Below are positions 1 to 64,000 of a stretch of DNA of 64,000 nucleotides, piece by piece. Position numbers and translations under genes: made by a program. The notes under the pieces were generated by a model. The model saw only the letters and a list, made by a program, of their open reading frames with translations. It had not been told where the DNA came from and did no database searches. Origin of the DNA: Sinohyriopsis cumingii (Eukaryota; Mollusca; Bivalvia; Unionida; Unionidae); the NCBI GenBank assembly GCA_028554795.2, contig CM068828.1:21778436-21842435 (forward strand). The letters run 5' to 3'. Within the stretch, counting starts at the first letter, position 1. Each line of letters starts with the position of its first letter.

Positions 1-10
1 CGGGGCCCCC
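1..10. repeat. possible end of a truncated SINE
   Basis: The first bases (CGGGGCCCC) match the tRNA-head end of the SINE copies at 14355 and 49745, which finish in a similar CTCGGGG-CCC string. Too short to be certain. Confidence 0.2.
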
Positions 11-307
11 CATAGGAAAAGATGTGATGTTATCACATTACATCTGGGTATCCCCCAGAGGTACAAGTCAATAATCAATAAAGCAGATAGCAAACATGGC
101 CATGATGTTCCTAACTATCGACGGGAAAGTCGAGAGAGTAATGAGCACTACACAGCTATCACTGTCATCATTGTCATGACCATATAACAATGTTGCTGAA
201 GCAAGATATCAGTAATATCAGTGACCAAGCATTTTTTTCTCAGGGCTTCATGTTTTCTGGGAAACATTTGACCCTCAAATCAATTGAGAAAAATGACTCT
301 TGCTCTG

Positions 308-491
308 ATCTGTGAAAAATCTAAATCTGTCATATTATGCTGGAATTTTTGATCTGTGAAAAATCTAAATCTGTCATACTATGCTGGAATCTTCTGATCT
401 ATGAAATATCGAAATCTGTCATATTATGCTGGAATTTTTTGATCTATGAAATATCTAAATCTGTCATATTATGCTGGAATTTTTTGATCTC
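308..491. repeat. tandem repeat, ~44-45 bp unit, 4 copies
   Basis: Four head-to-tail copies of a unit starting GATCTGTGAAAAATCTAAAT and ending in ATGCTGGAATTTTT. Later copies change TGTGAAAAATC to TATGAAATATC. No coding content seen. The surrounding 1-720 region shows no gene. Confidence 0.85.
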
Positions 492-723
492 GAGATAAAG
501 GAAAGCACACAATATTTTTGTCTGATCATTAAATAGTTGGTCAACAACTTTCTGTACTTAGTCAAAATTGATGTACATGTATTCCTGTATGGAGATAAAT
601 AATATATGCAAATTCAAAAGAATATCATGTCATTCTTGTCAACTTATCAGTTTGGCTGGTGATTTAGAAAGGCTTGTAATAAGATTTATCAGTTTCATTT
701 GTAAGCTATCAGGCAATTTGAAA

Positions 724-975
724 TTTGTTGTTGTTGTTGTGGGGTTTAATGCCATTTTTCAGCACATGATAGGCATTGCATGGCGGCCAGTATTAATGGT
801 GGAGGAGGAACCCGGGAAAACCTCCAGGAAGAACAACAAACCCAAGAGAAACTACTGGCAAGCTTTCTCATATACCCACATTGGCTGAATAATAGACTCG
901 AACCCACGCAGACAGAGGTGAGATGGCAGTGATCCGTAACGGAGAGAGCTTTAGACCACTCAGCCACTTGGGAAA
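724..975 (-). repeat. tRNA-derived SINE, copy 1
   Basis: On the minus strand the element starts with a class II tRNA-like head around 972-890: an A-box-like GGCTGAGTGGTCTAAAG, a long variable arm, and a B-box-like GGTTCGAGTCT. A body follows and ends in a (CAA)n tail, seen as GTTGTTGTTGTTGT at 726-739 on the plus strand. Near-identical copies occur at 14355-14597 and 49745-49965, which shows it is dispersed. A tRNA-Leu origin is inferred from the A-box and long variable arm. Open reading frames across it are not genes. Confidence 0.8.
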
Positions 976-1504
976 TTTGTTGCAGGTTTCATAGGTTAAG
1001 GGTTGAGACAGGAGCTCAAAAAGATTCATTTTCATTCCTAAAACAAAGCTGTCATCAGACAATAAATCTCAGAGTTGAATTGGCATGTGAGCAAACAATT
1101 TCTTTGCGAATTTCAGAATAATCATTGGCAAATTTATTTATACACCATTTTCATGCAAATAATCCACTGACATATGCATGCACAGATAAGATTTTCCTTT
1201 TCCACACATTTCTGAACCTTCATCAGAGATATACTTAATATTAAAAACTGAAACCTTCGAATTGTCTGTACTTTTATTATGGACATACTCCTATTGCATG
1301 AGACTGATATACCATTGTGTATATTGTAATGGCTAAGTGTATCTTCTCTAGCGAGACTGACCATATTGTACCCCTGGCAGAGAGCCAGATGTAAATCTGT
1401 GATGCCACATCCATCTTTCCTTACAGCGCCCATTGTTAAACATGCAAGTGATTTGTTTGCAAGTTTTTCCATGTGAAATGGTTATGTATAGTATCGACTC
1501 TAAA

Positions 1505-1770
1505 GTGGGTCACTTTATCATTCACATGAAAATGGAATGCAAGCTGATTGCAAACAAAATGACATGCAGAATGAATGCAAACTGATTGCAGAATGAATGC
1601 AAACAAAATGGAGAATGAAGTGCAGAATGACTGCAAATGAAATTTAAAATGAATGCAAACTGACTGCAGAATGAATGCAAACTGTTTGCAAACAAAATGT
1701 TGAATGAAGTTTAGAATGAATACAAATGAAATGAAGAACTGATGCAAATGAAATGACATGCAGACAAAAT
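1505..1770. repeat. degenerate short-period repeat (GAATGCAAAC-like)
   Basis: The words GAATGCAAAC, TGATTGCAGAATGAATGC and AAATGAAATG recur irregularly. The period is mixed, roughly 8-24 bp. This creates a long but low-complexity minus-strand open frame that I do not regard as a gene. Confidence 0.6.
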
Positions 1771-2629
1771 AAAGAATGCTGTCTGAAGAAAACCGAAACT
1801 TCAATGCAAAATACAGAAGGCAGAAATAAGGAAGGATAAATGGAAACAGGAGGAAATGCAAGTATATGATGTATATTGATCTGAAAACCTGTTATTTTCA
1901 TTATGTTACTAGATTTTCACAGTTAAAAGCCCATCTGAAGAAAATCTAGGCTTAAATGTTTCACCCCTTACAAGCTGTGTCATTTTCCTTGTAGAGACAT
2001 GTAACAAACAAAAGAAATCACCATTGTTGTGGTCACATTGCCATTTTTATATTCATACATGATGAGTAACCGATTTGTTAACTTAAAATTCAAAAAACAG
2101 AATGGATGGAAGGCCATTTTGGAAAAAAGAGAAAAAATAGGGAGGATGAGAATAAAGTAGGGTATAAGTAGGAAATAAATTAGACTGAGAATATTTCAAA
2201 CATTTTCTTGTTAAAATGCTACATCACAGGTTTATACAGTGGTGAATAATTCTCCTTTTCTTATATGAAATGAGTATTCTTGTACATATTTTGTTCTTGT
2301 GCACATATCAATATTCTGATGGCCCAAGAGACCCAACATCTGAAAATGTCTGAACGCAGGCTAATGATGTCATCATTGTTGGGAATTTGTATACCAAGGT
2401 TAAAATTTTGTTTAGTGTTTTTATGTAAAGTAGACTTGCCAATCCTGAAAAGACTTCCTCATTCAGGGAGTCTACAATTATCCCTACATGAGATCAATTT
2501 TCAGTAACGAAAGATCATTTACTGCAATAGTCAGTGCGTTTTAAAAGTTTAGAAAGGTCTGAGAAACAACAGTTGCAAACCTCATTGTGGCCAATGACAA
2601 CATGCTAGATTTCAACTATATGTAATCTT

Positions 2630-3360
2630 TATCATTTTCATTCAACTGTGGAAAGCAATCATCTTTTCATCTGTGGCCAACACTCGATTGAACTGTAAGA
2701 AGCAATGTTCTTTTCCACTGTGGTCCATAATCAATTCAACTGTTGGCAGCAATCATCTTTCCTCTATGGTCTATACTCAATTCAACTAGTGCCATGAATC
2801 ATATTTTACACTGTGGTCAATGCTCAATTTAAATGGTGGTATCAATCATCTTTTCCACTATGGTTAATACTCAGTTCAACTGTTGGCAGCAATCATATTT
2901 ACCTCTATGGTCAATATTCAATTCAACTAGTGTCATCAATCATATTTTATACTGTTACTAAAACTCAATTCAACTGTAAACTGCAATGATCTTTTCCACT
3001 GTTATCAATACTCCATTCAACTGGTGGCATCAACCATATTTTACACTGTTGTCAATGCAATGCTCAATTTAACTGGTGGTATTAATCACCTTTTCCACTG
3101 TGGTTCATACTCAATTCAACTGGTAGCATCAATCATCTTTTCCACTGTGGTCAATACTCAATTCAACTGGTGGCATCAATCATATTTTACAATGTGGTCA
3201 ATGCCCAATTTAAATAGTGGTATCAATCATCTTTCCCACTGTGGTTAATACTCAGTTCAACTGTTGGCGGCAATCATCTTTTCCACTGTGGTCAATGCTC
3301 ATTTCAAAACAGTGGCCTCAATCATATTTTCCACTATGGTCAAAACTCAGTTCACCTAAA
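2630..3360. repeat. minisatellite, ~46-47 bp unit, ~15 copies
   Basis: Diverged tandem copies of a unit such as CAATTCAACTGGTGGCATCA followed by ATCATCTTTTCCACTGTGGT. Individual copies vary (TTTTCCACTGTGG, TTTTACACTGTTG). Any reading frame across it is a by-product. From 3360 to 4868 I see no gene. Confidence 0.85.
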
Positions 3361-4866
3361 CATGATCACCAATAGAATATAACTGTTTCTTTTCAAGCCT
3401 GGCCAAGTATCTGATGATTCTCTTATATGCTACCATCCTAATTGTTTCAATCCTTTTATTATGCAGGACAGCATTTCCAGATGATGCCATAACTTAAAAA
3501 CAAAAATGCTGGCAATTTACGTAAACAGCATCAGTAGATTCAAGTTTCTGAGGTATCCCCTTTAACGTTAATCTGGTTCTAATATGATACATGGCTCTGG
3601 ACTGACCCTGGACAAGCAGACATGTCAAAATTTTGGGAAATTTCTACTGGGTATCCGTCAATCCTAACGATCAGTTACCCAGGTAACTGATCAAAAGTAA
3701 ATTGTATTAAATGTGAACCCAAACTGCTTTGTTGTAGGTTCACACATACCATTCCCCAAAAGAGGCACAAGCCTAATTTATCATTAAGTGGAAAAAGTGC
3801 AATGTCAGCATAAAAAGAGCCATCTATATATTACATGCCATAATTACAGAAAACAATGGAAAACGTATATATTTATTTGATTTTTAACATACATTTAGTT
3901 TTGCTACTTACCTGGATCTGCAGTTAAATTTTCTGTTACAAATTGGCTAAATCCAAGTGGATGAGTAGTTAATACAAGAGTATAGATACAGAAGAAATTG
4001 ATAAATTGTTTATGCATAACTCACTTTAACTAGTCTACATGTCTACAGTAACTTTTGCAGACAGTCATAAAGTCCACAAATCATGACTATTGTAGTATCC
4101 TCACCCTACCATGGTTTGTCCTTTAATGACAGTCTGGTGCAACATGTTTTTAACTTTAACAAAATCCTTCTCCTCTAACATTTTTCAGTTATATAACATC
4201 CAACAGTCCCATCATTACAGCCCATCTTTTTGTTTGTTGTTTTGTTTCATGACATCTGGTGCCATTTAATTTCAAATTAGACTGGTCTGCTATGTATATA
4301 GTATCAACATAGAATGAATCTATGACAAGTGGTATCACATTCAAGAATCCCATCTCTTGGAACTGTATCATGTAAAATTAATGCAAAAATTACCATAACT
4401 ACAGATGTGGTCAATATTTATTAGATTTTTTTCAGTGTTATTAAATAACAAAGATTTCCCTTCTATTTATATATTTCAGTGAAAAATTTCATTCTGTATA
4501 ATTGTCCATTTCCCTCATTTTTTTTCTTCTAACATGGTATAAGAAATGTATGTTACGGTAACAAAGTTTTTGTGTTGTCTTTGCTGTGAATAAAATGTCT
4601 TGGGATTCCTGCTAATAAAAAAAAAAAAAAGAGTCCAGTAAACAAACATGTGAACCGCAGGCACCTGATTTGGGGAAAAACTAATGTGTACACGTAACTG
4701 GTGAGTGTACACATTAGTTTCCCCCGGAATCAAGTGCCTGTGATGTGAACTTCGGCCCTGACTTTAACAGCTAATACTAGCTCCAGGGACACAAACATGA
4801 GGCAAAAATGGCATTAGTTAAACCGGATATCTATATTGTGCTTTCTTTTATTTGAATTGTAGTACA

Positions 4867-4868
4867 TA
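4867..4868. other. TA target-site duplication, left, of pogo/Tigger element
   Basis: TA directly precedes the CAGTAGTCCCC terminus and is matched by TA at 6509-6510 after the other terminus, as expected for Tc1/mariner-superfamily insertion. Confidence 0.75.
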
Positions 4869-6508
4869 CAGTAGTCCCCCTCTTATAAGGCCACCCCTAA
4901 TGCAGCAGGGTAGTGGCCTTATAATGAGGGTGGCCTTTCAAGAGAGGATGACAAATGCGAATAGTAAATACATATGAAAAAGTCACATGTACATCTAATT
5001 CTAAAACATTTAATATTTTCATTAAAAAATCACATGCATGTTGTGAAATAAATGTAAAACAAACTGTGTCATCTTTCAAAAGAATGCTTGAATAACCATT
5101 GATATAGTTTTAAAACTGTCTTTATAATTATATTACAGATCACATCATCTGTCACTTTGTTGGTAACAGTCACAATTAAAAATATTCTTGTTGTCATATC
5201 CCCTGCATATATCGTTTAGTCCTTTGTTCCAATCTTCGACAACTTCATTATTAACATCAGCTGATTCTCCACTAAGGACAGAACACTTAATATTGTTTCG
5301 CACTTGAAATCTGTGCAACCATCTGTTACCTGCAGTAAAGTCGTCATATCCCAATTCATTTGACAAAATTGTTGCTTTTTCTTGTCATTCAAAACAGGAT
5401 ATAAACGTCTCCTGGCTCAAACAATCTTTCTTTCTCCATCCATTTCACCTTCCCACTTCTGCAGAATTGTTTCATTATCTTTCACGATATTGTTTATCTG
5501 AGTCTTCCCAACATTATAGTTTTCTGCAAGGTTCCTCAACCCCCACCCCCGGTCAGTTGAATTACTTTCACTTTCTCTTCTAAACTGAGAATTTTTCTTT
5601 TCCTCGATGACATGTTGATCTTTTTGCAGTAAGTTATTCATGTTGCCAACTACAATACTGATAAAACAATTTTGTATGCATCTAAACAAATTGCAGTGTG
5701 TTCTTAAAGGAAGTGATCTTGTCACATGATTCGTTAGTCGCAGTCTGGTACCCTATTGTTTTTATACATTTCTTTACACTAAGTGAGAGAAGCCAAAACG
5801 GCTTTGATATGTACCATTAATATCATGCAGATTTTACCTCGCGGCCGTTAGAATTCGTAATTTTGACAATTACTGTCAGTAGTAATAGCCACTAATTATC
5901 AAAGTGAACAAGCTCAACATCTTACTAAGGGAAGCCATAAAGGCTATCAAACCATTTTCCTGCTGACTTGGGTATTGTACATCGATACTGCCACTTCTCA
6001 GCTGTTACTACTGTTCAATAATTGTAATCTTAACAATTATCAGAGTGACTAAACTGGACATCTTATGATAACACAGCAGTAAGGCTAATTGGATTACATG
6101 TACTTACCCTTTTGTATGGATTAATATTTGAGTCTTTCTCGGTTTTTATGGAATAAATTTGGCTTCTCGTGAGGCGTAAATGATATAATATGAACCTTAG
6201 TGGTACACATACTTTACTCAACACTTCTTTCAGTAACGAAAACCTGACGTTGGGAAACAGAAATCGATTACTTAACACACGTTATGAATAAAATACTGGT
6301 TCTGGATACATATTCAAATAAAATGCGGCCGCTTGTGAGGGGTAAATTTTATATTATTTAACTAATATGCTGGCCACTGGTCGCGTTAGCCAGGTGGCCT
6401 TTCGTGAGGGGTACTTTTGAACACAAACTCGTTGGTGACGACAGATTCTGGCCGTAAGGAGCGGGTGGCCACTGGTCCGGGGGGGGGGCATTCAAGAGGG
6501 GACTACTG
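4869..6508 (-). mobile_element. pogo/Tigger-type DNA transposon, decayed
   Basis: The left end reads CAGTAGTCCCCCTCTTATAA. The right end, reverse-complemented, reads CAGTAGTCCCCTCTTGAATG, so the termini form inverted repeats flanked by TA. Inside, minus-strand reading frames match the two DNA-binding helix-turn-helix parts of a pogo/Tigger (CENP-B-like) transposase. At ~1.64 kb the element is too short for the full catalytic domain, and the frames are broken. It is therefore a dead internal-deletion copy. Subterminal segments (GTGGCCTTTCGTGAGGGGTA) also recur within it. Confidence 0.85.
5145..5725 (-). pseudogene. Tigger/pogo transposase remnant
   Basis: The upstream fragment (~5417-5725) contains a psq-type HTH signature, GLRNLAENYNVGKTQINNIV. 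The downstream fragment (~5145-5366) contains a CENP-B-type HTH signature, with ELGYDDFTAGNRWLHRFQVR and SGESADV, and then NIFNCD, which would lead into the DDE catalytic core. A frame break separates the two fragments, and the catalytic part is missing after NIFNCD. The family assignment comes from these motifs. It is non-functional as it stands. Confidence 0.8.
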
Positions 6509-6510
6509 TA

Positions 6511-7280
6511 CTTAAATTTTATTTCATCTTATATGTCTTAATCAGTACTTGCTGTTGCTGTCAATGAAAGGTATTGAACTAGATACTGTCATCAGGATCT
6601 CAAAACAAGTGTGTTTAAATTGCAAGAAGAACGGCTCATGAACCATGGACAGACACAAAGTTAGGACGGTCTAGCTTTAAATATCAGCATTGATTTTTAA
6701 ATAGGTCACGCGAGAAAGGAAATTAGTGTACTCCCTTGTGTTATTATATAGTACCTGTATGATCAGTAAACTGCAAGCAACCAAACAAGCTCCTGTGATG
6801 ATGAATAAATGCGCACACGACACGAGCCTCGAACTGTAATCATTATTCTGTATCTGCATTTGAAACTTGGAATAGTTTTTTTTTAACGGGTACCTGGATG
6901 CCCATTTTTCTTACCCAGGTTATTATTAACGGGCAGGTATCTGAATACCCATTGGCATCTTTATGGACAAGCCAAAATCTGTTTATGACCATAACTGTAT
7001 TTTTGTATTTTTTGCTACTGTTCCGTAAGTCCCTAACTTAAGGTTTATTTCAGTAAGTTTTATGGTAAAAATCGCATTGGTTGTCAGGTCTGGTATAGGA
7101 ATGGATTTGGTACCAAATATATACTTTTGTATTTAAATGTTGTGATTTATCTACATTTTTTCAACAAAATCCAAGTCCAGCAAAAAATGCCAGTATGATG
7201 AGCAGAATTATGTACAATCAAATGTATGCTCTATCTTTAGGATAATCAGGAACATCCCTGCATAAATTGGTTCATGAAAT
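6511..7280. other. no gene recognised
   Basis: AT-rich single-copy-looking DNA. A short minus-strand open stretch near 6677-6859 could encode a hydrophobic peptide between an AG at ~6836 and a GT at ~6752, but it matches no family I recognise. Confidence 0.4.
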
Positions 7281-7284
7281 AACA

Positions 7285-7735
7285 CAGGAATGGCCATGGA
7301 ACAAATTATGCTGGTTCAATTATATTCCTCCATTATAACACAGGTATGACCATAGTATGCATTACGCTGGTTCAATAATAATTCTCCATTATAACACAGG
7401 TATGACCATAGAATGCATTAGGCTGGTTCAATAATAACTCTCCATTATAACACAGGTATGACCATAGAATGCATTATGCTGGTTCAATAATAATTCTCCA
7501 TTATAACACAGGTATGACCATAGAATGCATTATGCTGGTTCAATAATAATTCTCCATTATAACACAGGTATGACCATAGAATACATTATGCTGGTTCAAT
7601 AATAATTCTCCATTATAACACAGGTATGACCATAGAATACATTATGCTGGTTCAATAATAATTCTCCATTATAACACAGGTATGACCATAGAATACATTA
7701 TGCTGGTTCAATAATAGTTCTCCATTATAACATAG
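7285..7735. repeat. minisatellite, ~56 bp unit, ~8 copies
   Basis: Nearly identical tandem copies containing ATTATAACACAGGTATGACC and GCATTATGCTGGTTCAATAA. Internal copies differ by single bases (AATGCATTA or AATACATTA), indicating recent expansion. Confidence 0.9.
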
Positions 7736-7941
7736 CCAAGTACAAAGCAGTCTTGTCCATATCACATTACACTTGTAAGACTCCCCTGAACAGTGTTATA
7801 AAATAATAAGGGAGCACTACTGACTAGCACCAACAGCATATACCTTCATGTGTCAGCATCATGACATAAGGACATATGAGTATATTTTGTTGACAGTGGG
7901 TTGTATTTTATATAAGCAATAAAAGCATCTAAGTTGTGTAC

Positions 7942-8025
7942 CTTTTTGGCTCCATCATCCAAGGCATTTTTAAGGGCTGCTGTGTCCCACTTGTCTATCT
8001 TCACAGGCTTCTCTTCAATAGACCA
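7942..8025 (-). CDS. SPCS2: signal peptidase complex subunit 2, one internal exon
   Basis: This is an 84-nt exon (28 codons, phase 0 at both ends). On the minus strand it is flanked by a polypyrimidine-TTTCAG acceptor and an AAAAAG|GTAC donor. It encodes a peptide with the strongly conserved core EEKPVKIDKWDTAALKNALD, followed by DGAKK. This matches the N-terminal cytosolic part of the SPCS2 family (25-kDa signal peptidase subunit). The protein is an ER-membrane accessory subunit of the complex that removes signal peptides. I could not find the downstream membrane-spanning exons (expected at lower coordinates). Minisatellites fill the surrounding introns. Family identity is secure; the gene's limits are unknown. 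Confidence 0.85.
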
Positions 8026-8329
8026 CTGAAACCAAAAAGAACAACTATCCCGATTTTTCAAGCATATAATATAGCCTCAAGAACAACTTAATGTACAACT
8101 TTTATTTATTCAATCACCTGAGATATTACATTTCAAAGAACTTGTGTGAAAACATTAATAACAAGATAGTTATGAATAGTACTGTGAGGTGGGTTTTTTA
8201 AACAGTATGTGAAAGACAATTTTTGGAATACTGCTGCTTAGAGGCTTACCTAAAATTAGCAGATCTGCTAAAAACAGCTCAAATTAGGAAAGCCTATCAC
8301 TCTGAATGGAAACAGAGTTAGGGTTAATT

Positions 8330-8660
8330 TAATTCTGTCTGAAAGAGGGTTAGGGCTAGTTGAATTCTGTCTGAAAGAGGGTTAGGGCTAGTTAAATTCT
8401 GTCTGAAAGAGGGTTAGGTTTAGTTGAATTATCTCTGAAAGAGAGTTAGGGTTTGGGTTAGCTGAATTATCTCTGAAAGAGGGTTTGGGATAGTTAAATA
8501 TGTATGAAAAAGGTTTAGGGTTAGGGCTAGTTAAATTATGTCTGAAAGATGATCAGGGTTAGGGTTAGGTGAATTATGTCTGAAAGAGCTCAAATTATAG
8601 GAAAGCCTATAACTTTAATTGGAACAAGGGTTTGGGTTAGTTGAGCTGTTTGAAACAGCT
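8330..8660. repeat. degenerate tandem repeat with GGGTTAGGG words, ~30-35 bp unit
   Basis: Repeated TCTGAAAGAGGGTTAGGGCT blocks followed by AGTTGAATT. The GGGTTAGGG words resemble telomeric repeats by chance within a longer unit. No gene. Confidence 0.75.
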
Positions 8661-8885
8661 CACATTAGGAAAGCCTATCACTTTGAATGGAAACAGACAC
8701 AACAGTGTGTACAATGAAATACAAGTTGGTTTGAAGATCTAAAATTGTTAAAAGCTGTAAATCATTTTCATCCAGTCATGTACAAATCTCCAAGGATTTA
8801 AGAGAAAACTATGCGAAGATCAATAACCGAATATAACATTAAGCCCATTCAATGTAGTACACTACATTTTGGAGGTACATGAAGT

Positions 8886-9450
8886 ATGTTCCAAGGAATA
8901 GACTTAGCTTACATGATATGGCAGATGCATATTTCAAGGAACAGACTTAGCTTACATTGTATGGCTGATGCTTATTTCAAGAATAGACTTACCTTACATG
9001 GTATGGCTGATGCTTATTTCAAGAATAGACTTACCTTACATGGTATGGCTGATGCTTATTTCAAGAATAGACTTACCTTACATGGTATGGCTGATGCTTA
9101 TTTCAAGAATAGACTTACCTTACATGGTATGGCTGATGCTTATTTCAAGGAATAGACTTAGCTTACATGGTATGGCTGATGCTTATTTCAAGGAACAGAC
9201 TTAGCTTACATGGTATGGCTGATGCTTATTTCAAGAATAGACTTAGGTTACATGGTATGGCTGATGCTTATTTCAAGGAACAGACTTAGCTTACATGGTA
9301 TGGCTGATGCTTATTTCAAGGAACAGACTTAGCTTACATGGTATGGCTGATGCTTATTTCAAGAATAGACTTAGGTTACATGGTATGGCGAATGCTTATT
9401 TCAAGGAAAAGACTTAGCTTACATGGTATGGCTTATGCATATTTCAAGAA
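8886..9450. repeat. minisatellite, ~42-44 bp unit, ~13 copies
   Basis: Tandem units ACATGGTATGGCTGATGCTT then ATTTCAAGAATAGACTTA. Variants carry AAGGAACAGACTTAGC, so two subfamilies are interleaved. Open frames here encode only repeated peptides and are not genes. Confidence 0.92.
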
Positions 9451-9539
9451 ACCTTGACATGCAGGCCTTAATGGATGAAATGTAACCACTGCTTTTGACA
9501 ACATCCGTACATGGCAACAAATATGATGAATAAACATAA

Positions 9540-10920
9540 ACATGGCCAAACAGAAGACTTAGTCTTGCAAGGATCAAGTTATCAGCATAGATATGGCCAA
9601 AATGAAGATTATTACTGCAAGGATAAAGTTATCAGCACTGATATGGACAAAATGAAGATTATTACTGCAAGGATAAAGTTATCAGCATAGATATAGCCAA
9701 AATGAAGATTTATTCTTGCAATGATAAAGTTATCAGCATTGATATGGCCAAAATGTAGATTTATTCTTGTAAGGATAAGTTATCAGCACTGATATGGCCA
9801 AAATGAAGATTATTACTGCAAGGATAAAGTTATCAGCACTGACATGGCCAAAATGAAGATTTATTCTTGTAAGGATAAAGTTATCAGCATTGATATATCC
9901 AAAATGAAGATTTATTCTTGCAAGGATAAAGTTATCAACATAGATATGGCCAAAATGAAGATTTATTCTTGCAAGGATAAAGTTATCAGCATTGATATGG
10001 CCAAAATGAAGATTATTACTGCAAGGATAACGTTATCAGCATAGATATGGCCAAAATGAAGATTTATTCTTGTAAGGATAAAGTTATCAGCATAGATATG
10101 GCCAAAATGAAGATTTATTTTTGTAAGGATGAAGTTATCAGCATTGATATGGCCAAAATGAAGATTTATTCTTGTAAGGATAAAGTTATCAGCATAGATA
10201 TGGCCAAAATGAAGATTTATTTTTGTAAGGATAAAGTTATCAGCACTGATATGGCCAAAATGAAGATTTATTCTTGTAAGGATAAAGTTATCAGCATTGA
10301 TATTGCCAAAATGAAGATTATTACTGCAAGGATAAAGTTATCAGCACTGATATGGCCAAAATGAAGATTATTACTGCAAGGATAAAGTTATCAGCATAGA
10401 TATAGCCAAAATGAAGATTATTACTGCAAGGATAAAGTTATCACCATTGATATGGCCAAAATGAAGATTTATTCTTGTAAAGATAAAGTTATCAGCATAG
10501 ATATGGCCAAAATGAAGATTATTACTGCAAGGATAAAGTTATCAGCATTGATATGGCCAAAATGAAGATTATTACTGCAAGGATAAAGTTATCAGCATAG
10601 ATATGGCCAAAATGAAGATTATTACTGCAAGGATAAAGTTATCAGCATTGATATGGCCAAAATGAAGATTTATTCTTGCAAGGATAAAGTTATCAGCATA
10701 GATATAGCCAAAATGAAGATTATTACTGCAAGGATAAAGTTATCAGCATTGATATGGCCAAAATGAAGATTATTACTGCAAGGATAAAGTTATCAGCATA
10801 GATATGGCCAAAATGAAGATTATTACTGCAAGGATAAAGTTATCAGCATTGATATGGCCAAAATGAAGATTTATTCTTGCAAGGATAAAGTTATCAGCAT
10901 TGATATGGCCAAACTGAATA
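9540..10920. repeat. minisatellite, ~51 bp unit, ~27 copies
   Basis: Long tandem array of GATATGGCCAAAATGAAGAT, then TTATTCTTGCAAGGATAAAG, then TTATCAGCAT. Two main variants, TTTATTCTTGCAAGG and TATTACTGCAAGG, alternate in blocks, a pattern expected from unequal exchange. Repeated peptide frames are by-products. Confidence 0.95.
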
Positions 10921-11329
10921 ACATATACTCTTGCAAAGCATTACCATGTATTTAGTTATTGTGATATTGCACAATATTTACCAAAATTTGAAAAACCACA
11001 AATGTTTTTTTAACATTGCATTTTGATCCTTCACCAAGGTGAAGAAAGAAAAGTGAAATGACTTTAATTCCATTTTACTAAATAATTTGAAAATGCTTCT
11101 GCAGTTCATGATCATTTGCAATTTTTTAATTAAGGAATAAAATGGGTTTTAAAAAAGTATGCCTTTAAAAGGATTCTGAAACAGTTTTCAGTCATATTTT
11201 ATGGCCTAGATTTTTTTCCCTCTCTAATGAAGTTATAGGAATAAATTAAAAACCTTTTTATTATGCATCCTTTTATTTTATACCAAAAATACATTCACCT
11301 TCTTGACAATACATAATACTTTACCATAG

Positions 11330-12390
11330 TAATAATGCCCAATATGCATATTTAGAATACTATATGACCTTAACTAGAGTCCCAATATGCCTAGCTTAAT
11401 GTACCTTTTGAACATTATATGATTGTAGCTATTGTGTCCAATATTCGAAGCTTAATGCATCTTTAGAAAATTACATGATCCTAGATAATGTGCCCAATAG
11501 GTCAAATTTACCGCATCTCTAAACATTAACTTACCCTTAGTCCCCATTATGCCAAGCGGAATGTATCTTTAGAACTTTATTTGGCCTTAGCTAATGTGTG
11601 CAATACACCAAGCTTAATATATCTTTAGAACATTATATAACCTTAGCTAATGTGCCCAATATGTCATGCTTAATGCATTGATAGAACAATATATAACCTT
11701 AGCTAATGTGCCCAATATGCCAAGCTTAATGTATCTTTAGAACATTATATAACCTTAGCTAATGTGCCTAATACACCAAGCTTAATGTACCTTTAGAACA
11801 TTACATGACCTTAGCTAATGTGCCCAATATGCCAAGCTTAATGTATCTATAGAACATTATACGGCTTTAGCTAATGTGCCCAATACACCAAGCTTAATGT
11901 ACCTTTAGAACATTATATGGCCTTAACTACAGTGCCCATACACCAAGCTTACTGTATCTTTAGAATTTATATGACATTAGCTACAGTACCCAATGTGCCA
12001 AGCTTAATGTATCTTTAGAAAATTATATGACCTTAGCAAATGTGCCAAGCTTAATGTTTCTTTAGAACATTATATGGCCTTTGCGACAGTGAAGAATATG
12101 CCAAGCATAATGTATCTTTAGAACATTATTTGACCTTAGTTAATGTGCCAAATATGCCAAGCATAATGTATCTTTAGAACATTATATGACCTTAGTTAAT
12201 GTGCCAAATATGCCAAGCTTAATGTATCTTTAGAACATTATATGACCTTAGCTAATGTGCCAAGCATACCAAGCTAAATGTATCTTTAGAAAATTATATG
12301 AACTTGGTGTGCCTAGTTCAATGTATCTTATGAAAATTATATGACCAAATTGCCAAGATTAATGTATCCCTACAACATTATATGAAATAT
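11330..12390. repeat. minisatellite, ~56 bp unit, ~18 copies, diverged
   Basis: Recurring phrase CCAAGCTTAATGTATCTTTA, then GAACATTATATGACCTTAGC, then TAATGTGCC. Divergence is higher than in the neighbouring arrays, so this array is older. Confidence 0.9.
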
Positions 12391-12477
12391 TGGGAAAACT
12401 TCAGACACATAGATATAACAAAGAACATAAATGATAGTGATTCCCCAGCATGCATAGTCATAAATTGAGGTACCAAC

Positions 12478-12504
12478 CTTGGCATTGGTACCATCAGTGG
12501 ATTC
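12478..12504 (-). CDS. possible 27-nt exon of SPCS2
   Basis: On the minus strand a 27-nt phase-0 stretch encoding ESTDGTNAK is bounded by an AATTCCAG acceptor and an AAG|GTTGGT donor. Spliced to the SPCS2 exon at 8025 it would give ...GTNAKWSIEEKPVK in frame. The N-terminal part of this family is variable, so the peptide itself is not diagnostic. Phase and splice sites are the only support. Confidence 0.35.
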
Positions 12505-13114
12505 CTGGAATTAAGTTGAAAGTATAAGTTTCATAGATAAATACAAATCAATGAGTCACTTTGAAATAAACTACAGTAACTGCTGACTTATCATACCGAC
12601 AGGTTTTGTCACATACATGTATCTGTCTAGAATTCATCCTAATGGTTTCAACATTAAAGGGATTTTATAGGGATTTTGTCTAAAAATTATTAGGAATATT
12701 TCAGTATATTAATTTTATAGGAAAATTATAAAATATATCGAGATAAAATATCCCGATATTACAACACATTATATGTACATGAACACATAAATGGCCAATA
12801 AATAATAACAATGCGTTAAAATAATTTAAACATATAATCCATTACTGTTACTTCTTTTCACCATTAAATTCATCCATCGTTAAGAATTATTCACCGTAAT
12901 TTTCATCATTTTAAAAAAAAGGTTTATGGAAATATAGGGATAATCAAAGTGTTTAGTAATACTGTCAGTCTGGTGCATTGAGGTCACACTAACTTCTGCC
13001 AGATTGGGTCCATTGAAAAACTTTACTTATCCCAAAATCTTACTCAAAATATTCTGACCAACCTGAACACATCATTTGTACAACTGTAGTAAAATTTCTA
13101 TGTCAGTCTAGTTA

Positions 13115-13930
13115 AGATGAGATATCCACAGTCTAATTAAGATCAGATCTCCACAGTCTAAATAAGATCATATCTCCACATTCTAATTAAGATCAGATCT
13201 CCACGGTCTAATTAAGCTCAGATCTCCACAGTCTAAATAAGATCAGATCTTCACAGTCTAATTATGATCATATCTCCAATCTAATTAAGATCAGATCTCC
13301 ACAGTCTAAATAAGATCATATCTACACATTCTAATTAAGATCAGATCTCCACAGTCTAATTATGATCAGATCTCCACAGTCTAATTAAGATCAGATCTCC
13401 ACAGTCTAATTAAGATCAGATCTCCACAGTCTAATTAAGATCAGATCTCCACAGTCTAAATAAGATCAGATTTTCACAGTCTAATTAAGATCAGATCTCC
13501 ACAGTCTAATTAAGATCAGATCTCCACAGTCTAAATAAGATCAGATTTTCACAGTCTAATTATGATCAGATCTCCACAGTCTAAATAAGATCAGATTTTC
13601 ACAGTCTAATTAAGATCAGATCTCCACAGTCTAAATAAGATCAGATTTTCACAGTCTAAATAAGATCAGATTTTCACAGTCTAATTAAGATCAGATCTCC
13701 ACAGTCTAAATAAGATCAGATTTTCAGTCTAAATAAGATCAGATTTTCACAGTCTAATTATGATCAGATCTCCACAGTCTAAATAAGATCAGATTTTCAC
13801 AGTCTAATTAAGATCAGATCTCCACAGTCTAATTAAGATCAGATCTCCACAGTCTAATTAAGATCAGATCTCCACAGTCTAAATAAGATCAGATTTTCAG
13901 TCTAATTATGATCAGATCTCCACAGTCCTA
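13115..13930. repeat. minisatellite, 25 bp unit, ~33 copies
   Basis: Units are TCTAATTAAGATCAGATCTC then CACAG, alternating with a TCTAAATAAGATCAGATTTT variant. The unit contains the palindrome AGATCT. Variants follow semi-regular higher-order patterns. Confidence 0.95.
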
Positions 13931-14194
13931 CATGTTGATCTGATGGGCACCAATAAGAGGTCATGTTCTGTTGGTCTTGTGGTTCACCAGTCAAATCACA
14001 ACTTTCATATTTTTTAATGTGACACATGTTATTTAGAACAAAAGAATTATTAACGATAACTCTTCCTAATGCAAATTTGCACCACATTATCTGAAAAGGC
14101 TACTAGAAATAAGTGGACTGGGAATTCAATGGGTCACCAAAACGTGAACTTTTATTGGTGTCTTTGGAAAACTGATTTTAATAAGACAGATTTA

Positions 14195-14243
14195 TATGTA
14201 TGTATGTACATATGTATGTATGTATGTATGTATGTGTGTGTGT
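14195..14243. repeat. (TATG)n microsatellite
   Basis: Runs of TATGTATGTATG followed by TGTGTGTG. Confidence 0.85.
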
Positions 14244-14354
14244 GGATAGATGTTCATATGTGTTTTACCTCAGCAAAAAAGTGGCTATGTAAATGCAATA
14301 AAAAGTGTTTCTGGTTGGCTGACCATCCGTGTTTCATAGCCAACTCTAGCACTT

Positions 14355-14597
14355 TTGTAGGGTTTAAAGCCATTTTTCAGCACACGATAGGCTATACATG
14401 GCGGCCAGTATTAATGGTGGAGGAAGAACCCGGGAAAACCATGGAAAGAACCACCGACCCTCGAGAAGCTACTGGCAAGCTTTCTCACATACCCACATTG
14501 GCCGAATCCGAGACTCGAACCTACGCAGACAGAGGTGAGATGGCAGTGATCCGTAACGGACAGCGCTTTAGACCACTCGGCCACTCGGGGCCCCTTG
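14355..14597 (-). repeat. tRNA-derived SINE, copy 2
   Basis: Same family as the 724-975 copy. The tRNA-like head is at 14594-14515 (minus strand), with box A-like GGCCGAGTGGTCTAAAGCG and box B-like GGTTCGAGTCTCGG, and a body running down to GGGTTTAAAGCC. The plus-strand open frame across it is spurious. Confidence 0.82.
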
Positions 14598-14699
14598 TTT
14601 CCAGTTCATAACAACTCAGTAAATTTTCAGGTCAGCATCATTAAATGTAGCTAAAAGTACCTAATTTGTTTTAAATACTTTGTGTGAAATGAATTAATT

Positions 14700-15780
14700 T
14701 GGCTTCATGTAGGAACATGGTTCTCACGCTTTTCTAAATTTAAATTTCCAGGTCTTTTCCAGGATGAAATCAATTTTTTCAAGGTTAACATATGACCATT
14801 ACTAAATGGAATTAAAGAAAATTTTGGATCATGAACATGCATTTTCCAAATCTGAAGATGTTTCTCTTTCAAGATTCTCCAAAACATATATGTCAGAAAA
14901 GATGATCATGTACAAAACCACAAAATGAGTCACATGAAACAAATCTGACTATATTCCTATAAATTTGCATTTAAAGTCATTTCAATGTACAGAATACAAA
15001 TTCTAAATTTTCTCTGCTGACCTGCATTATGTTACTACGTGGAAACAACATACTGAGCATAAATTATTTTGGTTCCTTTCAAACATTTAACTCAAAACAA
15101 TTCTAGAGATATATATGTGCATGTTATACAAATTAAACATTTCCTATCACAGTATGAAGAAAAAAAAACAAACAATAAGTGCAAAGTATTAGAATCTTAT
15201 CTTGTAACGAAAAAAGTTTAACCCTGAATTTATGTGTCAATAAAATCTCAAACAAGATTTTTCAACCAACCTAAACTCCTTAAGATGATTGGTTAAAAAT
15301 TCCATCATTTAAAGACATTTACAAAAGGGTTGATTTAAGTTTTGACAGAAGTACCAGCTCAAATTTCATCAACGCATTAGTTTTATCGTCTTTCAGCAGA
15401 TTAAAGACATAACAATTTTAATACTCGCAATTTGTGAGAAAATAAATCATTTTAATATCAATGTCATGCAGGTATAACTTGATTTAATGTTTGTTTGCTA
15501 GCCCATCCGCTAAGCGGTTATGATTTAACGCCACCATGTTGGCCTCTGGTGATGCTAGACTGGTTTTTATACCTTCCATATATAAAAAAATATGGATATC
15601 GACCTGTCTCTGAAACAAAAAGTCTACTAGACGAATCTAATCCACTGATCATTTGGATTGTCTCAACATATATATATTTATGGCAAGCATCCAAATGCAA
15701 CCTTCTAATATTCTGGTTAGAAGTCGATAAATTTAACTCACGATTAGTTCAGTTACGATTCAATTACATATTTGTTTCAG
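14700..15780. repeat. dispersed duplication, copy A (partner 20760-21600)
   Basis: Collinear similarity to 20760-21600. Shared phrases are TTTTCCAGGATGAA, ACATATGACCATTACT, GATGATCATG followed by ACAAAACCACAAAATG, TTTCATCAACG, GTCTTTCAGC, and GTCGATAAATTTAACTCA near the end. Both copies are diverged with indels. Whether it is a transposon or a segmental duplication is not clear; no TIR or coding region was seen. Confidence 0.7.
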
Positions 15781-15799
15781 GCATCAAGTTGTGGAGGAA

Positions 15800-18700
15800 A
15801 ATTCCCATTTCTTTCCCGACTTTCATCAATATTTGCACAATTCAAGGACTTTTCATGGTCAGGAAAAAATATTACCATTTCTCCCGACTTTTCCCCTGAC
15901 TTCCCGGTAGCATGGGAACCCTGTAGGAAGTCAATGCTCAACCACAAAACAGGACCATTTTTAAAAACAAAAAACTCTTTTGGGATGAACAAATAATCAA
16001 CAGAAATTTATTTAAATTCTTTCACTTCTTAATATTTTTCTTTTGCTTTGTTATATTCATCAGTTCAAGTGCATCTGACTTAACTTTTTCTAACCTTACA
16101 CATTTCAGGTTTATTATTATGAGTGGATTAAGAAACTCTATCCTGAGACAGCCTATCCTCATACTGCTTCTGTATTACGATGACCAATATTACATTGGAC
16201 AAGTGTTGAAAGTACACCAACCTGATCTGGCACTCGTACAGCTTTTATGCCAGATGAAAACCAAAACCGATCCTTTTGAATGACCAGCCAGTCACGACAT
16301 TGCCAAGGTCAAGTCATGTTTTGGAACTTCAATGTACAACTAGTTTCAAGTGATGGCCAAACTTGGAAAGTTGAAAATATTGGACACATTGACCAGCAAA
16401 ATACAGCAGAATAAAATTCTCACGCTAAAACTTTGTTAAAGCTGTTACTTTTCTGATTATTTTTTAAAAAAGCAGTCCTTTATGATATTTACAAATGTAT
16501 CTACTGTCTGAAGCGTAAATTATCTTCAAAACATTAGTCGTAGCGAAAGATTTTGATACTCTATCAATGGTTTTTGCCTTGTAACCTATCTTTGCTTTAT
16601 CATAATTACATTTACTTTATTAGCATGCATGCATTAAGACTGTAATACACTCCATTTTGACACTCTTTGTATATTGCATGCATTCTTTATATAATACCCT
16701 GCATTTTGGTACAAGTATTAAAATCTGTTAATAAATAAAAAAAAGTTGTGACCTTTTGAAAATTGTCGTTTTTGCATTTTTTGGGGACATTCAAACTTTT
16801 GCTCTTTTCCCCCGATTTCTATGATCTGGTAAGGCAAAAGTTTCATACCTGTTGGTCCAGACAAAAATTGGGCTTTGTTTTCAGAAGGTTTTCTCACAGG
16901 AACATACTCTCTTTTGCATTTAAATGTCATAGTCTTATTATAGCAGGGTTGCAAAGTCACGGAAAAATCAATTTCTATATTTTCCAGTAAGGCCACCCTC
17001 TGCAGTTTTACTGTTTCAAAGTGAACCTAAAAGAATGATTTTTTGTGTACGATTGTAGTGCTTGCATTTCTTGAATAAGAAGGAACTTGTCTAGCTTTGA
17101 AGTAAATGCCACAGTTGTATAGTTTCAAATTATTTTTTTTACTCCTCTGAAGTTGATGGTTAAATGCATTTTCTGTGGGGATTGCAAATTTCCCAAGTCC
17201 CTCAAAAACTTTGAAAGGTTATATCTTGAAAAGTATTTGACCGATTTACATGATTTTATCTACATTTTATTTTCATACTAAGGTCTTAAGAATGGTAATA
17301 ACAGCTTAGTGCTTTAAACTGTATCTGCTGATATCCTAAAAGTGCTTGGAATACCTATTAGAAAGCTTTGTTTTGTTCAAGATACGTATCCTTTTAACCG
17401 ATTTTACATTCCAGCAAATAGAAACGTAGGGAAACAGATCTTGAAACCATGTCCATTTGTTTGTGTGAGAATTTGAATTTATTAGAAAAAGGATATCAGA
17501 GTAAGTAAAGTCTGAGTAAAACATCACGACTATAACTCGCAGAAAAGCACCGATAAGGGTTGCCAAGCGTGTAAGATATTCCTCAAAATGTGACTTCTCA
17601 TTTCAATGTTAGTCGACTTAGAACATCCTACAAAGCACCGTTATTTAGGCAGTAAGACCTCAACCTGCAATACATAAATATCTGAGTCGATGTCTTACCT
17701 TGTAAGTCTAATGAAAACTGGGAAATGAGAAAAGATTTTTACTGTGGATATCTATAGTATTAATGTACCCTCCCGCTTGTTTATATCCCTACCAATTCTA
17801 ATAACAAAATGCATTAAGGACATAAAAAATGCACAAAACATAATCATTTATTGCATTAATTTATAACCGTGAACCGATTGTCACCAGGTGGGCCCTACTA
17901 CACAAGGAAATTGTTTTGTTCTTTTTAAATCGAGCAAAATATCTTTTTATCGTTTTATACTTTTTGTAGGATGCTGCATGTTCTGTCGGTCTTAGTAAAT
18001 TGGCGACACATCCCATTACGGTCATTGGAAATTTAACTGTGCCCATATGGGTGAACACTGCGCAACGTTTACAGGACAAGTGACTGAAATCAGTCAAAAT
18101 GTGGACGCATATATACACAAATAATTTTAAGGAATAACCATATTTCTGTCATTTTTCAATGCGTGACTAATAATTAACCTTAAGCGACAAACTTCCATTC
18201 TTCTTGCTTGCCATCTTTCGGTCTGCATAAAACCGTAACAGGAAATACACGTCGATCCGGTTGGCAGACTGGTTTCACGTTTTAGAGACATAATAATAGA
18301 ATCAAGAGAGGAGCATATAACATAACACCGGACATTTGCTAGTGTTACTCTCATGGGATCTAAAATACAAAATACAAAATAAAATAAAATAAAATAAATA
18401 CGTTCTCATGTTAAATACCAAAATACCTGCTTGGTACTTTCAATGTATTTTATGTCTAAATATCCCTTTGTGTTTTTAAGTGTGATGAGTCCATAATAAA
18501 TGGAATGAACAAATGAAATGAATTAAATATAATCGTTTTGAAATACATGTCAACGTCGAAACCGGATATATTTCTGAGATTGATCTGGAAGCATAAACTA
18601 ATTTAGACGACTACATTAAGACCAATCCTCTAATACCCATAAGATGGCAACACCTTACAGCTAATGGTCATCACTTAAGAAGCAATTAATTTCAATTAGA

Positions 18701-19660
18701 AACGGGACATAATCAACTGTCCCCAAATATAACAAATAAAGATAAATTTGTTACCCACTACATAGATATAAACTGGCACGTGTAATTAAAACCATACACT
18801 GAACTGAATACCACTTCAAGAAAAAAAGGCAACAATGAGCTGTTTAAACAAGGTCAAACAAACCGAAAATATGAGTTAAAGAGCAACTTAAAAAATATGT
18901 CTTAAGGAAAACAAATTCTGAAAATGGCCGAAGTATTTTTTTTATTAAAAAAAGGGAAAAATAGACAAACAAATTTACGGTGGTCACTGAATTAGAGCTA
19001 TCGAACTGGTTTACGCAAAAATGACTTAATTCCTACAACAAATTGAGTGAAGCTGCTGACTGATACAGATTTGCAAAGTTTCATGTGTTGAACTGAAAAC
19101 ATCTACAGTTACATGATGGACAGCATTTGTCAGGCCTCTCCCCCCCCCCCCACGGAATTATTACTTACCCCCGCAAAATGACGGACAATTAAATGGTTAA
19201 ATAGCTCCGAACCCCCAGTCAGCAAAGCCGACGGTCTAGGTGTATAAAATAAATTAAAATAATAAGGTGAAAGGTATAACAATTTATTAAACTATATCTC
19301 GGTATTCAACATTTACAGGACAATTTTTCAATGCGATTGCTTCCAATCAATACAAGACCTATCCAAATTGCCAAATATTTCATCACGCGAAATTAAAGGT
19401 GATAGTGTTTCATTCCCATGTCCCTTCTATGTTACTCATCTGCAACTTCCACCTTGTATTCCTTGTCGGAACTTCCGGTACTCTTGTTTTCGTTCTCCTA
19501 GTTCTCTTTGTCGGTACCTCCGGTACCCTTGTTCCGTCTCCCGGCCCAGCGCTTCGCACAACTGCCTAATTCCACTTGCTCTCTTCTCCTTCTCTCTAAT
19601 CTTCGGGTGGTATCATAGCCCACCCGAAAACCTTCATGTGAATTACAGGGACGTACAATT
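15800..19660. other. no gene recognised
   Basis: AT-rich intergenic or intronic DNA. A few degenerate internal repeats (TTTCCCGACTTTC and CTCCCGACTTTTCCCC near 15810-15905) and an A-rich AAAATAAAATA run (18364-18396) are present. Open frames of 60-135 codons show no family signature, signal or splice context. Confidence 0.5.
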
Positions 19661-19664
19661 TTGC

Positions 19665-19768
19665 CCCCTTGATCAAACGGTTACGGGTCAAAACGGACCG
19701 GTACCAAAAAGGCCCACGACCAAAACGGACCAGTGCTTAAAAGGCCCGGTCCGAAAAGGCCCATTTAT
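19665..19768. repeat. GGCCC-rich short tandem repeat, copy 1 (inverted partner at 46430-46553)
   Basis: Repeats of AAAACGGACCGGTACC and AAAAAGGCCC-type words with a 14-17 bp rhythm, beginning after TGATCAAACGGTTACGGGTC. The same pattern in inverse orientation ends in GACCCGTTACCGATCAAAC at 46535-46553. Confidence 0.75.
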
Positions 19769-20759
19769 GTATTGATTACCAATTACTAGTATCATGTCTA
19801 ATAAAAGTAACTAATATGTAATATCAAATTCTTGTTTTACTGGTAAATGTCTATAAAAAATGTGCAGTAGAGAATCACTGTGCCGTATGTCACAATCGTA
19901 CGTCAAGTTATCATGAGAATAATTGCGAGACGCTAATACATGTTCTATGTAAGATGAACAAGGAAGGCAAATAATAATTGTGTAAGAAAACATTGTATGT
20001 AAAGCGAATCAGTAATATCTTTGTTATAACATATCAAGAATGAATACGATTTAGTGTCACCCACGTGTGGTTTGTGTATGCCAACTTTGTCATGGTAATG
20101 CCTTAAATAAGTAATGGCAATTTCATTGATGATGGATGGATGAATATTTTAATTCGCGAAGACTATTGACTCTTCCTGTTTCATATACATTCAATATTGT
20201 TAATACGTGTATGCGTATTTTATCTGCGTTGATTATAATTTATGCTTTCAATAGACATTTGTTATATTCTGTGCTTAGTAAGCACCGTTATTGCCTTGTG
20301 GTTGCAATGAAAGTCAAGTCACAATTGGAAAAGATTTAAGAGGTTATTTATATATAAAAAATGAACAACATAAATTTGCATGATAGGTTAGAAAGAGAAA
20401 AAGAAGAAAAGATATCATGTCTAACTAGTATAAGCACAAAAAAGACAAACGCTAATGCCATTACAGATTCATTAATATGTCAATAATATCAATCATTATC
20501 GATAATACATGAATATTAATATCTAATATCAAATACTACAACAATATTGCTCATAATGGCTGTCAAATAAATTTAACAGCAACATATATTAACTAATTCT
20601 ACAATAACAGCAACAAATAATCATCGAACTATAAAAACATGCATACGTAGATAATCACTTAAAAACTTAACCAATTTGCACTACAGTGGCTGCCGACGTT
20701 AATATGACGATATCGGATTCAATCCTAGAATATCAGAGGGATATAGTAATGTCGTTCAC

Positions 20760-21600
20760 GGTTATTCAGCTTTTCTAAAGATAAATTTCCATGTCATTTC
20801 CCGGGGTTTTCCAGGATGAAAGTACTTTTTCAACGTTCACATATGACCATTACTGAATAGAATTAAAAAAACATTTTAGATTATAAAACATGCATTTTCT
20901 AAATCTAACAATGTTCTCTTGCTAGTCTCTCCAAAAACATAAAAGTCAGAAACGATGATCATGCACAAAACCACAAAATGTATCACACGAAACAAGTTTG
21001 ATTGTATTCCTAATTGGCATATAAAGTTATTTCAATGTACAAAATAAAAATTCTAATTTCCTATTACAGTATTAAAGAAATAAACGCAAATAATATGAAT
21101 ATTGTCTTGTAACAAAAAGAGTTTAACCATGGTATGGTAGTCGCTTACCAGCGGGCCTAGAAATTTAAACTTTGTTATATTGACTCATATCGGCATGAAA
21201 TCGATAGGAAAATTATTTATTTCCTCAGAAATGGCAAGTATTATAATCATTATGTCGTTAATCCGGTGACAGACAAGACGAAACTACGGCGTAGATGAAA
21301 CATGACCCAGTACTCGCCATTTGTATTAATAGTCACATGACTTCACAAATCTCAAATGACGACATTTGCATTTAATATTATTTTTAATTTGTTCTCAATA
21401 ACATTTGAAAGTGTGGGTTGTTAGATTTTTGTACTGATGCGACCAGCATTGCAGATCGCAATTAACAGGTCACATTTCATCAACGACGTAGTTTAATCAT
21501 GTCTTTCAGCAAAATAAAGACATAACGATTTTACTACTCAGAACTCGATAAATTTAACTCAAGATCAGTCTAATTACGACTCAATTACGTGATTATTTAT
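20760..21600. repeat. dispersed duplication, copy B (partner 14700-15780)
   Basis: See 14700-15780. It ends just before the last recognised FLYWCH-gene exon at 21607. Confidence 0.7.
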
Positions 21601-21606
21601 ACTTAC

Positions 21607-21850
21607 ACTCTGAGACCATACAGTTCGCCGACGGAGCTCAAAAACTGACAGGCTTTGATCACATGCTGCATGTACTGGTCCCAAAGTGTATTTAATGATT
21701 TTTCAAATCTGTAGGTTCGTCTCTCACGTCCTAGGTCGTTACACTGGACGGCTAAGCGCACGAGATCGGCCTCCCTCCGAAGCAGTGGCACTAACTGGTA
21801 TAAGCCTAGCCCCATGTGTACTGCCCTTGAATTTATACGATGGTGCCAGC
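21607..21850 (-). CDS. FLYWCH/MULE-type zinc-finger gene, exon 8 (C-terminal region)
   Basis: On the minus strand the exon has an ACATTTTCAG acceptor and an AGAGT|GTAAGT donor. It encodes GWHHRINSRAVHMG, then YQLVPLLRREADLV, then LNTLWDQYMQHV. This resembles the segment that follows the catalytic region in MULE-transposase-derived FLYWCH proteins. As recalled, those carry a GWHxxxN motif, then a helical L-LL-EA-LV stretch and L-LW--Y. No catalytic MULE core is visible between this exon and exon 7. The donor shows that at least one more exon lies downstream (below 21607); I did not find it. Confidence 0.6.
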
Positions 21851-22107
21851 CTGAAAATGTAAAACAGATAACGAACAAATAGATAATTGTTGTCAATATC
21901 ATTCATGTCATAAAATATTCACACTTTAAACTATCAAAATTTAATTACAAACTATATATAATACATTTTATCTTCAAAATATAATTGACAGCAGATATTA
22001 AAAATAATGAGCAAACATTATAAAAAAGTAAAAATCAATTAGTTTAAATTTTATAGTCAATTAATATCGAACTGTAGATTTGTCTGATTTCTATATAAAC
22101 CACAAAC

Positions 22108-22288
22108 TTCAAAGTCCAACGTTCTTGGCTCTTCTGGACGTAGTTTCGCTCTTGTTCTATTGGCAACTCTTTTCAAAAGCGCCTTTTTTTTGGAGAGAGA
22201 CTGTATCTGGTCCAGAACTCTCCAGAATAGCGTCTTCTGCAATTTTCAAGGCTGGTGTGAATAGTTGCTCTCTAGCAGCACGTCTCAC
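22108..22288 (-). CDS. FLYWCH-type gene, exon 7, with a frame break
   Basis: The acceptor is a CCTTATCAAAG on the minus strand. The exon opens VRRAAREQLFTPALKIAEDA, which continues in phase 0 from exon 6. At a run of eight T (22184-22191, i.e. eight A in the mRNA) the frame jumps. The continuation, KRVANRTRAKLRPEEPRTLD, is clearly the expected family sequence but in another frame. Either the run has an indel in the assembly or the gene is a pseudogene. The 3' boundary near 22108 is uncertain because no strong donor is seen. Confidence 0.65.
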
Positions 22289-22585
22289 CTTTGATAAGGA
22301 GGAAATCTTGTTATGTCAAAGGAGGTAATCACAAGCGTATAATAAAACACTAAACATGTATGAAAATTTCTTGCCTTTACCACGAAATCCACTAAAATTA
22401 CGAAAAGCATATTAAAAATGCATTTCACGATTATTGCCTTTAGTATCACCACTGTGTTAGGATTGAATATTTAAATAATTATAGTTACATGTAATTTTTG
22501 TTGTTATAATTCTAATTTTGCGTTGTTTATGTACCAAAGGTACAATTAGCTGACAATGTAACATGCTATGCTGACAAAAATTTAC

Positions 22586-22756
22586 CTTGGCGTACACCTG
22601 TGCCTTTAGCTGACGATCAGATACAGCGCGGGGGGGGGGGGGGGGCTGAGCATAGCTTTGAACAAACAAGTTCCCTTGCTGGCGTATTGTCACTTTGCAC
22701 TTCACGTTGAGACTTCTAGAAGTGCAGCGCCACAAAGTAGAATTTACGTTATCTCG
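22586..22756 (-). CDS. FLYWCH-type gene, exon 6 (second half of FLYWCH finger)
   Basis: 171 nt, phase 0 both ends, between a GTCCTTGCAG acceptor and a CCAAG|GTAAAT donor. It encodes RDNVNSTLWRCTSRSLNVKC, which carries the WRC...KC core of the FLYWCH zinc finger (two zinc-binding cysteines in CxxxxxxxxxKC context). A proline run from a 16-base homopolymer follows (G16 on the plus strand at 22630-22645), then AVSDRQLKAQVYAK. The usual His-x-His at the end of the finger is not obvious (SYAQ at that place). Despite the long homopolymer, the frame is preserved as sequenced. Confidence 0.75.
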
Positions 22757-23162
22757 CTGCAAGGACAGAAATGCATTATGTATGTCCTTGAGCAGTCTTG
22801 TCCAATGAGGAAATGTAATATAATTAAAGATTTGATATCAAACACACACACACACCAATTTTATTGTAACAAAGTAAGGTCGAGAAAGATGTATTTTACT
22901 ACGCATTTGATATATACATGTCATTTGTAATTGATATGTGATTAATTTCCTAGAAACAACAGTATTCAGTATTATCAATTATACAATCAATTAGGGGACA
23001 TTCAATAAGTATGTATTGAAATTATCATGTGGAATTTGTTTGTCGATATAAGTAAAAAGGTTTGTCCAGGATTTTGAAGAAATTGAAAATAAATCATATG
23101 TATTTGTCTACGTTTACAATAACTGATGTAAATACTATTAAGATCGACACATTTTCACACAC

Positions 23163-23287
23163 CTTTACCCCATATGAATATCCAAGACTGGACACCAATA
23201 GTCTGGTATATTTCTGTGAAGATCCCTCTAGGATTGAATACGTTATACCACGGTATTCGACCATCGTCTCAGTCAAAACATCGTGCA
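23163..23287 (-). CDS. FLYWCH-type gene, exon 5 (first half of FLYWCH finger)
   Basis: 125 nt. Joined to exon 4 through a shared codon and to exon 6 in phase 0 (donor AAAG|GTGTGT). It encodes TYSILEGSSQKYTRLLVSSL then GYSYGVK. The LV-SLGYSY-VK string is the typical first half of FLYWCH domains, completed by WRC...KC in the next exon. Plus-strand open frames here are shadows. Confidence 0.75.
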
Positions 23288-23456
23288 CTGACCTGAAATA
23301 AACAATGTTATGCAAGCAATCATACAAAATTTAAGCATTTATGTTGAAAGGAAGTATTGTGGTTGCACATGTTTCATGTTTGTATATGATTACCAAGGAA
23401 TTCAAAATCATGTTTATAATAACGTGTCTCAACTTCGCAAATATTACTAGTATTAC

Positions 23457-23634
23457 TTGCGTATACGTACTCTTCGTCAATAATATTCACTGGATCAATG
23501 TTTCTGTCACTTATATCGAATGAAGTGTCTGCGTCGGGGATGTCGGGAATCGTAATCGCCCCACGTGGATCCACTTCAATTTCCGTTGACTCGGCCACCA
23601 GAATATCAGTCGACAAATCGCCAATACTAGGGGT
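23457..23634 (-). CDS. FLYWCH-type gene, exon 4 (acidic linker)
   Basis: Acceptor TTTCATAG and donor CGCAA|GTAATA give 178 nt, phase 0 in and one base left over, matching exon 5 if that starts at TGCACG. The peptide is acidic and low-complexity (VAESTEIEVDPRG, DIPDADTSFDISD). No domain. The exact donor is a choice made on phase. Confidence 0.55.
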
Positions 23635-23843
23635 CTATGAAATAAATGAAACAATAAAAGACATTACATTTTCTATTTTTCTTCGCACCAGATAATGATT
23701 TTTAATTTAGTTTCATCATATGTATAACGGCAAATTGTGACGTATGGAAGTATAAATATTAAGGCAGTCGAAAACCGAGTGGTTTAATTCATCGCCTTAC
23801 AAACAAAATTCCTCGTGTCGTCTTATGAATTTTAAACACTTAC

Positions 23844-23915
23844 ACTTAACTCCAAAAATGGCGGGTCTTCTGGCTCATCTTGGTCTTGATCGGATACACC
23901 TATGGTCACTGGAAC
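23844..23915 (-). CDS. FLYWCH-type gene, exon 3 (copy A of a duplicated exon)
   Basis: 72 nt, 24 codons, phase 0, acceptor TTTACAACAG and donor TTAAGT|GTAAGT. It encodes VPVTIGVSDQDQDEPEDPPF then LELS. A nearly identical segment lies at 24177-24248. Confidence 0.6.
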
Positions 23916-24176
23916 CTGTTGTAAACGATTAAGGATTTATTTAATTAATACAAAATTTTCCTCGATAAACGCTCATCATGAACAAAATAGTGTTACGAAT
24001 TGTCAGCAGCATTTCTGGAATAACCGCCTTGAATTGTATGAGAAATTAATCTACTATATTTTTACTTGTTTATATATACAACATAAATACGACATGAACA
24101 TGATTGTACTGTTATTTACCTTATTACAAGTGTTCTTAAAATTCCTCGTGTCGCTTCATGAATTTTAAACACTTAC

Positions 24177-24248
24177 ACTTAACTCCAAAAATGGCGGATC
24201 TACTGGCTCATCTTGGTCTTGATCGGATACACCTATGGTCACTGGAAA
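24177..24248 (-). pseudogene. duplicate exon 3, copy B, acceptor lost
   Basis: The coding stretch SDQDQDEPVDPPFLELS and the GTAAGT donor are kept. At the position of copy A's ACAACAG acceptor, copy B reads CAACGTTTCC with no AG. Splicing here would have to use a different AG and shift frame, so the copy is probably not used. Confidence 0.5.
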
Positions 24249-24478
24249 CGTTGTGAACGAATCAGGTGTATTTAATAAATGCAAAATAGTGTCACGACTT
24301 GTCAGCAGCATTTCTGGATAAACGCCGTTAATTTTATGAGAAATTAATCAACTATATTTTAATTGTTTATATATACAACAAAGTTGGGTTCATCGGCTCG
24401 TCTTTGTCTTCACCTTCCACCGCCATGGTCATACGTGGTAGAAATAATTTCTTAATATTTAGTTGCTTTATATCATAC

Positions 24479-24564
24479 CTGATTAAATTCTCTGCATGGC
24501 CTGCATGTAAAACTGATTTCCCCTCTGCTATTTACAGCATCCCTGTACGCCAGCAAGGATATTC
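24479..24564 (-). CDS. FLYWCH-type gene, exon 2 (end of PHD-like finger)
   Basis: 86 nt. Acceptor TTATTCTAG, donor AATCAG|GTATGA. It encodes ISLLAYRDAVNSRGEISFTC then RPCREFNQ, giving the last Cys pair (CxxC) of a PHD-like finger that begins in exon 1. Exon 1 leaves one base, so the codon across the junction is glycine. Phases close exactly. Confidence 0.7.
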
Positions 24565-25005
24565 CTAGAATAAATAATTTATTATATAATCTTCTCAGAT
24601 AAATATTTTCGATTCATACTCTGTAGGTGTACAATTAAAACATGCAAAGGATAAAAAATTCATACGTGATTTAATTGAATACATGAAGTTAAATATCGCC
24701 ATCATTTGCATAGTAGTGTCTTAATTGTCGTAAATAAAGAAAATTTTCTTAACTAAAGAATTTTCTTATTTTTTGTGCCCTGTGTTGCAAAAGTCCACAA
24801 TAGGCAAAACTCTCATTGATAATTTTATTATCAATGACCTGCACCGTCATCTTTATATGTTTCATTGTAGTTCTTGTGACTTCAAGAAAAGGTAGAGTAC
24901 GTAAGAATAATAAATGTTTTTGCTTGTGCTCCCCTATTTCCAATTGAATAGAAGTGAATATGAAGATTTTCACAACTTTAGGAATATATTTAAAAGTGTA
25001 CTTAC

Positions 25006-25098
25006 CAGTGCTGCACGTGCGATGTTGCCAAAATCCACACACGTCACAAGCAATTGCATGCTGTCGTGGCCTAACTTCCCGAGCACAACGAATACAGT
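25006..25098 (-). CDS. FLYWCH-type gene, exon 1, downstream part (interrupted by the Polinton)
   Basis: Read on the minus strand from the left target-duplication copy, it encodes IRCAREVRPRQHAIACDVCG then FWQHRTCSTG, and ends at an ACTG|GTAAGT donor. The C-x2-C...C-x2-C-x-x-W-x-H-x-x-C pattern is a PHD-like zinc finger. The upstream part of the same exon, with an ATG, is at 45415-45433 on the far side of the Polinton. Both parts share the TACAGT duplication, so the element split this exon. Confidence 0.75.
25093..25098. other. Polinton target-site duplication, left copy
   Basis: TACAGT immediately before the left terminus, identical to 45415-45420. Six base pairs is the Polinton/Maverick standard. 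Confidence 0.95.
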
Positions 25099-25439
25099 AG
25101 TAGTAATAGGGGCCACTTTACGTACAATGGGAATTAGCATTACAGACCCCCCCCCCCGGGCCACTTTATGTACAATGGAAATTTAACATGGCGAAAAATC
25201 GTGTGCCACTTTACCTACAAGGGGAATTAACATGGGAATAAATCGTGGGTCACTTTTACCGACAAGGGGAATTTAACATGGGGGAATAGAGTTTGGGCTT
25301 GTCTAGGGACAAGGGGAATTGAACATGGGATTTTTTTTATATTTTTAAAAAATTTTTTTTTTTAAAAAAAAAGGGGTAGGCAATTGAAAAGTCATTCTCT
25401 TTTCGAGAAATATGGCTGGCCCTGAAAAGAGCCTTTGGG
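25099..25439 (+). repeat. left terminal inverted repeat of the Polinton
   Basis: About 341 bp, inverted copy at 45072-45414. It contains about five imperfect direct subrepeats of the form CACTTTA-TACAAGGGGAATT-AACATGG (near 25113, 25161, 25204, 25248, 25305), an 11-C run (the right copy has 15 G), an A/T-only block and, at its inner edge, a histone-type stem-loop. Mismatches between the two TIR copies are few. Confidence 0.95.
25418..25433 (-). terminator. histone-type mRNA 3' stem-loop (gene 25458-25691)
   Basis: The minus strand reads AAAGGCTCTTTTCAGGGCCAG: stem GGCTCT/AGGGCC with one U-G wobble, loop TTTC. CTCGAAAAGAG follows ~13 nt downstream as a histone-downstream-element-like purine tract. 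It begins 24 nt after the TAA stop and lies within the TIR. Confidence 0.85.
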
Positions 25440-25457
25440 TTTATGTTAATGTATCCA

Positions 25458-25691
25458 TTAACATAAAGGGCACCGCATTGGTCTTCTTCTTGTCCTTAGG
25501 CTGAGTCTCACTGTTGGCCCGTAAATCAGCACTCTTTTGAGACATCCTTGTCTTTCTACGTAGATCCTACGTATCCACAGACTGGTGTTCGTCCTGTAGA
25601 CAACGGTCCACTTGGATCGGACATACATGAGCATGTCCGTTCTAAACATCATGGAAGACACAAGGGTGGATGATTCGACTGTGGTCCACAT
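25458..25691 (-). CDS. left-end accessory protein, 77 aa, basic, histone-type mRNA
   Basis: The ORF starts at ATG 25691 and ends in TAA. A good TATA box (TATAAATA, 25743-25736) lies ~45 bp upstream, and the histone-type stem-loop follows the stop. The product is basic and Arg-rich (WIRRIYVERQGCLKRVL, LRTRRRPMRC) and matches no family I know with confidence. A stretch around IYVERQGCLKRVL is faintly like the middle of histone H4, and YRTNTSLWIRR is faintly like H3. Both are weak and I treat them as suggestion only. The gene is divergent from 25895-26455 and reads outward into the TIR. Promoter, ORF and 3' signal fit so compactly that I consider it real. Confidence 0.65.
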   Translation of the reverse strand: MWTTVESSTLVSSMMFRTDMLMYVRSKWTVVYRTNTSLWIRRIYVERQGCLKRVLIYGPTVRLSLRTRRRPMRCPLC

Positions 25692-25735
25692 CTTGAAGCG
25701 ACGAGAACAGGTGAATCAATGCAGTGAACTGCGCT

Positions 25736-25743
25736 TATTTATA
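25736..25743 (-). promoter_or_regulatory. TATA box for the 25458-25691 gene
   Basis: TATAAATA on the minus strand, 45 bp before the ATG. Confidence 0.7.
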
Positions 25744-25754
25744 GGTAGAGGTAG

Positions 25755-25850
25755 GATTGAAACGGATTGAGTTCATTCACCAATCCAAACACGCGTTACA
25801 AAATTCAGTCAGCCCGCATCCAATCCGAAGAGAGCAGTCTGTGACGTCAG
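25755..25850. promoter_or_regulatory. compact divergent promoter with CCAAT boxes and a CRE
   Basis: Between the two TATA boxes lie CCAATC at 25782 and 25820, the inverted form GGATTG at 25755 and 25764, and a perfect CRE palindrome TGACGTCA at 25842-25849. CCAAT boxes with TATA boxes in a ~110-bp divergent spacer are the layout of replication-dependent histone gene pairs. Function is inferred. Confidence 0.6.
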
Positions 25851-25856
25851 TTGGTC

Positions 25857-25862
25857 TATATA
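25857..25862 (+). promoter_or_regulatory. TATA box for the 25895-26455 gene
   Basis: TCTATATAG context, 38 bp before the ATG at 25895. Confidence 0.65.
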
Positions 25863-25894
25863 GATTCGCTAGCGCTTGTGTGCAGTCAATCTAT

Positions 25895-26455
25895 ATGACA
25901 GTGATTCAACATGACGGAAACTCAGAAAACGATCCATTGGGGTGCACCAACAGGGGAGACTGCCCAAGGGAACCCGGACTTACTTTCAGAAGAGGTGAAT
26001 TTGTTCCGGAACCTTCGTTACCTTCTTCATTACCGCAAGTGGAGAATTTTAGACAGAGACAGAAAGAAGAATTGGAGAAATTTATACAACGACAAAAGGA
26101 AGCGGAACAAGCTTTTCTCCTACAGCAACAGCAGCAAGAAGAAGAGGTAAGAAAAAAACAACAGCAACAACAGCAAGAAGAAGTAGCAGCAAAGAAACAA
26201 GAAGGTGAAAATCAAACGGTCACGGTACTGTTGGACATTTTAGCGGAGTTAAGAAGTCTGAAACAAATGTATCAGACTTCTTTATTACGACCGAAGAGAA
26301 TACGACCTTCCCGAGCTAAACACGTCAACCCTGTGACTAAGCCTACCGTACCACCCTTAGTGATTTCAACCCAATCATCATCATCAACATTACGCAGTCC
26401 AGAAGTAGGCCTTGGCCGTGGCAAAGGCTTAAGGCAGTTAAAGTTGATTAGTTAA
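25895..26455 (+). CDS. left-end accessory protein, Q/E-rich coiled coil
   Basis: I use ATG 25895, the first ATG after the TATA box. The longer open frame upstream to 25757 opens with TTG and lies across the promoter. The product is 186 aa. The N-terminal ~50 residues carry GCTNRGDCPREPG. A long Glu/Gln coiled coil follows (QRQKEELEKFIQRQKEAEQA, then QQQQQQ tracts), then LDILAELRSLKQMYQTS and a basic Pro/Ser-rich tail. No known domain. CAG/CAA repeats explain the Q tracts. A histone-type stem-loop follows the stop by 26 nt. The overlapping +2-frame ORF at 25911-26150 is a shadow. Confidence 0.7.
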   Translation: MTVIQHDGNSENDPLGCTNRGDCPREPGLTFRRGEFVPEPSLPSSLPQVENFRQRQKEELEKFIQRQKEAEQAFLLQQQQQEEEVRKKQQQQQQEEVAAKKQEGENQTVTVLLDILAELRSLKQMYQTSLLRPKRIRPSRAKHVNPVTKPTVPPLVISTQSSSSTLRSPEVGLGRGKGLRQLKLIS

Positions 26456-26481
26456 ACTTACCCCCTACACCAAAATAAAAA

Positions 26482-26497
26482 GGCCCTTTTCAGGGCC
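26482..26497 (+). terminator. histone-type mRNA 3' stem-loop (gene 25895-26455)
   Basis: AAAAAGGCCCTTTTCAGGGC closing with CACCCAC: six perfect stem pairs, TTTC loop, ACCCA flank as in metazoan histone mRNAs. CGAAAAGAAAT begins 13 nt after the stem. Confidence 0.9.
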
Positions 26498-26540
26498 ACC
26501 CACATTTCTCGAAAAGAAATACAATTTCAATTTGCCAATA

Positions 26541-26744
26541 ACTCAAAAAAACCCCACCCATTTTACCCTTATAGTACGTGTCTTTGTATGAGTGCGTGAG
26601 TGTAGCTTCTTATTTTAAAATCAAAACTCAAAGACACTTACCTTGTATCATTAATTTATTCTTTTCTCCATTTTTACAATCCAATTCACAATTCACAACA
26701 GAACACTTAAATTAAAAGTTCATTGACTTCTTCTTTCTCCTTGT
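26541..26744. other. spacer between convergent genes
   Basis: AT-rich. It holds the poly(A) signal of the minus-strand zinc-knuckle gene; no ORF of note. Confidence 0.6.
26655..26660 (-). terminator. poly(A) signal AATAAA for the zinc-knuckle gene
   Basis: AATAAA on the minus strand, about 85 nt past the stop at 26745. In contrast to the end genes, this gene has no stem-loop. Confidence 0.55.
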
Positions 26745-27240
26745 TTAGTCTCTCTGTTTTTTGAATTTCTTCACCGTCACACTCTTTTCCTCTTCTTCTT
26801 CCTCCTCGCTTTCTTCCCTTCTTCTTTTCTTCTCCTGTTTCTTTTTCTTCACCTGTCTTCTTTCTTCCTCAGAAGAATTCCTCTCTTCCTCTGAAGAATC
26901 CCTCTCTTCCTCTGAAGAATCCCTCTCTTCTTCTGAAGAATTCCTCTTTTCTTCTGATTCCTCTTGTTTCTTTTTTGGGCAATCTGGAGACCAATGTCCT
27001 TTTTCTTTACAATAATAACAGGTATCTTTACTTTTGTCTTTTTTAGCCCCTGTTATTTTTTCTTTTTTGACGGTCTGGACACTCTGAAGACTAATGCCCT
27101 TTCTTCTTACAGATATAGCAAGTATCTTGACTTTTATCTCGAAAGGAAGGAGAGTAGTCCGTGGGCTGGTCTGAAGAGAATTTTCTAATGACCCCTCGCA
27201 AAGCTCTGACGAAACGTTCGATTTGGTTAGTCCCTTCCAT
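26745..27240 (-). pseudogene. zinc-knuckle (CCHC) protein gene, broken
   Basis: I take ATG 27240 as the start (MEGTNQIERFVRALRGVIRK), ~55 bp past a strong TATA box. Two CCHC zinc knuckles (C-x2-C-x4-H-x4-C) are visible. The first, CYICKKKGH, is cut by a TAG at 27093-27091 at the position where the second knuckle has Trp. The second, CYYCKEKGHWSPDC, is intact but in a different frame, with the shift near two T6 runs at 27056-27068. The tail is a Ser/Glu array (repeats of SSEEERD) and a Lys/Arg-rich end. CCHC knuckles bind single-stranded nucleic acid. The element-specific role is unknown. Frames that begin at GTG upstream are artefacts. Confidence 0.7.
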
Positions 27241-27294
27241 CGTTGTGCTCGGCTTGAGAGTGAAATGAATAGTGAAAGGACAAGACACACACCC

Positions 27295-27304
27295 TTTTAT
27301 ATAC
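27295..27304 (-). promoter_or_regulatory. TATA box for the zinc-knuckle gene
   Basis: GTATATAAAAG on the minus strand, ~55 bp before ATG 27240, back to back with the polymerase promoter. Confidence 0.7.
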
Positions 27305-27319
27305 GCTGGTCTGCTATGA

Positions 27320-27328
27320 CTATAAATT
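27320..27328 (+). promoter_or_regulatory. TATA box for the polymerase gene
   Basis: CTATAAATT, 55 bp upstream of ATG 27375. Confidence 0.65.
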
Positions 27329-27374
27329 AGTTTATGGTGTTTAAACTTGAGTCATTTGACGTTTTTCACTCAAG

Positions 27375-30300
27375 ATGAAACGATCCTATTCATTTGAGAA
27401 GAAAGAAGAAGAAGAAAGTAAGAGGCAGAAACGTGATCTATCGCCTCGTACCAGAGCTGAAATCTTGGCACAAGTTCATGCCAGTGATTTTGAAGAGGAC
27501 ATGAGTGAACCAGAATCTGAAACCTCTAAACCAAGTTCACCACCCTTAGTCAACCCTGAAAAGTACTATTCCATTCGAGAGACGGAAAAGCGCTCCTCTA
27601 GAAAATTTAGAACCACGGCTTACAAATACACGGTGAAGTTTAAAGATTTCAAGGCTGAAGTGCCGTTAGAGAAAGCAGAAGTGTTTATCACTGGGGTGTG
27701 GGATTCTTTGCTCACTGCACTCAAGCGACAATGTCAACCCAAAGAAGACGATCGCTTGAGACTTTCCATACAACACGACGGTTTGAAATCCCCTGTTTGG
27801 ATCGAGTTTAGCACCCCTGCAGAATTGACTGCTTCCAAAGTCATGGACAAGATTCAACACGTACAACAATCTAATGATCAGTTTGACATCACCGATGGTA
27901 AAGCCACACTGGACATGACCCACGTCTCTCCTCCTCAAGGGACTGGACGCAAAAAGATGTTATTGGTGGACGACCTTCGCAACACCAAAAAGAGTCTCGT
28001 CCGAATTAACAACCCTCATGACCAGATGTGTTTAGCCTATGCCATCGTGGTGGGACGAACCTATACCAACAAGAACGACACGGTAGAATGGAAAAGAACC
28101 TGGAACACTATTCAACGTTCCGATCGAGCCAAACAACGAAACGAAGCAGAACTCCTGTTGCAACAAGCTGGCCTGTCCAAAGACACACCCTGTGGCATTC
28201 CTGAGATGCAAAAATTGCAAGATGTCCTAGCTCCACGATACACCTTGAAAGTGCACCCTCAAGAAATGCGCGGACCTCTGTTGTTTCGAGGCCAAGATTT
28301 TAAGGACGGAAAATACATTAATGTTTATTATCACGATGACCATTTCGATACCATTACCACCATCACCGGATTCCTGGTATACAGATATTACTGTGAGAAA
28401 TGTGATTATGGTTATAACAATCGAGAGCAACACAAGCATTGTGGAATGAAATGCCCAGGATGTTTGGCCTCTTCACCCTGTCTAAGCGAAGAACCAGTGC
28501 CTTGTTCAACTTGTCTGCGTACGTTTGTCAGCCCTACCTGTTACCAACAACATTTGAAGACGCAAGGTTCACAGAAGAAATGTGCTTGTCAACTCCTGAG
28601 ATTGTGCCCTACCTGTGGACAAGGCCTACGTACCAATAATGCAAAGGCACACGTATGTTCAGGAAAGAAAAAATGTCACATTTGTCACCACATCGTGGAC
28701 TTGGAACACGAATGCTACGTGCAAAAATACCAACCCCCACCAGAGAAAGAGGACGGTCACAAGAAGAAAGGCATTTTCATCTTTTTCGATTTCGAATGCA
28801 TGCAAGAGACCGCCATTCACATTCCTAATTTCTGCGTGGCTCATCGAGCGTGCGAGAAGTGCATTCAAGAACCTATCTTCAGTCATTGCCCTCACTGCAG
28901 CAAGATTCCTGGAGGGCGTGAAAAAATCTTTCGGGGACCGAACACGTTAGCCGATTTTGCCCAATGGGTCTTAGACCCCATCGACAAGACGTGGAGCCAA
29001 GAGGACATCGAACGTTACGGAGATTGTCATCGTCATGCCACGGTGATGGCTCACAATTTCTCCGGATACGATGGACAGTTTCTTTTGAGGTACTATACGG
29101 AACAAGGCACCGAGCGTCCTAAAGTGACTTTGAACGGAGCCAAAATCATTTTCATGCAAGTGGGACAAGTACAGTTTAAAGATTCGATGAGCTATTTGGC
29201 CATGCCTTTGAGTCGAATGCCTAAAACGTTTGGAATGACAGAAATGGCTAAAGGGTACTTTCCACACTTTTTCAATACGGAAGCCAATCAACACGCTGTT
29301 CTACCCCATTTACCTGAGGCTCACTATTACGACCCCGACAACATGCGTACCGAACAACGAGAAGCTTTCTACGCTTGGTACCAGGCTCACGCCTCGGACC
29401 CTTTCGACTTTCAGGAAGAAATGCTAAAGTATTGTCGTTCCGACGTGGACATTTTACGGCGTTGCTGTGGAAAATTTCGAGAACTGTTCATGGAACACGG
29501 AGGGGTCGATCCTTTGAAAGAAGCTTGCACCATTGCCAAAGCGTGTTCCTTAGTGTATCGACAACGATTCATGCCTGAAAACACCGTGGCTGTCATCAGT
29601 CCGCAAACGACCCACTATGTCAAACGTCAATACTCGGTCAAAGCCCTACGCTGGTTACATTACTTGTGTGACAAGGAAGACAAGTGGATTCAGCATGCCC
29701 GCAACGGAGGGGGTGAAAAGACCATCGGAACGTATTCGGTCGATGGCTGGGACTTAGAAAACCCCAAGATCGTGTACGAGTTTAACGGTTGCTTATTTCA
29801 CGGATGTCCCGTCTGTTACCCTGACCGTAGCACTAAAAATCAGTTTTTGCAACGAACCATGGAAGACTTGTACCAGGACACATGTCAGCGGCGCTTAAAG
29901 TTGGAACAGCAAGGATACCAAGTGGTGGAAATGTGGGAACACGAGTACGATCACCGTCTGAAAACCGATCCCGAGTTTAAACGTCTCGTGGAAAGTTACC
30001 AGTTCATGGACCCGCTGAACCCGAGCGATAGTTTGTACGGAGGAAGGACCAATGCCACCTGTTTGCTGTACCAAGCCGACGAAGAGAAAGGAGAAGAAAT
30101 CAAATACTTGGACGTGTGTTCACTGTATCCCTACGTGTGCAAATATTGTCGCTTTCCTGTAGGGCACCCACAATTGCTGACGGAACACATCGACCTGAAA
30201 AACATTCGACAATACGAAGGCTTGATCAAGTGTAAAGTTTTGCCTCCCACGGACTTGTACCATCCCGTCTTACCTCACCATTGTCAAGGCAAACTGATGT

Positions 30301-31415
30301 TTCCATTGTGCCGTACTTGTGCCGAAACGTGCAACCAAGACCAACCTTGCCATCACACCCAGGAAGAACGTGCCTTGACGGGAACCTGGGTCAGCGTAGA
30401 ATTGTTCAAAGCTCTGGACATGGGATACCAACTGTTAGAAGTGTACGAAATTTGCCACTTTCCCAAGACACAACAATACCACAAGGGTGATCCCAGTCAG
30501 AAAGGCATTTTCGCCGACTACGTGGATGCCTTTTTGAAACTGAAGCAAGAAGCCAGCGGCTATCCGTCCTGGTGTCACACTCCCGAAGACCAAATACAAT
30601 TCAAAGAGAAATACTATGAACAAGAAGGCATCACTTTAGACCACATCGAGAAAAACGAAGGCAGGCGATCATTTGCCAAAGTGATGTTAAATTGCTTGTG
30701 GGGTAAAATGGCACAACGACCGTGTTTACCCAAGACGGAATATTTGACAGAACCTTCCCGCTACTTCCAGATGATTCACGACAAAACCAAATACATGAAA
30801 CACGTGGACGTCGTTCGCGAGGATTTGATCTTGGTCAATTACGAAGAAGATCTGGACTTTGTACAAGACGACCCTTTTGGAAATATCATCACTGCGGCTT
30901 ACGTGACAGCTCATGCTCGCTTAAAATTGTACGAAGCTTTAGAACTGTTAGGGGAACGCGTCCTGTACTTTGACACGGACAGTTGCATTTACATCCATCA
31001 CCCGAGTCAACAGCACCCTGACATCGAAGGAAACCGTTTAGGAGCCTGGACAGACGAGCAGCCCGACGACAAGATTCTAAGTTTCGTCAGTGGCGGTCCC
31101 AAAAATTACGGCTACGAAAACCGGGACAAACAAGGAGAAATGCACACGACGTGCAAAGTGAAAGGACTGACTCCGAATTATCGTACCAGTCGTGTGGTCA
31201 ACTTTGGGGTATTGAAAGAAGCCTTGCAATCCGGAGAGGATGGAAACTTTAAAGTGACCACCTATCAACCGAACAAGATTGTACGTTTACCCACTCACCA
31301 CATCGTTAGTCGGCCCTTGGAAAAAGTCTGTCAAATCGTGTACCAGAAGCGAGTGCGACTTCCCAATCATTTCACCTTACCGTATGGACACATTGGTATA
31401 AAACATTGGTTGTAA
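27375..31415 (+). CDS. polB: Polinton family B DNA polymerase (protein-primed type)
   Basis: 1346 aa, one open frame from ATG 27375. A charged N-terminal region (1-70) is followed by a conserved Polinton N-domain and a Cys/His-rich zinc-binding region (~338-455, many CxxC pairs). The 3'-5' exonuclease follows: Exo I FFDFE with D472/E474, Exo II HNFSGYD with D566, Exo III YCRSDVD with D690. The polymerase motifs are A DVCSLYP (D913), B K-V-M-L-N-C-L-W-G (K1102, N1106, G1110) and C YFDTDS (D1200, D1202). All catalytic residues are present, so it should be active. It replicates the linear element, probably with a terminal protein as primer. Its last codons contain the TATA box of the next gene. 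Opposite-strand ORFs are shadows. Confidence 0.97.
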   Translation: MKRSYSFEKKEEEESKRQKRDLSPRTRAEILAQVHASDFEEDMSEPESETSKPSSPPLVNPEKYYSIRETEKRSSRKFRTTAYKYTVKFKDFKAEVPLEKAEVFITGVWDSLLTALKRQCQPKEDDRLRLSIQHDGLKSPVWIEFSTPAELTASKVMDKIQHVQQSNDQFDITDGKATLDMTHVSPPQGTGRKKMLLVDDLRNTKKSLVRINNPHDQMCLAYAIVVGRTYTNKNDTVEWKRTWNTIQRSDRAKQRNEAELLLQQAGLSKDTPCGIPEMQKLQDVLAPRYTLKVHPQEMRGPLLFRGQDFKDGKYINVYYHDDHFDTITTITGFLVYRYYCEKCDYGYNNREQHKHCGMKCPGCLASSPCLSEEPVPCSTCLRTFVSPTCYQQHLKTQGSQKKCACQLLRLCPTCGQGLRTNNAKAHVCSGKKKCHICHHIVDLEHECYVQKYQPPPEKEDGHKKKGIFIFFDFECMQETAIHIPNFCVAHRACEKCIQEPIFSHCPHCSKIPGGREKIFRGPNTLADFAQWVLDPIDKTWSQEDIERYGDCHRHATVMAHNFSGYDGQFLLRYYTEQGTERPKVTLNGAKIIFMQVGQVQFKDSMSYLAMPLSRMPKTFGMTEMAKGYFPHFFNTEANQHAVLPHLPEAHYYDPDNMRTEQREAFYAWYQAHASDPFDFQEEMLKYCRSDVDILRRCCGKFRELFMEHGGVDPLKEACTIAKACSLVYRQRFMPENTVAVISPQTTHYVKRQYSVKALRWLHYLCDKEDKWIQHARNGGGEKTIGTYSVDGWDLENPKIVYEFNGCLFHGCPVCYPDRSTKNQFLQRTMEDLYQDTCQRRLKLEQQGYQVVEMWEHEYDHRLKTDPEFKRLVESYQFMDPLNPSDSLYGGRTNATCLLYQADEEKGEEIKYLDVCSLYPYVCKYCRFPVGHPQLLTEHIDLKNIRQYEGLIKCKVLPPTDLYHPVLPHHCQGKLMFPLCRTCAETCNQDQPCHHTQEERALTGTWVSVELFKALDMGYQLLEVYEICHFPKTQQYHKGDPSQKGIFADYVDAFLKLKQEASGYPSWCHTPEDQIQFKEKYYEQEGITLDHIEKNEGRRSFAKVMLNCLWGKMAQRPCLPKTEYLTEPSRYFQMIHDKTKYMKHVDVVREDLILVNYEEDLDFVQDDPFGNIITAAYVTAHARLKLYEALELLGERVLYFDTDSCIYIHHPSQQHPDIEGNRLGAWTDEQPDDKILSFVSGGPKNYGYENRDKQGEMHTTCKVKGLTPNYRTSRVVNFGVLKEALQSGEDGNFKVTTYQPNKIVRLPTHHIVSRPLEKVCQIVYQKRVRLPNHFTLPYGHIGIKHWL
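31397..31403 (+). promoter_or_regulatory. TATA box inside the end of polB, for the first BIR gene
   Basis: TATAAAA overlaps the last polB codons, 42 bp before ATG 31439. Confidence 0.6.
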
Positions 31416-31438
31416 GAGGATAGTCACACGCTAGAAGG

Positions 31439-31897
31439 ATGACTTCGCCACAGCAAGAATCGAGTGAGAAACCCGATGAGAACTCCAAGTTCAAACCCTA
31501 CCATTTTCCAGTCTTCTTACCTGACTATTGTGATTGTGCCCGTCGATTGGACACGTTTCAGAAATGGCCTACGGATAGGGAAGGATTACCTTCTTCGCAT
31601 GTTTTAGCTAGAACAGGATATGTCTACTTGGGACCTGAGTCAGGATTGGGATACGAGGTACAGTGTTTCGCTTGCGGACTGAAGTTACGAATGGATCTAT
31701 GTATCTATAAAGATTCAGCTATTCTGGAACATACTCGATGGTCTCCGCACTGCCCTTACCTTTCTATGGCCTTTCCGCCCATCACACTACGGTACAATGT
31801 TGACGGTACCTTAGAGACGGTACCTTCCAGAACAAGACCTAAAAAACATAAAAAAGGAAAGATGTACAAGCTGGAGACTGCATTGCGACTAGTATAA
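31439..31897 (+). CDS. BIR-domain (IAP-like) protein 1
   Basis: 152 aa. A single BIR domain spans about residues 24-108: RRLDTFQKWP at the start, GYVYLG, then CFACG with C76 and C79, H98 and C105. The Cys-Cys-to-His spacing is 18 rather than the canonical 16 residues, and the usual Trp in this loop is missing. It may fold less typically than the second BIR protein. No RING or CARD, so it resembles small viral IAPs rather than cellular E3-type IAPs. BIR proteins block caspases or bind their activators, so an anti-apoptotic role is inferred. The tail is Lys-rich. It shares FPV-L--YC-----RL--F with its neighbour, so the two are paralogues. Confidence 0.88.
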   Translation: MTSPQQESSEKPDENSKFKPYHFPVFLPDYCDCARRLDTFQKWPTDREGLPSSHVLARTGYVYLGPESGLGYEVQCFACGLKLRMDLCIYKDSAILEHTRWSPHCPYLSMAFPPITLRYNVDGTLETVPSRTRPKKHKKGKMYKLETALRLV

Positions 31898-31901
31898 AAA
31901 G
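31893..31901 (+). promoter_or_regulatory. TATA box at the end of BIR gene 1, for BIR gene 2
   Basis: TATAAAAAG overlaps the stop codon of the first BIR gene and lies 64 bp before ATG 31957. Confidence 0.65.
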
Positions 31902-31956
31902 GGGGTTATGGTCAAGATCGATAGTTCATTGTGACTACCAAGACCGAGCGAACAAG

Positions 31957-32595
31957 ATGAATACTTTCAGAGAAACACAGAACAAGTTGTTTAGAAAGGC
32001 ACAATTCAAGTGTGAGGCTTCGGAAGTGGAATGCGATTGTGAGCCTTGCGATGGGTACGATGCTGTACGTTGTGACCTTAGCGATGTCGTAAAGCATCAT
32101 GGGAACTTTGTTCTCACTACCCCTATCATGGAAAGTGATGCTGTGCGTGTCAAACCTGAGGGATGCGAAAGTGATGCCGCTCGTCCTCTTGGACATTTCA
32201 CTGGGTTTCGTTTTAAAGGGGAATGTTCACCTTCACGTCTACCCCCTTACGGATGTCATCCAGCCCTGAGCAAACTCCTGTTCATGTCACTCAACCCTCA
32301 TCGAAACGAACCTGTGAAAGACGAATATTCGTTTCCTGTGCGTTTGTCGGAATACTGCGACTTTGAAAATCGTCTTCAATCGTTCAAAGGAAAATGGCCT
32401 AAGTATCTGGGAGGACCGACCCCCGAAGAATTAGCCAGAGCCGGATTTTTCTACTTGGGCGAAGGAGATAAAGTCAAGTGCTTCAGTTGCGGTGTGTCAC
32501 TTCACCACTGGGAACCGCAAGATTCGGCCTACGTAGAACATGCTCGATGGTCACCGAATTGTCATTACTTACCCTTAGTGGGACCGAGACATTGA
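31957..32595 (+). CDS. BIR-domain (IAP-like) protein 2
   Basis: 212 aa. The C-terminal BIR (~126-206) is canonical: RLQSFKGKWP, AGFFYLG, CFSCG, W185, then EHARWSPNC. The zinc ligands C175, C178, H195 and C202 have the standard CX2CX16HX6C spacing. The first ~120 residues are unusual. They are Cys-rich (CEASEVECDCEPC) and contain repeated Asp-Ala-Val/Ala phrases (YDAVRC, SDAVRV, SDAAR), with no domain I recognise. No RING. The probable role is blocking host cell death, inferred from family. An opposite-strand ORF is a shadow. Confidence 0.92.
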   Translation: MNTFRETQNKLFRKAQFKCEASEVECDCEPCDGYDAVRCDLSDVVKHHGNFVLTTPIMESDAVRVKPEGCESDAARPLGHFTGFRFKGECSPSRLPPYGCHPALSKLLFMSLNPHRNEPVKDEYSFPVRLSEYCDFENRLQSFKGKWPKYLGGPTPEELARAGFFYLGEGDKVKCFSCGVSLHHWEPQDSAYVEHARWSPNCHYLPLVGPRH

Positions 32596-32617
32596 AGTAA
32601 CTTACCATAATCTGTTC

Positions 32618-33079
32618 ATGGATACTTTACAAGAGAACATTCGTGCTTTGCCTGTGGAGTTGAGAGAACGCATTTACCGAGACCTGGTCAAAATACAAGT
32701 GAAACGTAAAGAACAATTGCATCCGTTACGTCACCGGTGTTTGAACCACTGGTACCTGAAGGCTATACAAGGACTGATTCAATTGAAAGTGTTCCATTGG
32801 ACAGACATTGATCAACGATCCCCTGGTTTTAAAAAGGATTGGTTTGTTATGGACGATTCTATCTACTACTGCATCATTGTAAACTTACTGCATCGAATTC
32901 CAGAGGAAGAGTTAACGAATTACCAACATCTTGAACACAATGTCAGCTTAGTGAAAGAGGAAACTTCTGAACGAATTGTAATGTGTAGATTAGTGACTAA
33001 ACGATTTAAATTCGACACTGAAGTAAAACCATGTTTGTGCAAAGAGTACATTTCTTGTGTCAGACCAAAGAGGATTTAG
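32618..33079 (+). CDS. F-box-like tandem family, member A (full length)
   Basis: 153 aa from ATG 32618. It opens MDTLQENIRALPVELRERIY, then RDLVKIQVKRK. LP-EL-E-I---L resembles the start of an F-box, which would bind SKP1 in ubiquitin ligases. That is an inference from a short motif, and the rest has no recognised repeat domain. A later region (LLHRIPEEELTNYQHLEH ... RIVMCRLVTKRF) reappears in degraded form at 33496-33714. It belongs to the accessory block after the BIR genes. No clear TATA of its own, so it may be read through from the BIR gene. Confidence 0.6.
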   Translation: MDTLQENIRALPVELRERIYRDLVKIQVKRKEQLHPLRHRCLNHWYLKAIQGLIQLKVFHWTDIDQRSPGFKKDWFVMDDSIYYCIIVNLLHRIPEEELTNYQHLEHNVSLVKEETSERIVMCRLVTKRFKFDTEVKPCLCKEYISCVRPKRI

Positions 33080-33091
33080 TATGACCTATTC

Positions 33092-33364
33092 ATGGATACT
33101 TTGCTAGAGAACATTCGTGCTTTGCCTGTGGAGTTGAGAGAACGCATTTACCGAGAACTGATCAAAATACAAGTGAAACGCAAACTCAAAGTTATTCAAC
33201 CGTTTTTAAATTATGCTCTGTTCCAAAGTACAAGAAGACTGATTATGAGTGGATATTATATCAGGCACAAAGTTAAACGAGGCTATTGGCCACCACCCAA
33301 GGATTCCAAAAACAGTGTATATACTTATGGATACTTTACAAGAGAACATTTTGGGCTTGCATGA
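33092..33364 (+). CDS. F-box-like tandem family, member B (short)
   Basis: 90 aa from ATG 33092, only 12 bp after member A. The first 30 residues are almost identical to A (LPVELRERIYRELIKIQVKR). It then diverges (QSTRRLIMSGYYIRHKVKRG), and its last codons run in another frame over the start of member C. It looks like a tandem duplicate cut short by the next copy. Confidence 0.5.
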   Translation: MDTLLENIRALPVELRERIYRELIKIQVKRKLKVIQPFLNYALFQSTRRLIMSGYYIRHKVKRGYWPPPKDSKNSVYTYGYFTREHFGLA

Positions 33365-33714
33365 GGAGTTGAGAGAAAGGATTTACCGAGAACTGGTCAA
33401 AATACAAGTGAAACGTAAAGAACAATTGCATCCGTTACGTCACCAGATCTTTAACAAAGATCTTTAAACAAAGACACTATAAAATCAAGTTGCCATGCCA
33501 CGGATTATGTCACATATTATTGAACAGATGGAAGGAACTCAATGACCATATTCAAACCGTGGATCATTACCATCGATTATTACAAGAACTGTATCCATAC
33601 AATTTGGGACGACAAGTGGTGTGTGTCTTAGTGACTTGTTTTCTGGGATTTCGTTTACCAGCCGATTCTTTGTGGACTCTTTACGATCAGTACTTACCAC
33701 CTCAATGGCCTTAA
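33327..33714 (+). pseudogene. F-box-like tandem family, member C (broken)
   Basis: It starts at ATG 33327 inside the end of member B (LQENILGLHEELRERIYREL) and stops at 33467. The matching C-terminal region (LLNRWKELNDHIQTVDHYH, RQVVCVLVT) continues in another frame at 33496-33714 without its own ATG. The break is near the repeated GATCTTTAACAAAGATCTTT at 33448-33467. A TATAAAA at 33478 may be fortuitous. Confidence 0.5.
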
Positions 33715-34215
33715 ATGGTCACGAAAAACTCATTTTGCTCAAAGCCTTGCGTTTTCATCTGGATACTTCTCGACCTCAACAGGAAAAAAAGATTCGTCAA
33801 CTTTTAGCTACCCAAGACGTGTATGACGATGTGTGTGTAGCTTGTGACTTACATCCCCATTGGACAGATGTCCGTGCCTGGAAAGAATGGGGTTTTGAGG
33901 CTTGGACCCAAGAAGTGGCCCAGTATGCACGAGAGTTGTTCAAGGAAAAAAGTTACTTTTCAACCCGTGTTAGTGACGGTGCCAGAAGAACCCGTCACCC
34001 AGGACGTAACTGTCGTGGACAGGCCTGAAAGACCCTTTCGGGAAGACACTTGTGTGACCTTACCCCCTACTATAGAACTGGTTAGAACATTACCCAAAAC
34101 ATGTTGTTGTACAGATATTTGTTTTTATTCCACGTTAATGGTTATCATGTGCCTTTTATCCTTGTACTTAAGCCTTTGGCTTTTATGTATTTTTGTCTTT
34201 CGTATTCATGTTTGA
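33705..34215 (+). CDS. accessory protein with C-terminal membrane segment, frame break
   Basis: From ATG 33705 a helical, Trp-rich N-part is read (HEKLILLKALRFHLDTSR, DVRAWKEWGFEAWTQEVAQY). At an A6 run (33946-33951) the frame that looks coding changes. After it, another frame continues VPEEPVTQDVTVVDRPERP and ends in a Cys-rich transmembrane-like segment (TLMVIMCLLSLYLSLWLLCI). Without a shift, the first frame stops at 34028. I judge one gene with a homopolymer indel more likely than two overlapping genes. Function unknown; an AATAAA follows at 34226. Confidence 0.5.
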
Positions 34216-34225
34216 AAAAACATTC

Positions 34226-34231
34226 AATAAA
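34226..34231 (+). terminator. poly(A) signal AATAAA after the accessory block
   Basis: AATAAA 11 nt after the stop at 34215 and just upstream of the ATPase TATA box, so it separates two transcription units. Confidence 0.55.
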
Positions 34232-34246
34232 CGTGTTCTGAAAAAG

Positions 34247-34254
34247 TATATAAA
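34247..34254 (+). promoter_or_regulatory. TATA box for the packaging ATPase
   Basis: TATATAAA, 54 bp before ATG 34301. Confidence 0.7.
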
Positions 34255-34300
34255 CTCTTGTCTTGTTTGTTTTCGTGTCACAAGTGACATTTCTCACACT

Positions 34301-35029
34301 ATGGCTACCTTTGCTGTCTCTGCTCCCTCTTCCTCTACTGTCAAAGTCATCGACGAACACTTAGATCGTGCCAGTTGGGAGGCTTTGTATCTTCGCCATC
34401 CCTTTAACATGCTCATTGCTGGACCTAGCGGTTCAGGCAAAACCGAATTCGTCAAACGTTTGATCGAACATAAACATCATTTGATCGATCGGCCACCTCA
34501 ACGGATCGTGTGGTGTTACAAAGAGTGGCAATCGGCGTACAGCCTCTTGCGAGAAAGTCAAGGCGATTCCATCGTGTTTGTGGAAGGCATTCCTAAAGAA
34601 GACGACGGCATCGTCTCTGACTCCCGTCAAACCCATTTGGTCATTTTCGACGACATGTTAGGAGAAAACGAAGAAGAAATTAAACTGTGGTTCACGCGCA
34701 ATGGGCATCACCGTAATGCCAGTGTAGTTTACATCACCCAAAATTTGTTTCAACAAAGTAAAGCCCATCGCACCATCAGTTTCAATGCGCATTACGTGGT
34801 CTTGTTTAAAAGCCCTCGAGATAAATCGCAAGTGCAAGTCTTAGCCAAACAGTTAGGAACGCCTTGGCTGACTCAGGCGTACGACGATGCCACTCAAACG
34901 CCACACGCCTATTTACTCGTCGATTTGAAACCTACGACCCCCGAGGATTTGCGATTTCGTACCCACTTGTTTCACCACTGGTGCCAAGACGGAGGGCCTG
35001 TCCTGTACACGTCTCCGTCCTCGACTTAA
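34301..35029 (+). CDS. FtsK/HerA-type DNA packaging ATPase
   Basis: 242 aa. I choose ATG 34301, downstream of a TATA box, over the longer open frame that begins at 34193 (GTG-free ATG over the previous gene's end). Walker A is GPSGSGKT (41-48) and Walker B is HLVIFDDM (D117, D118). An ITQN string follows, as in the sensor region of A32-like ATPases. The size is normal for Polintons. In related viruses this enzyme pumps DNA into the capsid. Its presence with capsid genes argues that this element could make virions. Confidence 0.93.
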   Translation: MATFAVSAPSSSTVKVIDEHLDRASWEALYLRHPFNMLIAGPSGSGKTEFVKRLIEHKHHLIDRPPQRIVWCYKEWQSAYSLLRESQGDSIVFVEGIPKEDDGIVSDSRQTHLVIFDDMLGENEEEIKLWFTRNGHHRNASVVYITQNLFQQSKAHRTISFNAHYVVLFKSPRDKSQVQVLAKQLGTPWLTQAYDDATQTPHAYLLVDLKPTTPEDLRFRTHLFHHWCQDGGPVLYTSPSST

Positions 35030-35051
35030 TTTCACTCCACATAAAAAAATC

Positions 35052-35058
35052 TATAAAA
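35052..35058 (+). promoter_or_regulatory. TATA box for the 35099 gene
   Basis: TATAAAA, 47 bp before ATG 35099. Confidence 0.65.
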
Positions 35059-35098
35059 ACCTCAGACCCTTTTTTCGTCTGTCTCACACAGTGTGAAC

Positions 35099-35957
35099 AT
35101 GTCGTCCCTTCAGTCGCATCTTCCCGTCAAATTGATTCGTGCCTTGTATGGCATCAGTCGAGAAAAAAATCCACAAACATTAGCTCGTGTCTTAGAAGCT
35201 AGTCTCAAAGAAGTCTTACGATGGTTCACGGTGACGGCACGTCAATTACTCCAAGGAATCATTCAGATTCCTCATCAAACCAAACGCTTTTTCGATCGAA
35301 ACAAAGTCGCTTTGGTCCAGCTGGCCGATCCCCGCATCGACACTCAAACCAAAAAACAAATCATTTTGAAACCTGGAGGGAGCGGTACTCTAGGAGGGCT
35401 ATTCATTCGCTCACTCTTAAGATGGGATCCTAATGCCAACAAACTTCTCCCCAAGAAAAAAGTCCAACGAAGCCCCAAGAAGAAAAAGACCAGGTCCCCA
35501 AGAAGAAAAACTTCTCCAATGGCGGGACCCTCCTCTGACCAGACACCACCCCGGAAAAAAAAGAAGCCCCCAGAAAAAGAAACAGAGAAAAAGTCCCCAG
35601 AAAAAGAAAAGTCCACAGAAGAAAACTAGTCGCAAGAGAGGCACTTCTTCTTCGGCCAGGACGCAACCTTACACTCGCAAACCACGACCTGCCACAGCGG
35701 TGACTGCGTCTCCGGCAGCCTCACCTTCATTCACTTCTCCGTTAATGACACCCAGAACTGAAGAGTACTTGGAGACGTTGATCACACCAGGAACTTCTCC
35801 GTTGATGACCCCCAAAAGAACTTCCCCAGTGGCAGGACCCTCCAATTTAGTGGCAGTGGCTGCTGATCACAAAGTACCTTCTCCCAAAATCAAAGTCCAA
35901 GAAAGATCGGGCATGTTACAAAGTTTACTGGATTTGTCCAAGCAAGAACTGGCTTGA
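35099..35957 (+). CDS. basic core-type protein, frame break in A8 run
   Basis: It starts at ATG 35099 (MSSLQSHLPVKLIRALYGIS). The first part has a helical region and a Gly patch, ILKPGGSGTLGGLFIRSLL. A very basic Lys/Pro/Ser region follows with KKK-SP repeats. The starting frame ends at 35629, but from about the A8 run 35555-35562 the +1 frame carries the same Lys/Pro style. It goes on to a Ser/Thr/Pro-rich part with two near-repeats (TSPLMTP), and a C-terminal helix ending SLLDLSKQELA at 35957. I infer one gene with a 1-base indel. The strongly basic composition suggests a DNA-condensing core protein like those of adenoviruses; this is an inference. Confidence 0.6.
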
Positions 35958-36045
35958 TTTAGTCCGTTACGTACCCCTGCACGACGTGTCATGCCTGTAC
36001 TCAAACTAATACGACGTAAAGACAACCAGTGGCGACGCGTTCCAG

Positions 36046-36055
36046 TATAAAAAAG
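36046..36055 (+). promoter_or_regulatory. TATA box for the 36110 gene
   Basis: TATAAAAAAG, 64 bp before ATG 36110. It supports the ATG at 36110 as the intended start. Confidence 0.65.
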
Positions 36056-36109
36056 GTGTGTGATCAAGTAGGGTATCAGTGTTTTTTTGGTACTCCTGAA
36101 GACTCAAAG

Positions 36110-36495
36110 ATGTCACCCTCCAGAAAACCCAAGGAAAGAAAAGGAAAGGACTGCCACCACGTTTAGTCAAACATGGGGACATGTTATCTGTCCTGTCCAA
36201 AGCTTCTCCACCCCTACGAAAAAAACTCATTCAATCGGCCTCCAAAGAGGTCATCGATACCGTGTGCGAATGTTGTTTGAACGTCTTGAAAGGCACGATC
36301 CCTTTGTCCAAACACCAGAAACAATGCTTAGGCAAACATCGCCACGTTCTTCGCCAAATGGTTCAAAAGAAAATTCCCATTCGTCAAAAGAAGAAGATGT
36401 TGGTCCAACGTGGAGGCATTTTACCCCTCTTGTTAGGTCCCATACTGAAAGGAGTCTTGGGAACCGTGTTGGGAGGACTGGTGGGAGCAAGATAA
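36110..36495 (+). CDS. small basic virion core protein with hydrophobic C-terminus, N-terminal frame break
   Basis: The clean open frame is 36181-36495 (104 aa): ML-VLSKA---LRKKLI, CECCLNVLKGTIPLSKHQK, QKKKMLVQRGG and a hydrophobic Gly/Leu end (LLLGPILKGVLGTVLGGLVG). This architecture is, from memory, widespread in Polintons and adintoviruses. The TATA box points to ATG 36110, whose frame hits a stop early. In between, the main frame is open further upstream without an ATG (QGKKRKGLPPRLVKHGD). A small indel within ~36124-36136 would explain this. A likely core or membrane-active virion protein, by analogy only. Confidence 0.65.
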
Positions 36496-36544
36496 AAAGG
36501 CCCTCGGAAGTCCCAAGATCTCAGAATCGACCCCTGACAACCCC

Positions 36545-37189
36545 ATGGAAGGACGAAAACTGGCTTTAGTGCCTTACAAACGGTGGATGGAATACCATCG
36601 GTGGCAAGAACAACGCACCCCGCATTTACCTCCCAATCCCCATTTGAGCGAGATGTCCCAGTTACAACACGAATTGCAGTCCTTGATGGATCGCCAAGAT
36701 TTGTCCGAAACAGAAAAATCGCAAAAGTACGGTCAACTCTTGCAACGACTGCAACTCTTTCACCAGAAAGCTTTAGACGAAACAGCTTTACCCACTTTAA
36801 AAGATTTTAAGACCTTGATGAAAAGTTCAGCACCATCACCAGTATCAGTACCAATACCAGTACCACCATTACCCGTGACCAAGACAGAAAAAGGAGAAGA
36901 AAAAGAAGAAGGGTTTCAAACTCCACCAGAAAAAGTACGCAAGTTAACAACACCACCTACCTCCAGAATTGGATGGATTAAAAAGATGATGGCCACCCCT
37001 TCTTCATCACAAGAGAAAAAGAAAGTGAAGACAGAAGTGAAGACAGAAGTGAAACAAGAACCGATATCCCCCGCTCAGACATCCTCCTCTTCAACACCTA
37101 TTGCCGGTCGCACACGCAAAGCATTGCAATCCAAGAAAATACCCCAAGAGAAAAAGAGTAGCATCCTCCAAGAGTGGGTGCCTTATTAA
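36545..37189 (+). CDS. conserved Polinton hypothetical protein (LVPY-W motif)
   Basis: 214 aa from ATG 36545. It opens GRKLALVPYKRWMEYHRWQ, a LVPY--W signature that I associate with a conserved but uncharacterised Polinton/adintovirus protein. A coiled-coil stretch follows (LQHELQSLMDRQ, YGQLLQRLQLFHQKAL), then a Pro/Thr-rich linker with VP repeats and Lys/Glu repeats (KVKTEVKTEVKQE). It ends WVPY, echoing the N-terminal VPY. Function unknown. The integrase ATG follows 26 bp after the stop, so the two are probably co-transcribed. Confidence 0.7.
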   Translation: MEGRKLALVPYKRWMEYHRWQEQRTPHLPPNPHLSEMSQLQHELQSLMDRQDLSETEKSQKYGQLLQRLQLFHQKALDETALPTLKDFKTLMKSSAPSPVSVPIPVPPLPVTKTEKGEEKEEGFQTPPEKVRKLTTPPTSRIGWIKKMMATPSSSQEKKKVKTEVKTEVKQEPISPAQTSSSSTPIAGRTRKALQSKKIPQEKKSSILQEWVPY

Positions 37190-37215
37190 CACAACAACCA
37201 ACACAAAAAATAAAA

Positions 37216-38325
37216 ATGGAAAAAGTCTTAGCCAGCATTTACTACGGTCCCTCGCATCCTGCAGGTTACGCAGGAGTTCAAAAATTGTATCGTGCTGCCA
37301 AAACTCGACTGAAAAGTCTCCGTTTACCTCAAGTGCAACGATGGTTACAAGAACAAGCTACCTACACTTTACACAAACCCATTCGACGCAAGTTTGCCAG
37401 AAGTCGCACCCGAGTGGAAGGCATCGATCATCAATGGCAAGCCGATTTAGCCGATGTCTCTCATTTGGCCAGCTACAATCGTGGCTACAAATATTTGTTT
37501 TGTGTCATCGACGTCTTTTCCAAATTTGCCTGGGTCGTACCCTTGACTTCCAAATCGAGCAGCGAGTTAGTGCGAGCCATGCAACGAGTGTTGAAACAAA
37601 GCAGTCGTCACCCTCTTCGATGGCAAACGGACAAAGGCACCGAATTTCTGAACCAAGCTTTCCAAAAAGAATTAAAGAAACGTGACATTCATTTTTTTAC
37701 CACCGAGAATCCCGAAACCAAAGCCAGCATCGTGGAACGTTTTCAACGCACTTTGAAAGAACGCATGTGGAAATATTGTACGCATTACCACACTCTGAAA
37801 TACATCGACATCTTACCGCACCTGGTGCAAGCGTACAACCAATCTTACCATCGAAGCATTGGACGTGCCCCGCAAGACGTGACTCCCGACAACGAAGTGT
37901 TGGTGTTTGAGCGTCTGTTTGGTACGTCCCCGACGAGGGCTGTCTCCAAGAAAAGTGGAGAGTTGGCCGTAGGAGATTGGGTGCGCATTGGCAAAACCAA
38001 ACGCACTTTCGACAAAGGTTACTTACCTACCTGGACGACCGAATTGTTTCGCGTCACTGGACGAGTGCATGGCCGTCATCCTGCCGTCTATAAATTGGAA
38101 GACATGAACGGAGAAGTGCTCAAAGGAACGTTTTATTTGCCCGAGTTACAACGTGTCACCAAAAAAGAAGACGACGTGTACGACATCGAAAGCATTCTCG
38201 AACGCAGAACCCGTAAAGTGGGCAAACGACGTGTCAATGAAGTCAAAGTACGTTGGAAAGGATATCCACCCAGTTTTGATTCTTGGATCGACGCTTCGCA
38301 AGTCATCGACTATAAAAAGAAGTGA
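37216..38325 (+). CDS. int: retroviral-type DDE integrase with C-terminal chromodomain
   Basis: 369 aa from ATG 37216; an in-frame ATG at 37174 overlaps the previous gene. The N-terminal helical part includes GPSHPAGYAGVQKLYRAAK. The rve core has catalytic D77 (WQADLAD), D139 (QTDKGTEF) and E174 (ASIVERFQ), with 34 residues between the second D and E. It is followed by YNQSYHRSIGRAP, typical of this family. The C-terminus is a chromodomain (YDIESILERR, VRWKGYPPSFDSWID). The enzyme inserts the element and makes the 6-bp duplication seen at its ends. The chromodomain may guide it to methylated histones. No residue is missing, so it is probably active. Confidence 0.96.
   Translation: MEKVLASIYYGPSHPAGYAGVQKLYRAAKTRLKSLRLPQVQRWLQEQATYTLHKPIRRKFARSRTRVEGIDHQWQADLADVSHLASYNRGYKYLFCVIDVFSKFAWVVPLTSKSSSELVRAMQRVLKQSSRHPLRWQTDKGTEFLNQAFQKELKKRDIHFFTTENPETKASIVERFQRTLKERMWKYCTHYHTLKYIDILPHLVQAYNQSYHRSIGRAPQDVTPDNEVLVFERLFGTSPTRAVSKKSGELAVGDWVRIGKTKRTFDKGYLPTWTTELFRVTGRVHGRHPAVYKLEDMNGEVLKGTFYLPELQRVTKKEDDVYDIESILERRTRKVGKRRVNEVKVRWKGYPPSFDSWIDASQVIDYKKK
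38311..38318 (+). promoter_or_regulatory. TATA-like box at the end of the integrase gene
   Basis: TATAAAAA overlaps the last integrase codons. It is only 20 bp from the next ATG (38331), so it may serve the following cluster with a very short leader, or it may be chance. Confidence 0.35.
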
Positions 38326-38330
38326 CCATC

Positions 38331-38747
38331 ATGTCCTTTCACACAGCAGACGCAGCTACGTCGACCACTCCTCCTTCACCTAGTTCTTCTGTGCAAGATT
38401 TACAAAAACAACCCTTCTGGGTGTGGTGCGGAGAACGTGTGCCTAAAACGCAAATCGTCTTTTTCTGCCAAATCTTCGTGGTGTATTGTGTCATCGGGGC
38501 AGCCATTGCCAATTTGAGTTTGCAACAAGGAGACAAACAATTGTGGACCATTTTATTGAGCAGTTGCATCGGTTACCTGCTTCCTAATCCCTCCCTGAAA
38601 TTCTCCTCGAACGGGAACCACGGGAACCTTGTGTCCAGTGCCAGTGTCAGTCAGCACTCCAACCACAATCAGAACCCCATTTTGGGCGGAGACACGCCTC
38701 TAACGTCCAGTAACCCCTCGGACAGCCACAGAACTCTGGAATTATGA
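38331..38747 (+). CDS. conserved Polinton two-TM membrane protein
   Basis: 138 aa from ATG 38331. A Ser/Pro-rich N-terminus leads to VWCGERVPKTQIVFF, a transmembrane helix (~41-62) ending in ANLSL, a short loop, then LWTILLSSCIGYLLPNPSLK (~71-90) as a second hydrophobic segment. The LW--LLSSC-GYLLP-P signature is, as I recall it, widespread in Polintons and adintoviruses, but its role is unknown. The Ser/Asn/His-rich tail is probably disordered. The stop overlaps the next ATG (ATGA), so the minor capsid gene is translationally adjacent. Confidence 0.75.
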   Translation: MSFHTADAATSTTPPSPSSSVQDLQKQPFWVWCGERVPKTQIVFFCQIFVVYCVIGAAIANLSLQQGDKQLWTILLSSCIGYLLPNPSLKFSSNGNHGNLVSSASVSQHSNHNQNPILGGDTPLTSSNPSDSHRTLEL

Positions 38748-39673
38748 GTCACGAAAACCAATTTTACTTAACCTTACCCAGTGACAGTTCCATGGAGGTG
38801 TTTCCCAACAACACGTTGTGCTGTTACACGGCCAAATTACCTCAGGCCATCCCCTTAGATCACGAAGCCCATTGGGAAGTGGCTTTAGTAGAAATCATTC
38901 ACCCGACCCAAGTCCTCAATGTCCTTCCCAATCAAAATTTTTTTTCAGTGGAAGTTCATGACAAGCAAGTGCAACAGTACTTGGATACCAACGTCAAATA
39001 TGACAAGAAAACCCGTTTACAAAATCAAAAGTACACTACCTATCACTTGTTCATTCCCCCAGGCTATTATTTTAGTGGTCAACATTTGGTCAGCACCATA
39101 GCCACCAGGTTTAATAGCGTGTTTCTGAAAGCTTTGGAGAGTGTCAGAAAAAGTGTCACCCTGGAGTACCACAAAGCAGCTCGTCGCTTCTCGATGAGAT
39201 TTGACGGGAGTAAAATCCTGTCCATTTTATTTTGTCATGAATTGTTTGACATGTTGGGCGGAGACATGGACATGAGAATGACCATGATCAAGAAAAACGA
39301 ATTACCCATCGTTTACGACAACGAGTCTTTTATCAAGTTATTTCGTACCCCGGTAGAACTAAATCAAGGACTGAATTTGATGTTCGTGTATTCCGATGTG
39401 GTGGAGCACAACGTGGTGGGACACACCTCCGTACCGTTACTGCGTGTCATTCCTTTCAAAGTGGATGCTGCCACGAACGCTGACGAGGAAGGTGGAAACA
39501 CTTACCACGTCCACCGCGAATTTGTCCATCCTCACTATTTGCCTGTCAGCAAGTCGTATTTGGACACGGTCAACATTACTATAAAAGGAGATTTGGGACA
39601 AAATATTCCATTCACCAAAGGAAAAGTCACGGTGAAACTCCATTTTCGAAAACGGTTTTCTCACGACTCGTAA
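38744..39673 (+). CDS. minor capsid (penton) protein
   Basis: 309 aa from ATG 38744, overlapping the previous stop by 4 nt. The N-terminus has FYLTLPSDSSMEVFPNN and the family-typical AHWEVALVEIIHPTQVLNV. The middle is beta-rich. The C-terminus has GDLGQNIPFTKGKVTVKLHF. This matches the single jelly-roll Polinton minor capsid protein, which forms capsid vertices. Its neighbours (pVI-like and major capsid) fit. The frame is intact. Confidence 0.88.
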   Translation: MSHENQFYLTLPSDSSMEVFPNNTLCCYTAKLPQAIPLDHEAHWEVALVEIIHPTQVLNVLPNQNFFSVEVHDKQVQQYLDTNVKYDKKTRLQNQKYTTYHLFIPPGYYFSGQHLVSTIATRFNSVFLKALESVRKSVTLEYHKAARRFSMRFDGSKILSILFCHELFDMLGGDMDMRMTMIKKNELPIVYDNESFIKLFRTPVELNQGLNLMFVYSDVVEHNVVGHTSVPLLRVIPFKVDAATNADEEGGNTYHVHREFVHPHYLPVSKSYLDTVNITIKGDLGQNIPFTKGKVTVKLHFRKRFSHDS

Positions 39674-39676
39674 GTC

Positions 39677-40093
39677 ATGTATCCAGTGTACCGAGAGGTT
39701 GCACGACAGCGAGGACACGGTTTAGGAGATATGTTAAAATCAGTCTTTCGTTCGGTGGCCCCAGTCTTGAAACCGATGGTGACACGCGGATTGCACGCCT
39801 TGAAAGATGCGGCACTGACGCAAGGCAAAGAATTTCTCCAAAATGTCATCATCGACAAACAAAACCCTAAAGAAGCCTTCATGAGGGCAAGCAAAATTGT
39901 CTTGTTACAATCGGGCAAAGACATTTTGGATCGCCGAGAAACACCTATAAATGCCCTGCACACTACCGAGTCAGGCATTCAGCAAGGACAAGGCAGAAAG
40001 AGACGAAGCAGAAAACACCCTTTCACCAGACTTCAAGCTAGAAAGGCCAAGAAAAGAAGAACCGTTCGAGACTTAGACGTTTTCGATTATTGA
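39677..40093 (+). CDS. pVI-like virion protein
   Basis: 138 aa from ATG 39677, 3 bp after the minor capsid stop. GHGLGDMLKSVFRSVAPVLK, then an amphipathic helix with GLHALKDAALTQGKEFL, then a basic C-terminus (RKRRSRKHPF, KKRRTVRDLDVF). The G-G---RS--P-LK motif followed by a basic tail is characteristic of a conserved Polinton/adintovirus virion protein that is compared with adenovirus pVI. Likely internal capsid, DNA- or membrane-interacting; inferred. Confidence 0.7.
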   Translation: MYPVYREVARQRGHGLGDMLKSVFRSVAPVLKPMVTRGLHALKDAALTQGKEFLQNVIIDKQNPKEAFMRASKIVLLQSGKDILDRRETPINALHTTESGIQQGQGRKRRSRKHPFTRLQARKAKKRRTVRDLDVFDY

Positions 40094-40107
40094 GAAAGAA
40101 CAAAAAA

Positions 40108-41423
40108 ATGATGCACCGAGAGTCTTGCGCTTGTTCCAAGTCGGAACTGGATCTGTTTGCCATGCCTCCCACCATGATGACCATGCAAGAATCCCAGTGG
40201 GTAGAATTTCACCCCGTCTCCTCTTTGACGGATTCCGCTCCCATCGAGTTTGAAATCAAAGGACAGCCCGAAGATTACATCGATCTGAATAGCAGTTACT
40301 TGTACCTGAAAGTCAAAATTCTAGATAAGACTGGAGGTCCTATAGACGATGAAGCAGTAGCTCCCGTCAACAATTTCATGCATTCCTTGTTCAGTGGAGT
40401 GGACTTGTACTTGAATAACAAACTGGTCAGTAGCAGCATGGATACTTACCCTTATCGTGCCTACCTGGAAAATCTCTTGACGTACGGAATAGATGCCAAG
40501 AACACTCATCTCAATGCCTGTGTGGTATGGGAAGCTGACGAACCTACCAAGTTTGAAATATTGGAAACTGATGAAAAGAAAGACAACAATGATGGATTTG
40601 TAGAACGAAGAAAGAGAATCACGGGAGTCGACACAAGTTTAGAACTGATGGATCGTTTGCATTTGGACATGTGGTTGCAAGAAAAGTATTTGCTGAACGG
40701 GGTGGATGTCCGCCTGAGACTGAATCGTAGCAGTACCGCTTTCCATTTATTGGCTGATAGTGACGGTTACAAAACCAAAATCCTAGAAGCCAGACTCTAC
40801 GTACGCCGTGTGGAAGTGTTACCTAAAGTGGGAAACGACATCAATCAGACGTTGAGCAGAACGACCGCCAAGTATCCCATACGACGCGTGGAAATGAAAA
40901 CCTTCACCATTCCCAAGGGACAGCGATCCATGATCGAAGATCATCTGTTCCAAGGACAGTTACCAAAACGTTTGACCGTTGGTATCGTCGAGAATACAGC
41001 CTTCAACGGAGCTGCCGAAAAAAAAATCCTTTCTACTTTCAACACTTTGGCGTGTCCAAAATCGAAGTCAGTCGCGATGGCAAAACCTTGTGTACCCGAC
41101 CTTTCGAACCTGACTTTACCAAGAAGAATTACTTGAGATCGTACTTGTCCCTGTACGAAGCCACCGGACAGTTAGGAACCAATACAAGTCACGGTATTAC
41201 GTACGAGGATTATGCAGGAGGCTATGCTTTGTGGGCTTTTGATTTCACTCCAGACCAAGGCAGCGACAAGGGACATTTCCACCCTATAAAATCCGGCCAA
41301 ATTCGTGTGGAAATTCAGTTTAAAGACCGAGACCCTGATGAAACGGTGAACGTCATCCTGTATGCAGAATTCGATAATACCATAGAAATCAACAGTTTGA
41401 GAGAAGTCATCCTAGATTACTAG
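40108..41423 (+). CDS. major capsid protein (double jelly-roll), frame break in A9 run
   Basis: It starts at ATG 40108 (the open frame upstream to 40090 has only TTG). The family signatures are PIEFEIKGQPEDYIDL, VDLYLNNKLVSSS, TYPYRAYLENLLTYG and GVDVRLRLNRS. The frame runs on as non-family sequence to 41136, while the expected C-terminal part (YLSLYEATGQ, GGYALWAFDFTPD, NVILYAEFDNTIEIN) continues in the -1 frame to 41423. The change point is the run of nine A at 41018-41026. It could be an assembly indel, a real mutation, or recoding by slippage. The major capsid protein builds the icosahedral shell. Confidence 0.88.
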
Positions 41424-41428
41424 AAGCC

Positions 41429-41782
41429 ATGGAAGACTGTTATCCCTCTTTACCTAGTGGAGAAACTTTGGACATGAAATGTGAGGAGACCGTGGAAAAA
41501 GAAGAAGTGATCATGATGAAGTCAAGATGGCCAGAACAAGAAGCCCATTTAGTCTCCTGTTTTGCCAAACACTTGGTCGAAAAAATGACGGAATTGATCA
41601 AGAAAAATTGCTATGGATGTCAAAACGATCATCCCAGTCAAATTCAACACGATAAATGCCTGATGTTGAGTCAAGAAGAAAAATTGGACGAGTATCTGGA
41701 CGAAGCTTGGAGTCTCATCTCGGACGAAGACGTGTTGCACCAGTGGTATAAAGACTTGCGTGAACTTCTTGTCCACCATTAA
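41429..41782 (+). CDS. conserved Polinton Cys/His protein
   Basis: 117 aa from ATG 41429, 5 bp after the major capsid stop. An acidic N-terminus is followed by a helical part and CYGCQNDHPSQIQHDKCLM. C61, C64, H68 or H74 and C77 could bind a zinc. I associate the C-GC---HPSQ--H--C signature with an uncharacterised protein found next to the major capsid gene in many Polintons. Role unknown. Confidence 0.6.
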   Translation: MEDCYPSLPSGETLDMKCEETVEKEEVIMMKSRWPEQEAHLVSCFAKHLVEKMTELIKKNCYGCQNDHPSQIQHDKCLMLSQEEKLDEYLDEAWSLISDEDVLHQWYKDLRELLVHH

Positions 41783-41929
41783 CCACTCAAGAGATTGATC
41801 GTATCGAAGCTCTCCTGAATCAGAGTGAGGAGACGAAACGAAGAAACGGTTACTTGTCAGACATTTTCAAGCAAAAAGTCAGGATAGAATTGACGACTTA
41901 TTATTACCTGTGAAGAAAAAAACACACAA
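41783..41929. other. leader region before the protease gene
   Basis: 147 bp without an ORF or a clear TATA box. Confidence 0.4.
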
Positions 41930-42478
41930 ATGGATACCTGGGAACTTTATTACCTTTTGAACCACAGTTCGTATACGGCTTCTTGGAATCCTGTCGTCTG
42001 TGCTAAAGATGAACTCCCTCATCGCAAACCTAAAGACCATCAAGCTTACGTGATCAACACGGACGACAGTCATCTCCCAGGAACCCACTGGGTAGCCGTT
42101 TACTTTCCTCAAGAAGGATGTGTGGAATATTTCGATTCGTACGGATTACCCCCCTTGGAAGACGATATCATTGACTTTATGAGAAGAAATGCTCAGACCA
42201 CCCGATTCAATAATGTGAAATTACAAGGCACAGATTCCTTGGTGTGTGGACAGTACTGTGTGTATTTTCTGCATCATCGCAGCCTGGGCTATTCCTTAGA
42301 ACATTTAGTGACTCATTTTGATCCTCGTTCTTTTTCAAGAAATGATATGAAAGTAGATCGATGGTTTTGTGACCATTATGCTTATCTTTTGTCTCAAGCT
42401 AGGAAACGTAGTGTCCATCAATGGCCTAATGATTTCCAACAGTGGAAATCACAACGTTGTCAGCCCTGTTTAAAGTAG
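41930..42478 (+). CDS. adenain-like cysteine protease
   Basis: 182 aa from ATG 41930. The catalytic set of the C5-type (adenain/Ulp) fold is present: H53 (GTHWVAVYF), D69 (EYFDSYG), Q99 (KLQGTD) and C106 (LVCGQYC). The Q-to-C distance of 7 is as expected. The size is close to the family norm. It would process capsid and core proteins during maturation. Last gene of the rightward core block. An AATAAA follows at 42602. Confidence 0.93.
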   Translation: MDTWELYYLLNHSSYTASWNPVVCAKDELPHRKPKDHQAYVINTDDSHLPGTHWVAVYFPQEGCVEYFDSYGLPPLEDDIIDFMRRNAQTTRFNNVKLQGTDSLVCGQYCVYFLHHRSLGYSLEHLVTHFDPRSFSRNDMKVDRWFCDHYAYLLSQARKRSVHQWPNDFQQWKSQRCQPCLK

Positions 42479-42736
42479 ATTGTAAATTGAGAAAAATGTT
42501 AGTCATTTTTTTTTTTTGAAGAAAAAAATGTTCGATGTTATCATGTTGGATTATTGTTAAAAATGTTAGAAATGTTGTTGTTTAGTGTTAAGTGATTTTT
42601 GAATAAAAAATGTTGTGTTTTTGAAAAAAAATGCCTTTGTCTTTTGTTTAGCTATAAGAATGTTGGATTGATGCTCTTTAATTTCTTACTATCCCTCTCA
42701 TGACACTCACTGAACGTTGCGACTCGAAAACCGTGT
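42479..42736. other. AT-rich spacer between core and right-end genes
   Basis: Homopolymer-rich, with repeated AAAATGTT words. It holds the core block's poly(A) signal. No ORF. Confidence 0.6.
42602..42607 (+). terminator. poly(A) signal AATAAA after the protease gene
   Basis: GAATAAAAAATGTTGTGTTT context, 124 nt after the stop. The core unit ends with a conventional poly(A) signal, unlike the end genes. Confidence 0.6.
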
Positions 42737-42763
42737 GGGGGATGTTTTCCTTCACGTCCGCGC
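42737..42763 (+). promoter_or_regulatory. right-end promoter motif, copy 1
   Basis: GATGTTTTCC followed by TTCACGTCCGCGC, preceded by GGG. It is 67 bp before ATG 42830, with CTTTAAGAACC as a weak TATA-like element in between. Other copies are at 43626, 44301 and 44371. Confidence 0.7.
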
Positions 42764-42829
42764 TTTGACTTTAAGAACCGGGGTTGTTTCCAGTCTAACC
42801 ATCCATTGTCGACTCATCCTCCTACGAAG

Positions 42830-43195
42830 ATGTGCTCCAAACTAGCTAAGCTCAACGAAGCCTACGTGAATTTGCATAGGGTCAGACACAGTCTGATACC
42901 GAAGCCAGAAGAAATAGAGAATGTGAGAATGTTAAAAGTCACTGAAGACCTGATAGAAGAGCTCTTCAGAGAAGAAATGAACAGGGAGAAAGAAGAATGG
43001 TCAGAGAAGTACAGACTTCAGAGACAGCAGCAACAGCAGCAACAACAACAACAACAGCAGCAGCAGCAACCTGAAGCTGACAGAGGCTTTGTCGATTGTC
43101 GTATCGACACCAAAGAGTTCTTCTTCTCTTTCCGAAGAAGCAGACCTATCGCCAGAAAGTCTATCCTCAGAGGACATCGCATTCTTAGAAACTAA
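42830..43195 (+). CDS. right-end accessory protein 1 (coiled coil, poly-Q)
   Basis: 121 aa from ATG 42830 (the open frame to 42806 begins with TTG). KLNEAYVNLHRVRHSLIPKP, then LIEELFREEMNREKEEW, a run of ~16 Gln coded by CAG/CAA, and a basic Phe/Arg end (EFFFSFRRSRPIARKSILRG). No known domain. It has the same upstream motif and the same 3' stem-loop module as its two downstream neighbours, and loosely the same build (short helix, then charged coil). Confidence 0.65.
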   Translation: MCSKLAKLNEAYVNLHRVRHSLIPKPEEIENVRMLKVTEDLIEELFREEMNREKEEWSEKYRLQRQQQQQQQQQQQQQQQPEADRGFVDCRIDTKEFFFSFRRSRPIARKSILRGHRILRN

Positions 43196-43227
43196 AAAAA
43201 GATTGCCATAGCAAACAAAAAAACAAA

Positions 43228-43330
43228 AAAAAAACAGCCCTTTTCAGGGCTACCCCAATACTCTAGAAAAGAAATAACTATCCATTTGCCAATGTGTGTA
43301 GGTAGAGTAGTGTGAATATAAACACTAACT
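43228..43330 (+). repeat. direct repeat of the 3' module (partner 44052-44163)
   Basis: Both copies share stem-loop, CTAGAAAAGAAATAAC, TTTGCCAATGTGTGTAGGTA, GAGTAGTGTGAATATAAACA and CTAACTCTTTTTT. They arose by duplication of a gene with its control elements. Confidence 0.85.
43236..43251 (+). terminator. histone-type 3' stem-loop, right-end gene 1
   Basis: AGCCCTTTTCAGGGCT: six pairs with a TTTC loop. The basal pair is A-T instead of G-C, changed on both sides. ACCCC flank. TAGAAAAGAAAT begins ~13 nt after the stem. Confidence 0.85.
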
Positions 43331-43625
43331 CTTTTTTAAAAAAATGTGAGTGTATGTGTTTGTGTATAAGATTGTGTGTTTGTAAGTGCTCACGTACGTT
43401 GGTGTGGATAGTAGATTAAGATGATTTTTTTGGTGTTTGAGGTGTGGGAGAGTAGATTCGGGGTTTGATTGCTTTGCGTATGTGGATAGTCTATTGAAGT
43501 GGTTAATGAAAAAATTTTTGGGAATAGTAATGGGTAGCATAAAAAAGTGAGTGAGTGTTTCTTTTAGGTCCGCGCGTTGTTTTTTTTTTGGTCATGATCT
43601 AGGTAAGATCAATTTTATGTTTTTA
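43331..43625. other. spacer with a degenerate upstream motif
   Basis: T/G-rich. AGGTCCGCGCGTTG at 43566 and the following GGTCATGATCTAGGTAAGAT block match the region at 44319-44350, so this is a truncated extra copy of the promoter module. Confidence 0.55.
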
Positions 43626-43651
43626 GGGGGATGTTTTCCATCACGTCCGCG
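43626..43651 (+). promoter_or_regulatory. right-end promoter motif, copy 2
   Basis: GATGTTTTCC then ATCACGTCCGCGC, 71 bp before ATG 43722. Confidence 0.7.
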
Positions 43652-43721
43652 CTTTCAGTCTAAATTGAAACTCGCTCGGCAGTCTAGCTACCCTTGTTGA
43701 TCGATCAACACCACCAGAAGA

Positions 43722-44030
43722 ATGAACACCAGAATTGTGAAACTGCTAGAACTCCAGATGCACTTGGAATATGCCAGGCGCATAGTAAATGAACTATCCG
43801 CGGAAGCCATAGTAGAAAAAGCAAGAATAAAGAAGGAAGAGGAGGAGAGAAGAGAGAGGGAAGAGGAGGAAAAGAAAATAGGAGAGAGGATGACTTACAA
43901 GATACCAGAGACAGAGGATTGGGGTGCTGAAGCCAATCATCCCGCCTCTGCACTCCCAAGAAGAAAGGTGAAAGGAGACTGGGGAAGAAGATGCGTGTGT
44001 GGCGCCAGGCCAGGAAGGTGCCATCATTAG
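43722..44030 (+). CDS. right-end accessory protein 2 (charged helix)
   Basis: 102 aa from ATG 43722. LLELQMHLEYARRIVNELSA, then a nearly uninterrupted Glu/Arg/Lys helix (EEEERREREEEEKK) and a Cys/Arg-rich end (GRRCVCGARPGRC). The opposite-strand open frames are low-complexity shadows. No domain recognised. Upstream motif and 3' stem-loop place it in the same set as its neighbours. Confidence 0.6.
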   Translation: MNTRIVKLLELQMHLEYARRIVNELSAEAIVEKARIKKEEEERREREEEEKKIGERMTYKIPETEDWGAEANHPASALPRRKVKGDWGRRCVCGARPGRCHH

Positions 44031-44051
44031 ATAGGTGCATCTGGAGTTAAA

Positions 44052-44163
44052 AAAACCAACAGCCCTTTTCAGGGCTACCCAATACCCTAGAAAAGAAATA
44101 ACAATCAATTTGCCAATGTGTGTAGGTAGAGTAGTGTGAATATAAACACTAACTCTTTTTTCA
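44052..44163 (+). repeat. direct repeat of the 3' module (partner 43228-43330)
   Basis: See 43228-43330. Confidence 0.85.
44061..44076 (+). terminator. histone-type 3' stem-loop, right-end gene 2
   Basis: AGCCCTTTTCAGGGCT with ACCC flank and CTAGAAAAGAAAT downstream, 30 nt after the stop. Confidence 0.85.
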
Positions 44164-44300
44164 TAGTGTGAGTGTATGTGTGTTTGTGTTTGTAACTACT
44201 CACGTAAGTTTGTGTGAATAGTAGATTATGGGTTTGTTTATTGTTTCTTAGCGTATGTGAAGAGTATAGTTTGGGTTTTATTATAAGAAATGAGAAAGTA

Positions 44301-44326
44301 GGGGATGTTTTCCTTCACGTCCGCGC
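44301..44326 (+). promoter_or_regulatory. right-end promoter motif, copy 3
   Basis: GATGTTTTCC then TTCACGTCCGCGC, first of two copies in tandem 70 bp apart. Confidence 0.7.
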
Positions 44327-44370
44327 GTTGTTTGGTCATGATCTAGCTAAGATCAATTTTATGTTTTTAG

Positions 44371-44396
44371 GGGGATGTTTTCCTTCACGTCCGCGC
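44371..44396 (+). promoter_or_regulatory. right-end promoter motif, copy 4
   Basis: Same motif, 63 bp before ATG 44459, followed by CGTATAAGAACC, a TATA-like element. Confidence 0.7.
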
Positions 44397-44458
44397 TTTT
44401 CGTATAAGAACCCACAGTATTCGTCGTTCAAACCATTCTACGGAATAACAGATACAAG

Positions 44459-45040
44459 ATGGAAGTGTCGGCGTTGTTTAATGACTTAAGAAATGTTTAC
44501 TTTTGGATGATGGATGGAGAGTATACTATTGAAAGGATAGAAAGAGAATGGAGGTTGAGAAAAAGTCTTGACTATGTCAATGAACTACAATTAGCGAGGA
44601 AGATGATAGAGGAGATGATAGAGGAAGAAGTTAAGAGATTGAGAGGATTGATTCAACCAGAGTATGTAAGAGTAGGGACTATAAAAGAGTCTATGGACAA
44701 GGTAAAAGCAGTGAGATGCTATTTAGAAGAGCTAGAGAAACGGTCAGAGTGGAAGTTCGTGAAAAGGGGCATTGAACAACTAAAGAAAGCGGAAGAAAAG
44801 ATGAAAAAGATAATAGAGGAAGAAGTGCAGAAAATTAAGGACAGGTGGGCAAAAGATAGAAAAGAACAAGAGAATAGAAAGAAAAAAGAAGAATATGAGA
44901 GACTGAACAATAACTGGATAAAAATCCAAGAGAAGTTCCGAGCCATGGGACACCCGGACTGGATGCCGGAAACAGAAAAGAAGAAGAAGAAAGGAATGAT
45001 GGAAAAAAGAAGAGGATGGTGGAAGAAGTTAAGGAGCTAG
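44459..45040 (+). CDS. right-end accessory protein 3 (long coiled coil)
   Basis: 193 aa from ATG 44459. It is almost entirely alpha-helical and charged. Two related blocks appear: YVNELQLARKMIEEMIEEEV and IEQLKKAEEKMKKIIEEEVQ, suggesting internal duplication. It ends with a Trp/Lys-rich part (PDWMPETEKKKKK, RGWWKKLRS). No domain recognised. The 3' signal is the stem-loop in the right TIR, 37 nt after the stop, so this gene reads outward like the one at the left end. Confidence 0.7.
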   Translation: MEVSALFNDLRNVYFWMMDGEYTIERIEREWRLRKSLDYVNELQLARKMIEEMIEEEVKRLRGLIQPEYVRVGTIKESMDKVKAVRCYLEELEKRSEWKFVKRGIEQLKKAEEKMKKIIEEEVQKIKDRWAKDRKEQENRKKKEEYERLNNNWIKIQEKFRAMGHPDWMPETEKKKKKGMMEKRRGWWKKLRS

Positions 45041-45069
45041 AAGAAGAAGAAGAAGAAGAAGAAGAAGAA
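45041..45069. repeat. (GAA)n microsatellite before the right TIR
   Basis: AGAAGAAGAAGAAG run after the stop codon. Confidence 0.85.
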
Positions 45070-45071
45070 AT

Positions 45072-45414
45072 CCCAAAGGCCCTTTTCAGGGCCACGCATA
45101 TTTCTCGAAAAGAGAATGACTTTTCAATTGCCTACCCCTTTTGTTAAAAAAAATTTAAAAAAAAAATAAATAAAAAAATCCCATGTTCAATTCCCCTTGT
45201 CCCTAGACAAGCCCAAACTCTATTCCCCGATGTTAAATTCCCCTTGTCGGTAAAAGTGACCCACGATTTATTCCCATGTTAATTCCCCTTGTAGGTAAAG
45301 TGGCACACGATTTTTCGCCATGTTAAATTTCCATTGTACGTAAAGTGGCCCGGGGGGGGGGGGGGGTCTGTAATGCTAATTCCCATTGTACGTAAAGTGG
45401 CCCCAATTACTACC
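45072..45414 (-). repeat. right terminal inverted repeat of the Polinton
   Basis: Inverted match to 25099-25439, ~343 bp. It has a 15-G run where the left copy has 11 C, and a different A/T-block length; otherwise nearly identical. Confidence 0.95.
45078..45093 (+). terminator. histone-type 3' stem-loop, right-end gene 3 (in TIR)
   Basis: AAAGGCCCTTTTCAGGGCCAC: six perfect pairs, TTTC loop. CTCGAAAAGAGAA begins 11 nt after the stem. Mirror image of 25418-25433. Confidence 0.9.
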
Positions 45415-45420
45415 TACAGT
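45415..45420. other. Polinton target-site duplication, right copy
   Basis: TACAGT, identical to 25093-25098. Confidence 0.95.
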
Positions 45421-45433
45421 GAACATACGCCAT
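45415..45433 (-). CDS. FLYWCH-type gene, exon 1, upstream part with ATG
   Basis: The minus strand reads ATG GCG TAT GTT CAC TGT then A of the duplication. Joined in the same frame to 25092 and below, the Cys becomes the first zinc ligand of the PHD-like finger (MAYVHC|IRCAR...). An in-frame TAA lies 15 nt upstream of the ATG. This supports the ATG as start, or else the region before it is 5' UTR or an intron end. The insertion therefore falls after codon 6. Confidence 0.6.
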
Positions 45434-45511
45434 TATACAAAGTGCTTATCTTTTTTATAAGTATTAATAAATTGATAGACGAGTATGGAAAACAGATTAT
45501 GGTGTATCAAG

Positions 45512-45701
45512 CAGAGGCGTAGCTGGGGGGTGGGGGCAGGGGGTACATATGTCCCCGAGCGCCAAGGTACAGGGGCTTACAACGTTACATTATAATAAGT
45601 AAACAAGGGTAATATTCAAAAATGTGATTAAACGGGGAGGGGGCTGGGGCGCCAATTTTATAGTTCGTCCCCGGGCGCAAAATATCATAGCTACGCCTCT
45701 G
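45512..45701. mobile_element. hAT-type MITE, 190 bp
   Basis: Inverted termini CAGAGGCGTAGCTGG / ATAGCTACGCCTCTG flanked by a perfect 8-bp duplication GTATCAAG (45504-45511 and 45702-45709), the hAT signature. The interior is G-rich with two GTCCCCG-GCGC blocks and non-coding. Confidence 0.93.
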
Positions 45702-46379
45702 GTATCAAGACGAAACAATAAGTACTAAAATCTTAGAAAAACAATGCTAAAATTAAAATAAATAGATTGTAATAAAGTTGGCACACAAATAAATCCATAA
45801 GCACCAGAATCAGTGATGACCAGTAAAGACTTTGCTATTTATATAGGGATTACATGCTGTAATTATCTTATTATTTGTTGCTGCGCATGCGCATGTACCT
45901 TATGGGAGTAGATGTTTTCTGGTCCCATAGGTTGTTTACAGATAATCGCCTGGGGTAGTTCAGTAAGTAGTGTCTCAGTAATCTTTACAAACACTGTTAA
46001 AATCATATGACACATCAGGCGCTGTTGAGACTAGAAGCATAGGAAAATGTCGTGATTGTAGAGATTTGTATTTGACTCTTAATTGTGATTTTCAAAGTTT
46101 CCTAACATATTAAATAAATCTGAGACAGAAAACAGGTAACGGAAGTGTGAAAAGTACAAGGCGATCGCTGATTCTTTCGTAATATCGGTACTACAATCTG
46201 CGTAATCGGTAAAGGTCTGCTGTTTACTCTACGTTCTTTATTTTTGTCTAGGTTTTAATCCTCACTAACCAGTGTTTCAGTTTTGGCAGCTCAGTGTTTT
46301 AGCAATATATGTAAAAATACCATTGACTTAGAAGTGAATAGATATGGGTATTGTAGAAAAACTGACTTTTTTCTTCTTC

Positions 46380-46386
<7 letters not shown>

Positions 46387-46415
<29 letters not shown>
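46387..46415. repeat. (ATT)n microsatellite
   Basis: TTATTATTATTATTATTATT run. Confidence 0.9.
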
Positions 46416-46416
<1 letters not shown>

Positions 46417-46429
46417 CAATCTTGTAAAC

Positions 46430-46553
46430 GGTCCTTTTTAACCCGAGCCTTTTCCGTCCAGGTCCTTTCTAACCCGTTACTGGCCTTTCTTGACCGGGCC
46501 TTTTTAACCTGGGCCGTTTTGGTACTGGGCCTTTCTGACCCGTTACCGATCAA
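46430..46553. repeat. GGCCC-rich short tandem repeat, copy 2 (inverted relative to 19665-19768)
   Basis: TTTTTAACCCGAGCC, TTTCTTGACCGGGCC and TTTTTAACCTGGGCC words in series, ending GACCCGTTACCGATCAAAC. This is the reverse complement of the start of the 19665 copy. Confidence 0.75.
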
Positions 46554-47162
46554 ACACAGGAGAATTAACACACTATCACAGAATTGTCACCAGCATAATG
46601 GCAATTAAATCATTTGGTCAACTCATACACTCATCTAACTATTCCAAACACGCTTGTTCTGTAATAAAGGCTATGACAACAACAATAATATCACGCCTTT
46701 TGATACATACACGCATATATCTAATTCTATATATAGTAAATTATCAACATCAACAATATTCCTACGCATTTCATACCTTACAAATTATAAAAGACACATA
46801 CAAATAAAGTAAAAAAGCCTAATTATACGTCAACAAGGGCAACAATACCTAACACTGCATAATCCACACTATATATTCAAATGCAGACAAGTATAGGTTC
46901 TAACACTACTCACTATTAAATTCAGTTCTGCACCACGATGCAACATCGTAGCAGATTACCCCACCCACTTCAGTTTTATCCTAACAACTATATACATTAA
47001 TCTTGAACATTCCTAATTTGCTATACGCTACATTACGACATGCTGATAATTCATATATACGTAGAAAATTAAAGTTTTACTAAATTAAATGCACATAATA
47101 ACGTATAAATCTTACGACACCTTGTTAGGAAAGTGAGACAGATTCGGGCGATGATATTTTAC

Positions 47163-47257
47163 CTCAGAAGCCTTTCTTCCAATCTCGTCCGAAAAAAATT
47201 CACAGAACTCCTTTCCCGCGCAACTTCGGCACTCGGAGTGCAGTCTTGTGCCTCCAT
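47163..47257 (-). CDS. candidate first coding exon of an unidentified gene
   Basis: On the minus strand an ATG (47257) opens 31 codons (MEAQDCTPSAEVARERSSVN, then FFRTRLEERLLR) and ends at a CTGAG|GTAAAA donor. The base composition is CpG-richer than the surroundings, as at a promoter. No match to a known family and no downstream exon identified. It could be an upstream gene on the same strand as the FLYWCH gene. Confidence 0.35.
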
Positions 47258-49228
47258 CTTCCCTATGGTCTGCTCTCGCCAATGTCCAGACATACACAAT
47301 GAATGTAACAGAATAATGTCTGGCTGCGTGATAAACCCGCCCCAAAATTTGACTGTCTTAGTTCTGATTGGATACCGGTGGTCTCTTTGAAAACTGTCTG
47401 GGGTTGTATCACTGATGTGTTATGATGTTGGGTTTCCGGTCTCTAAGTCTAAGCTGACCGGTGACATAACTGCTGATTGCAAAACAAACAGAGTTTCTCG
47501 CCAGCATGGCAAGGTTATTTGAAGTAACGGCGAATTTGACCGTAACGCAATGGCTAAGGTAATTTCTTTGTTTTCAGAATCGGTCTGCAAAAGTCGTAAT
47601 ACTATATAACACATTGACATTACCCAAAGTACTTTGAATTGCGAATTCTGTCAGGAGATATTTTTTTAAAACATGAGGCAGGAATTGCTAGCAAATTTTC
47701 TAATACAACGTGACAGTATTACATTTTACGACATTGCTGATTGCGCAAAGAAAAACGCATTCAACATTTAAAAATGGAACCAAAACCTACCGGGGCATTT
47801 TCACCGATGATTTAAGCGGCAAACCAATTTGAGTTTTGTATAGTAGGGTCTCACCTCTATTCGTTAAAGAAGAAATTAAATATGCACAAGAATAAGAAAA
47901 AAAAAATAGCTTTCGTTGTTATGTACAAGGATTAAAAACTCAACCACGATGGATGGTATCAGGAAATGAACTTACTCCGGTTATTTCATCGTGAGATGAA
48001 CATCATAACAATATATGCGGTAGCCCTATCGGCCCATGATGACAAATATAAATTCACTACAATACTGGTATTTAAAAAGTGAAAATAAAACAAAGAGCAA
48101 GATATAACTGCTTCTATTTTCAAAGACTTGTGAGTGAAACAAAAACGCCAAAGACAATACTGAAAATTAGAATGTATCACTAGGTGTCAACAGTTTCTAA
48201 GAACCATATAGAACATGAATGTATCATTAGCTTGTAAAATGATACGGTACCATTGAGTGCACAAAATAAAATCATGGGGGAGTTTGAGGATCTAAATAAT
48301 AACTGTAATAAATTTGGAATATGCGCATTTGGTTATAGCGCCATGTTTTAAGGAATTCTTTGATTTCTGCGATTACTTGTTTGATTATGGGAAGTCGGTC
48401 CTGTGGAAATATTCCCCTGCCCAAAATAATTAGCCAATTACTAGGAGCAAACCGCACGGAGTAAAGTGTTAGTGAGTTTCCACGATGCCATGGTTTACTT
48501 CTGGTGACTTCAGGTCAGAGCCGCATGAGTGTCTCTTTCGTTCCATAATCCCTATTAAAATCTAGTGGTGTACATTGGTTGTGTGATTCCAGGTGCAGTA
48601 TTTATGATTGGAGGCTGGTAAATTACACAATGGAATAAACGAGAAGGGACTGTTCTGTCGTCGGCAGGTACCGTTTATGTCGCCATGGTGGCAAATGTGA
48701 TTCAGTTTTACAGGCGAAATGTGGCTCAAAACCATAATTTGGCGTGAAATGCTGACTGTACGGAAAGTCGATGAAGAGAAACCATGCTGATGTGCGGTTG
48801 ATAGACGACTTGTATTGATTAGAGTAAAATTTATGCATAGAATGGACACGTTGGGCTTTCTAATCTACAACAGAAGTTGTGTGGAAGTCTTTGGAATTAG
48901 GGGAAACTTATGACTTCTAGCGGAATCGCGCCAGGGTTTGACACCACTCGGTCAAGCAAAAACCCCATGGTTGTAACATAACTTTGGAACTCATTCGGAT
49001 TACTCGGAACTATTGGAATTGACAGTACATTAGATCTTTAGGATTTCATTCACTATTCTGAAAGTTATTTGTAATTTTTTCACTTTGTACTTGTAAAAAT
49101 TATATTTTTAATTATAGAAAAAGTTGTTGGGTTTTGCACTTTCTAGTTACTTGTTTTAAAACCGTATAGTTGTAACAAGATTACGTTTGTCTTGATTATC
49201 ATTTTATGTTTCACTGTACGAATATCCA
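47258..49228. other. no gene recognised
   Basis: Single-copy-looking sequence without family signatures; open frames are short and lack splice context. Confidence 0.4.
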
Positions 49229-49345
49229 GTAGATTACGTTTGTTGTTGTTGTTGTTGTAGGGTTTAACGCCATTTGTCCGCTCAAGGTGGTATAACGGTA
49301 CCAATTGCGCAAGTCCAGGTGGGCGGAGCTTAAGGTGTAGGAACA
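49229..49345 (-). repeat. 3' fragment of the SINE family, truncated
   Basis: GTTGTTGTTGTTGTTGTAGG then GTTTAACGCCATTTGTCCGC: same (CAA)n tail and start of body as the full SINE copies, then it diverges. Confidence 0.55.
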
Positions 49346-49744
49346 TTGTATTTCGAAATAAACAACAAAACTAGCTGTGAATGGTGCATTATGTAAGAGT
49401 TGTACTTTCTGTTAGGCTTAAAAAAGTTGTGCCTCCTGGCAACATGTGAGATTATGTTAATTCCTACCTAGATGATATTTTGTATTTTTTTATTATTTTT
49501 TTTTAAAATGTGGTACACGGCTTAAACTGTCTTTCTTGACTAAATAACTCTTACCCGTGTCTAGTTCCAGCAGAGTTATCTCTCTTAAATGCAATTGAGT
49601 ACCTGGTGTTGTTCTTGTCAAATTGACAATCTAACACTGCTCTCTAGAACAGTGTGTGACATGCACGCTAAAGTAGGATAGAAAATATATTTATTTCCCC
49701 AAACATTAGTATTAAGGTCTATGGAAAAACAATTGGTACCGTGA

Positions 49745-49965
49745 TACCAGGTAAGCTATACACTGTATATGTTGGCCAGTATAATGGTGGAGGAAGAATC
49801 TGGAAAACCCCCGGAAAGAATCACCAACCCACGAGAAGCTACTGGCAAAATTTCTCACGTACCCACATTGGCCGAACCCGATACTCGAACACAAGCAGAC
49901 AGAGGTGAGATAGCAGGGATCCGTAACGGTGAGCGCTTTAGACCGCTCGGCCACTCGGGGTCCCG
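49745..49965 (-). repeat. tRNA-derived SINE, copy 3
   Basis: tRNA-like head at 49960-49880 with CCGAGCGGTCTAAAGCG and TTCGAGTATCGG. The body matches copies 1 and 2 but lacks the tail. Confidence 0.8.
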
Positions 49966-50252
49966 TAGATTACGTTTGTATGATAATTTAATTTAGTCAT
50001 TTAGGCATAATAGATGTTTTATTTTATTAAAAAACAGACGAATATGTAGATTGTAAATATTAAAAACTTATTCAGAATTCTTACTACTGAAATTTATACT
50101 TTCAAGATATAGAATATTTGCGAGTTATGATGATGTTATTTTTTGTGGGGTGGGAGGAGATTTTTCATAATACACAAAATTATGGCAGTTTGGGTGTAGT
50201 TTTCGGCTACAACGGTGAGATGATGACACACGTTAGCATATTTATTCTCTCT

Positions 50253-50273
50253 CTGTCTCTGTCTGTCTATATG

Positions 50274-50318
<45 letters not shown>

Positions 50319-50335
50319 ACACACACACACATACA
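50253..50335. repeat. (CTGT)n / (CT)n / (CA)n microsatellite
   Basis: CTGTCTGTCTGTCTGTCTGT, then CTCTCTCTCACACACACAC. The frames across it are low-complexity. Confidence 0.9.
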
Positions 50336-50460
50336 CGAGTGTTTGTAAACAATGTTTTATATAATATTGTTATTGAGGGATAATAATAAAAGTTGCAAAA
50401 AAGCATAAGTTTTAAAGTAAACAGAAACTATTGCTTGTAAATAAAAGAATACTTTGTGCT

Positions 50461-50462
50461 AG

Positions 50463-50502
<40 letters not shown>
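50461..50502. repeat. (CT)n microsatellite
   Basis: Nearly pure CT run. Confidence 0.9.
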
Positions 50503-50505
<3 letters not shown>

Positions 50506-50509
50506 CGAG

Positions 50510-53500
50510 AAAGCTGATGGCAAGATGTTCACCCATTTTAAGATGATTCCATAAGTTTCTTGCTATAAGTATCATCGATTTGTTTTGTTTTTTTTATTTT
50601 AAGAAAAAATTGTTCATATATAAATTTTCAAGTTCCCTTTTTTTGTGTTTGAATTGGTTGGAAGAGCCATATCCGTTTATGCGCAGAGTTAAGTGTTTTG
50701 CATTTGGAAACACCGTCAGGGAACCCGCATTCTTTTAATCCAGACTCAGATTTGTCTTAATTGTTTCTTATGTTGAAACTATACCAAGGTTTGTTTGATT
50801 CATCGCTTCAGTGCCGTTGAGTTTTAGTATTGTGGATGTATTTTCATCGATTCATTAGATTAATTTATCAAACAGTTGGTTAAATATTTCGATTATGTAG
50901 TTGCAAGAACTGCGTCCTTGCCAACAGGGGGTGGGTGTAAAGAACAAGGTATATGACATTAGCCATCTATTGCAATAAAGGCTAATTTTTGTCTTTGCTG
51001 CTAAACAGCAGTTTATTTTATGATTGTTAACATCAACTTAACAGGATAAGGTATTTTATTTTTACCCATCAGAACCATCAAACAGAGTCGATATATATTT
51101 AGGATGTCCAGTTGCATGTTCGAGGATCTCTTGTTTTCTAACATATCCATTTCTCTCCAAATAATTTAGAACACAAAATATTACTTTGTAATTTTAAGTA
51201 CACTCGTCGAAAACTATGTTTGACTGTCGGATAGTTTATTTTTGAGACGGTTTAACACTATAGTAACAACCAAGTTGCTAAACAGTCACAGAGCAGTTTT
51301 TGAAAACTGAATGAACAATATTAAACAGCTCACGCTCGAAATTTGCAAACCAAATTTAATGTTTAAATTGTAGTACAAGTCATATGGCTCATGTATGCAC
51401 AGTTACTCATTTTAAATTAAATATAAATTGTTCTTTTAACATTTAACACTAAGTTTCTTTAACCCAAGTCTATTCAGTCCTGATTATTCAATGCTCTACA
51501 CCGTAAATGTCACCAAGAAACTTCCAGAAGAAAATTATTTATCACTATGGACTTTTACAATGGTGGCCATGTACTAAACTTGGGTCAAAGTAAGAGTGCA
51601 TTGAGTGGAATTGTCACAATCGAGGGTAGTACAAATTTGTTTTCAATATGCATAGCTTTCATTGAGACATTACAGCATGTGACATTCGGTCATGATTGTA
51701 CTGGATCATACCTTTAGGTTCAATTTGTCCAAACATTTCTACATACTTTAACATTGATTTTGCCATATGCACCTTTTGGAGCATCTAAATAATGACCATC
51801 CAAAGGAATATGGATTAATATGAAACCAAATGAAGTGAATACTTGCCACTTAAAGGTACGTAGAATCAAATTCTAAAAAATGACACCTATTACTTACTGA
51901 AATAGTTGGTATTGAATGCCTACATGACCCATGTGACTTGTACTATAGAACTGCCAGAAGGTTCAGTGTAATCACTAAAATGTTAAAGTGACCAGGCCTT
52001 AGATCTCACATAGCTAACATTAGCCAACATTTACTTGGAAAAGAAATGGATACAATATTTTCTGCACAGAGATGTGGTGGATTGCTTTAAATGTTTAAAT
52101 ATTTGAATGAACTGAATAATTTTTCTTCAGATTTTGATCAATGATATGCTTTACTTTAGTTGGATGCAGTTAGGGTTATAAGCCACAGAGAGTACAGGAG
52201 AAAACATGCATGAAAGCAAACCACAGATTGTGTAATTTTTTATTTTGAGAATATTTTATTTTGACACTTCAACCAATAATCATTCAAAACTTGTATTGCT
52301 TGGATGAAATATCAACAAAGCAGACAATTCAATTTTATAGGCAGGTTTTTGATGTGATTAATTAGTTAGGTTTTTGTGATGTCAATAGCCATTGTTTTAG
52401 GATATCCTTTTGAAGATAGCTTCATTTAATTTGGTATATAACTTTCTCTTCTAAAATATGACCATGATTTTAACCGAAATATCAAAGTCACTGGTCTTAA
52501 TCTCCATGAGCATATGGAAATTTTGTAAGAAAAGACCTTCAGTAATACCTTTATAACATGATTTAACCATCTAGTATGGTCGGTACCCCAACATAAAGTC
52601 TTAAACATGATGATGAATAAAGACCAAGTTTTCACATCAGCTGAATGGGGGATGACTTTAGACTATCCAGATGTAAATCTTCCCTGTTGTATTTTCAGTT
52701 GGGACTAATTTGAAGCCATGTTCTTAATATCACTTTTTGTGCTTGATTCTATTATTGATTATGCATGCAAGAAGGTTGATACAAGGATTTAGTTTAGATA
52801 TCAATTACATAGTAAGAATATCATATATGGTGAAAACTAAAATTTCCATGGACTTTGTTTTTAAAATCTTGCAATTTCTCAGAATCTATTCTAAAATGGA
52901 TGGTTGCAAGAATCACACAAATTGTGTAAAAATCATGCTGAAAAATCAACAGAGTGCATGAAATTTGCACATCATATTTTTCAAGTTTTACCTTTATTTC
53001 ATCCCTAACTTCCCCAATGTTCAGAAAAATGTCACCATTTTCATATGTAGGGGGAATTTCTCAGCTAAATTTTCAATTCTAGAATAGACATTGGTTGTTA
53101 CACATATTTCCAAAATTTAGAAGTTATGTCTTAACAGAAAAAGTGTGTAAGTTTATTTCTTCAGATTATTTGCATCACAAATGCTAAAGTGTGATGAGAA
53201 AATTATATGTAATCCAGATGCTTGTTCATTGGTCTCACTAGGGTTTTAAAACTAGGAGTCTAGGACTCTTAGATTGTTAAAAATATGAGTCCCAACAGCA
53301 AAAGTTGCATTCCCCTCTCAGAAGCCAATTGTGCATACCTGAAGTGGCTAAATGTTCAGATAAAAGCCAGTGGTGGTTGCCATAGTGTTTAAGTTTCCAA
53401 ACAATTTACACCAATGACATCTATCTCTTTGTACATCAGAGTGACACTGAATTTTGTCAATCCAAGGAAAGGTCTTATTTTAAACACTAAGCCATACATC

Positions 53501-54190
53501 ACACATTCATACAGTTGGCTCCTGTTAAATCTGAACTATTAGTTCTAGCAACTTTATCACACTTCTGAATATCATTACAATCTTTATTAATTTGCCATTT
53601 AACCCCAAAATACTTATCCAAATTTGCAAACTATTTTGTCTAAATCAGAACACATCTTAATTTTGAGGTCACATGCACTACTTATTCGACTACACTCGGA
53701 AACAAACACAATAATGAAAGCTAAGTTGTTCATTTGATGTACTCTTATAATGACCATATGTACGTTGCTGGATCTTTCTTCATCTGAATTCAGTCATTGT
53801 AAATATCAGCATATTTTCCCACCAGTCAGCAGCTTGCCAAAGTCTTTGACCTCGCCACCTTACTATAGCATCATGTTCTTTTGATGTACTCTTATAATGA
53901 CAACATGCACATCAGGGGGTCTTTCAACCACTGAATTCTGTCATGATTGTACATATCAGCACAGTTAAAATGATAAACACATTTTCACATTCAGCAGGTG
54001 TTTGAAAAGCAAGACTGGCAAGCCTTTGAATTTGCCACCCAGCTATTTCATGCATACAGAGGACTCCTGCATGATTTTCTGCATCCCAGATAAGAAAATC
54101 TGCATCCAGATATGCATGATTAAGCATTACCAAGACCTCTGTTGTTCATGAAGCCATTTCAGAAAAATCATTTTAGAGCAAAAAAGGTAT
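50510..54190. other. no gene recognised
   Basis: AT-rich, probably intergenic. A pair of related ~130-bp segments (53727-53850 and 53880-54010) share TTGATGTACTCTTATAATGA, CTTTCTTC/CTTTCAAC and CAGTCATTGTA-like words, a local duplication. No coding signal. Confidence 0.45.
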
Positions 54191-54204
54191 TGGATTGTCC
54201 AATA

Positions 54205-54520
54205 TTATGGGGCCTAGTGGTTAAAGCGTCCGATACAGGCGGTCGTGTGTTCAGTCTCTGGCCGAGTCATACCAAAGACTTGCAAAAATGGTACTGGCAG
54301 CTGCCTCACTTGGTGCTCAGCATTAAGAGGTTAATGTTAGGACTGGTCGGTCTAGTGTCAGGATAATGTGACTGGGTGGGACATCATGCTTCATGTCTGC
54401 GGCATGATTCCCCAGTGGTAGACATCACTATAAACTGTCACACTGCAGACATCATAGTGATATGACTAAGAATTTGTTAAAGCTATGTCAAAAAATCCAA
54501 ATCACACACACACACCAATA
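54205..54520 (+). repeat. second tRNA-derived SINE family
   Basis: It begins GGGGCCTAGTGGTTAAAGCG (box A-like) with GTGTTCAGTCTCTGGCC (box B-like, degraded) ~35 bp on. A ~200-bp body includes TGGGTGGGACATCATGCTTC, and it ends in a (CA)n tail. A different family from the (CAA)n-tailed SINE. Confidence 0.7.
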
Positions 54521-54554
54521 TTATGGGACCCATATGTCTTCATCAGGCCTCCTC

Positions 54555-54995
54555 ATGTACTGGAGTGAAACAGTGACTTGTTGACATCAGGAACTGGAGT
54601 GAAACAGTGACTTGTTGACCTCAGGAACTGAAGGGAAATAGTGACTTGTTGACATCAGGAACTGGAGTAAAACAGTGACTTGTTGACTTCAGGAACTGGA
54701 GTGAAAGTGACTAGCTGACATCAGGGGCTGGAGTGAAACAGTGTCTAGCTGACACTAGGAACTGGAGCGAAACAGTGACTTGTTGACTTCAGAAACTGGA
54801 GTGAAACAATGACTTGTTGACTTCAGGAACTGGAGTGAAACAGTGACTAGCTGACATCAGGAACTGGAGTGAAACTGTGACATGTTGACATCAGGAACTG
54901 GAGTGAAACAATGACTAGCTGACATCAGGTACTGGAGTGAAACAGTGACTAGCTAACATCAGGAACTGGAGTGAAACAGTGACTAGTTGACACAC
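54555..54995. repeat. minisatellite, ~34 bp unit, ~13 copies
   Basis: CAGGAACTGGAGTGAAACAG then TGACTTGTTGACAT, with TGACTAGCTGACAT variants. Confidence 0.92.
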
Positions 54996-55142
54996 ACAGA
55001 TACATACACATAAACAAAAATACTTATACATATACATGTACAGGTATACAGATACTGTACACATATACACATACATATATATGTATACAGGTATAGATAC
55101 ACGTGTTCATACAGATACATACATACATGTGCATATACACAT
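54996..55142. repeat. (ATACAC)n-type simple repeat
   Basis: Imperfect runs of ATACACATA and ACATACATA. Confidence 0.8.
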
Positions 55143-55950
55143 TGTTATGACTCTGAGGTCATAAACTAAGTAACAGAAAGAAGTAAAACCAAAAAGTTTT
55201 TAAAAAACTTAACAAATAATATAATTATCAAAGTTAGAAATGAAAATGTGAGAGGAACTTATGAAGTGAATCCAAAATACTCCTGATAAAGGTCCATGAA
55301 CATCTCAAAGAATGGAAGTTAGATAAAAATTTCTAGATTTGAACTGTACTGGTCTGCGAAGAATCATGATGTTGTCATGATGGCATTGTCCAGAACACCT
55401 TCGAATAATTAACAACAGTTCCAGAATAATATTATAGTTCAGATAATGAGCACTTTCTATTTCCACTGAACAGTCCAAAGAAATGTTTTTCCTCTCGAAT
55501 AATATTTAAGTACAACATAAAACACAACTACAGACTTCCAACAGGAACACAAGAAATGAGACTGACTCTAAAATAAGATGAACCTGATTGCTCAGTTCTT
55601 TCCTTATATATACAACTTCTGTTGTATTTCACAATATACTCCACGTGACATATCTTACTACTGAATTTGTCTTGAAATTGCCTATTCATTTGACCTAGCC
55701 CAACCAGTAGAAAGTTACTGAAATTTAGAACTGTCCAAACCCCATCAGCCAATGAAAAATTAGCCATTAGGTCTTATCATTAAGATTATTATTATTAATT
55801 CTCAGCACAACATCTTTTGATAGATCCTGTGTAATTGTATGCTCTTAACAGAAACTGTCAGGTAGGCTATATCTAACTAAAGATAATCTGTAAAATTTAA
55901 AGCCATGAATAAAAATGACAAAAATTAAATAAAAATCATGTACCAATTAT
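55143..55950. other. no gene recognised
   Basis: AT-rich spacer between simple-repeat blocks; nothing coding. Confidence 0.4.
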
Positions 55951-55994
55951 AGATATACATAAAAACACACACATGCAAATATACATATACATAT

Positions 55995-56041
<47 letters not shown>

Positions 56042-56610
56042 GATATACATGTACACAGTGATATATACATATACACATAGATACACATACAGATATACAC
56101 ATACATATATAAGATACACATACACATAAATATACACATACAGATACACATAGTGATATACACATACAGATATAAGATACTCATACACATACAGATATAC
56201 ACATATTGATATACACATGTACATACATATTCACTTACAGATATACACATATATACATACAGATATCATATTGACATACACAAATACACATACAGATATA
56301 CACATATTGATACATATATACATACAGATATTCACCTATCGACATACACATATACACATAAGACACATATTGACATATATACATATACAGATATACACAT
56401 ATTGATATACACATATGTACATACATATACATATACAGCTATACACATACATATACACATACAGATATACACATATTGACATACATATACACATGCAGAT
56501 ATACATATATCAATATACACATATATATACATATGCACATACATACACATTGATATACACATATATATACATATACACATACATACACATATCGATATAT
56601 TAAAGTGGCA
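55951..56610. repeat. (CA)n and (ACATATACAGAT)n simple-repeat block
   Basis: A (CA)n core at ~55995-56034 followed by ~570 bp of imperfect ATACACATACAGAT-type repeats. All open frames (Cys/Tyr/Val- or Thr/His/Tyr-rich) are simple-repeat artefacts. Confidence 0.93.
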
Positions 56611-56905
56611 CATGCACAATTGTGCGCATGCCACTATAATTAAACTCAACAACAAAAATATCAATATACACATATACATATTCAGATTGCTATCCTCTTA
56701 CTCTAACATCTATTTTTCAAGTTGGCAACTTTGAAATTCAAAGCATATGGATGCAAACAAAAAACATTGCATGCATGTGTTATCTTGTTTAGTTTCTACC
56801 ATGTAGCTTGCAACATGTTATCTTCCGTTTAGTACTAAAGTTGTATCATGAATAAGAAATCTGTAATCACCTTATGTACATTTTCATTTTAATTTTTGTT
56901 TTCAG

Positions 56906-57090
56906 ATTAATCACCATTCTTATAAGGGTACAGAAAAAGCAACAAGATGAGTGAGCAACTGAAATTCATAGTTCAGGAGCTGAACAAAGAGCCCTTTAGT
57001 AAGAGCTACAATATGATATCCTTTGATGGACTGGAGCCCCTCCAGCTTCTACAAGTTTTGAATGATGTCCTCTCAGAAATAGACCCAAAG
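56906..57090 (+). CDS. IFT81: intraflagellar transport protein 81, first coding exon
   Basis: Acceptor TTTTGTTTTCAG at 56905, 41 nt of 5' UTR, then ATG at 56947 ([20 protein letters not shown]). The rest of the exon encodes [18 protein letters not shown] and ends in EIDPK at an AAAG|GTATGA donor. The coding part is 48 codons, phase 0. This is the N-terminal calponin-homology domain of IFT81, which with IFT74 binds tubulin in the IFT-B complex and carries it into cilia. At least one non-coding exon must lie upstream. Identity is clear from the conserved N-terminus. Confidence 0.95.
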
Positions 57091-57694
57091 GTATGATGTA
57101 TTGAACATCTAGACTCTTGTCTTAATTAACAAATACAGGTAAGTTGTCATGGAGAAAAATGCAAGGATCTGGATAAAGACCCTAGGGTCAAACACCTTGA
57201 CCCTGACTATTTCTACTGATTGTTTCCCCTTGCAAAAATATCTTATATATGATTTATAAGTCACTTAAAATTCATCACTGATAATGGGTGTATGAATGAT
57301 GCATAGGTGAATGATTATGATTTGATTTGCAAATTAGGCATTTCACTTGCTAATGAAATATACTTACAAGTGAACTGTAAGCCATTCACTTATTACACTT
57401 ATAGGTCACTTAGAATTCAACAACAATGATTCATCACAAGTGCACAGCAGAATGTGTTAAATGAAATAAGCTTCTCTTATTTGTCATAGCAAGTTTAAAA
57501 TCATTACAAAATTGTACAGTAATTCCCTTTAGATCAAGAGTACATGCAGAGTTCATTAATTTTGTGTAAATTGTTTTCTAGCATGCCTCACAATTAGTCA
57601 TTATTTACCTTCCAACCAGCTAAATAGCACAGTGATTAGTCACATGACCTTAGTGCAGTTTTATAGTACTTGAATGTGTACATTCTTGTTTCAG

Positions 57695-57786
57695 CACAAA
57701 ATTGACATCCGAGAGGAGAGTCCTGACCAGACGGCTGTCAGAGTGTTCAGTCTTTTGAGAGTGTTGAAATACAAACCTCCAACTGA
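57695..57786 (+). CDS. IFT81: IFT81, second coding exon
   Basis: Acceptor TTGTTTCAG, donor ACTGA|GTAAGT. 92 nt encode HKIDIREESPDQTAVRVFSL then LRVLKYKPPT, plus two bases. This continues the CH-like domain in the order known for IFT81. Confidence 0.93.
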
Positions 57787-58059
57787 GTAAGTCTTATTAG
57801 GTTAAAGTGGACAGTGGGAAAAAAAAATGTGTTACTGGAATAGTGAAGTATCTTTTTTTGATTTATTACTACACTCAAAAAATTCTGAAATACAAAGTAG
57901 CAAGTAGCACATTGCTGTCTGTTGTATGGTTTTAATACTTGGTGAAAAATTGGGTCAGGAATTTCATGTATATTGTATCCTGTGATGTTACAAAATATAT
58001 GCTAGGGTATAGAATTTGTATGAAAATGATAAAAAGTCTAAATAACAGTCATTGGTTAC

Positions 58060-59150
58060 TTTTATTGTTCGTACTTTGAGAAGATTATCATGACATCACT
58101 AATAAGTTTAGTTTCTGTAAGTATGTGAGTGGCTGATGAGGCCAATTTGTGCTTTGAATTTTGGCACACTGGACAGGAAATGCCACTTGGGTTTCCTTGA
58201 TCAACTGAGGATTTGCTGCAGTTCTGATATTTATATTGCTCGTGTGTCTGCACTGCCTCTGCAGTTTTCCTCCTTTCAAAGCCTGTAGGGTGAGACTGTG
58301 CCAGGTTCCCACATGATGTCTTCCAAATATGAGGGTCTGTTTCAAGTGTTTCCAGGATGACTTGAGGAAATCTTTGATGCATTTCTTCTGACCACCCTAA
58401 TATTGACTTTCCTCCTTCAACTCACCATACAAGATCTCTACTAGTTGGGCATCTGACATCCCGATGAAGTGGTCAGATCCTCTAAACTGTTACTTTATAA
58501 GCAGAATGTTGATGCTAAGAATACTTGTCTTTGGAATGCATGCTGATGTGATGACCTCAGTGTCTTGCCATCTTATCTTCATCAGTTTCCTCAAGCAACT
58601 TATGTGAAAATTATTTAGCTCGTTGGCATGGTGTCTGTACACCATCTCGGTTTTGTAAGCATACAGCTTGGTTGGCTTGTTAGACCTTTAGTTTTGTTTG
58701 TAGATTGATGTCTCTGCACTCCCAGATATCTGCACATAGTCAGCCAAAGACCACACTTGCTTCAACAATTCTGGCTCTTATTATATTGTCGATGTGGACT
58801 GCATATGACAGTGCACTGAAGAGATAGGTCAGTTGACCACTGCTTGTAGGGTCTGGCTAGTTAATGTGATAATAGGGATTACAAAAGGCTTTCCAGGTGC
58901 AGATTCGTGCAGTACCTCTGTCATCTTGATACCATTGTGTGACTGAATTTGTCACAAGCTGAAAAGAAATGGTCAATACTGTATTGCATGTCAGACCCCG
59001 ATATGATATTTCGCAGACTATCATCCGCAAATAGGAGATTGTGAACAGTCACTTCCCTTTTGAAAGAGCCATCCCTGGGTCCTAAGTTTGTGTTACTGGA
59101 ACAGCTCTTGTAGCCACACTGGGCAGGGTTTGAAGTACAGAGCATTATGT
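58060..59150 (-). mobile_element. LINE (non-LTR retrotransposon) relic in IFT81 intron
   Basis: The minus strand encodes broken pieces of a reverse transcriptase ORF: HNLLFADDSLRNIISGSDMQ (the FADD catalytic motif) then a SACDKF string. Farther on is a C-terminal part with a Cys-x2-Cys region (PVQCAKIQS or SCPVCQNSK depending on frame). Many frame breaks; no 5' part. It is antisense to IFT81. Confidence 0.7.
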
Positions 59151-59229
59151 AGCAAATTTGCTACCAGTTTTATGGTCTTGATACTTGGTGAAAAATCTGG
59201 TAGAGAATTTTTGCCACCAAGGATTTTCA

Positions 59230-59640
59230 AATATAAGATCATGGTAATAATACTCTTGCCTTGTGGTAAGCAATTTTGCCTGATGGTAGTAACACTCTTA
59301 CCACCTGGTAAGCAATTGTGTCTGATGGTAATAACACTTTTGCCTTGTGGTAATAACACCTGCCTCGTGGTAAGCAATTTTGCCTCATGTTAGGAACATG
59401 TCTGCCCCAAGACAATAACATTTTGCCTAATGGCAAGCAATTTTGTCTCATGGTAATAACACTTGCCTCATGGTAAGCAGTTTTGTTTCATGGTAATAAC
59501 ACTTTTGCCTCATGGTAAGCAGTTTTGTTTCATGGTAATAACACTTTTGCCTCATCATAATAACAATCTTGCCTCATGCTAAGCAATTTTTACTCATGAC
59601 GGTAATAACACATTTACCTGATGGTAAGCAATTTAGCTAC
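59230..59640. repeat. degenerate tandem repeat, TGCCTCATGGTAAGCAATTT-type
   Basis: Alternating GGTAATAACACTTTTGCC and GGTAAGCAATTTTG words, ~9-10 copies of a ~40-bp unit with deletions. Confidence 0.8.
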
Positions 59641-59728
59641 TGTCTCAGAAAATTGGTAGGAATAATGATGTTTTACCAACTACTCTACACTTAATTCAAA
59701 CCCTGCTATGGCATTAACATGTAAACAT

Positions 59729-59729
<1 letters not shown>

Positions 59730-59766
<37 letters not shown>

Positions 59767-59771
59767 ACACA

Positions 59772-59809
<38 letters not shown>
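59730..59809. repeat. (CA)n microsatellite
   Basis: Long ACACAC run with two CAGACA interruptions. Confidence 0.93.
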
Positions 59810-59810
<1 letters not shown>

Positions 59811-60957
59811 CTTTATTATATCGTCAAATGATTCTGAATCAACAGATTGCCCTCCTGTCAAACAGAGATCATCCTGTTTGACAGAAATGTATCCGTTTAA
59901 AAATGTAATTGTTCCAAGAATTAATACATGTAGCTTGTTAGAGGTAAGTGCTAACCAGAAGTGTCTGGAAAATAAAGTCTGTTTGTGTCATTAACTTGCA
60001 CAGTAAGTCAAAATAGCACCATAAAATGCAACGACATGGGAGGCTGACAAATAGAGGAGAAACATTTTGTCAGTGAAATTTTATTGGACTTGAATATTAT
60101 CACCAAAATAAAATTGATTACATTTATTGTGAAGCTAATAATTTAAATTGATCTTTTCCATTCACACTGTGTGCTAAGCAGAGAGAGTGAGTTTTTGGTC
60201 AGAAATAATTTTGTACACATTTGTTCACATCAAGCATCTAGGAAGGTTAGAATGGAGTTATGCAGTAAATTTATTTGATAATGAAACTAATTGCTAACAC
60301 AGTAGATGAAAGGTTTATTTTAGTCATTTAATATTTATATAAAAACGTCCAGAAAATTGTTTCTTGTTCTGTCTTTGATATGTGTTGTCACTTTACTCAG
60401 GGCTGTTCCTTTTAAGTATAAACGATGTCCTTGGAAGATCTTAAAAATTATATGCCAGGGTACTCTGATTATTCAAAGACTTGATACAAATATGACATGA
60501 ATGTATAATTTGCATCTGTTGGTGACTACTCACATTAAAGGTGCCTTTCTTGGATCACAAGTATATTTTACTGGAACAGCCCTCGTATAAACACATGCAA
60601 TGCTTCAGAACACTTTGTATTTATTCTCTATCATATTTGATTATACCATCTATCTTATAAGACAAGTCCAACTGCAGATTGCACAGAACCAAATCTACCA
60701 TCACACAGTGCACTGGCAGATCTGGGTTCGTGCAGTTTGTTTGGAATAATCAGTAGAACAATCAACATAGACCCTGATCTGCATGTATATTATGCTATGG
60801 CAGATCAGGATCTTTGTTCTTTGAAGTTTGACTCGACTTAGAAGAAAATATATATGGTAGGTTATCACTCAAGTCAGCAAAATGATGTAATGCTGTATAA
60901 CAGTTTGCATTTATTTTCAATCATTAACACAGGTCTTTTTTCTGTTTCACATTTCAG

Positions 60958-60963
60958 TGACGT
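60958..60963 (+). CDS. IFT81: IFT81, putative 6-nt microexon
   Basis: TGACGT lies between a CACATTTCAG acceptor and a strong GTAAGTATGG donor. Exon 2 leaves GA, so the joined codons are GAT GAC GT. The frame stays open only if splicing occurs at 60964, because the next in-frame codon is TAA. The next exon lies beyond the window. Confidence 0.6.
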
Positions 60964-60999
60964 GTAAGTATGGTTTTATGTTCATATTCTTTCAAGGCT

Positions 61000-61980
61000 T
61001 ATTGGTTTTTACTTATTATGCACACTGTACAAACTGTACAAACTGTTTGGTGCTTTTACTTTTTGCTTTATACTACATCGCTAATAAAGTTGATCTATAC
61101 AGCAGAAAAATTCTAATTCTATTTTATTATGATTCACCTATTTTTGGTGCTTATATGCAGGGTTTGAAAATTCACTAAATGTTCATTGAGAACTGACCTG
61201 GGTTTATCTTTCATGAAAATAATTTTCTGTTGAGAATATTGCTGACTAAATTGTTCTTTGATAATCGATACTTTCTACTTTTTCTGTTAGTTTTAATCAA
61301 GTTTGTACAATCACTTTATACTCACTCATCAATAGTAAACAAACTTGCCTCAGTTTGTAATTACTTATGACTTGTGTTAGAAGGGTCACAGAATAAGTTT
61401 TAGAAAATGGCCTTTCATTTATTGCAATTATGCCATTAACTTTAATATTGCTGTAATTGTATCTGGTTGAGTAGAAGTTTATTCTTAGTAAAATGGTTGG
61501 TACTTGCCTGACTGGGTGAGTGGACATTTAGAATATTTCAACCTCTGATATGCATGTTACTTCATGTATTACTACTTTTGCATCAGTTTGGCAACATTTG
61601 AGTCCTTAATGGTTTAAGTTTTGTATGTGACATCCTTTTTGGTAATTAATGCCATTGAGTTTAACATATGCCATTTTTATTTACTCTGAAGCATTTATGT
61701 AAGCAAAATATCTGGATCAATTCATCTAATTAAAAAAACTTATCCATTTTAATTGTTATTGATGTTTTTCTGTTTTACAACTAGAGCACAGTTTACACAT
61801 TGCTTCTTGTGTTTTGCATGTATTTTTCTGCTACAGCGGTGAATTGGACTTACTTGCCTTTTTAAAATATTTTCTTCTGGCGATGAAGCTTAGCTTTAAT
61901 TTTATCAGCACAACACACATTTTGTAGAGATGATATAAACCAGTGCACTACTAGTGTCATTTGCACGAGTCAGTCTTTGT
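61000..61980. other. IFT81 intron, no other feature
   Basis: AT-rich intronic sequence; a short open frame at 60957-61178 is an extension over the microexon donor and not a gene. Confidence 0.5.
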
Positions 61981-61989
61981 TTGAAATGT

Positions 61990-63160
61990 TGGGTAGGTGT
62001 GAGTAGTGTATAAATCCTCTAGGGGTACAATGACATTTTGAAATACACAAAGCCTTTGATAATTCCTCTAAGGGTACAGATGAGATTTTGAAATACACAG
62101 AGCCTTTTATAAATCCTCCTGGGATACAGATGCGATTTTGAAACACACAAAGCCTTTTGATAAATCCTCTAAGGGTATGATGAGATTTTGAAATATACAG
62201 ATCCATTGATAAATCCTCTAGAGGTACAGATGAGACTTTGAAATATACAGATCCAGTGATAAATCCTCTAGAGGTACAGATGAGACTTTGAAATATACAG
62301 ATCCAGTGATAAATCCTCTAGAGGTACAGATGAGACTTTGAAATATACAGGTCCAGTGATAAATCCTCTAGAGGTACAGATGAGACTTTGAAATACACAG
62401 ATCCATTGATAAATCCTCTAGAGGTACAGATGAGATTTTGAAATACACAGATCCATTGATAAACCTTCTAGGTGTACAGATGAGATTTTGAAATACACAG
62501 AGCCTTTGATAAATCCTCTAGAGGTAGAAATGAAATTTAGAAAATACAAAGGACCTTTGATAAATGCTTTAGGGGTACAGATGAAATTTAGAAAAAATGC
62601 AAAGAGCCTCCTTTGATAAGTCCTCTAAGGGTACAGATGAAATTTAGAAATACACATAGCCTTTGAATAATCCTCTAGGAGTACCGATGAAATTTAGAAA
62701 TACAAAGAGCCTTTGATAAATACTTTAGGGGTACATTGAGATTTTGAAATACACAAAGCCTTTGATAAGGCCTCTAAAGGTATGATGAGATTTTAAAATC
62801 CAGAGATCCATTGATAAATCCTCTAGGGCTACTGATGAAATTTAGAAATACAAAGAGCCTTTGATAAATCCTCTAGTGGTACAGATGAAATTTAGAAATA
62901 CACATATCCTTTGATAAATTCTCTAAGGGTACACATGAAATTTAGAAATACACACAGCCATTGATAAATCCTCTAGGGGTAGAGATGAAATTTAGAAATA
63001 CTCAAACCTCTTGATAAATACTCCAGGGGTACCTATGGGATTTTAAAATACACAGAGCCCTTGATAAGTGCTCTAGGAATACAGATGAGATTTTGAAATA
63101 CACAGAGTCCTTAATAAATACTCTAGGAATACAGACAAGATTTTGAAATACACAGCTCCT
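61990..63160. repeat. minisatellite, ~49 bp unit, ~23 copies
   Basis: Units contain TTTGAAATACACAGAGCCTT, then TGATAAATCCTCTAGGGGTA and CAGATGA. Two variants (GAGATTTTG and GAAATTTAG) form blocks. It lies within the IFT81 intron. Confidence 0.93.
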
Positions 63161-64000
63161 GATACAGTATTTGCATATTTTAAAAACTTAGAAGGATTTC
63201 TTTAATGCATGCAGAATACATAAAACAGTTACATTTTAAGCATTTAATATAATTATGTTAGCATATTTCTCTGTAAGTACAGTCAATGATTTATAATGCC
63301 ATATTGGAACAGTATAAACTGTGTACTCCAGGTAATGTGTACTTATTAAGAGTGAGAACAGTCATCAAATAGAAGTGTAATCTACCCCACCTGGTGTTAT
63401 TCTTTTAGAGTCTAATATTTTGGAGAAATGACCACTCTCAAGACTGAATTGGGTGAAGCTGGCTCAACTAGGGAGAATTGAGCGTAAAAAGTCAAAAGAT
63501 GTATGATGTTGAAAGAGTTACTTTAAATGTCTGTTTTTGTGAATTTTCATATGATATCATTAGATACTTAGGTATGGTGTTCAAAGCCATCACTTTAAAT
63601 TTCTGTTTTTGTGTATTTTCTTGTCATGTGATTAAATTACTGATGAGTTACTGTTAAAACTTTTTAAAACTATTCAATTTTTTAAAATATTTTGCTTCAC
63701 TACTATTGTTGTACATGTATAACTGTTACATGAAATGAACTTCAGACATAGGTTGCAGTAAAAATTGGTCAGGGTTTCCATAGTAACAGTCTTTTCATAT
63801 GTTGACTGAAATATTTGGAAATATAATTAATTAAATTTGTAATGGATCCAAATAATTCATAATTTGCTTGCAGTTGGGCTAAAATGTTAAATCTTTTATA
63901 TTATTTTTTAAGGATCATGTGTGCATTTTTATTAGGAATTCCTGAGTTAGCTAGTATGTAATTCTTTGGTAGAAAGTCCAGTTAGATTTGTAATATTTTG

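Follow-up and report, generated by a model that had tools for sequence, protein, structure and literature searches.

A 20.3-kb Polinton/Maverick element in the genome of the bivalve Sinohyriopsis cumingii carries, behind five accessory genes near its ends, 3' signals of the type found in replication-dependent histone mRNAs of animals, and, before three of these genes, promoter boxes of the kind present in the host's own histone unit. Judged from these signals, it appears likely that a large virus-like transposon family has placed a set of its genes under the host histone programme. If so, theirs would be the first mRNAs of this class in animals to come from genes other than those for histones, and their expression would be tied to S phase. 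Two papers describe histone mRNAs as unique in this respect among the metazoan mRNAs known (PMC6303110; PMC10388802), and a search of parts of the literature turned up no Polinton/Maverick element or adintovirus described as having expression signals of the histone type.

The element was delimited within the window, that is, the whole 64,000-nucleotide stretch of DNA analysed (Table 1). It is a Polinton/Maverick, with Pfam matches above cut-off to PolB (E 2.4e-41), integrase (E 1.8e-13) and A32 ATPase (E 7.4e-8), a weak match to adenovirus protease (E 0.007, under Pfam's cut-off), terminal inverted repeats and a 6-bp target duplication. These features, together with an RVE integrase joined with a chromodomain, are shared with known Polinton/Maverick elements and adintoviruses. 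An open reading frame at 40108-41136, which gave no Pfam match, occupies what we take to be the expected place of the double jelly-roll major capsid protein.

Table 1. Features of the Polinton element and its histone-type signals, in window positions. GAAAAG positions (+) are counted past the stem.
Feature	Position	Strand	Detail
Polinton element	25099..45414	.	inverted repeats, hallmark gene matches, ends read
Target duplication TACAGT, 6-bp	25093-25098 + 45415-45420		read by eye
Left terminal inverted repeat	25099..25442	.	holds stem-loop S1
Right terminal inverted repeat	45069..45414	.	holds stem-loop S5
77-aa gene	25458..25691	-	ends 24 nt before S1
Accessory gene	25895..26455	+	ends 26 nt before S2
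121-aa accessory gene	42830..43195	+	precedes S3
102-aa accessory gene	43722..44030	+	precedes S4
193-aa accessory gene	44459..45040	+	precedes S5
Stem-loop S1	25418..25433	-	Histone3 match 25393-25438, 27.9 bits, E 9.2e-4
Stem-loop S2	26482..26497	+	Histone3 match 26477-26521, 41.2 bits, E 9.6e-9
Stem-loop S3	43236..43251	+	Histone3 match 43231-43275, 29.3 bits; outer pair A-U
Stem-loop S4	44061..44076	+	Histone3 match 44056-44101, 29.9 bits
Stem-loop S5	45078..45093	+	Histone3 match 45073-45118, 37.1 bits
GAAAAG tract of S1	25399..25404	-	begins +14
GAAAAG tract of S2	26511..26516	+	begins +14
GAAAAG tract of S3	43266..43271	+	begins +15
GAAAAG tract of S4	44090..44095	+	begins +14
GAAAAG tract of S5	45107..45112	+	begins +14
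H2B/H1-type box	42740..42763	+	90 nt upstream of gene 42830 ATG
H4-type box	43558..43578	+	21/21 nt identical to host H4 promoter
H2B/H1-type box	43629..43652	+	43630-43653 = 24/24 nt identical to host H2B promoter
H2B/H1-type box	44303..44326	+	match to host histone box
H2B/H1-type box	44373..44396	+	TATAAGA-like sequence directly downstream

An earlier sequence-only reading had claimed five stem-loops, each just past a stop codon and followed by a purine tract, and had interpreted them as the histone 3' signal of animals. A scan of the window with the Rfam Histone3 model (RF00032) returned exactly these five sites, and nowhere else at E <= 1; the stems begin 24-40 nt past the stop codon, and the purine tract is present at each site as GAAAAG, at +14 in four sites and +15 at S3. 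Two of the five sites exceed the curated gathering cut-off of 34 bits (S1, S3 and S4 lie under it), and all five have E < 1e-3. Allowing up to three mismatches, the stem-loop 16-mer occurs five times in the window, only at these sites; none of 100 shuffles reached five (mean 0.59, largest 4). All five sites are thus real, but S1 and S5 do not count as independent, since they are mirror copies within the terminal inverted repeats.

The host genome gave 114 H4 matches, which reflect tandem histone units, and one of these units served for comparison. Each of its five histone genes terminates in this stem-loop (Histone3 scores of 35.0-39.4 bits) with GAAAAG 14-15 nt past the stem, at +14 in H4, H2B and H3 and at +15 in H2A and H1, a correspondence which argues for the histone 3' signal interpretation. 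In a BLAST comparison of the element with this unit (low-complexity filter on), all 25 matches at E <= 0.01 fell on the five stem-loops or the five boxes, while the 43.7 kb of flanking sequence gave no match and 30 shuffles none at E <= 1e-3; a chance origin of the stem-loops is refuted by the shuffles in both searches (0/100 and 0/30). Matches of the repeat-rich coding stretch of gene 42830 to the histone unit (filter off, E 0.001 and weaker) were counted as simple repeat. The element's signals share with the replication-dependent histone 3' end the stem-loop sequence, the loop, the second-position G, the short stop-codon distance and GAAAAG at the host spacing, and differ in sitting on non-histone genes of a mobile element and, at S3 and S4, in an A-U outer pair and a C directly 5' of the stem. 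That the hairpins are instead structures of the DNA or genome RNA, serving replication, packaging or a transcription block at the ends, would fit the two hairpins located inside the inverted repeats; we consider it very unlikely, given that the other three lie outside the repeats, each on the coding strand and directly behind a stop codon, and that the match to host histone 3' ends extends beyond the hairpin to the unpaired tract.

Host-type promoter boxes precede three of the five stem-loop genes, namely those at the right end, whereas the left-end pair (25458-25691 and 25895-26455) gave no match to a histone promoter box. Four H2B/H1-type boxes were observed in the element against 0 expected. 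The boxes begin 86-164 nt before the ATG in the element and 80-107 nt before it in host H4, H2B and H1, and share with host promoters stretches identical over 24/24 and 21/21 nt, although the element's boxes precede genes without a Pfam family at the curated cut-off. Within the host unit, boxes with GTCCGC are found for H2B, H1, H2A and H4, and H3 has none. That the box is an element-specific repeat was dropped, since the host unit carries it too. The box may be linked to HINFP, a transcription factor of histone genes (motif around ACGTCCGC). The three right-end genes thus probably also start with host histone control signals, providing a second leg for the S-phase interpretation.

Together, these signals make it likely that this Polinton family expresses its small end genes as mimics of histone genes, in an S-phase-coupled set that acts through SLBP and U7. 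Host SLBP would bind the element's stem-loop, and the U7 snRNP would pair with the GAAAAG tract, with (CT)AGAAAAGA as its candidate pairing target, and cleave about 5 nt past the stem, yielding poly(A)-free mRNAs that build up during S phase. Through the boxes, transcription factors of the histone genes would activate the three right-end genes simultaneously. Transcripts of the five genes would bind SLBP and carry no poly(A), and the end genes are probably transcribed while the host replicates its DNA, which would tie their expression to a phase rich in replication enzymes and nucleotides. If so, the end genes might be expressed at the histone locus body, and an integrated virus-like element would be seen to time its own genes to host DNA replication. 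A mobile element equipped with the promoter boxes as well as the 3' signal would be an exception found in nature, and would offer an independent, evolution-based test of the importance of individual bases in the histone signals.

Conservation was assessed across copies of the element in the same genome. Because loci L001-L030 had been picked by stem-loop score, only their other sites and copies chosen by integrase (six of the 111 listed) were counted; loci L032 and L033 were excluded because they overlap L010 and L011, and dropping three duplicate alignments of the same site reduced a 50-row set to 47 sites, which are not independent, as the copies are related. All six pairs are formed in 41 of these 47 sites. 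As outer pair, 21 of the 47 have G-C and 22 have A-U. GAAAAG is present in 45, at +13 to +15 (+14 in 42). The G at the second stem position, forming a G-C pair, is kept in 47/47, and according to a passage in PMC10388802 SLBP requires a G there. Among the six integrase-chosen copies, all six pairs are kept in 17/17 covered sites, of which 16 match Histone3 at E <= 0.05 (five above the cut-off, 11 below) and one, S4 of copy L069, gives no match. Two further copies from another integrase search both keep S5. Selection bias or chance, for which the choice of L001-L030 by stem-loop score would speak, is hardly credible as an explanation, given that sites and copies chosen otherwise give the same result and that shuffles yield nothing. 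Retention of the signals in copies not chosen for them instead supports histone-type processing.

Stem-loops in the six copies are identical to those of the window at 253 of 256 positions, and the 15 nt directly upstream at 53-75%; over the 50-row set, with its three duplicate alignments, stem-loop identity is 779/800 versus 85-87% in the flanks. Other bins with 96-100% identity comprise the coding end of gene 42830 and the region +60 to +74 past S3 and S4. The adjacent genes were examined for selection. For the 77-aa gene dN/dS is 0.06-0.23 (21 rows, including two for copies entered twice) with dS of 0.17-2.1 (>= 0.9 in 13/21 rows); for gene 43722 dN/dS is 0.11-0.51 (13 computable of 14 rows), and for gene 44459, which has four homologues at 45-55%, 0.11-0.32 (8 computable of 10 rows). 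In these three genes dN/dS is below 1 in every computable row, and dS is often about 1 or higher. Several genes adjacent to stem-loops are hence near synonymous saturation, except for the gene before S2 (25895), whose dN/dS is 0.20-0.97 and dS merely 0.02-0.41, so that conservation of S2 says less. A 69-nt stretch at S2 matches the 3' end of host H2A (77%), a likeness consistent with capture. Even so, it is extremely unlikely that the signals are passively left over from captured histone gene ends and serve no function today, in view of the conservation of stem-loops over flanks beside genes near saturation (S2's excepted) and the 95-97% identity of the three box stretches across the six copies.

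In the window copy, the 5' part of gene 25895 is out of frame relative to its relatives; the predicted structure of a homologue is a single long helix of low confidence and was not used for function. The boxed right-end genes gave no Pfam family at the curated cut-off, and BLASTP among the three right-end proteins gave no convincing match, leaving paralogy unsupported.

The initial claim that core genes carry AATAAA instead held only in part. Among all hexamers in the element, those lying shortly behind a core or minus-strand reading frame stand at plus-strand positions 34226, 37209 and 42602 and at minus-strand position 26660; most other core frames have none shortly behind them. Polyadenylation of the five genes at downstream signals, with the stem-loop lying inside the 3' UTR and only modulating stability or translation, is an unlikely alternative that draws on several observations. 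AATAAA lies about 65 nt past S3 in 5/5 covered copies, where the conserved block reads AAAATAAAC; the same block is ATATAAAC in the window and most S4 copies, and TG-rich DNA comes after it, an arrangement that looks like a poly(A) site. Past S4, AATAAA occurs at the equivalent place in one of six covered copies (L068) and much further downstream, before S5, in two (L067 and L065); in the window it is found in the repeat after S5 and directly before S2. Against this, the window has no AATAAA or ATTAAA from S3 or S4 to the next gene, three of the six covered S4 copies have neither before S5, the GAAAAG tract of U7-cleavage type keeps its spacing in nearly all unselected sites, and such hexamers also occur within 300 nt downstream of the host H4 and H2B genes. 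Histone-type processing thus remains the preferred reading, with the conserved AATAAA past S3 leaving room for backup polyadenylation, which may occur there.

Relatives were also sought more widely. In the viral_contigs collection, an exact stem-loop search gave no match, and of 12 stretches that matched the pattern in a PolB search none was confirmed. An integrase alignment search returned one distant locus (L031, 26% identity), which has no Histone3 match. An amphioxus integrase (P0082), used as query on the mussel genome itself to find further Polinton lineages, gave 106 scored of 42,764 candidates, 53-56% identical. At least one of these places was already among the integrase loci listed before, and the two ends examined belong to the same family, so the search added copies and no other lineage.

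Searching the window against every Rfam model bore out the five stem-loops proposed from sequence alone, with Histone3 (RF00032) matching at exactly those five places (S1 to S5; E 9.6e-9 to 9.2e-4), and with scores below the curated Rfam cut-off of 34 bits at S1, S3 and S4. The Polinton that carries them, on both sides of which a TACAGT target duplication is read, encodes PolB, two BIR proteins, an A32-like ATPase, an integrase with a chromodomain and a protein weakly matching adenovirus protease. Stems start 24-40 nt after the stop codon of the preceding end gene, and the GAAAAG tract, a histone-type downstream element predicted to pair with U7, starts 14 nt after the stem (+14) at S1, S2, S4 and S5, and at +15 at S3.

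Features of the Polinton and the window (window positions; single numbers are starts)
Feature	Position	Strand	Remarks
Polinton element	25099-45414		inverted repeats at ends
S1	25418	minus	follows end gene 25458-25691 (minus; 77 aa); within inverted repeat
S2	26482	plus	follows end gene 25895-26455; outside inverted repeats
S3	43236	plus	follows end gene 42830; outside inverted repeats
S4	44061	plus	follows end gene 43722; outside inverted repeats
S5	45078	plus	follows end gene 44459; within inverted repeat
Conserved block TTTGCCAATGTGTGTAGGTAGAGTAGTGTGAA(A/T)ATAAACACTAACTC	43285-43331 and 44109-44155		past S3/S4
Two adjoining BIR (inhibitor-of-apoptosis) domain genes	31439-31897 and 31957-32595		
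Tandem duplication	32618-33455		129-nt stretch at 32618, 33092, 33327
Zinc-knuckle-like reading frame, interrupted	26620-27240	minus	by eye; own AATAAA at 26660
mir-297/mir-3149 Rfam matches, below cut-off	55000-56600		in TATG-type simple repeats

Conservation was assessed among copies of the element in the host genome. Because the first 30 loci had been chosen by stem-loop score, only their other sites were counted; six further copies were chosen among 111 integrase matches before their ends were seen. Relative to the window, the 16-nt stem-loop was identical at 779/800 positions (50 rows, including 3 duplicates), and the flanks in the same rows at 2877/3387 (-100 to -26) and 4241/4853 (+40 to +150). 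Among 47 distinct sites, six standard pairs were kept at 41, the TTTC loop at 43, and a GAAAAG within 36 nt at 45, starting at +14 in 42. The outer pair was G-C in 21 sites and A-U in 22, both sides having changed between site classes. Pair 2 was G-C at all 47 sites, leaving invariant the second-position guanine that SLBP requires, as stated in an excerpt of PMC10388802. Stem-loops also occupied the equivalent positions in related copies, with all six pairs present in 17/17 covered sites of the six integrase-chosen copies from this genome. Histone3 at E <= 0.05 matched 16 of these 17, missing the S4 site of one copy (L069), and 5 exceeded the cut-off. In the same six copies stem-loops were 253/256 identical, compared with 53-75% for the 15 nt directly upstream; further conserved bins were the coding end of gene 42830 (96-100%) and +60 to +74 past S3 and S4 (97%). 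S5 was intact in both extra copies from a second integrase search. The family is very large and apparently recent: the integrase query (region 37216-38325) yielded 111 scored matches of 45,356 candidates in the host genome, 97-100% identical and none with an internal stop.

Of 589,472 Histone3 candidates in the 2.9-Gb host genome, 75 matches were scored; the 36 inspected (30 best, 6 weakest) were all ends of Polinton copies, and the stretches examined around them held no histone reading frame. An H4 probe gave 114 matches, many spaced ~8.3 kb apart. One host histone unit (L084) comprises H4, H2B, H2A, H1 and H3, each followed by a stem-loop scoring 35.0-39.4 bits. Like the Polinton stem-loops, these have GAAAAG at +14 (H4, H2B, H3) or +15 (H2A, H1). 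A 69-nt stretch at S2 matches the host H2A 3' end at 77%, a likeness which suggests capture of this signal from a host histone gene.

Shared promoter elements were also identified. A 24-nt box, found four times in the window against none expected, precedes genes 42830, 43722 and 44459. It recurs in the host unit in the promoters of H2B and H1, as well as upstream of H2A in inverted orientation; another type of box precedes host H4, and no box was found before H3 of this unit. Window 43630-43653 is identical to the H2B box (24/24), and 43558-43578 to the H4 box (21/21). With the low-complexity filter on, BLAST of the Polinton against the histone unit gave 25 matches at E <= 0.01, all at five stem-loops and five boxes, while 43.7 kb of window flanks gave none; 30 dinucleotide shuffles gave none at E <= 1e-3. 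Without this filter there was a further match (E 0.001), in repeat-rich coding sequence of gene 42830. The left-end gene pair (25458-25691 and 25895-26455) lacks a histone promoter box.

An excerpt of PMC7026596 states that in animals a U7 snRNP paired to the downstream element cleaves the pre-mRNA of histones 4-5 nt beyond the stem-loop, which yields mRNA without poly(A). The simplest account, in which we infer processing, SLBP binding and S-phase timing from sequence, is that host SLBP and U7 would process the end-gene mRNAs and histone transcription factors would work through the boxes, with the result that the end genes would be expressed in S phase. A poly(A) route, at least as backup, is possible, given a conserved AATAAA followed by TG-rich DNA past S3 in 5/5 covered copies (ATATAAA in the window). 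Past S4, a hexamer precedes S5 in 3/6 covered copies, one at the same near position, and the conserved block past S3/S4 is possibly a backup poly(A) site. Within 300 nt downstream, such hexamers follow host H4 and H2B, and none follows H2A, H1 or H3 of L084. The proposal that core genes use AATAAA held for only a few of them in the element's hexamer list. An excerpt of PMC10388802 describes histone mRNAs as the only metazoan mRNAs of this class that are known. Among the titles and abstracts listed in searches of open-licence papers, none addressed histone stem-loops or SLBP in Polintons, transposons or viruses; excerpts of one paper, about animal virus gene transfer, refer to viral histone-like proteins and do not contain "stem-loop".

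Strong purifying selection (dN/dS 0.06-0.23) acts on the 77-aa protein, which had no match in a Pfam search; synonymous sites of its gene are often near saturation (dS at least 0.9 in 13/21 rows). For gene 43722, dS was at least 0.9 in 4/13 rows (dN/dS 0.11-0.51), and for gene 44459 in 5/8 computable rows (dN/dS 0.11-0.32). Across the six copies, DNA identity in gene 44459 is just 74%, in contrast to the integrase. Unlike the adjoining 77-aa gene, gene 25895 has a dS of only 0.02-0.41 (dN/dS 0.20-0.97), and conservation at S2 is therefore less telling. Its 5' part is out of frame in the window relative to other copies, and intact copies exist; 16 of 19 database homologues include this part and read through it in a single frame, from which the window copy is likewise shifted.
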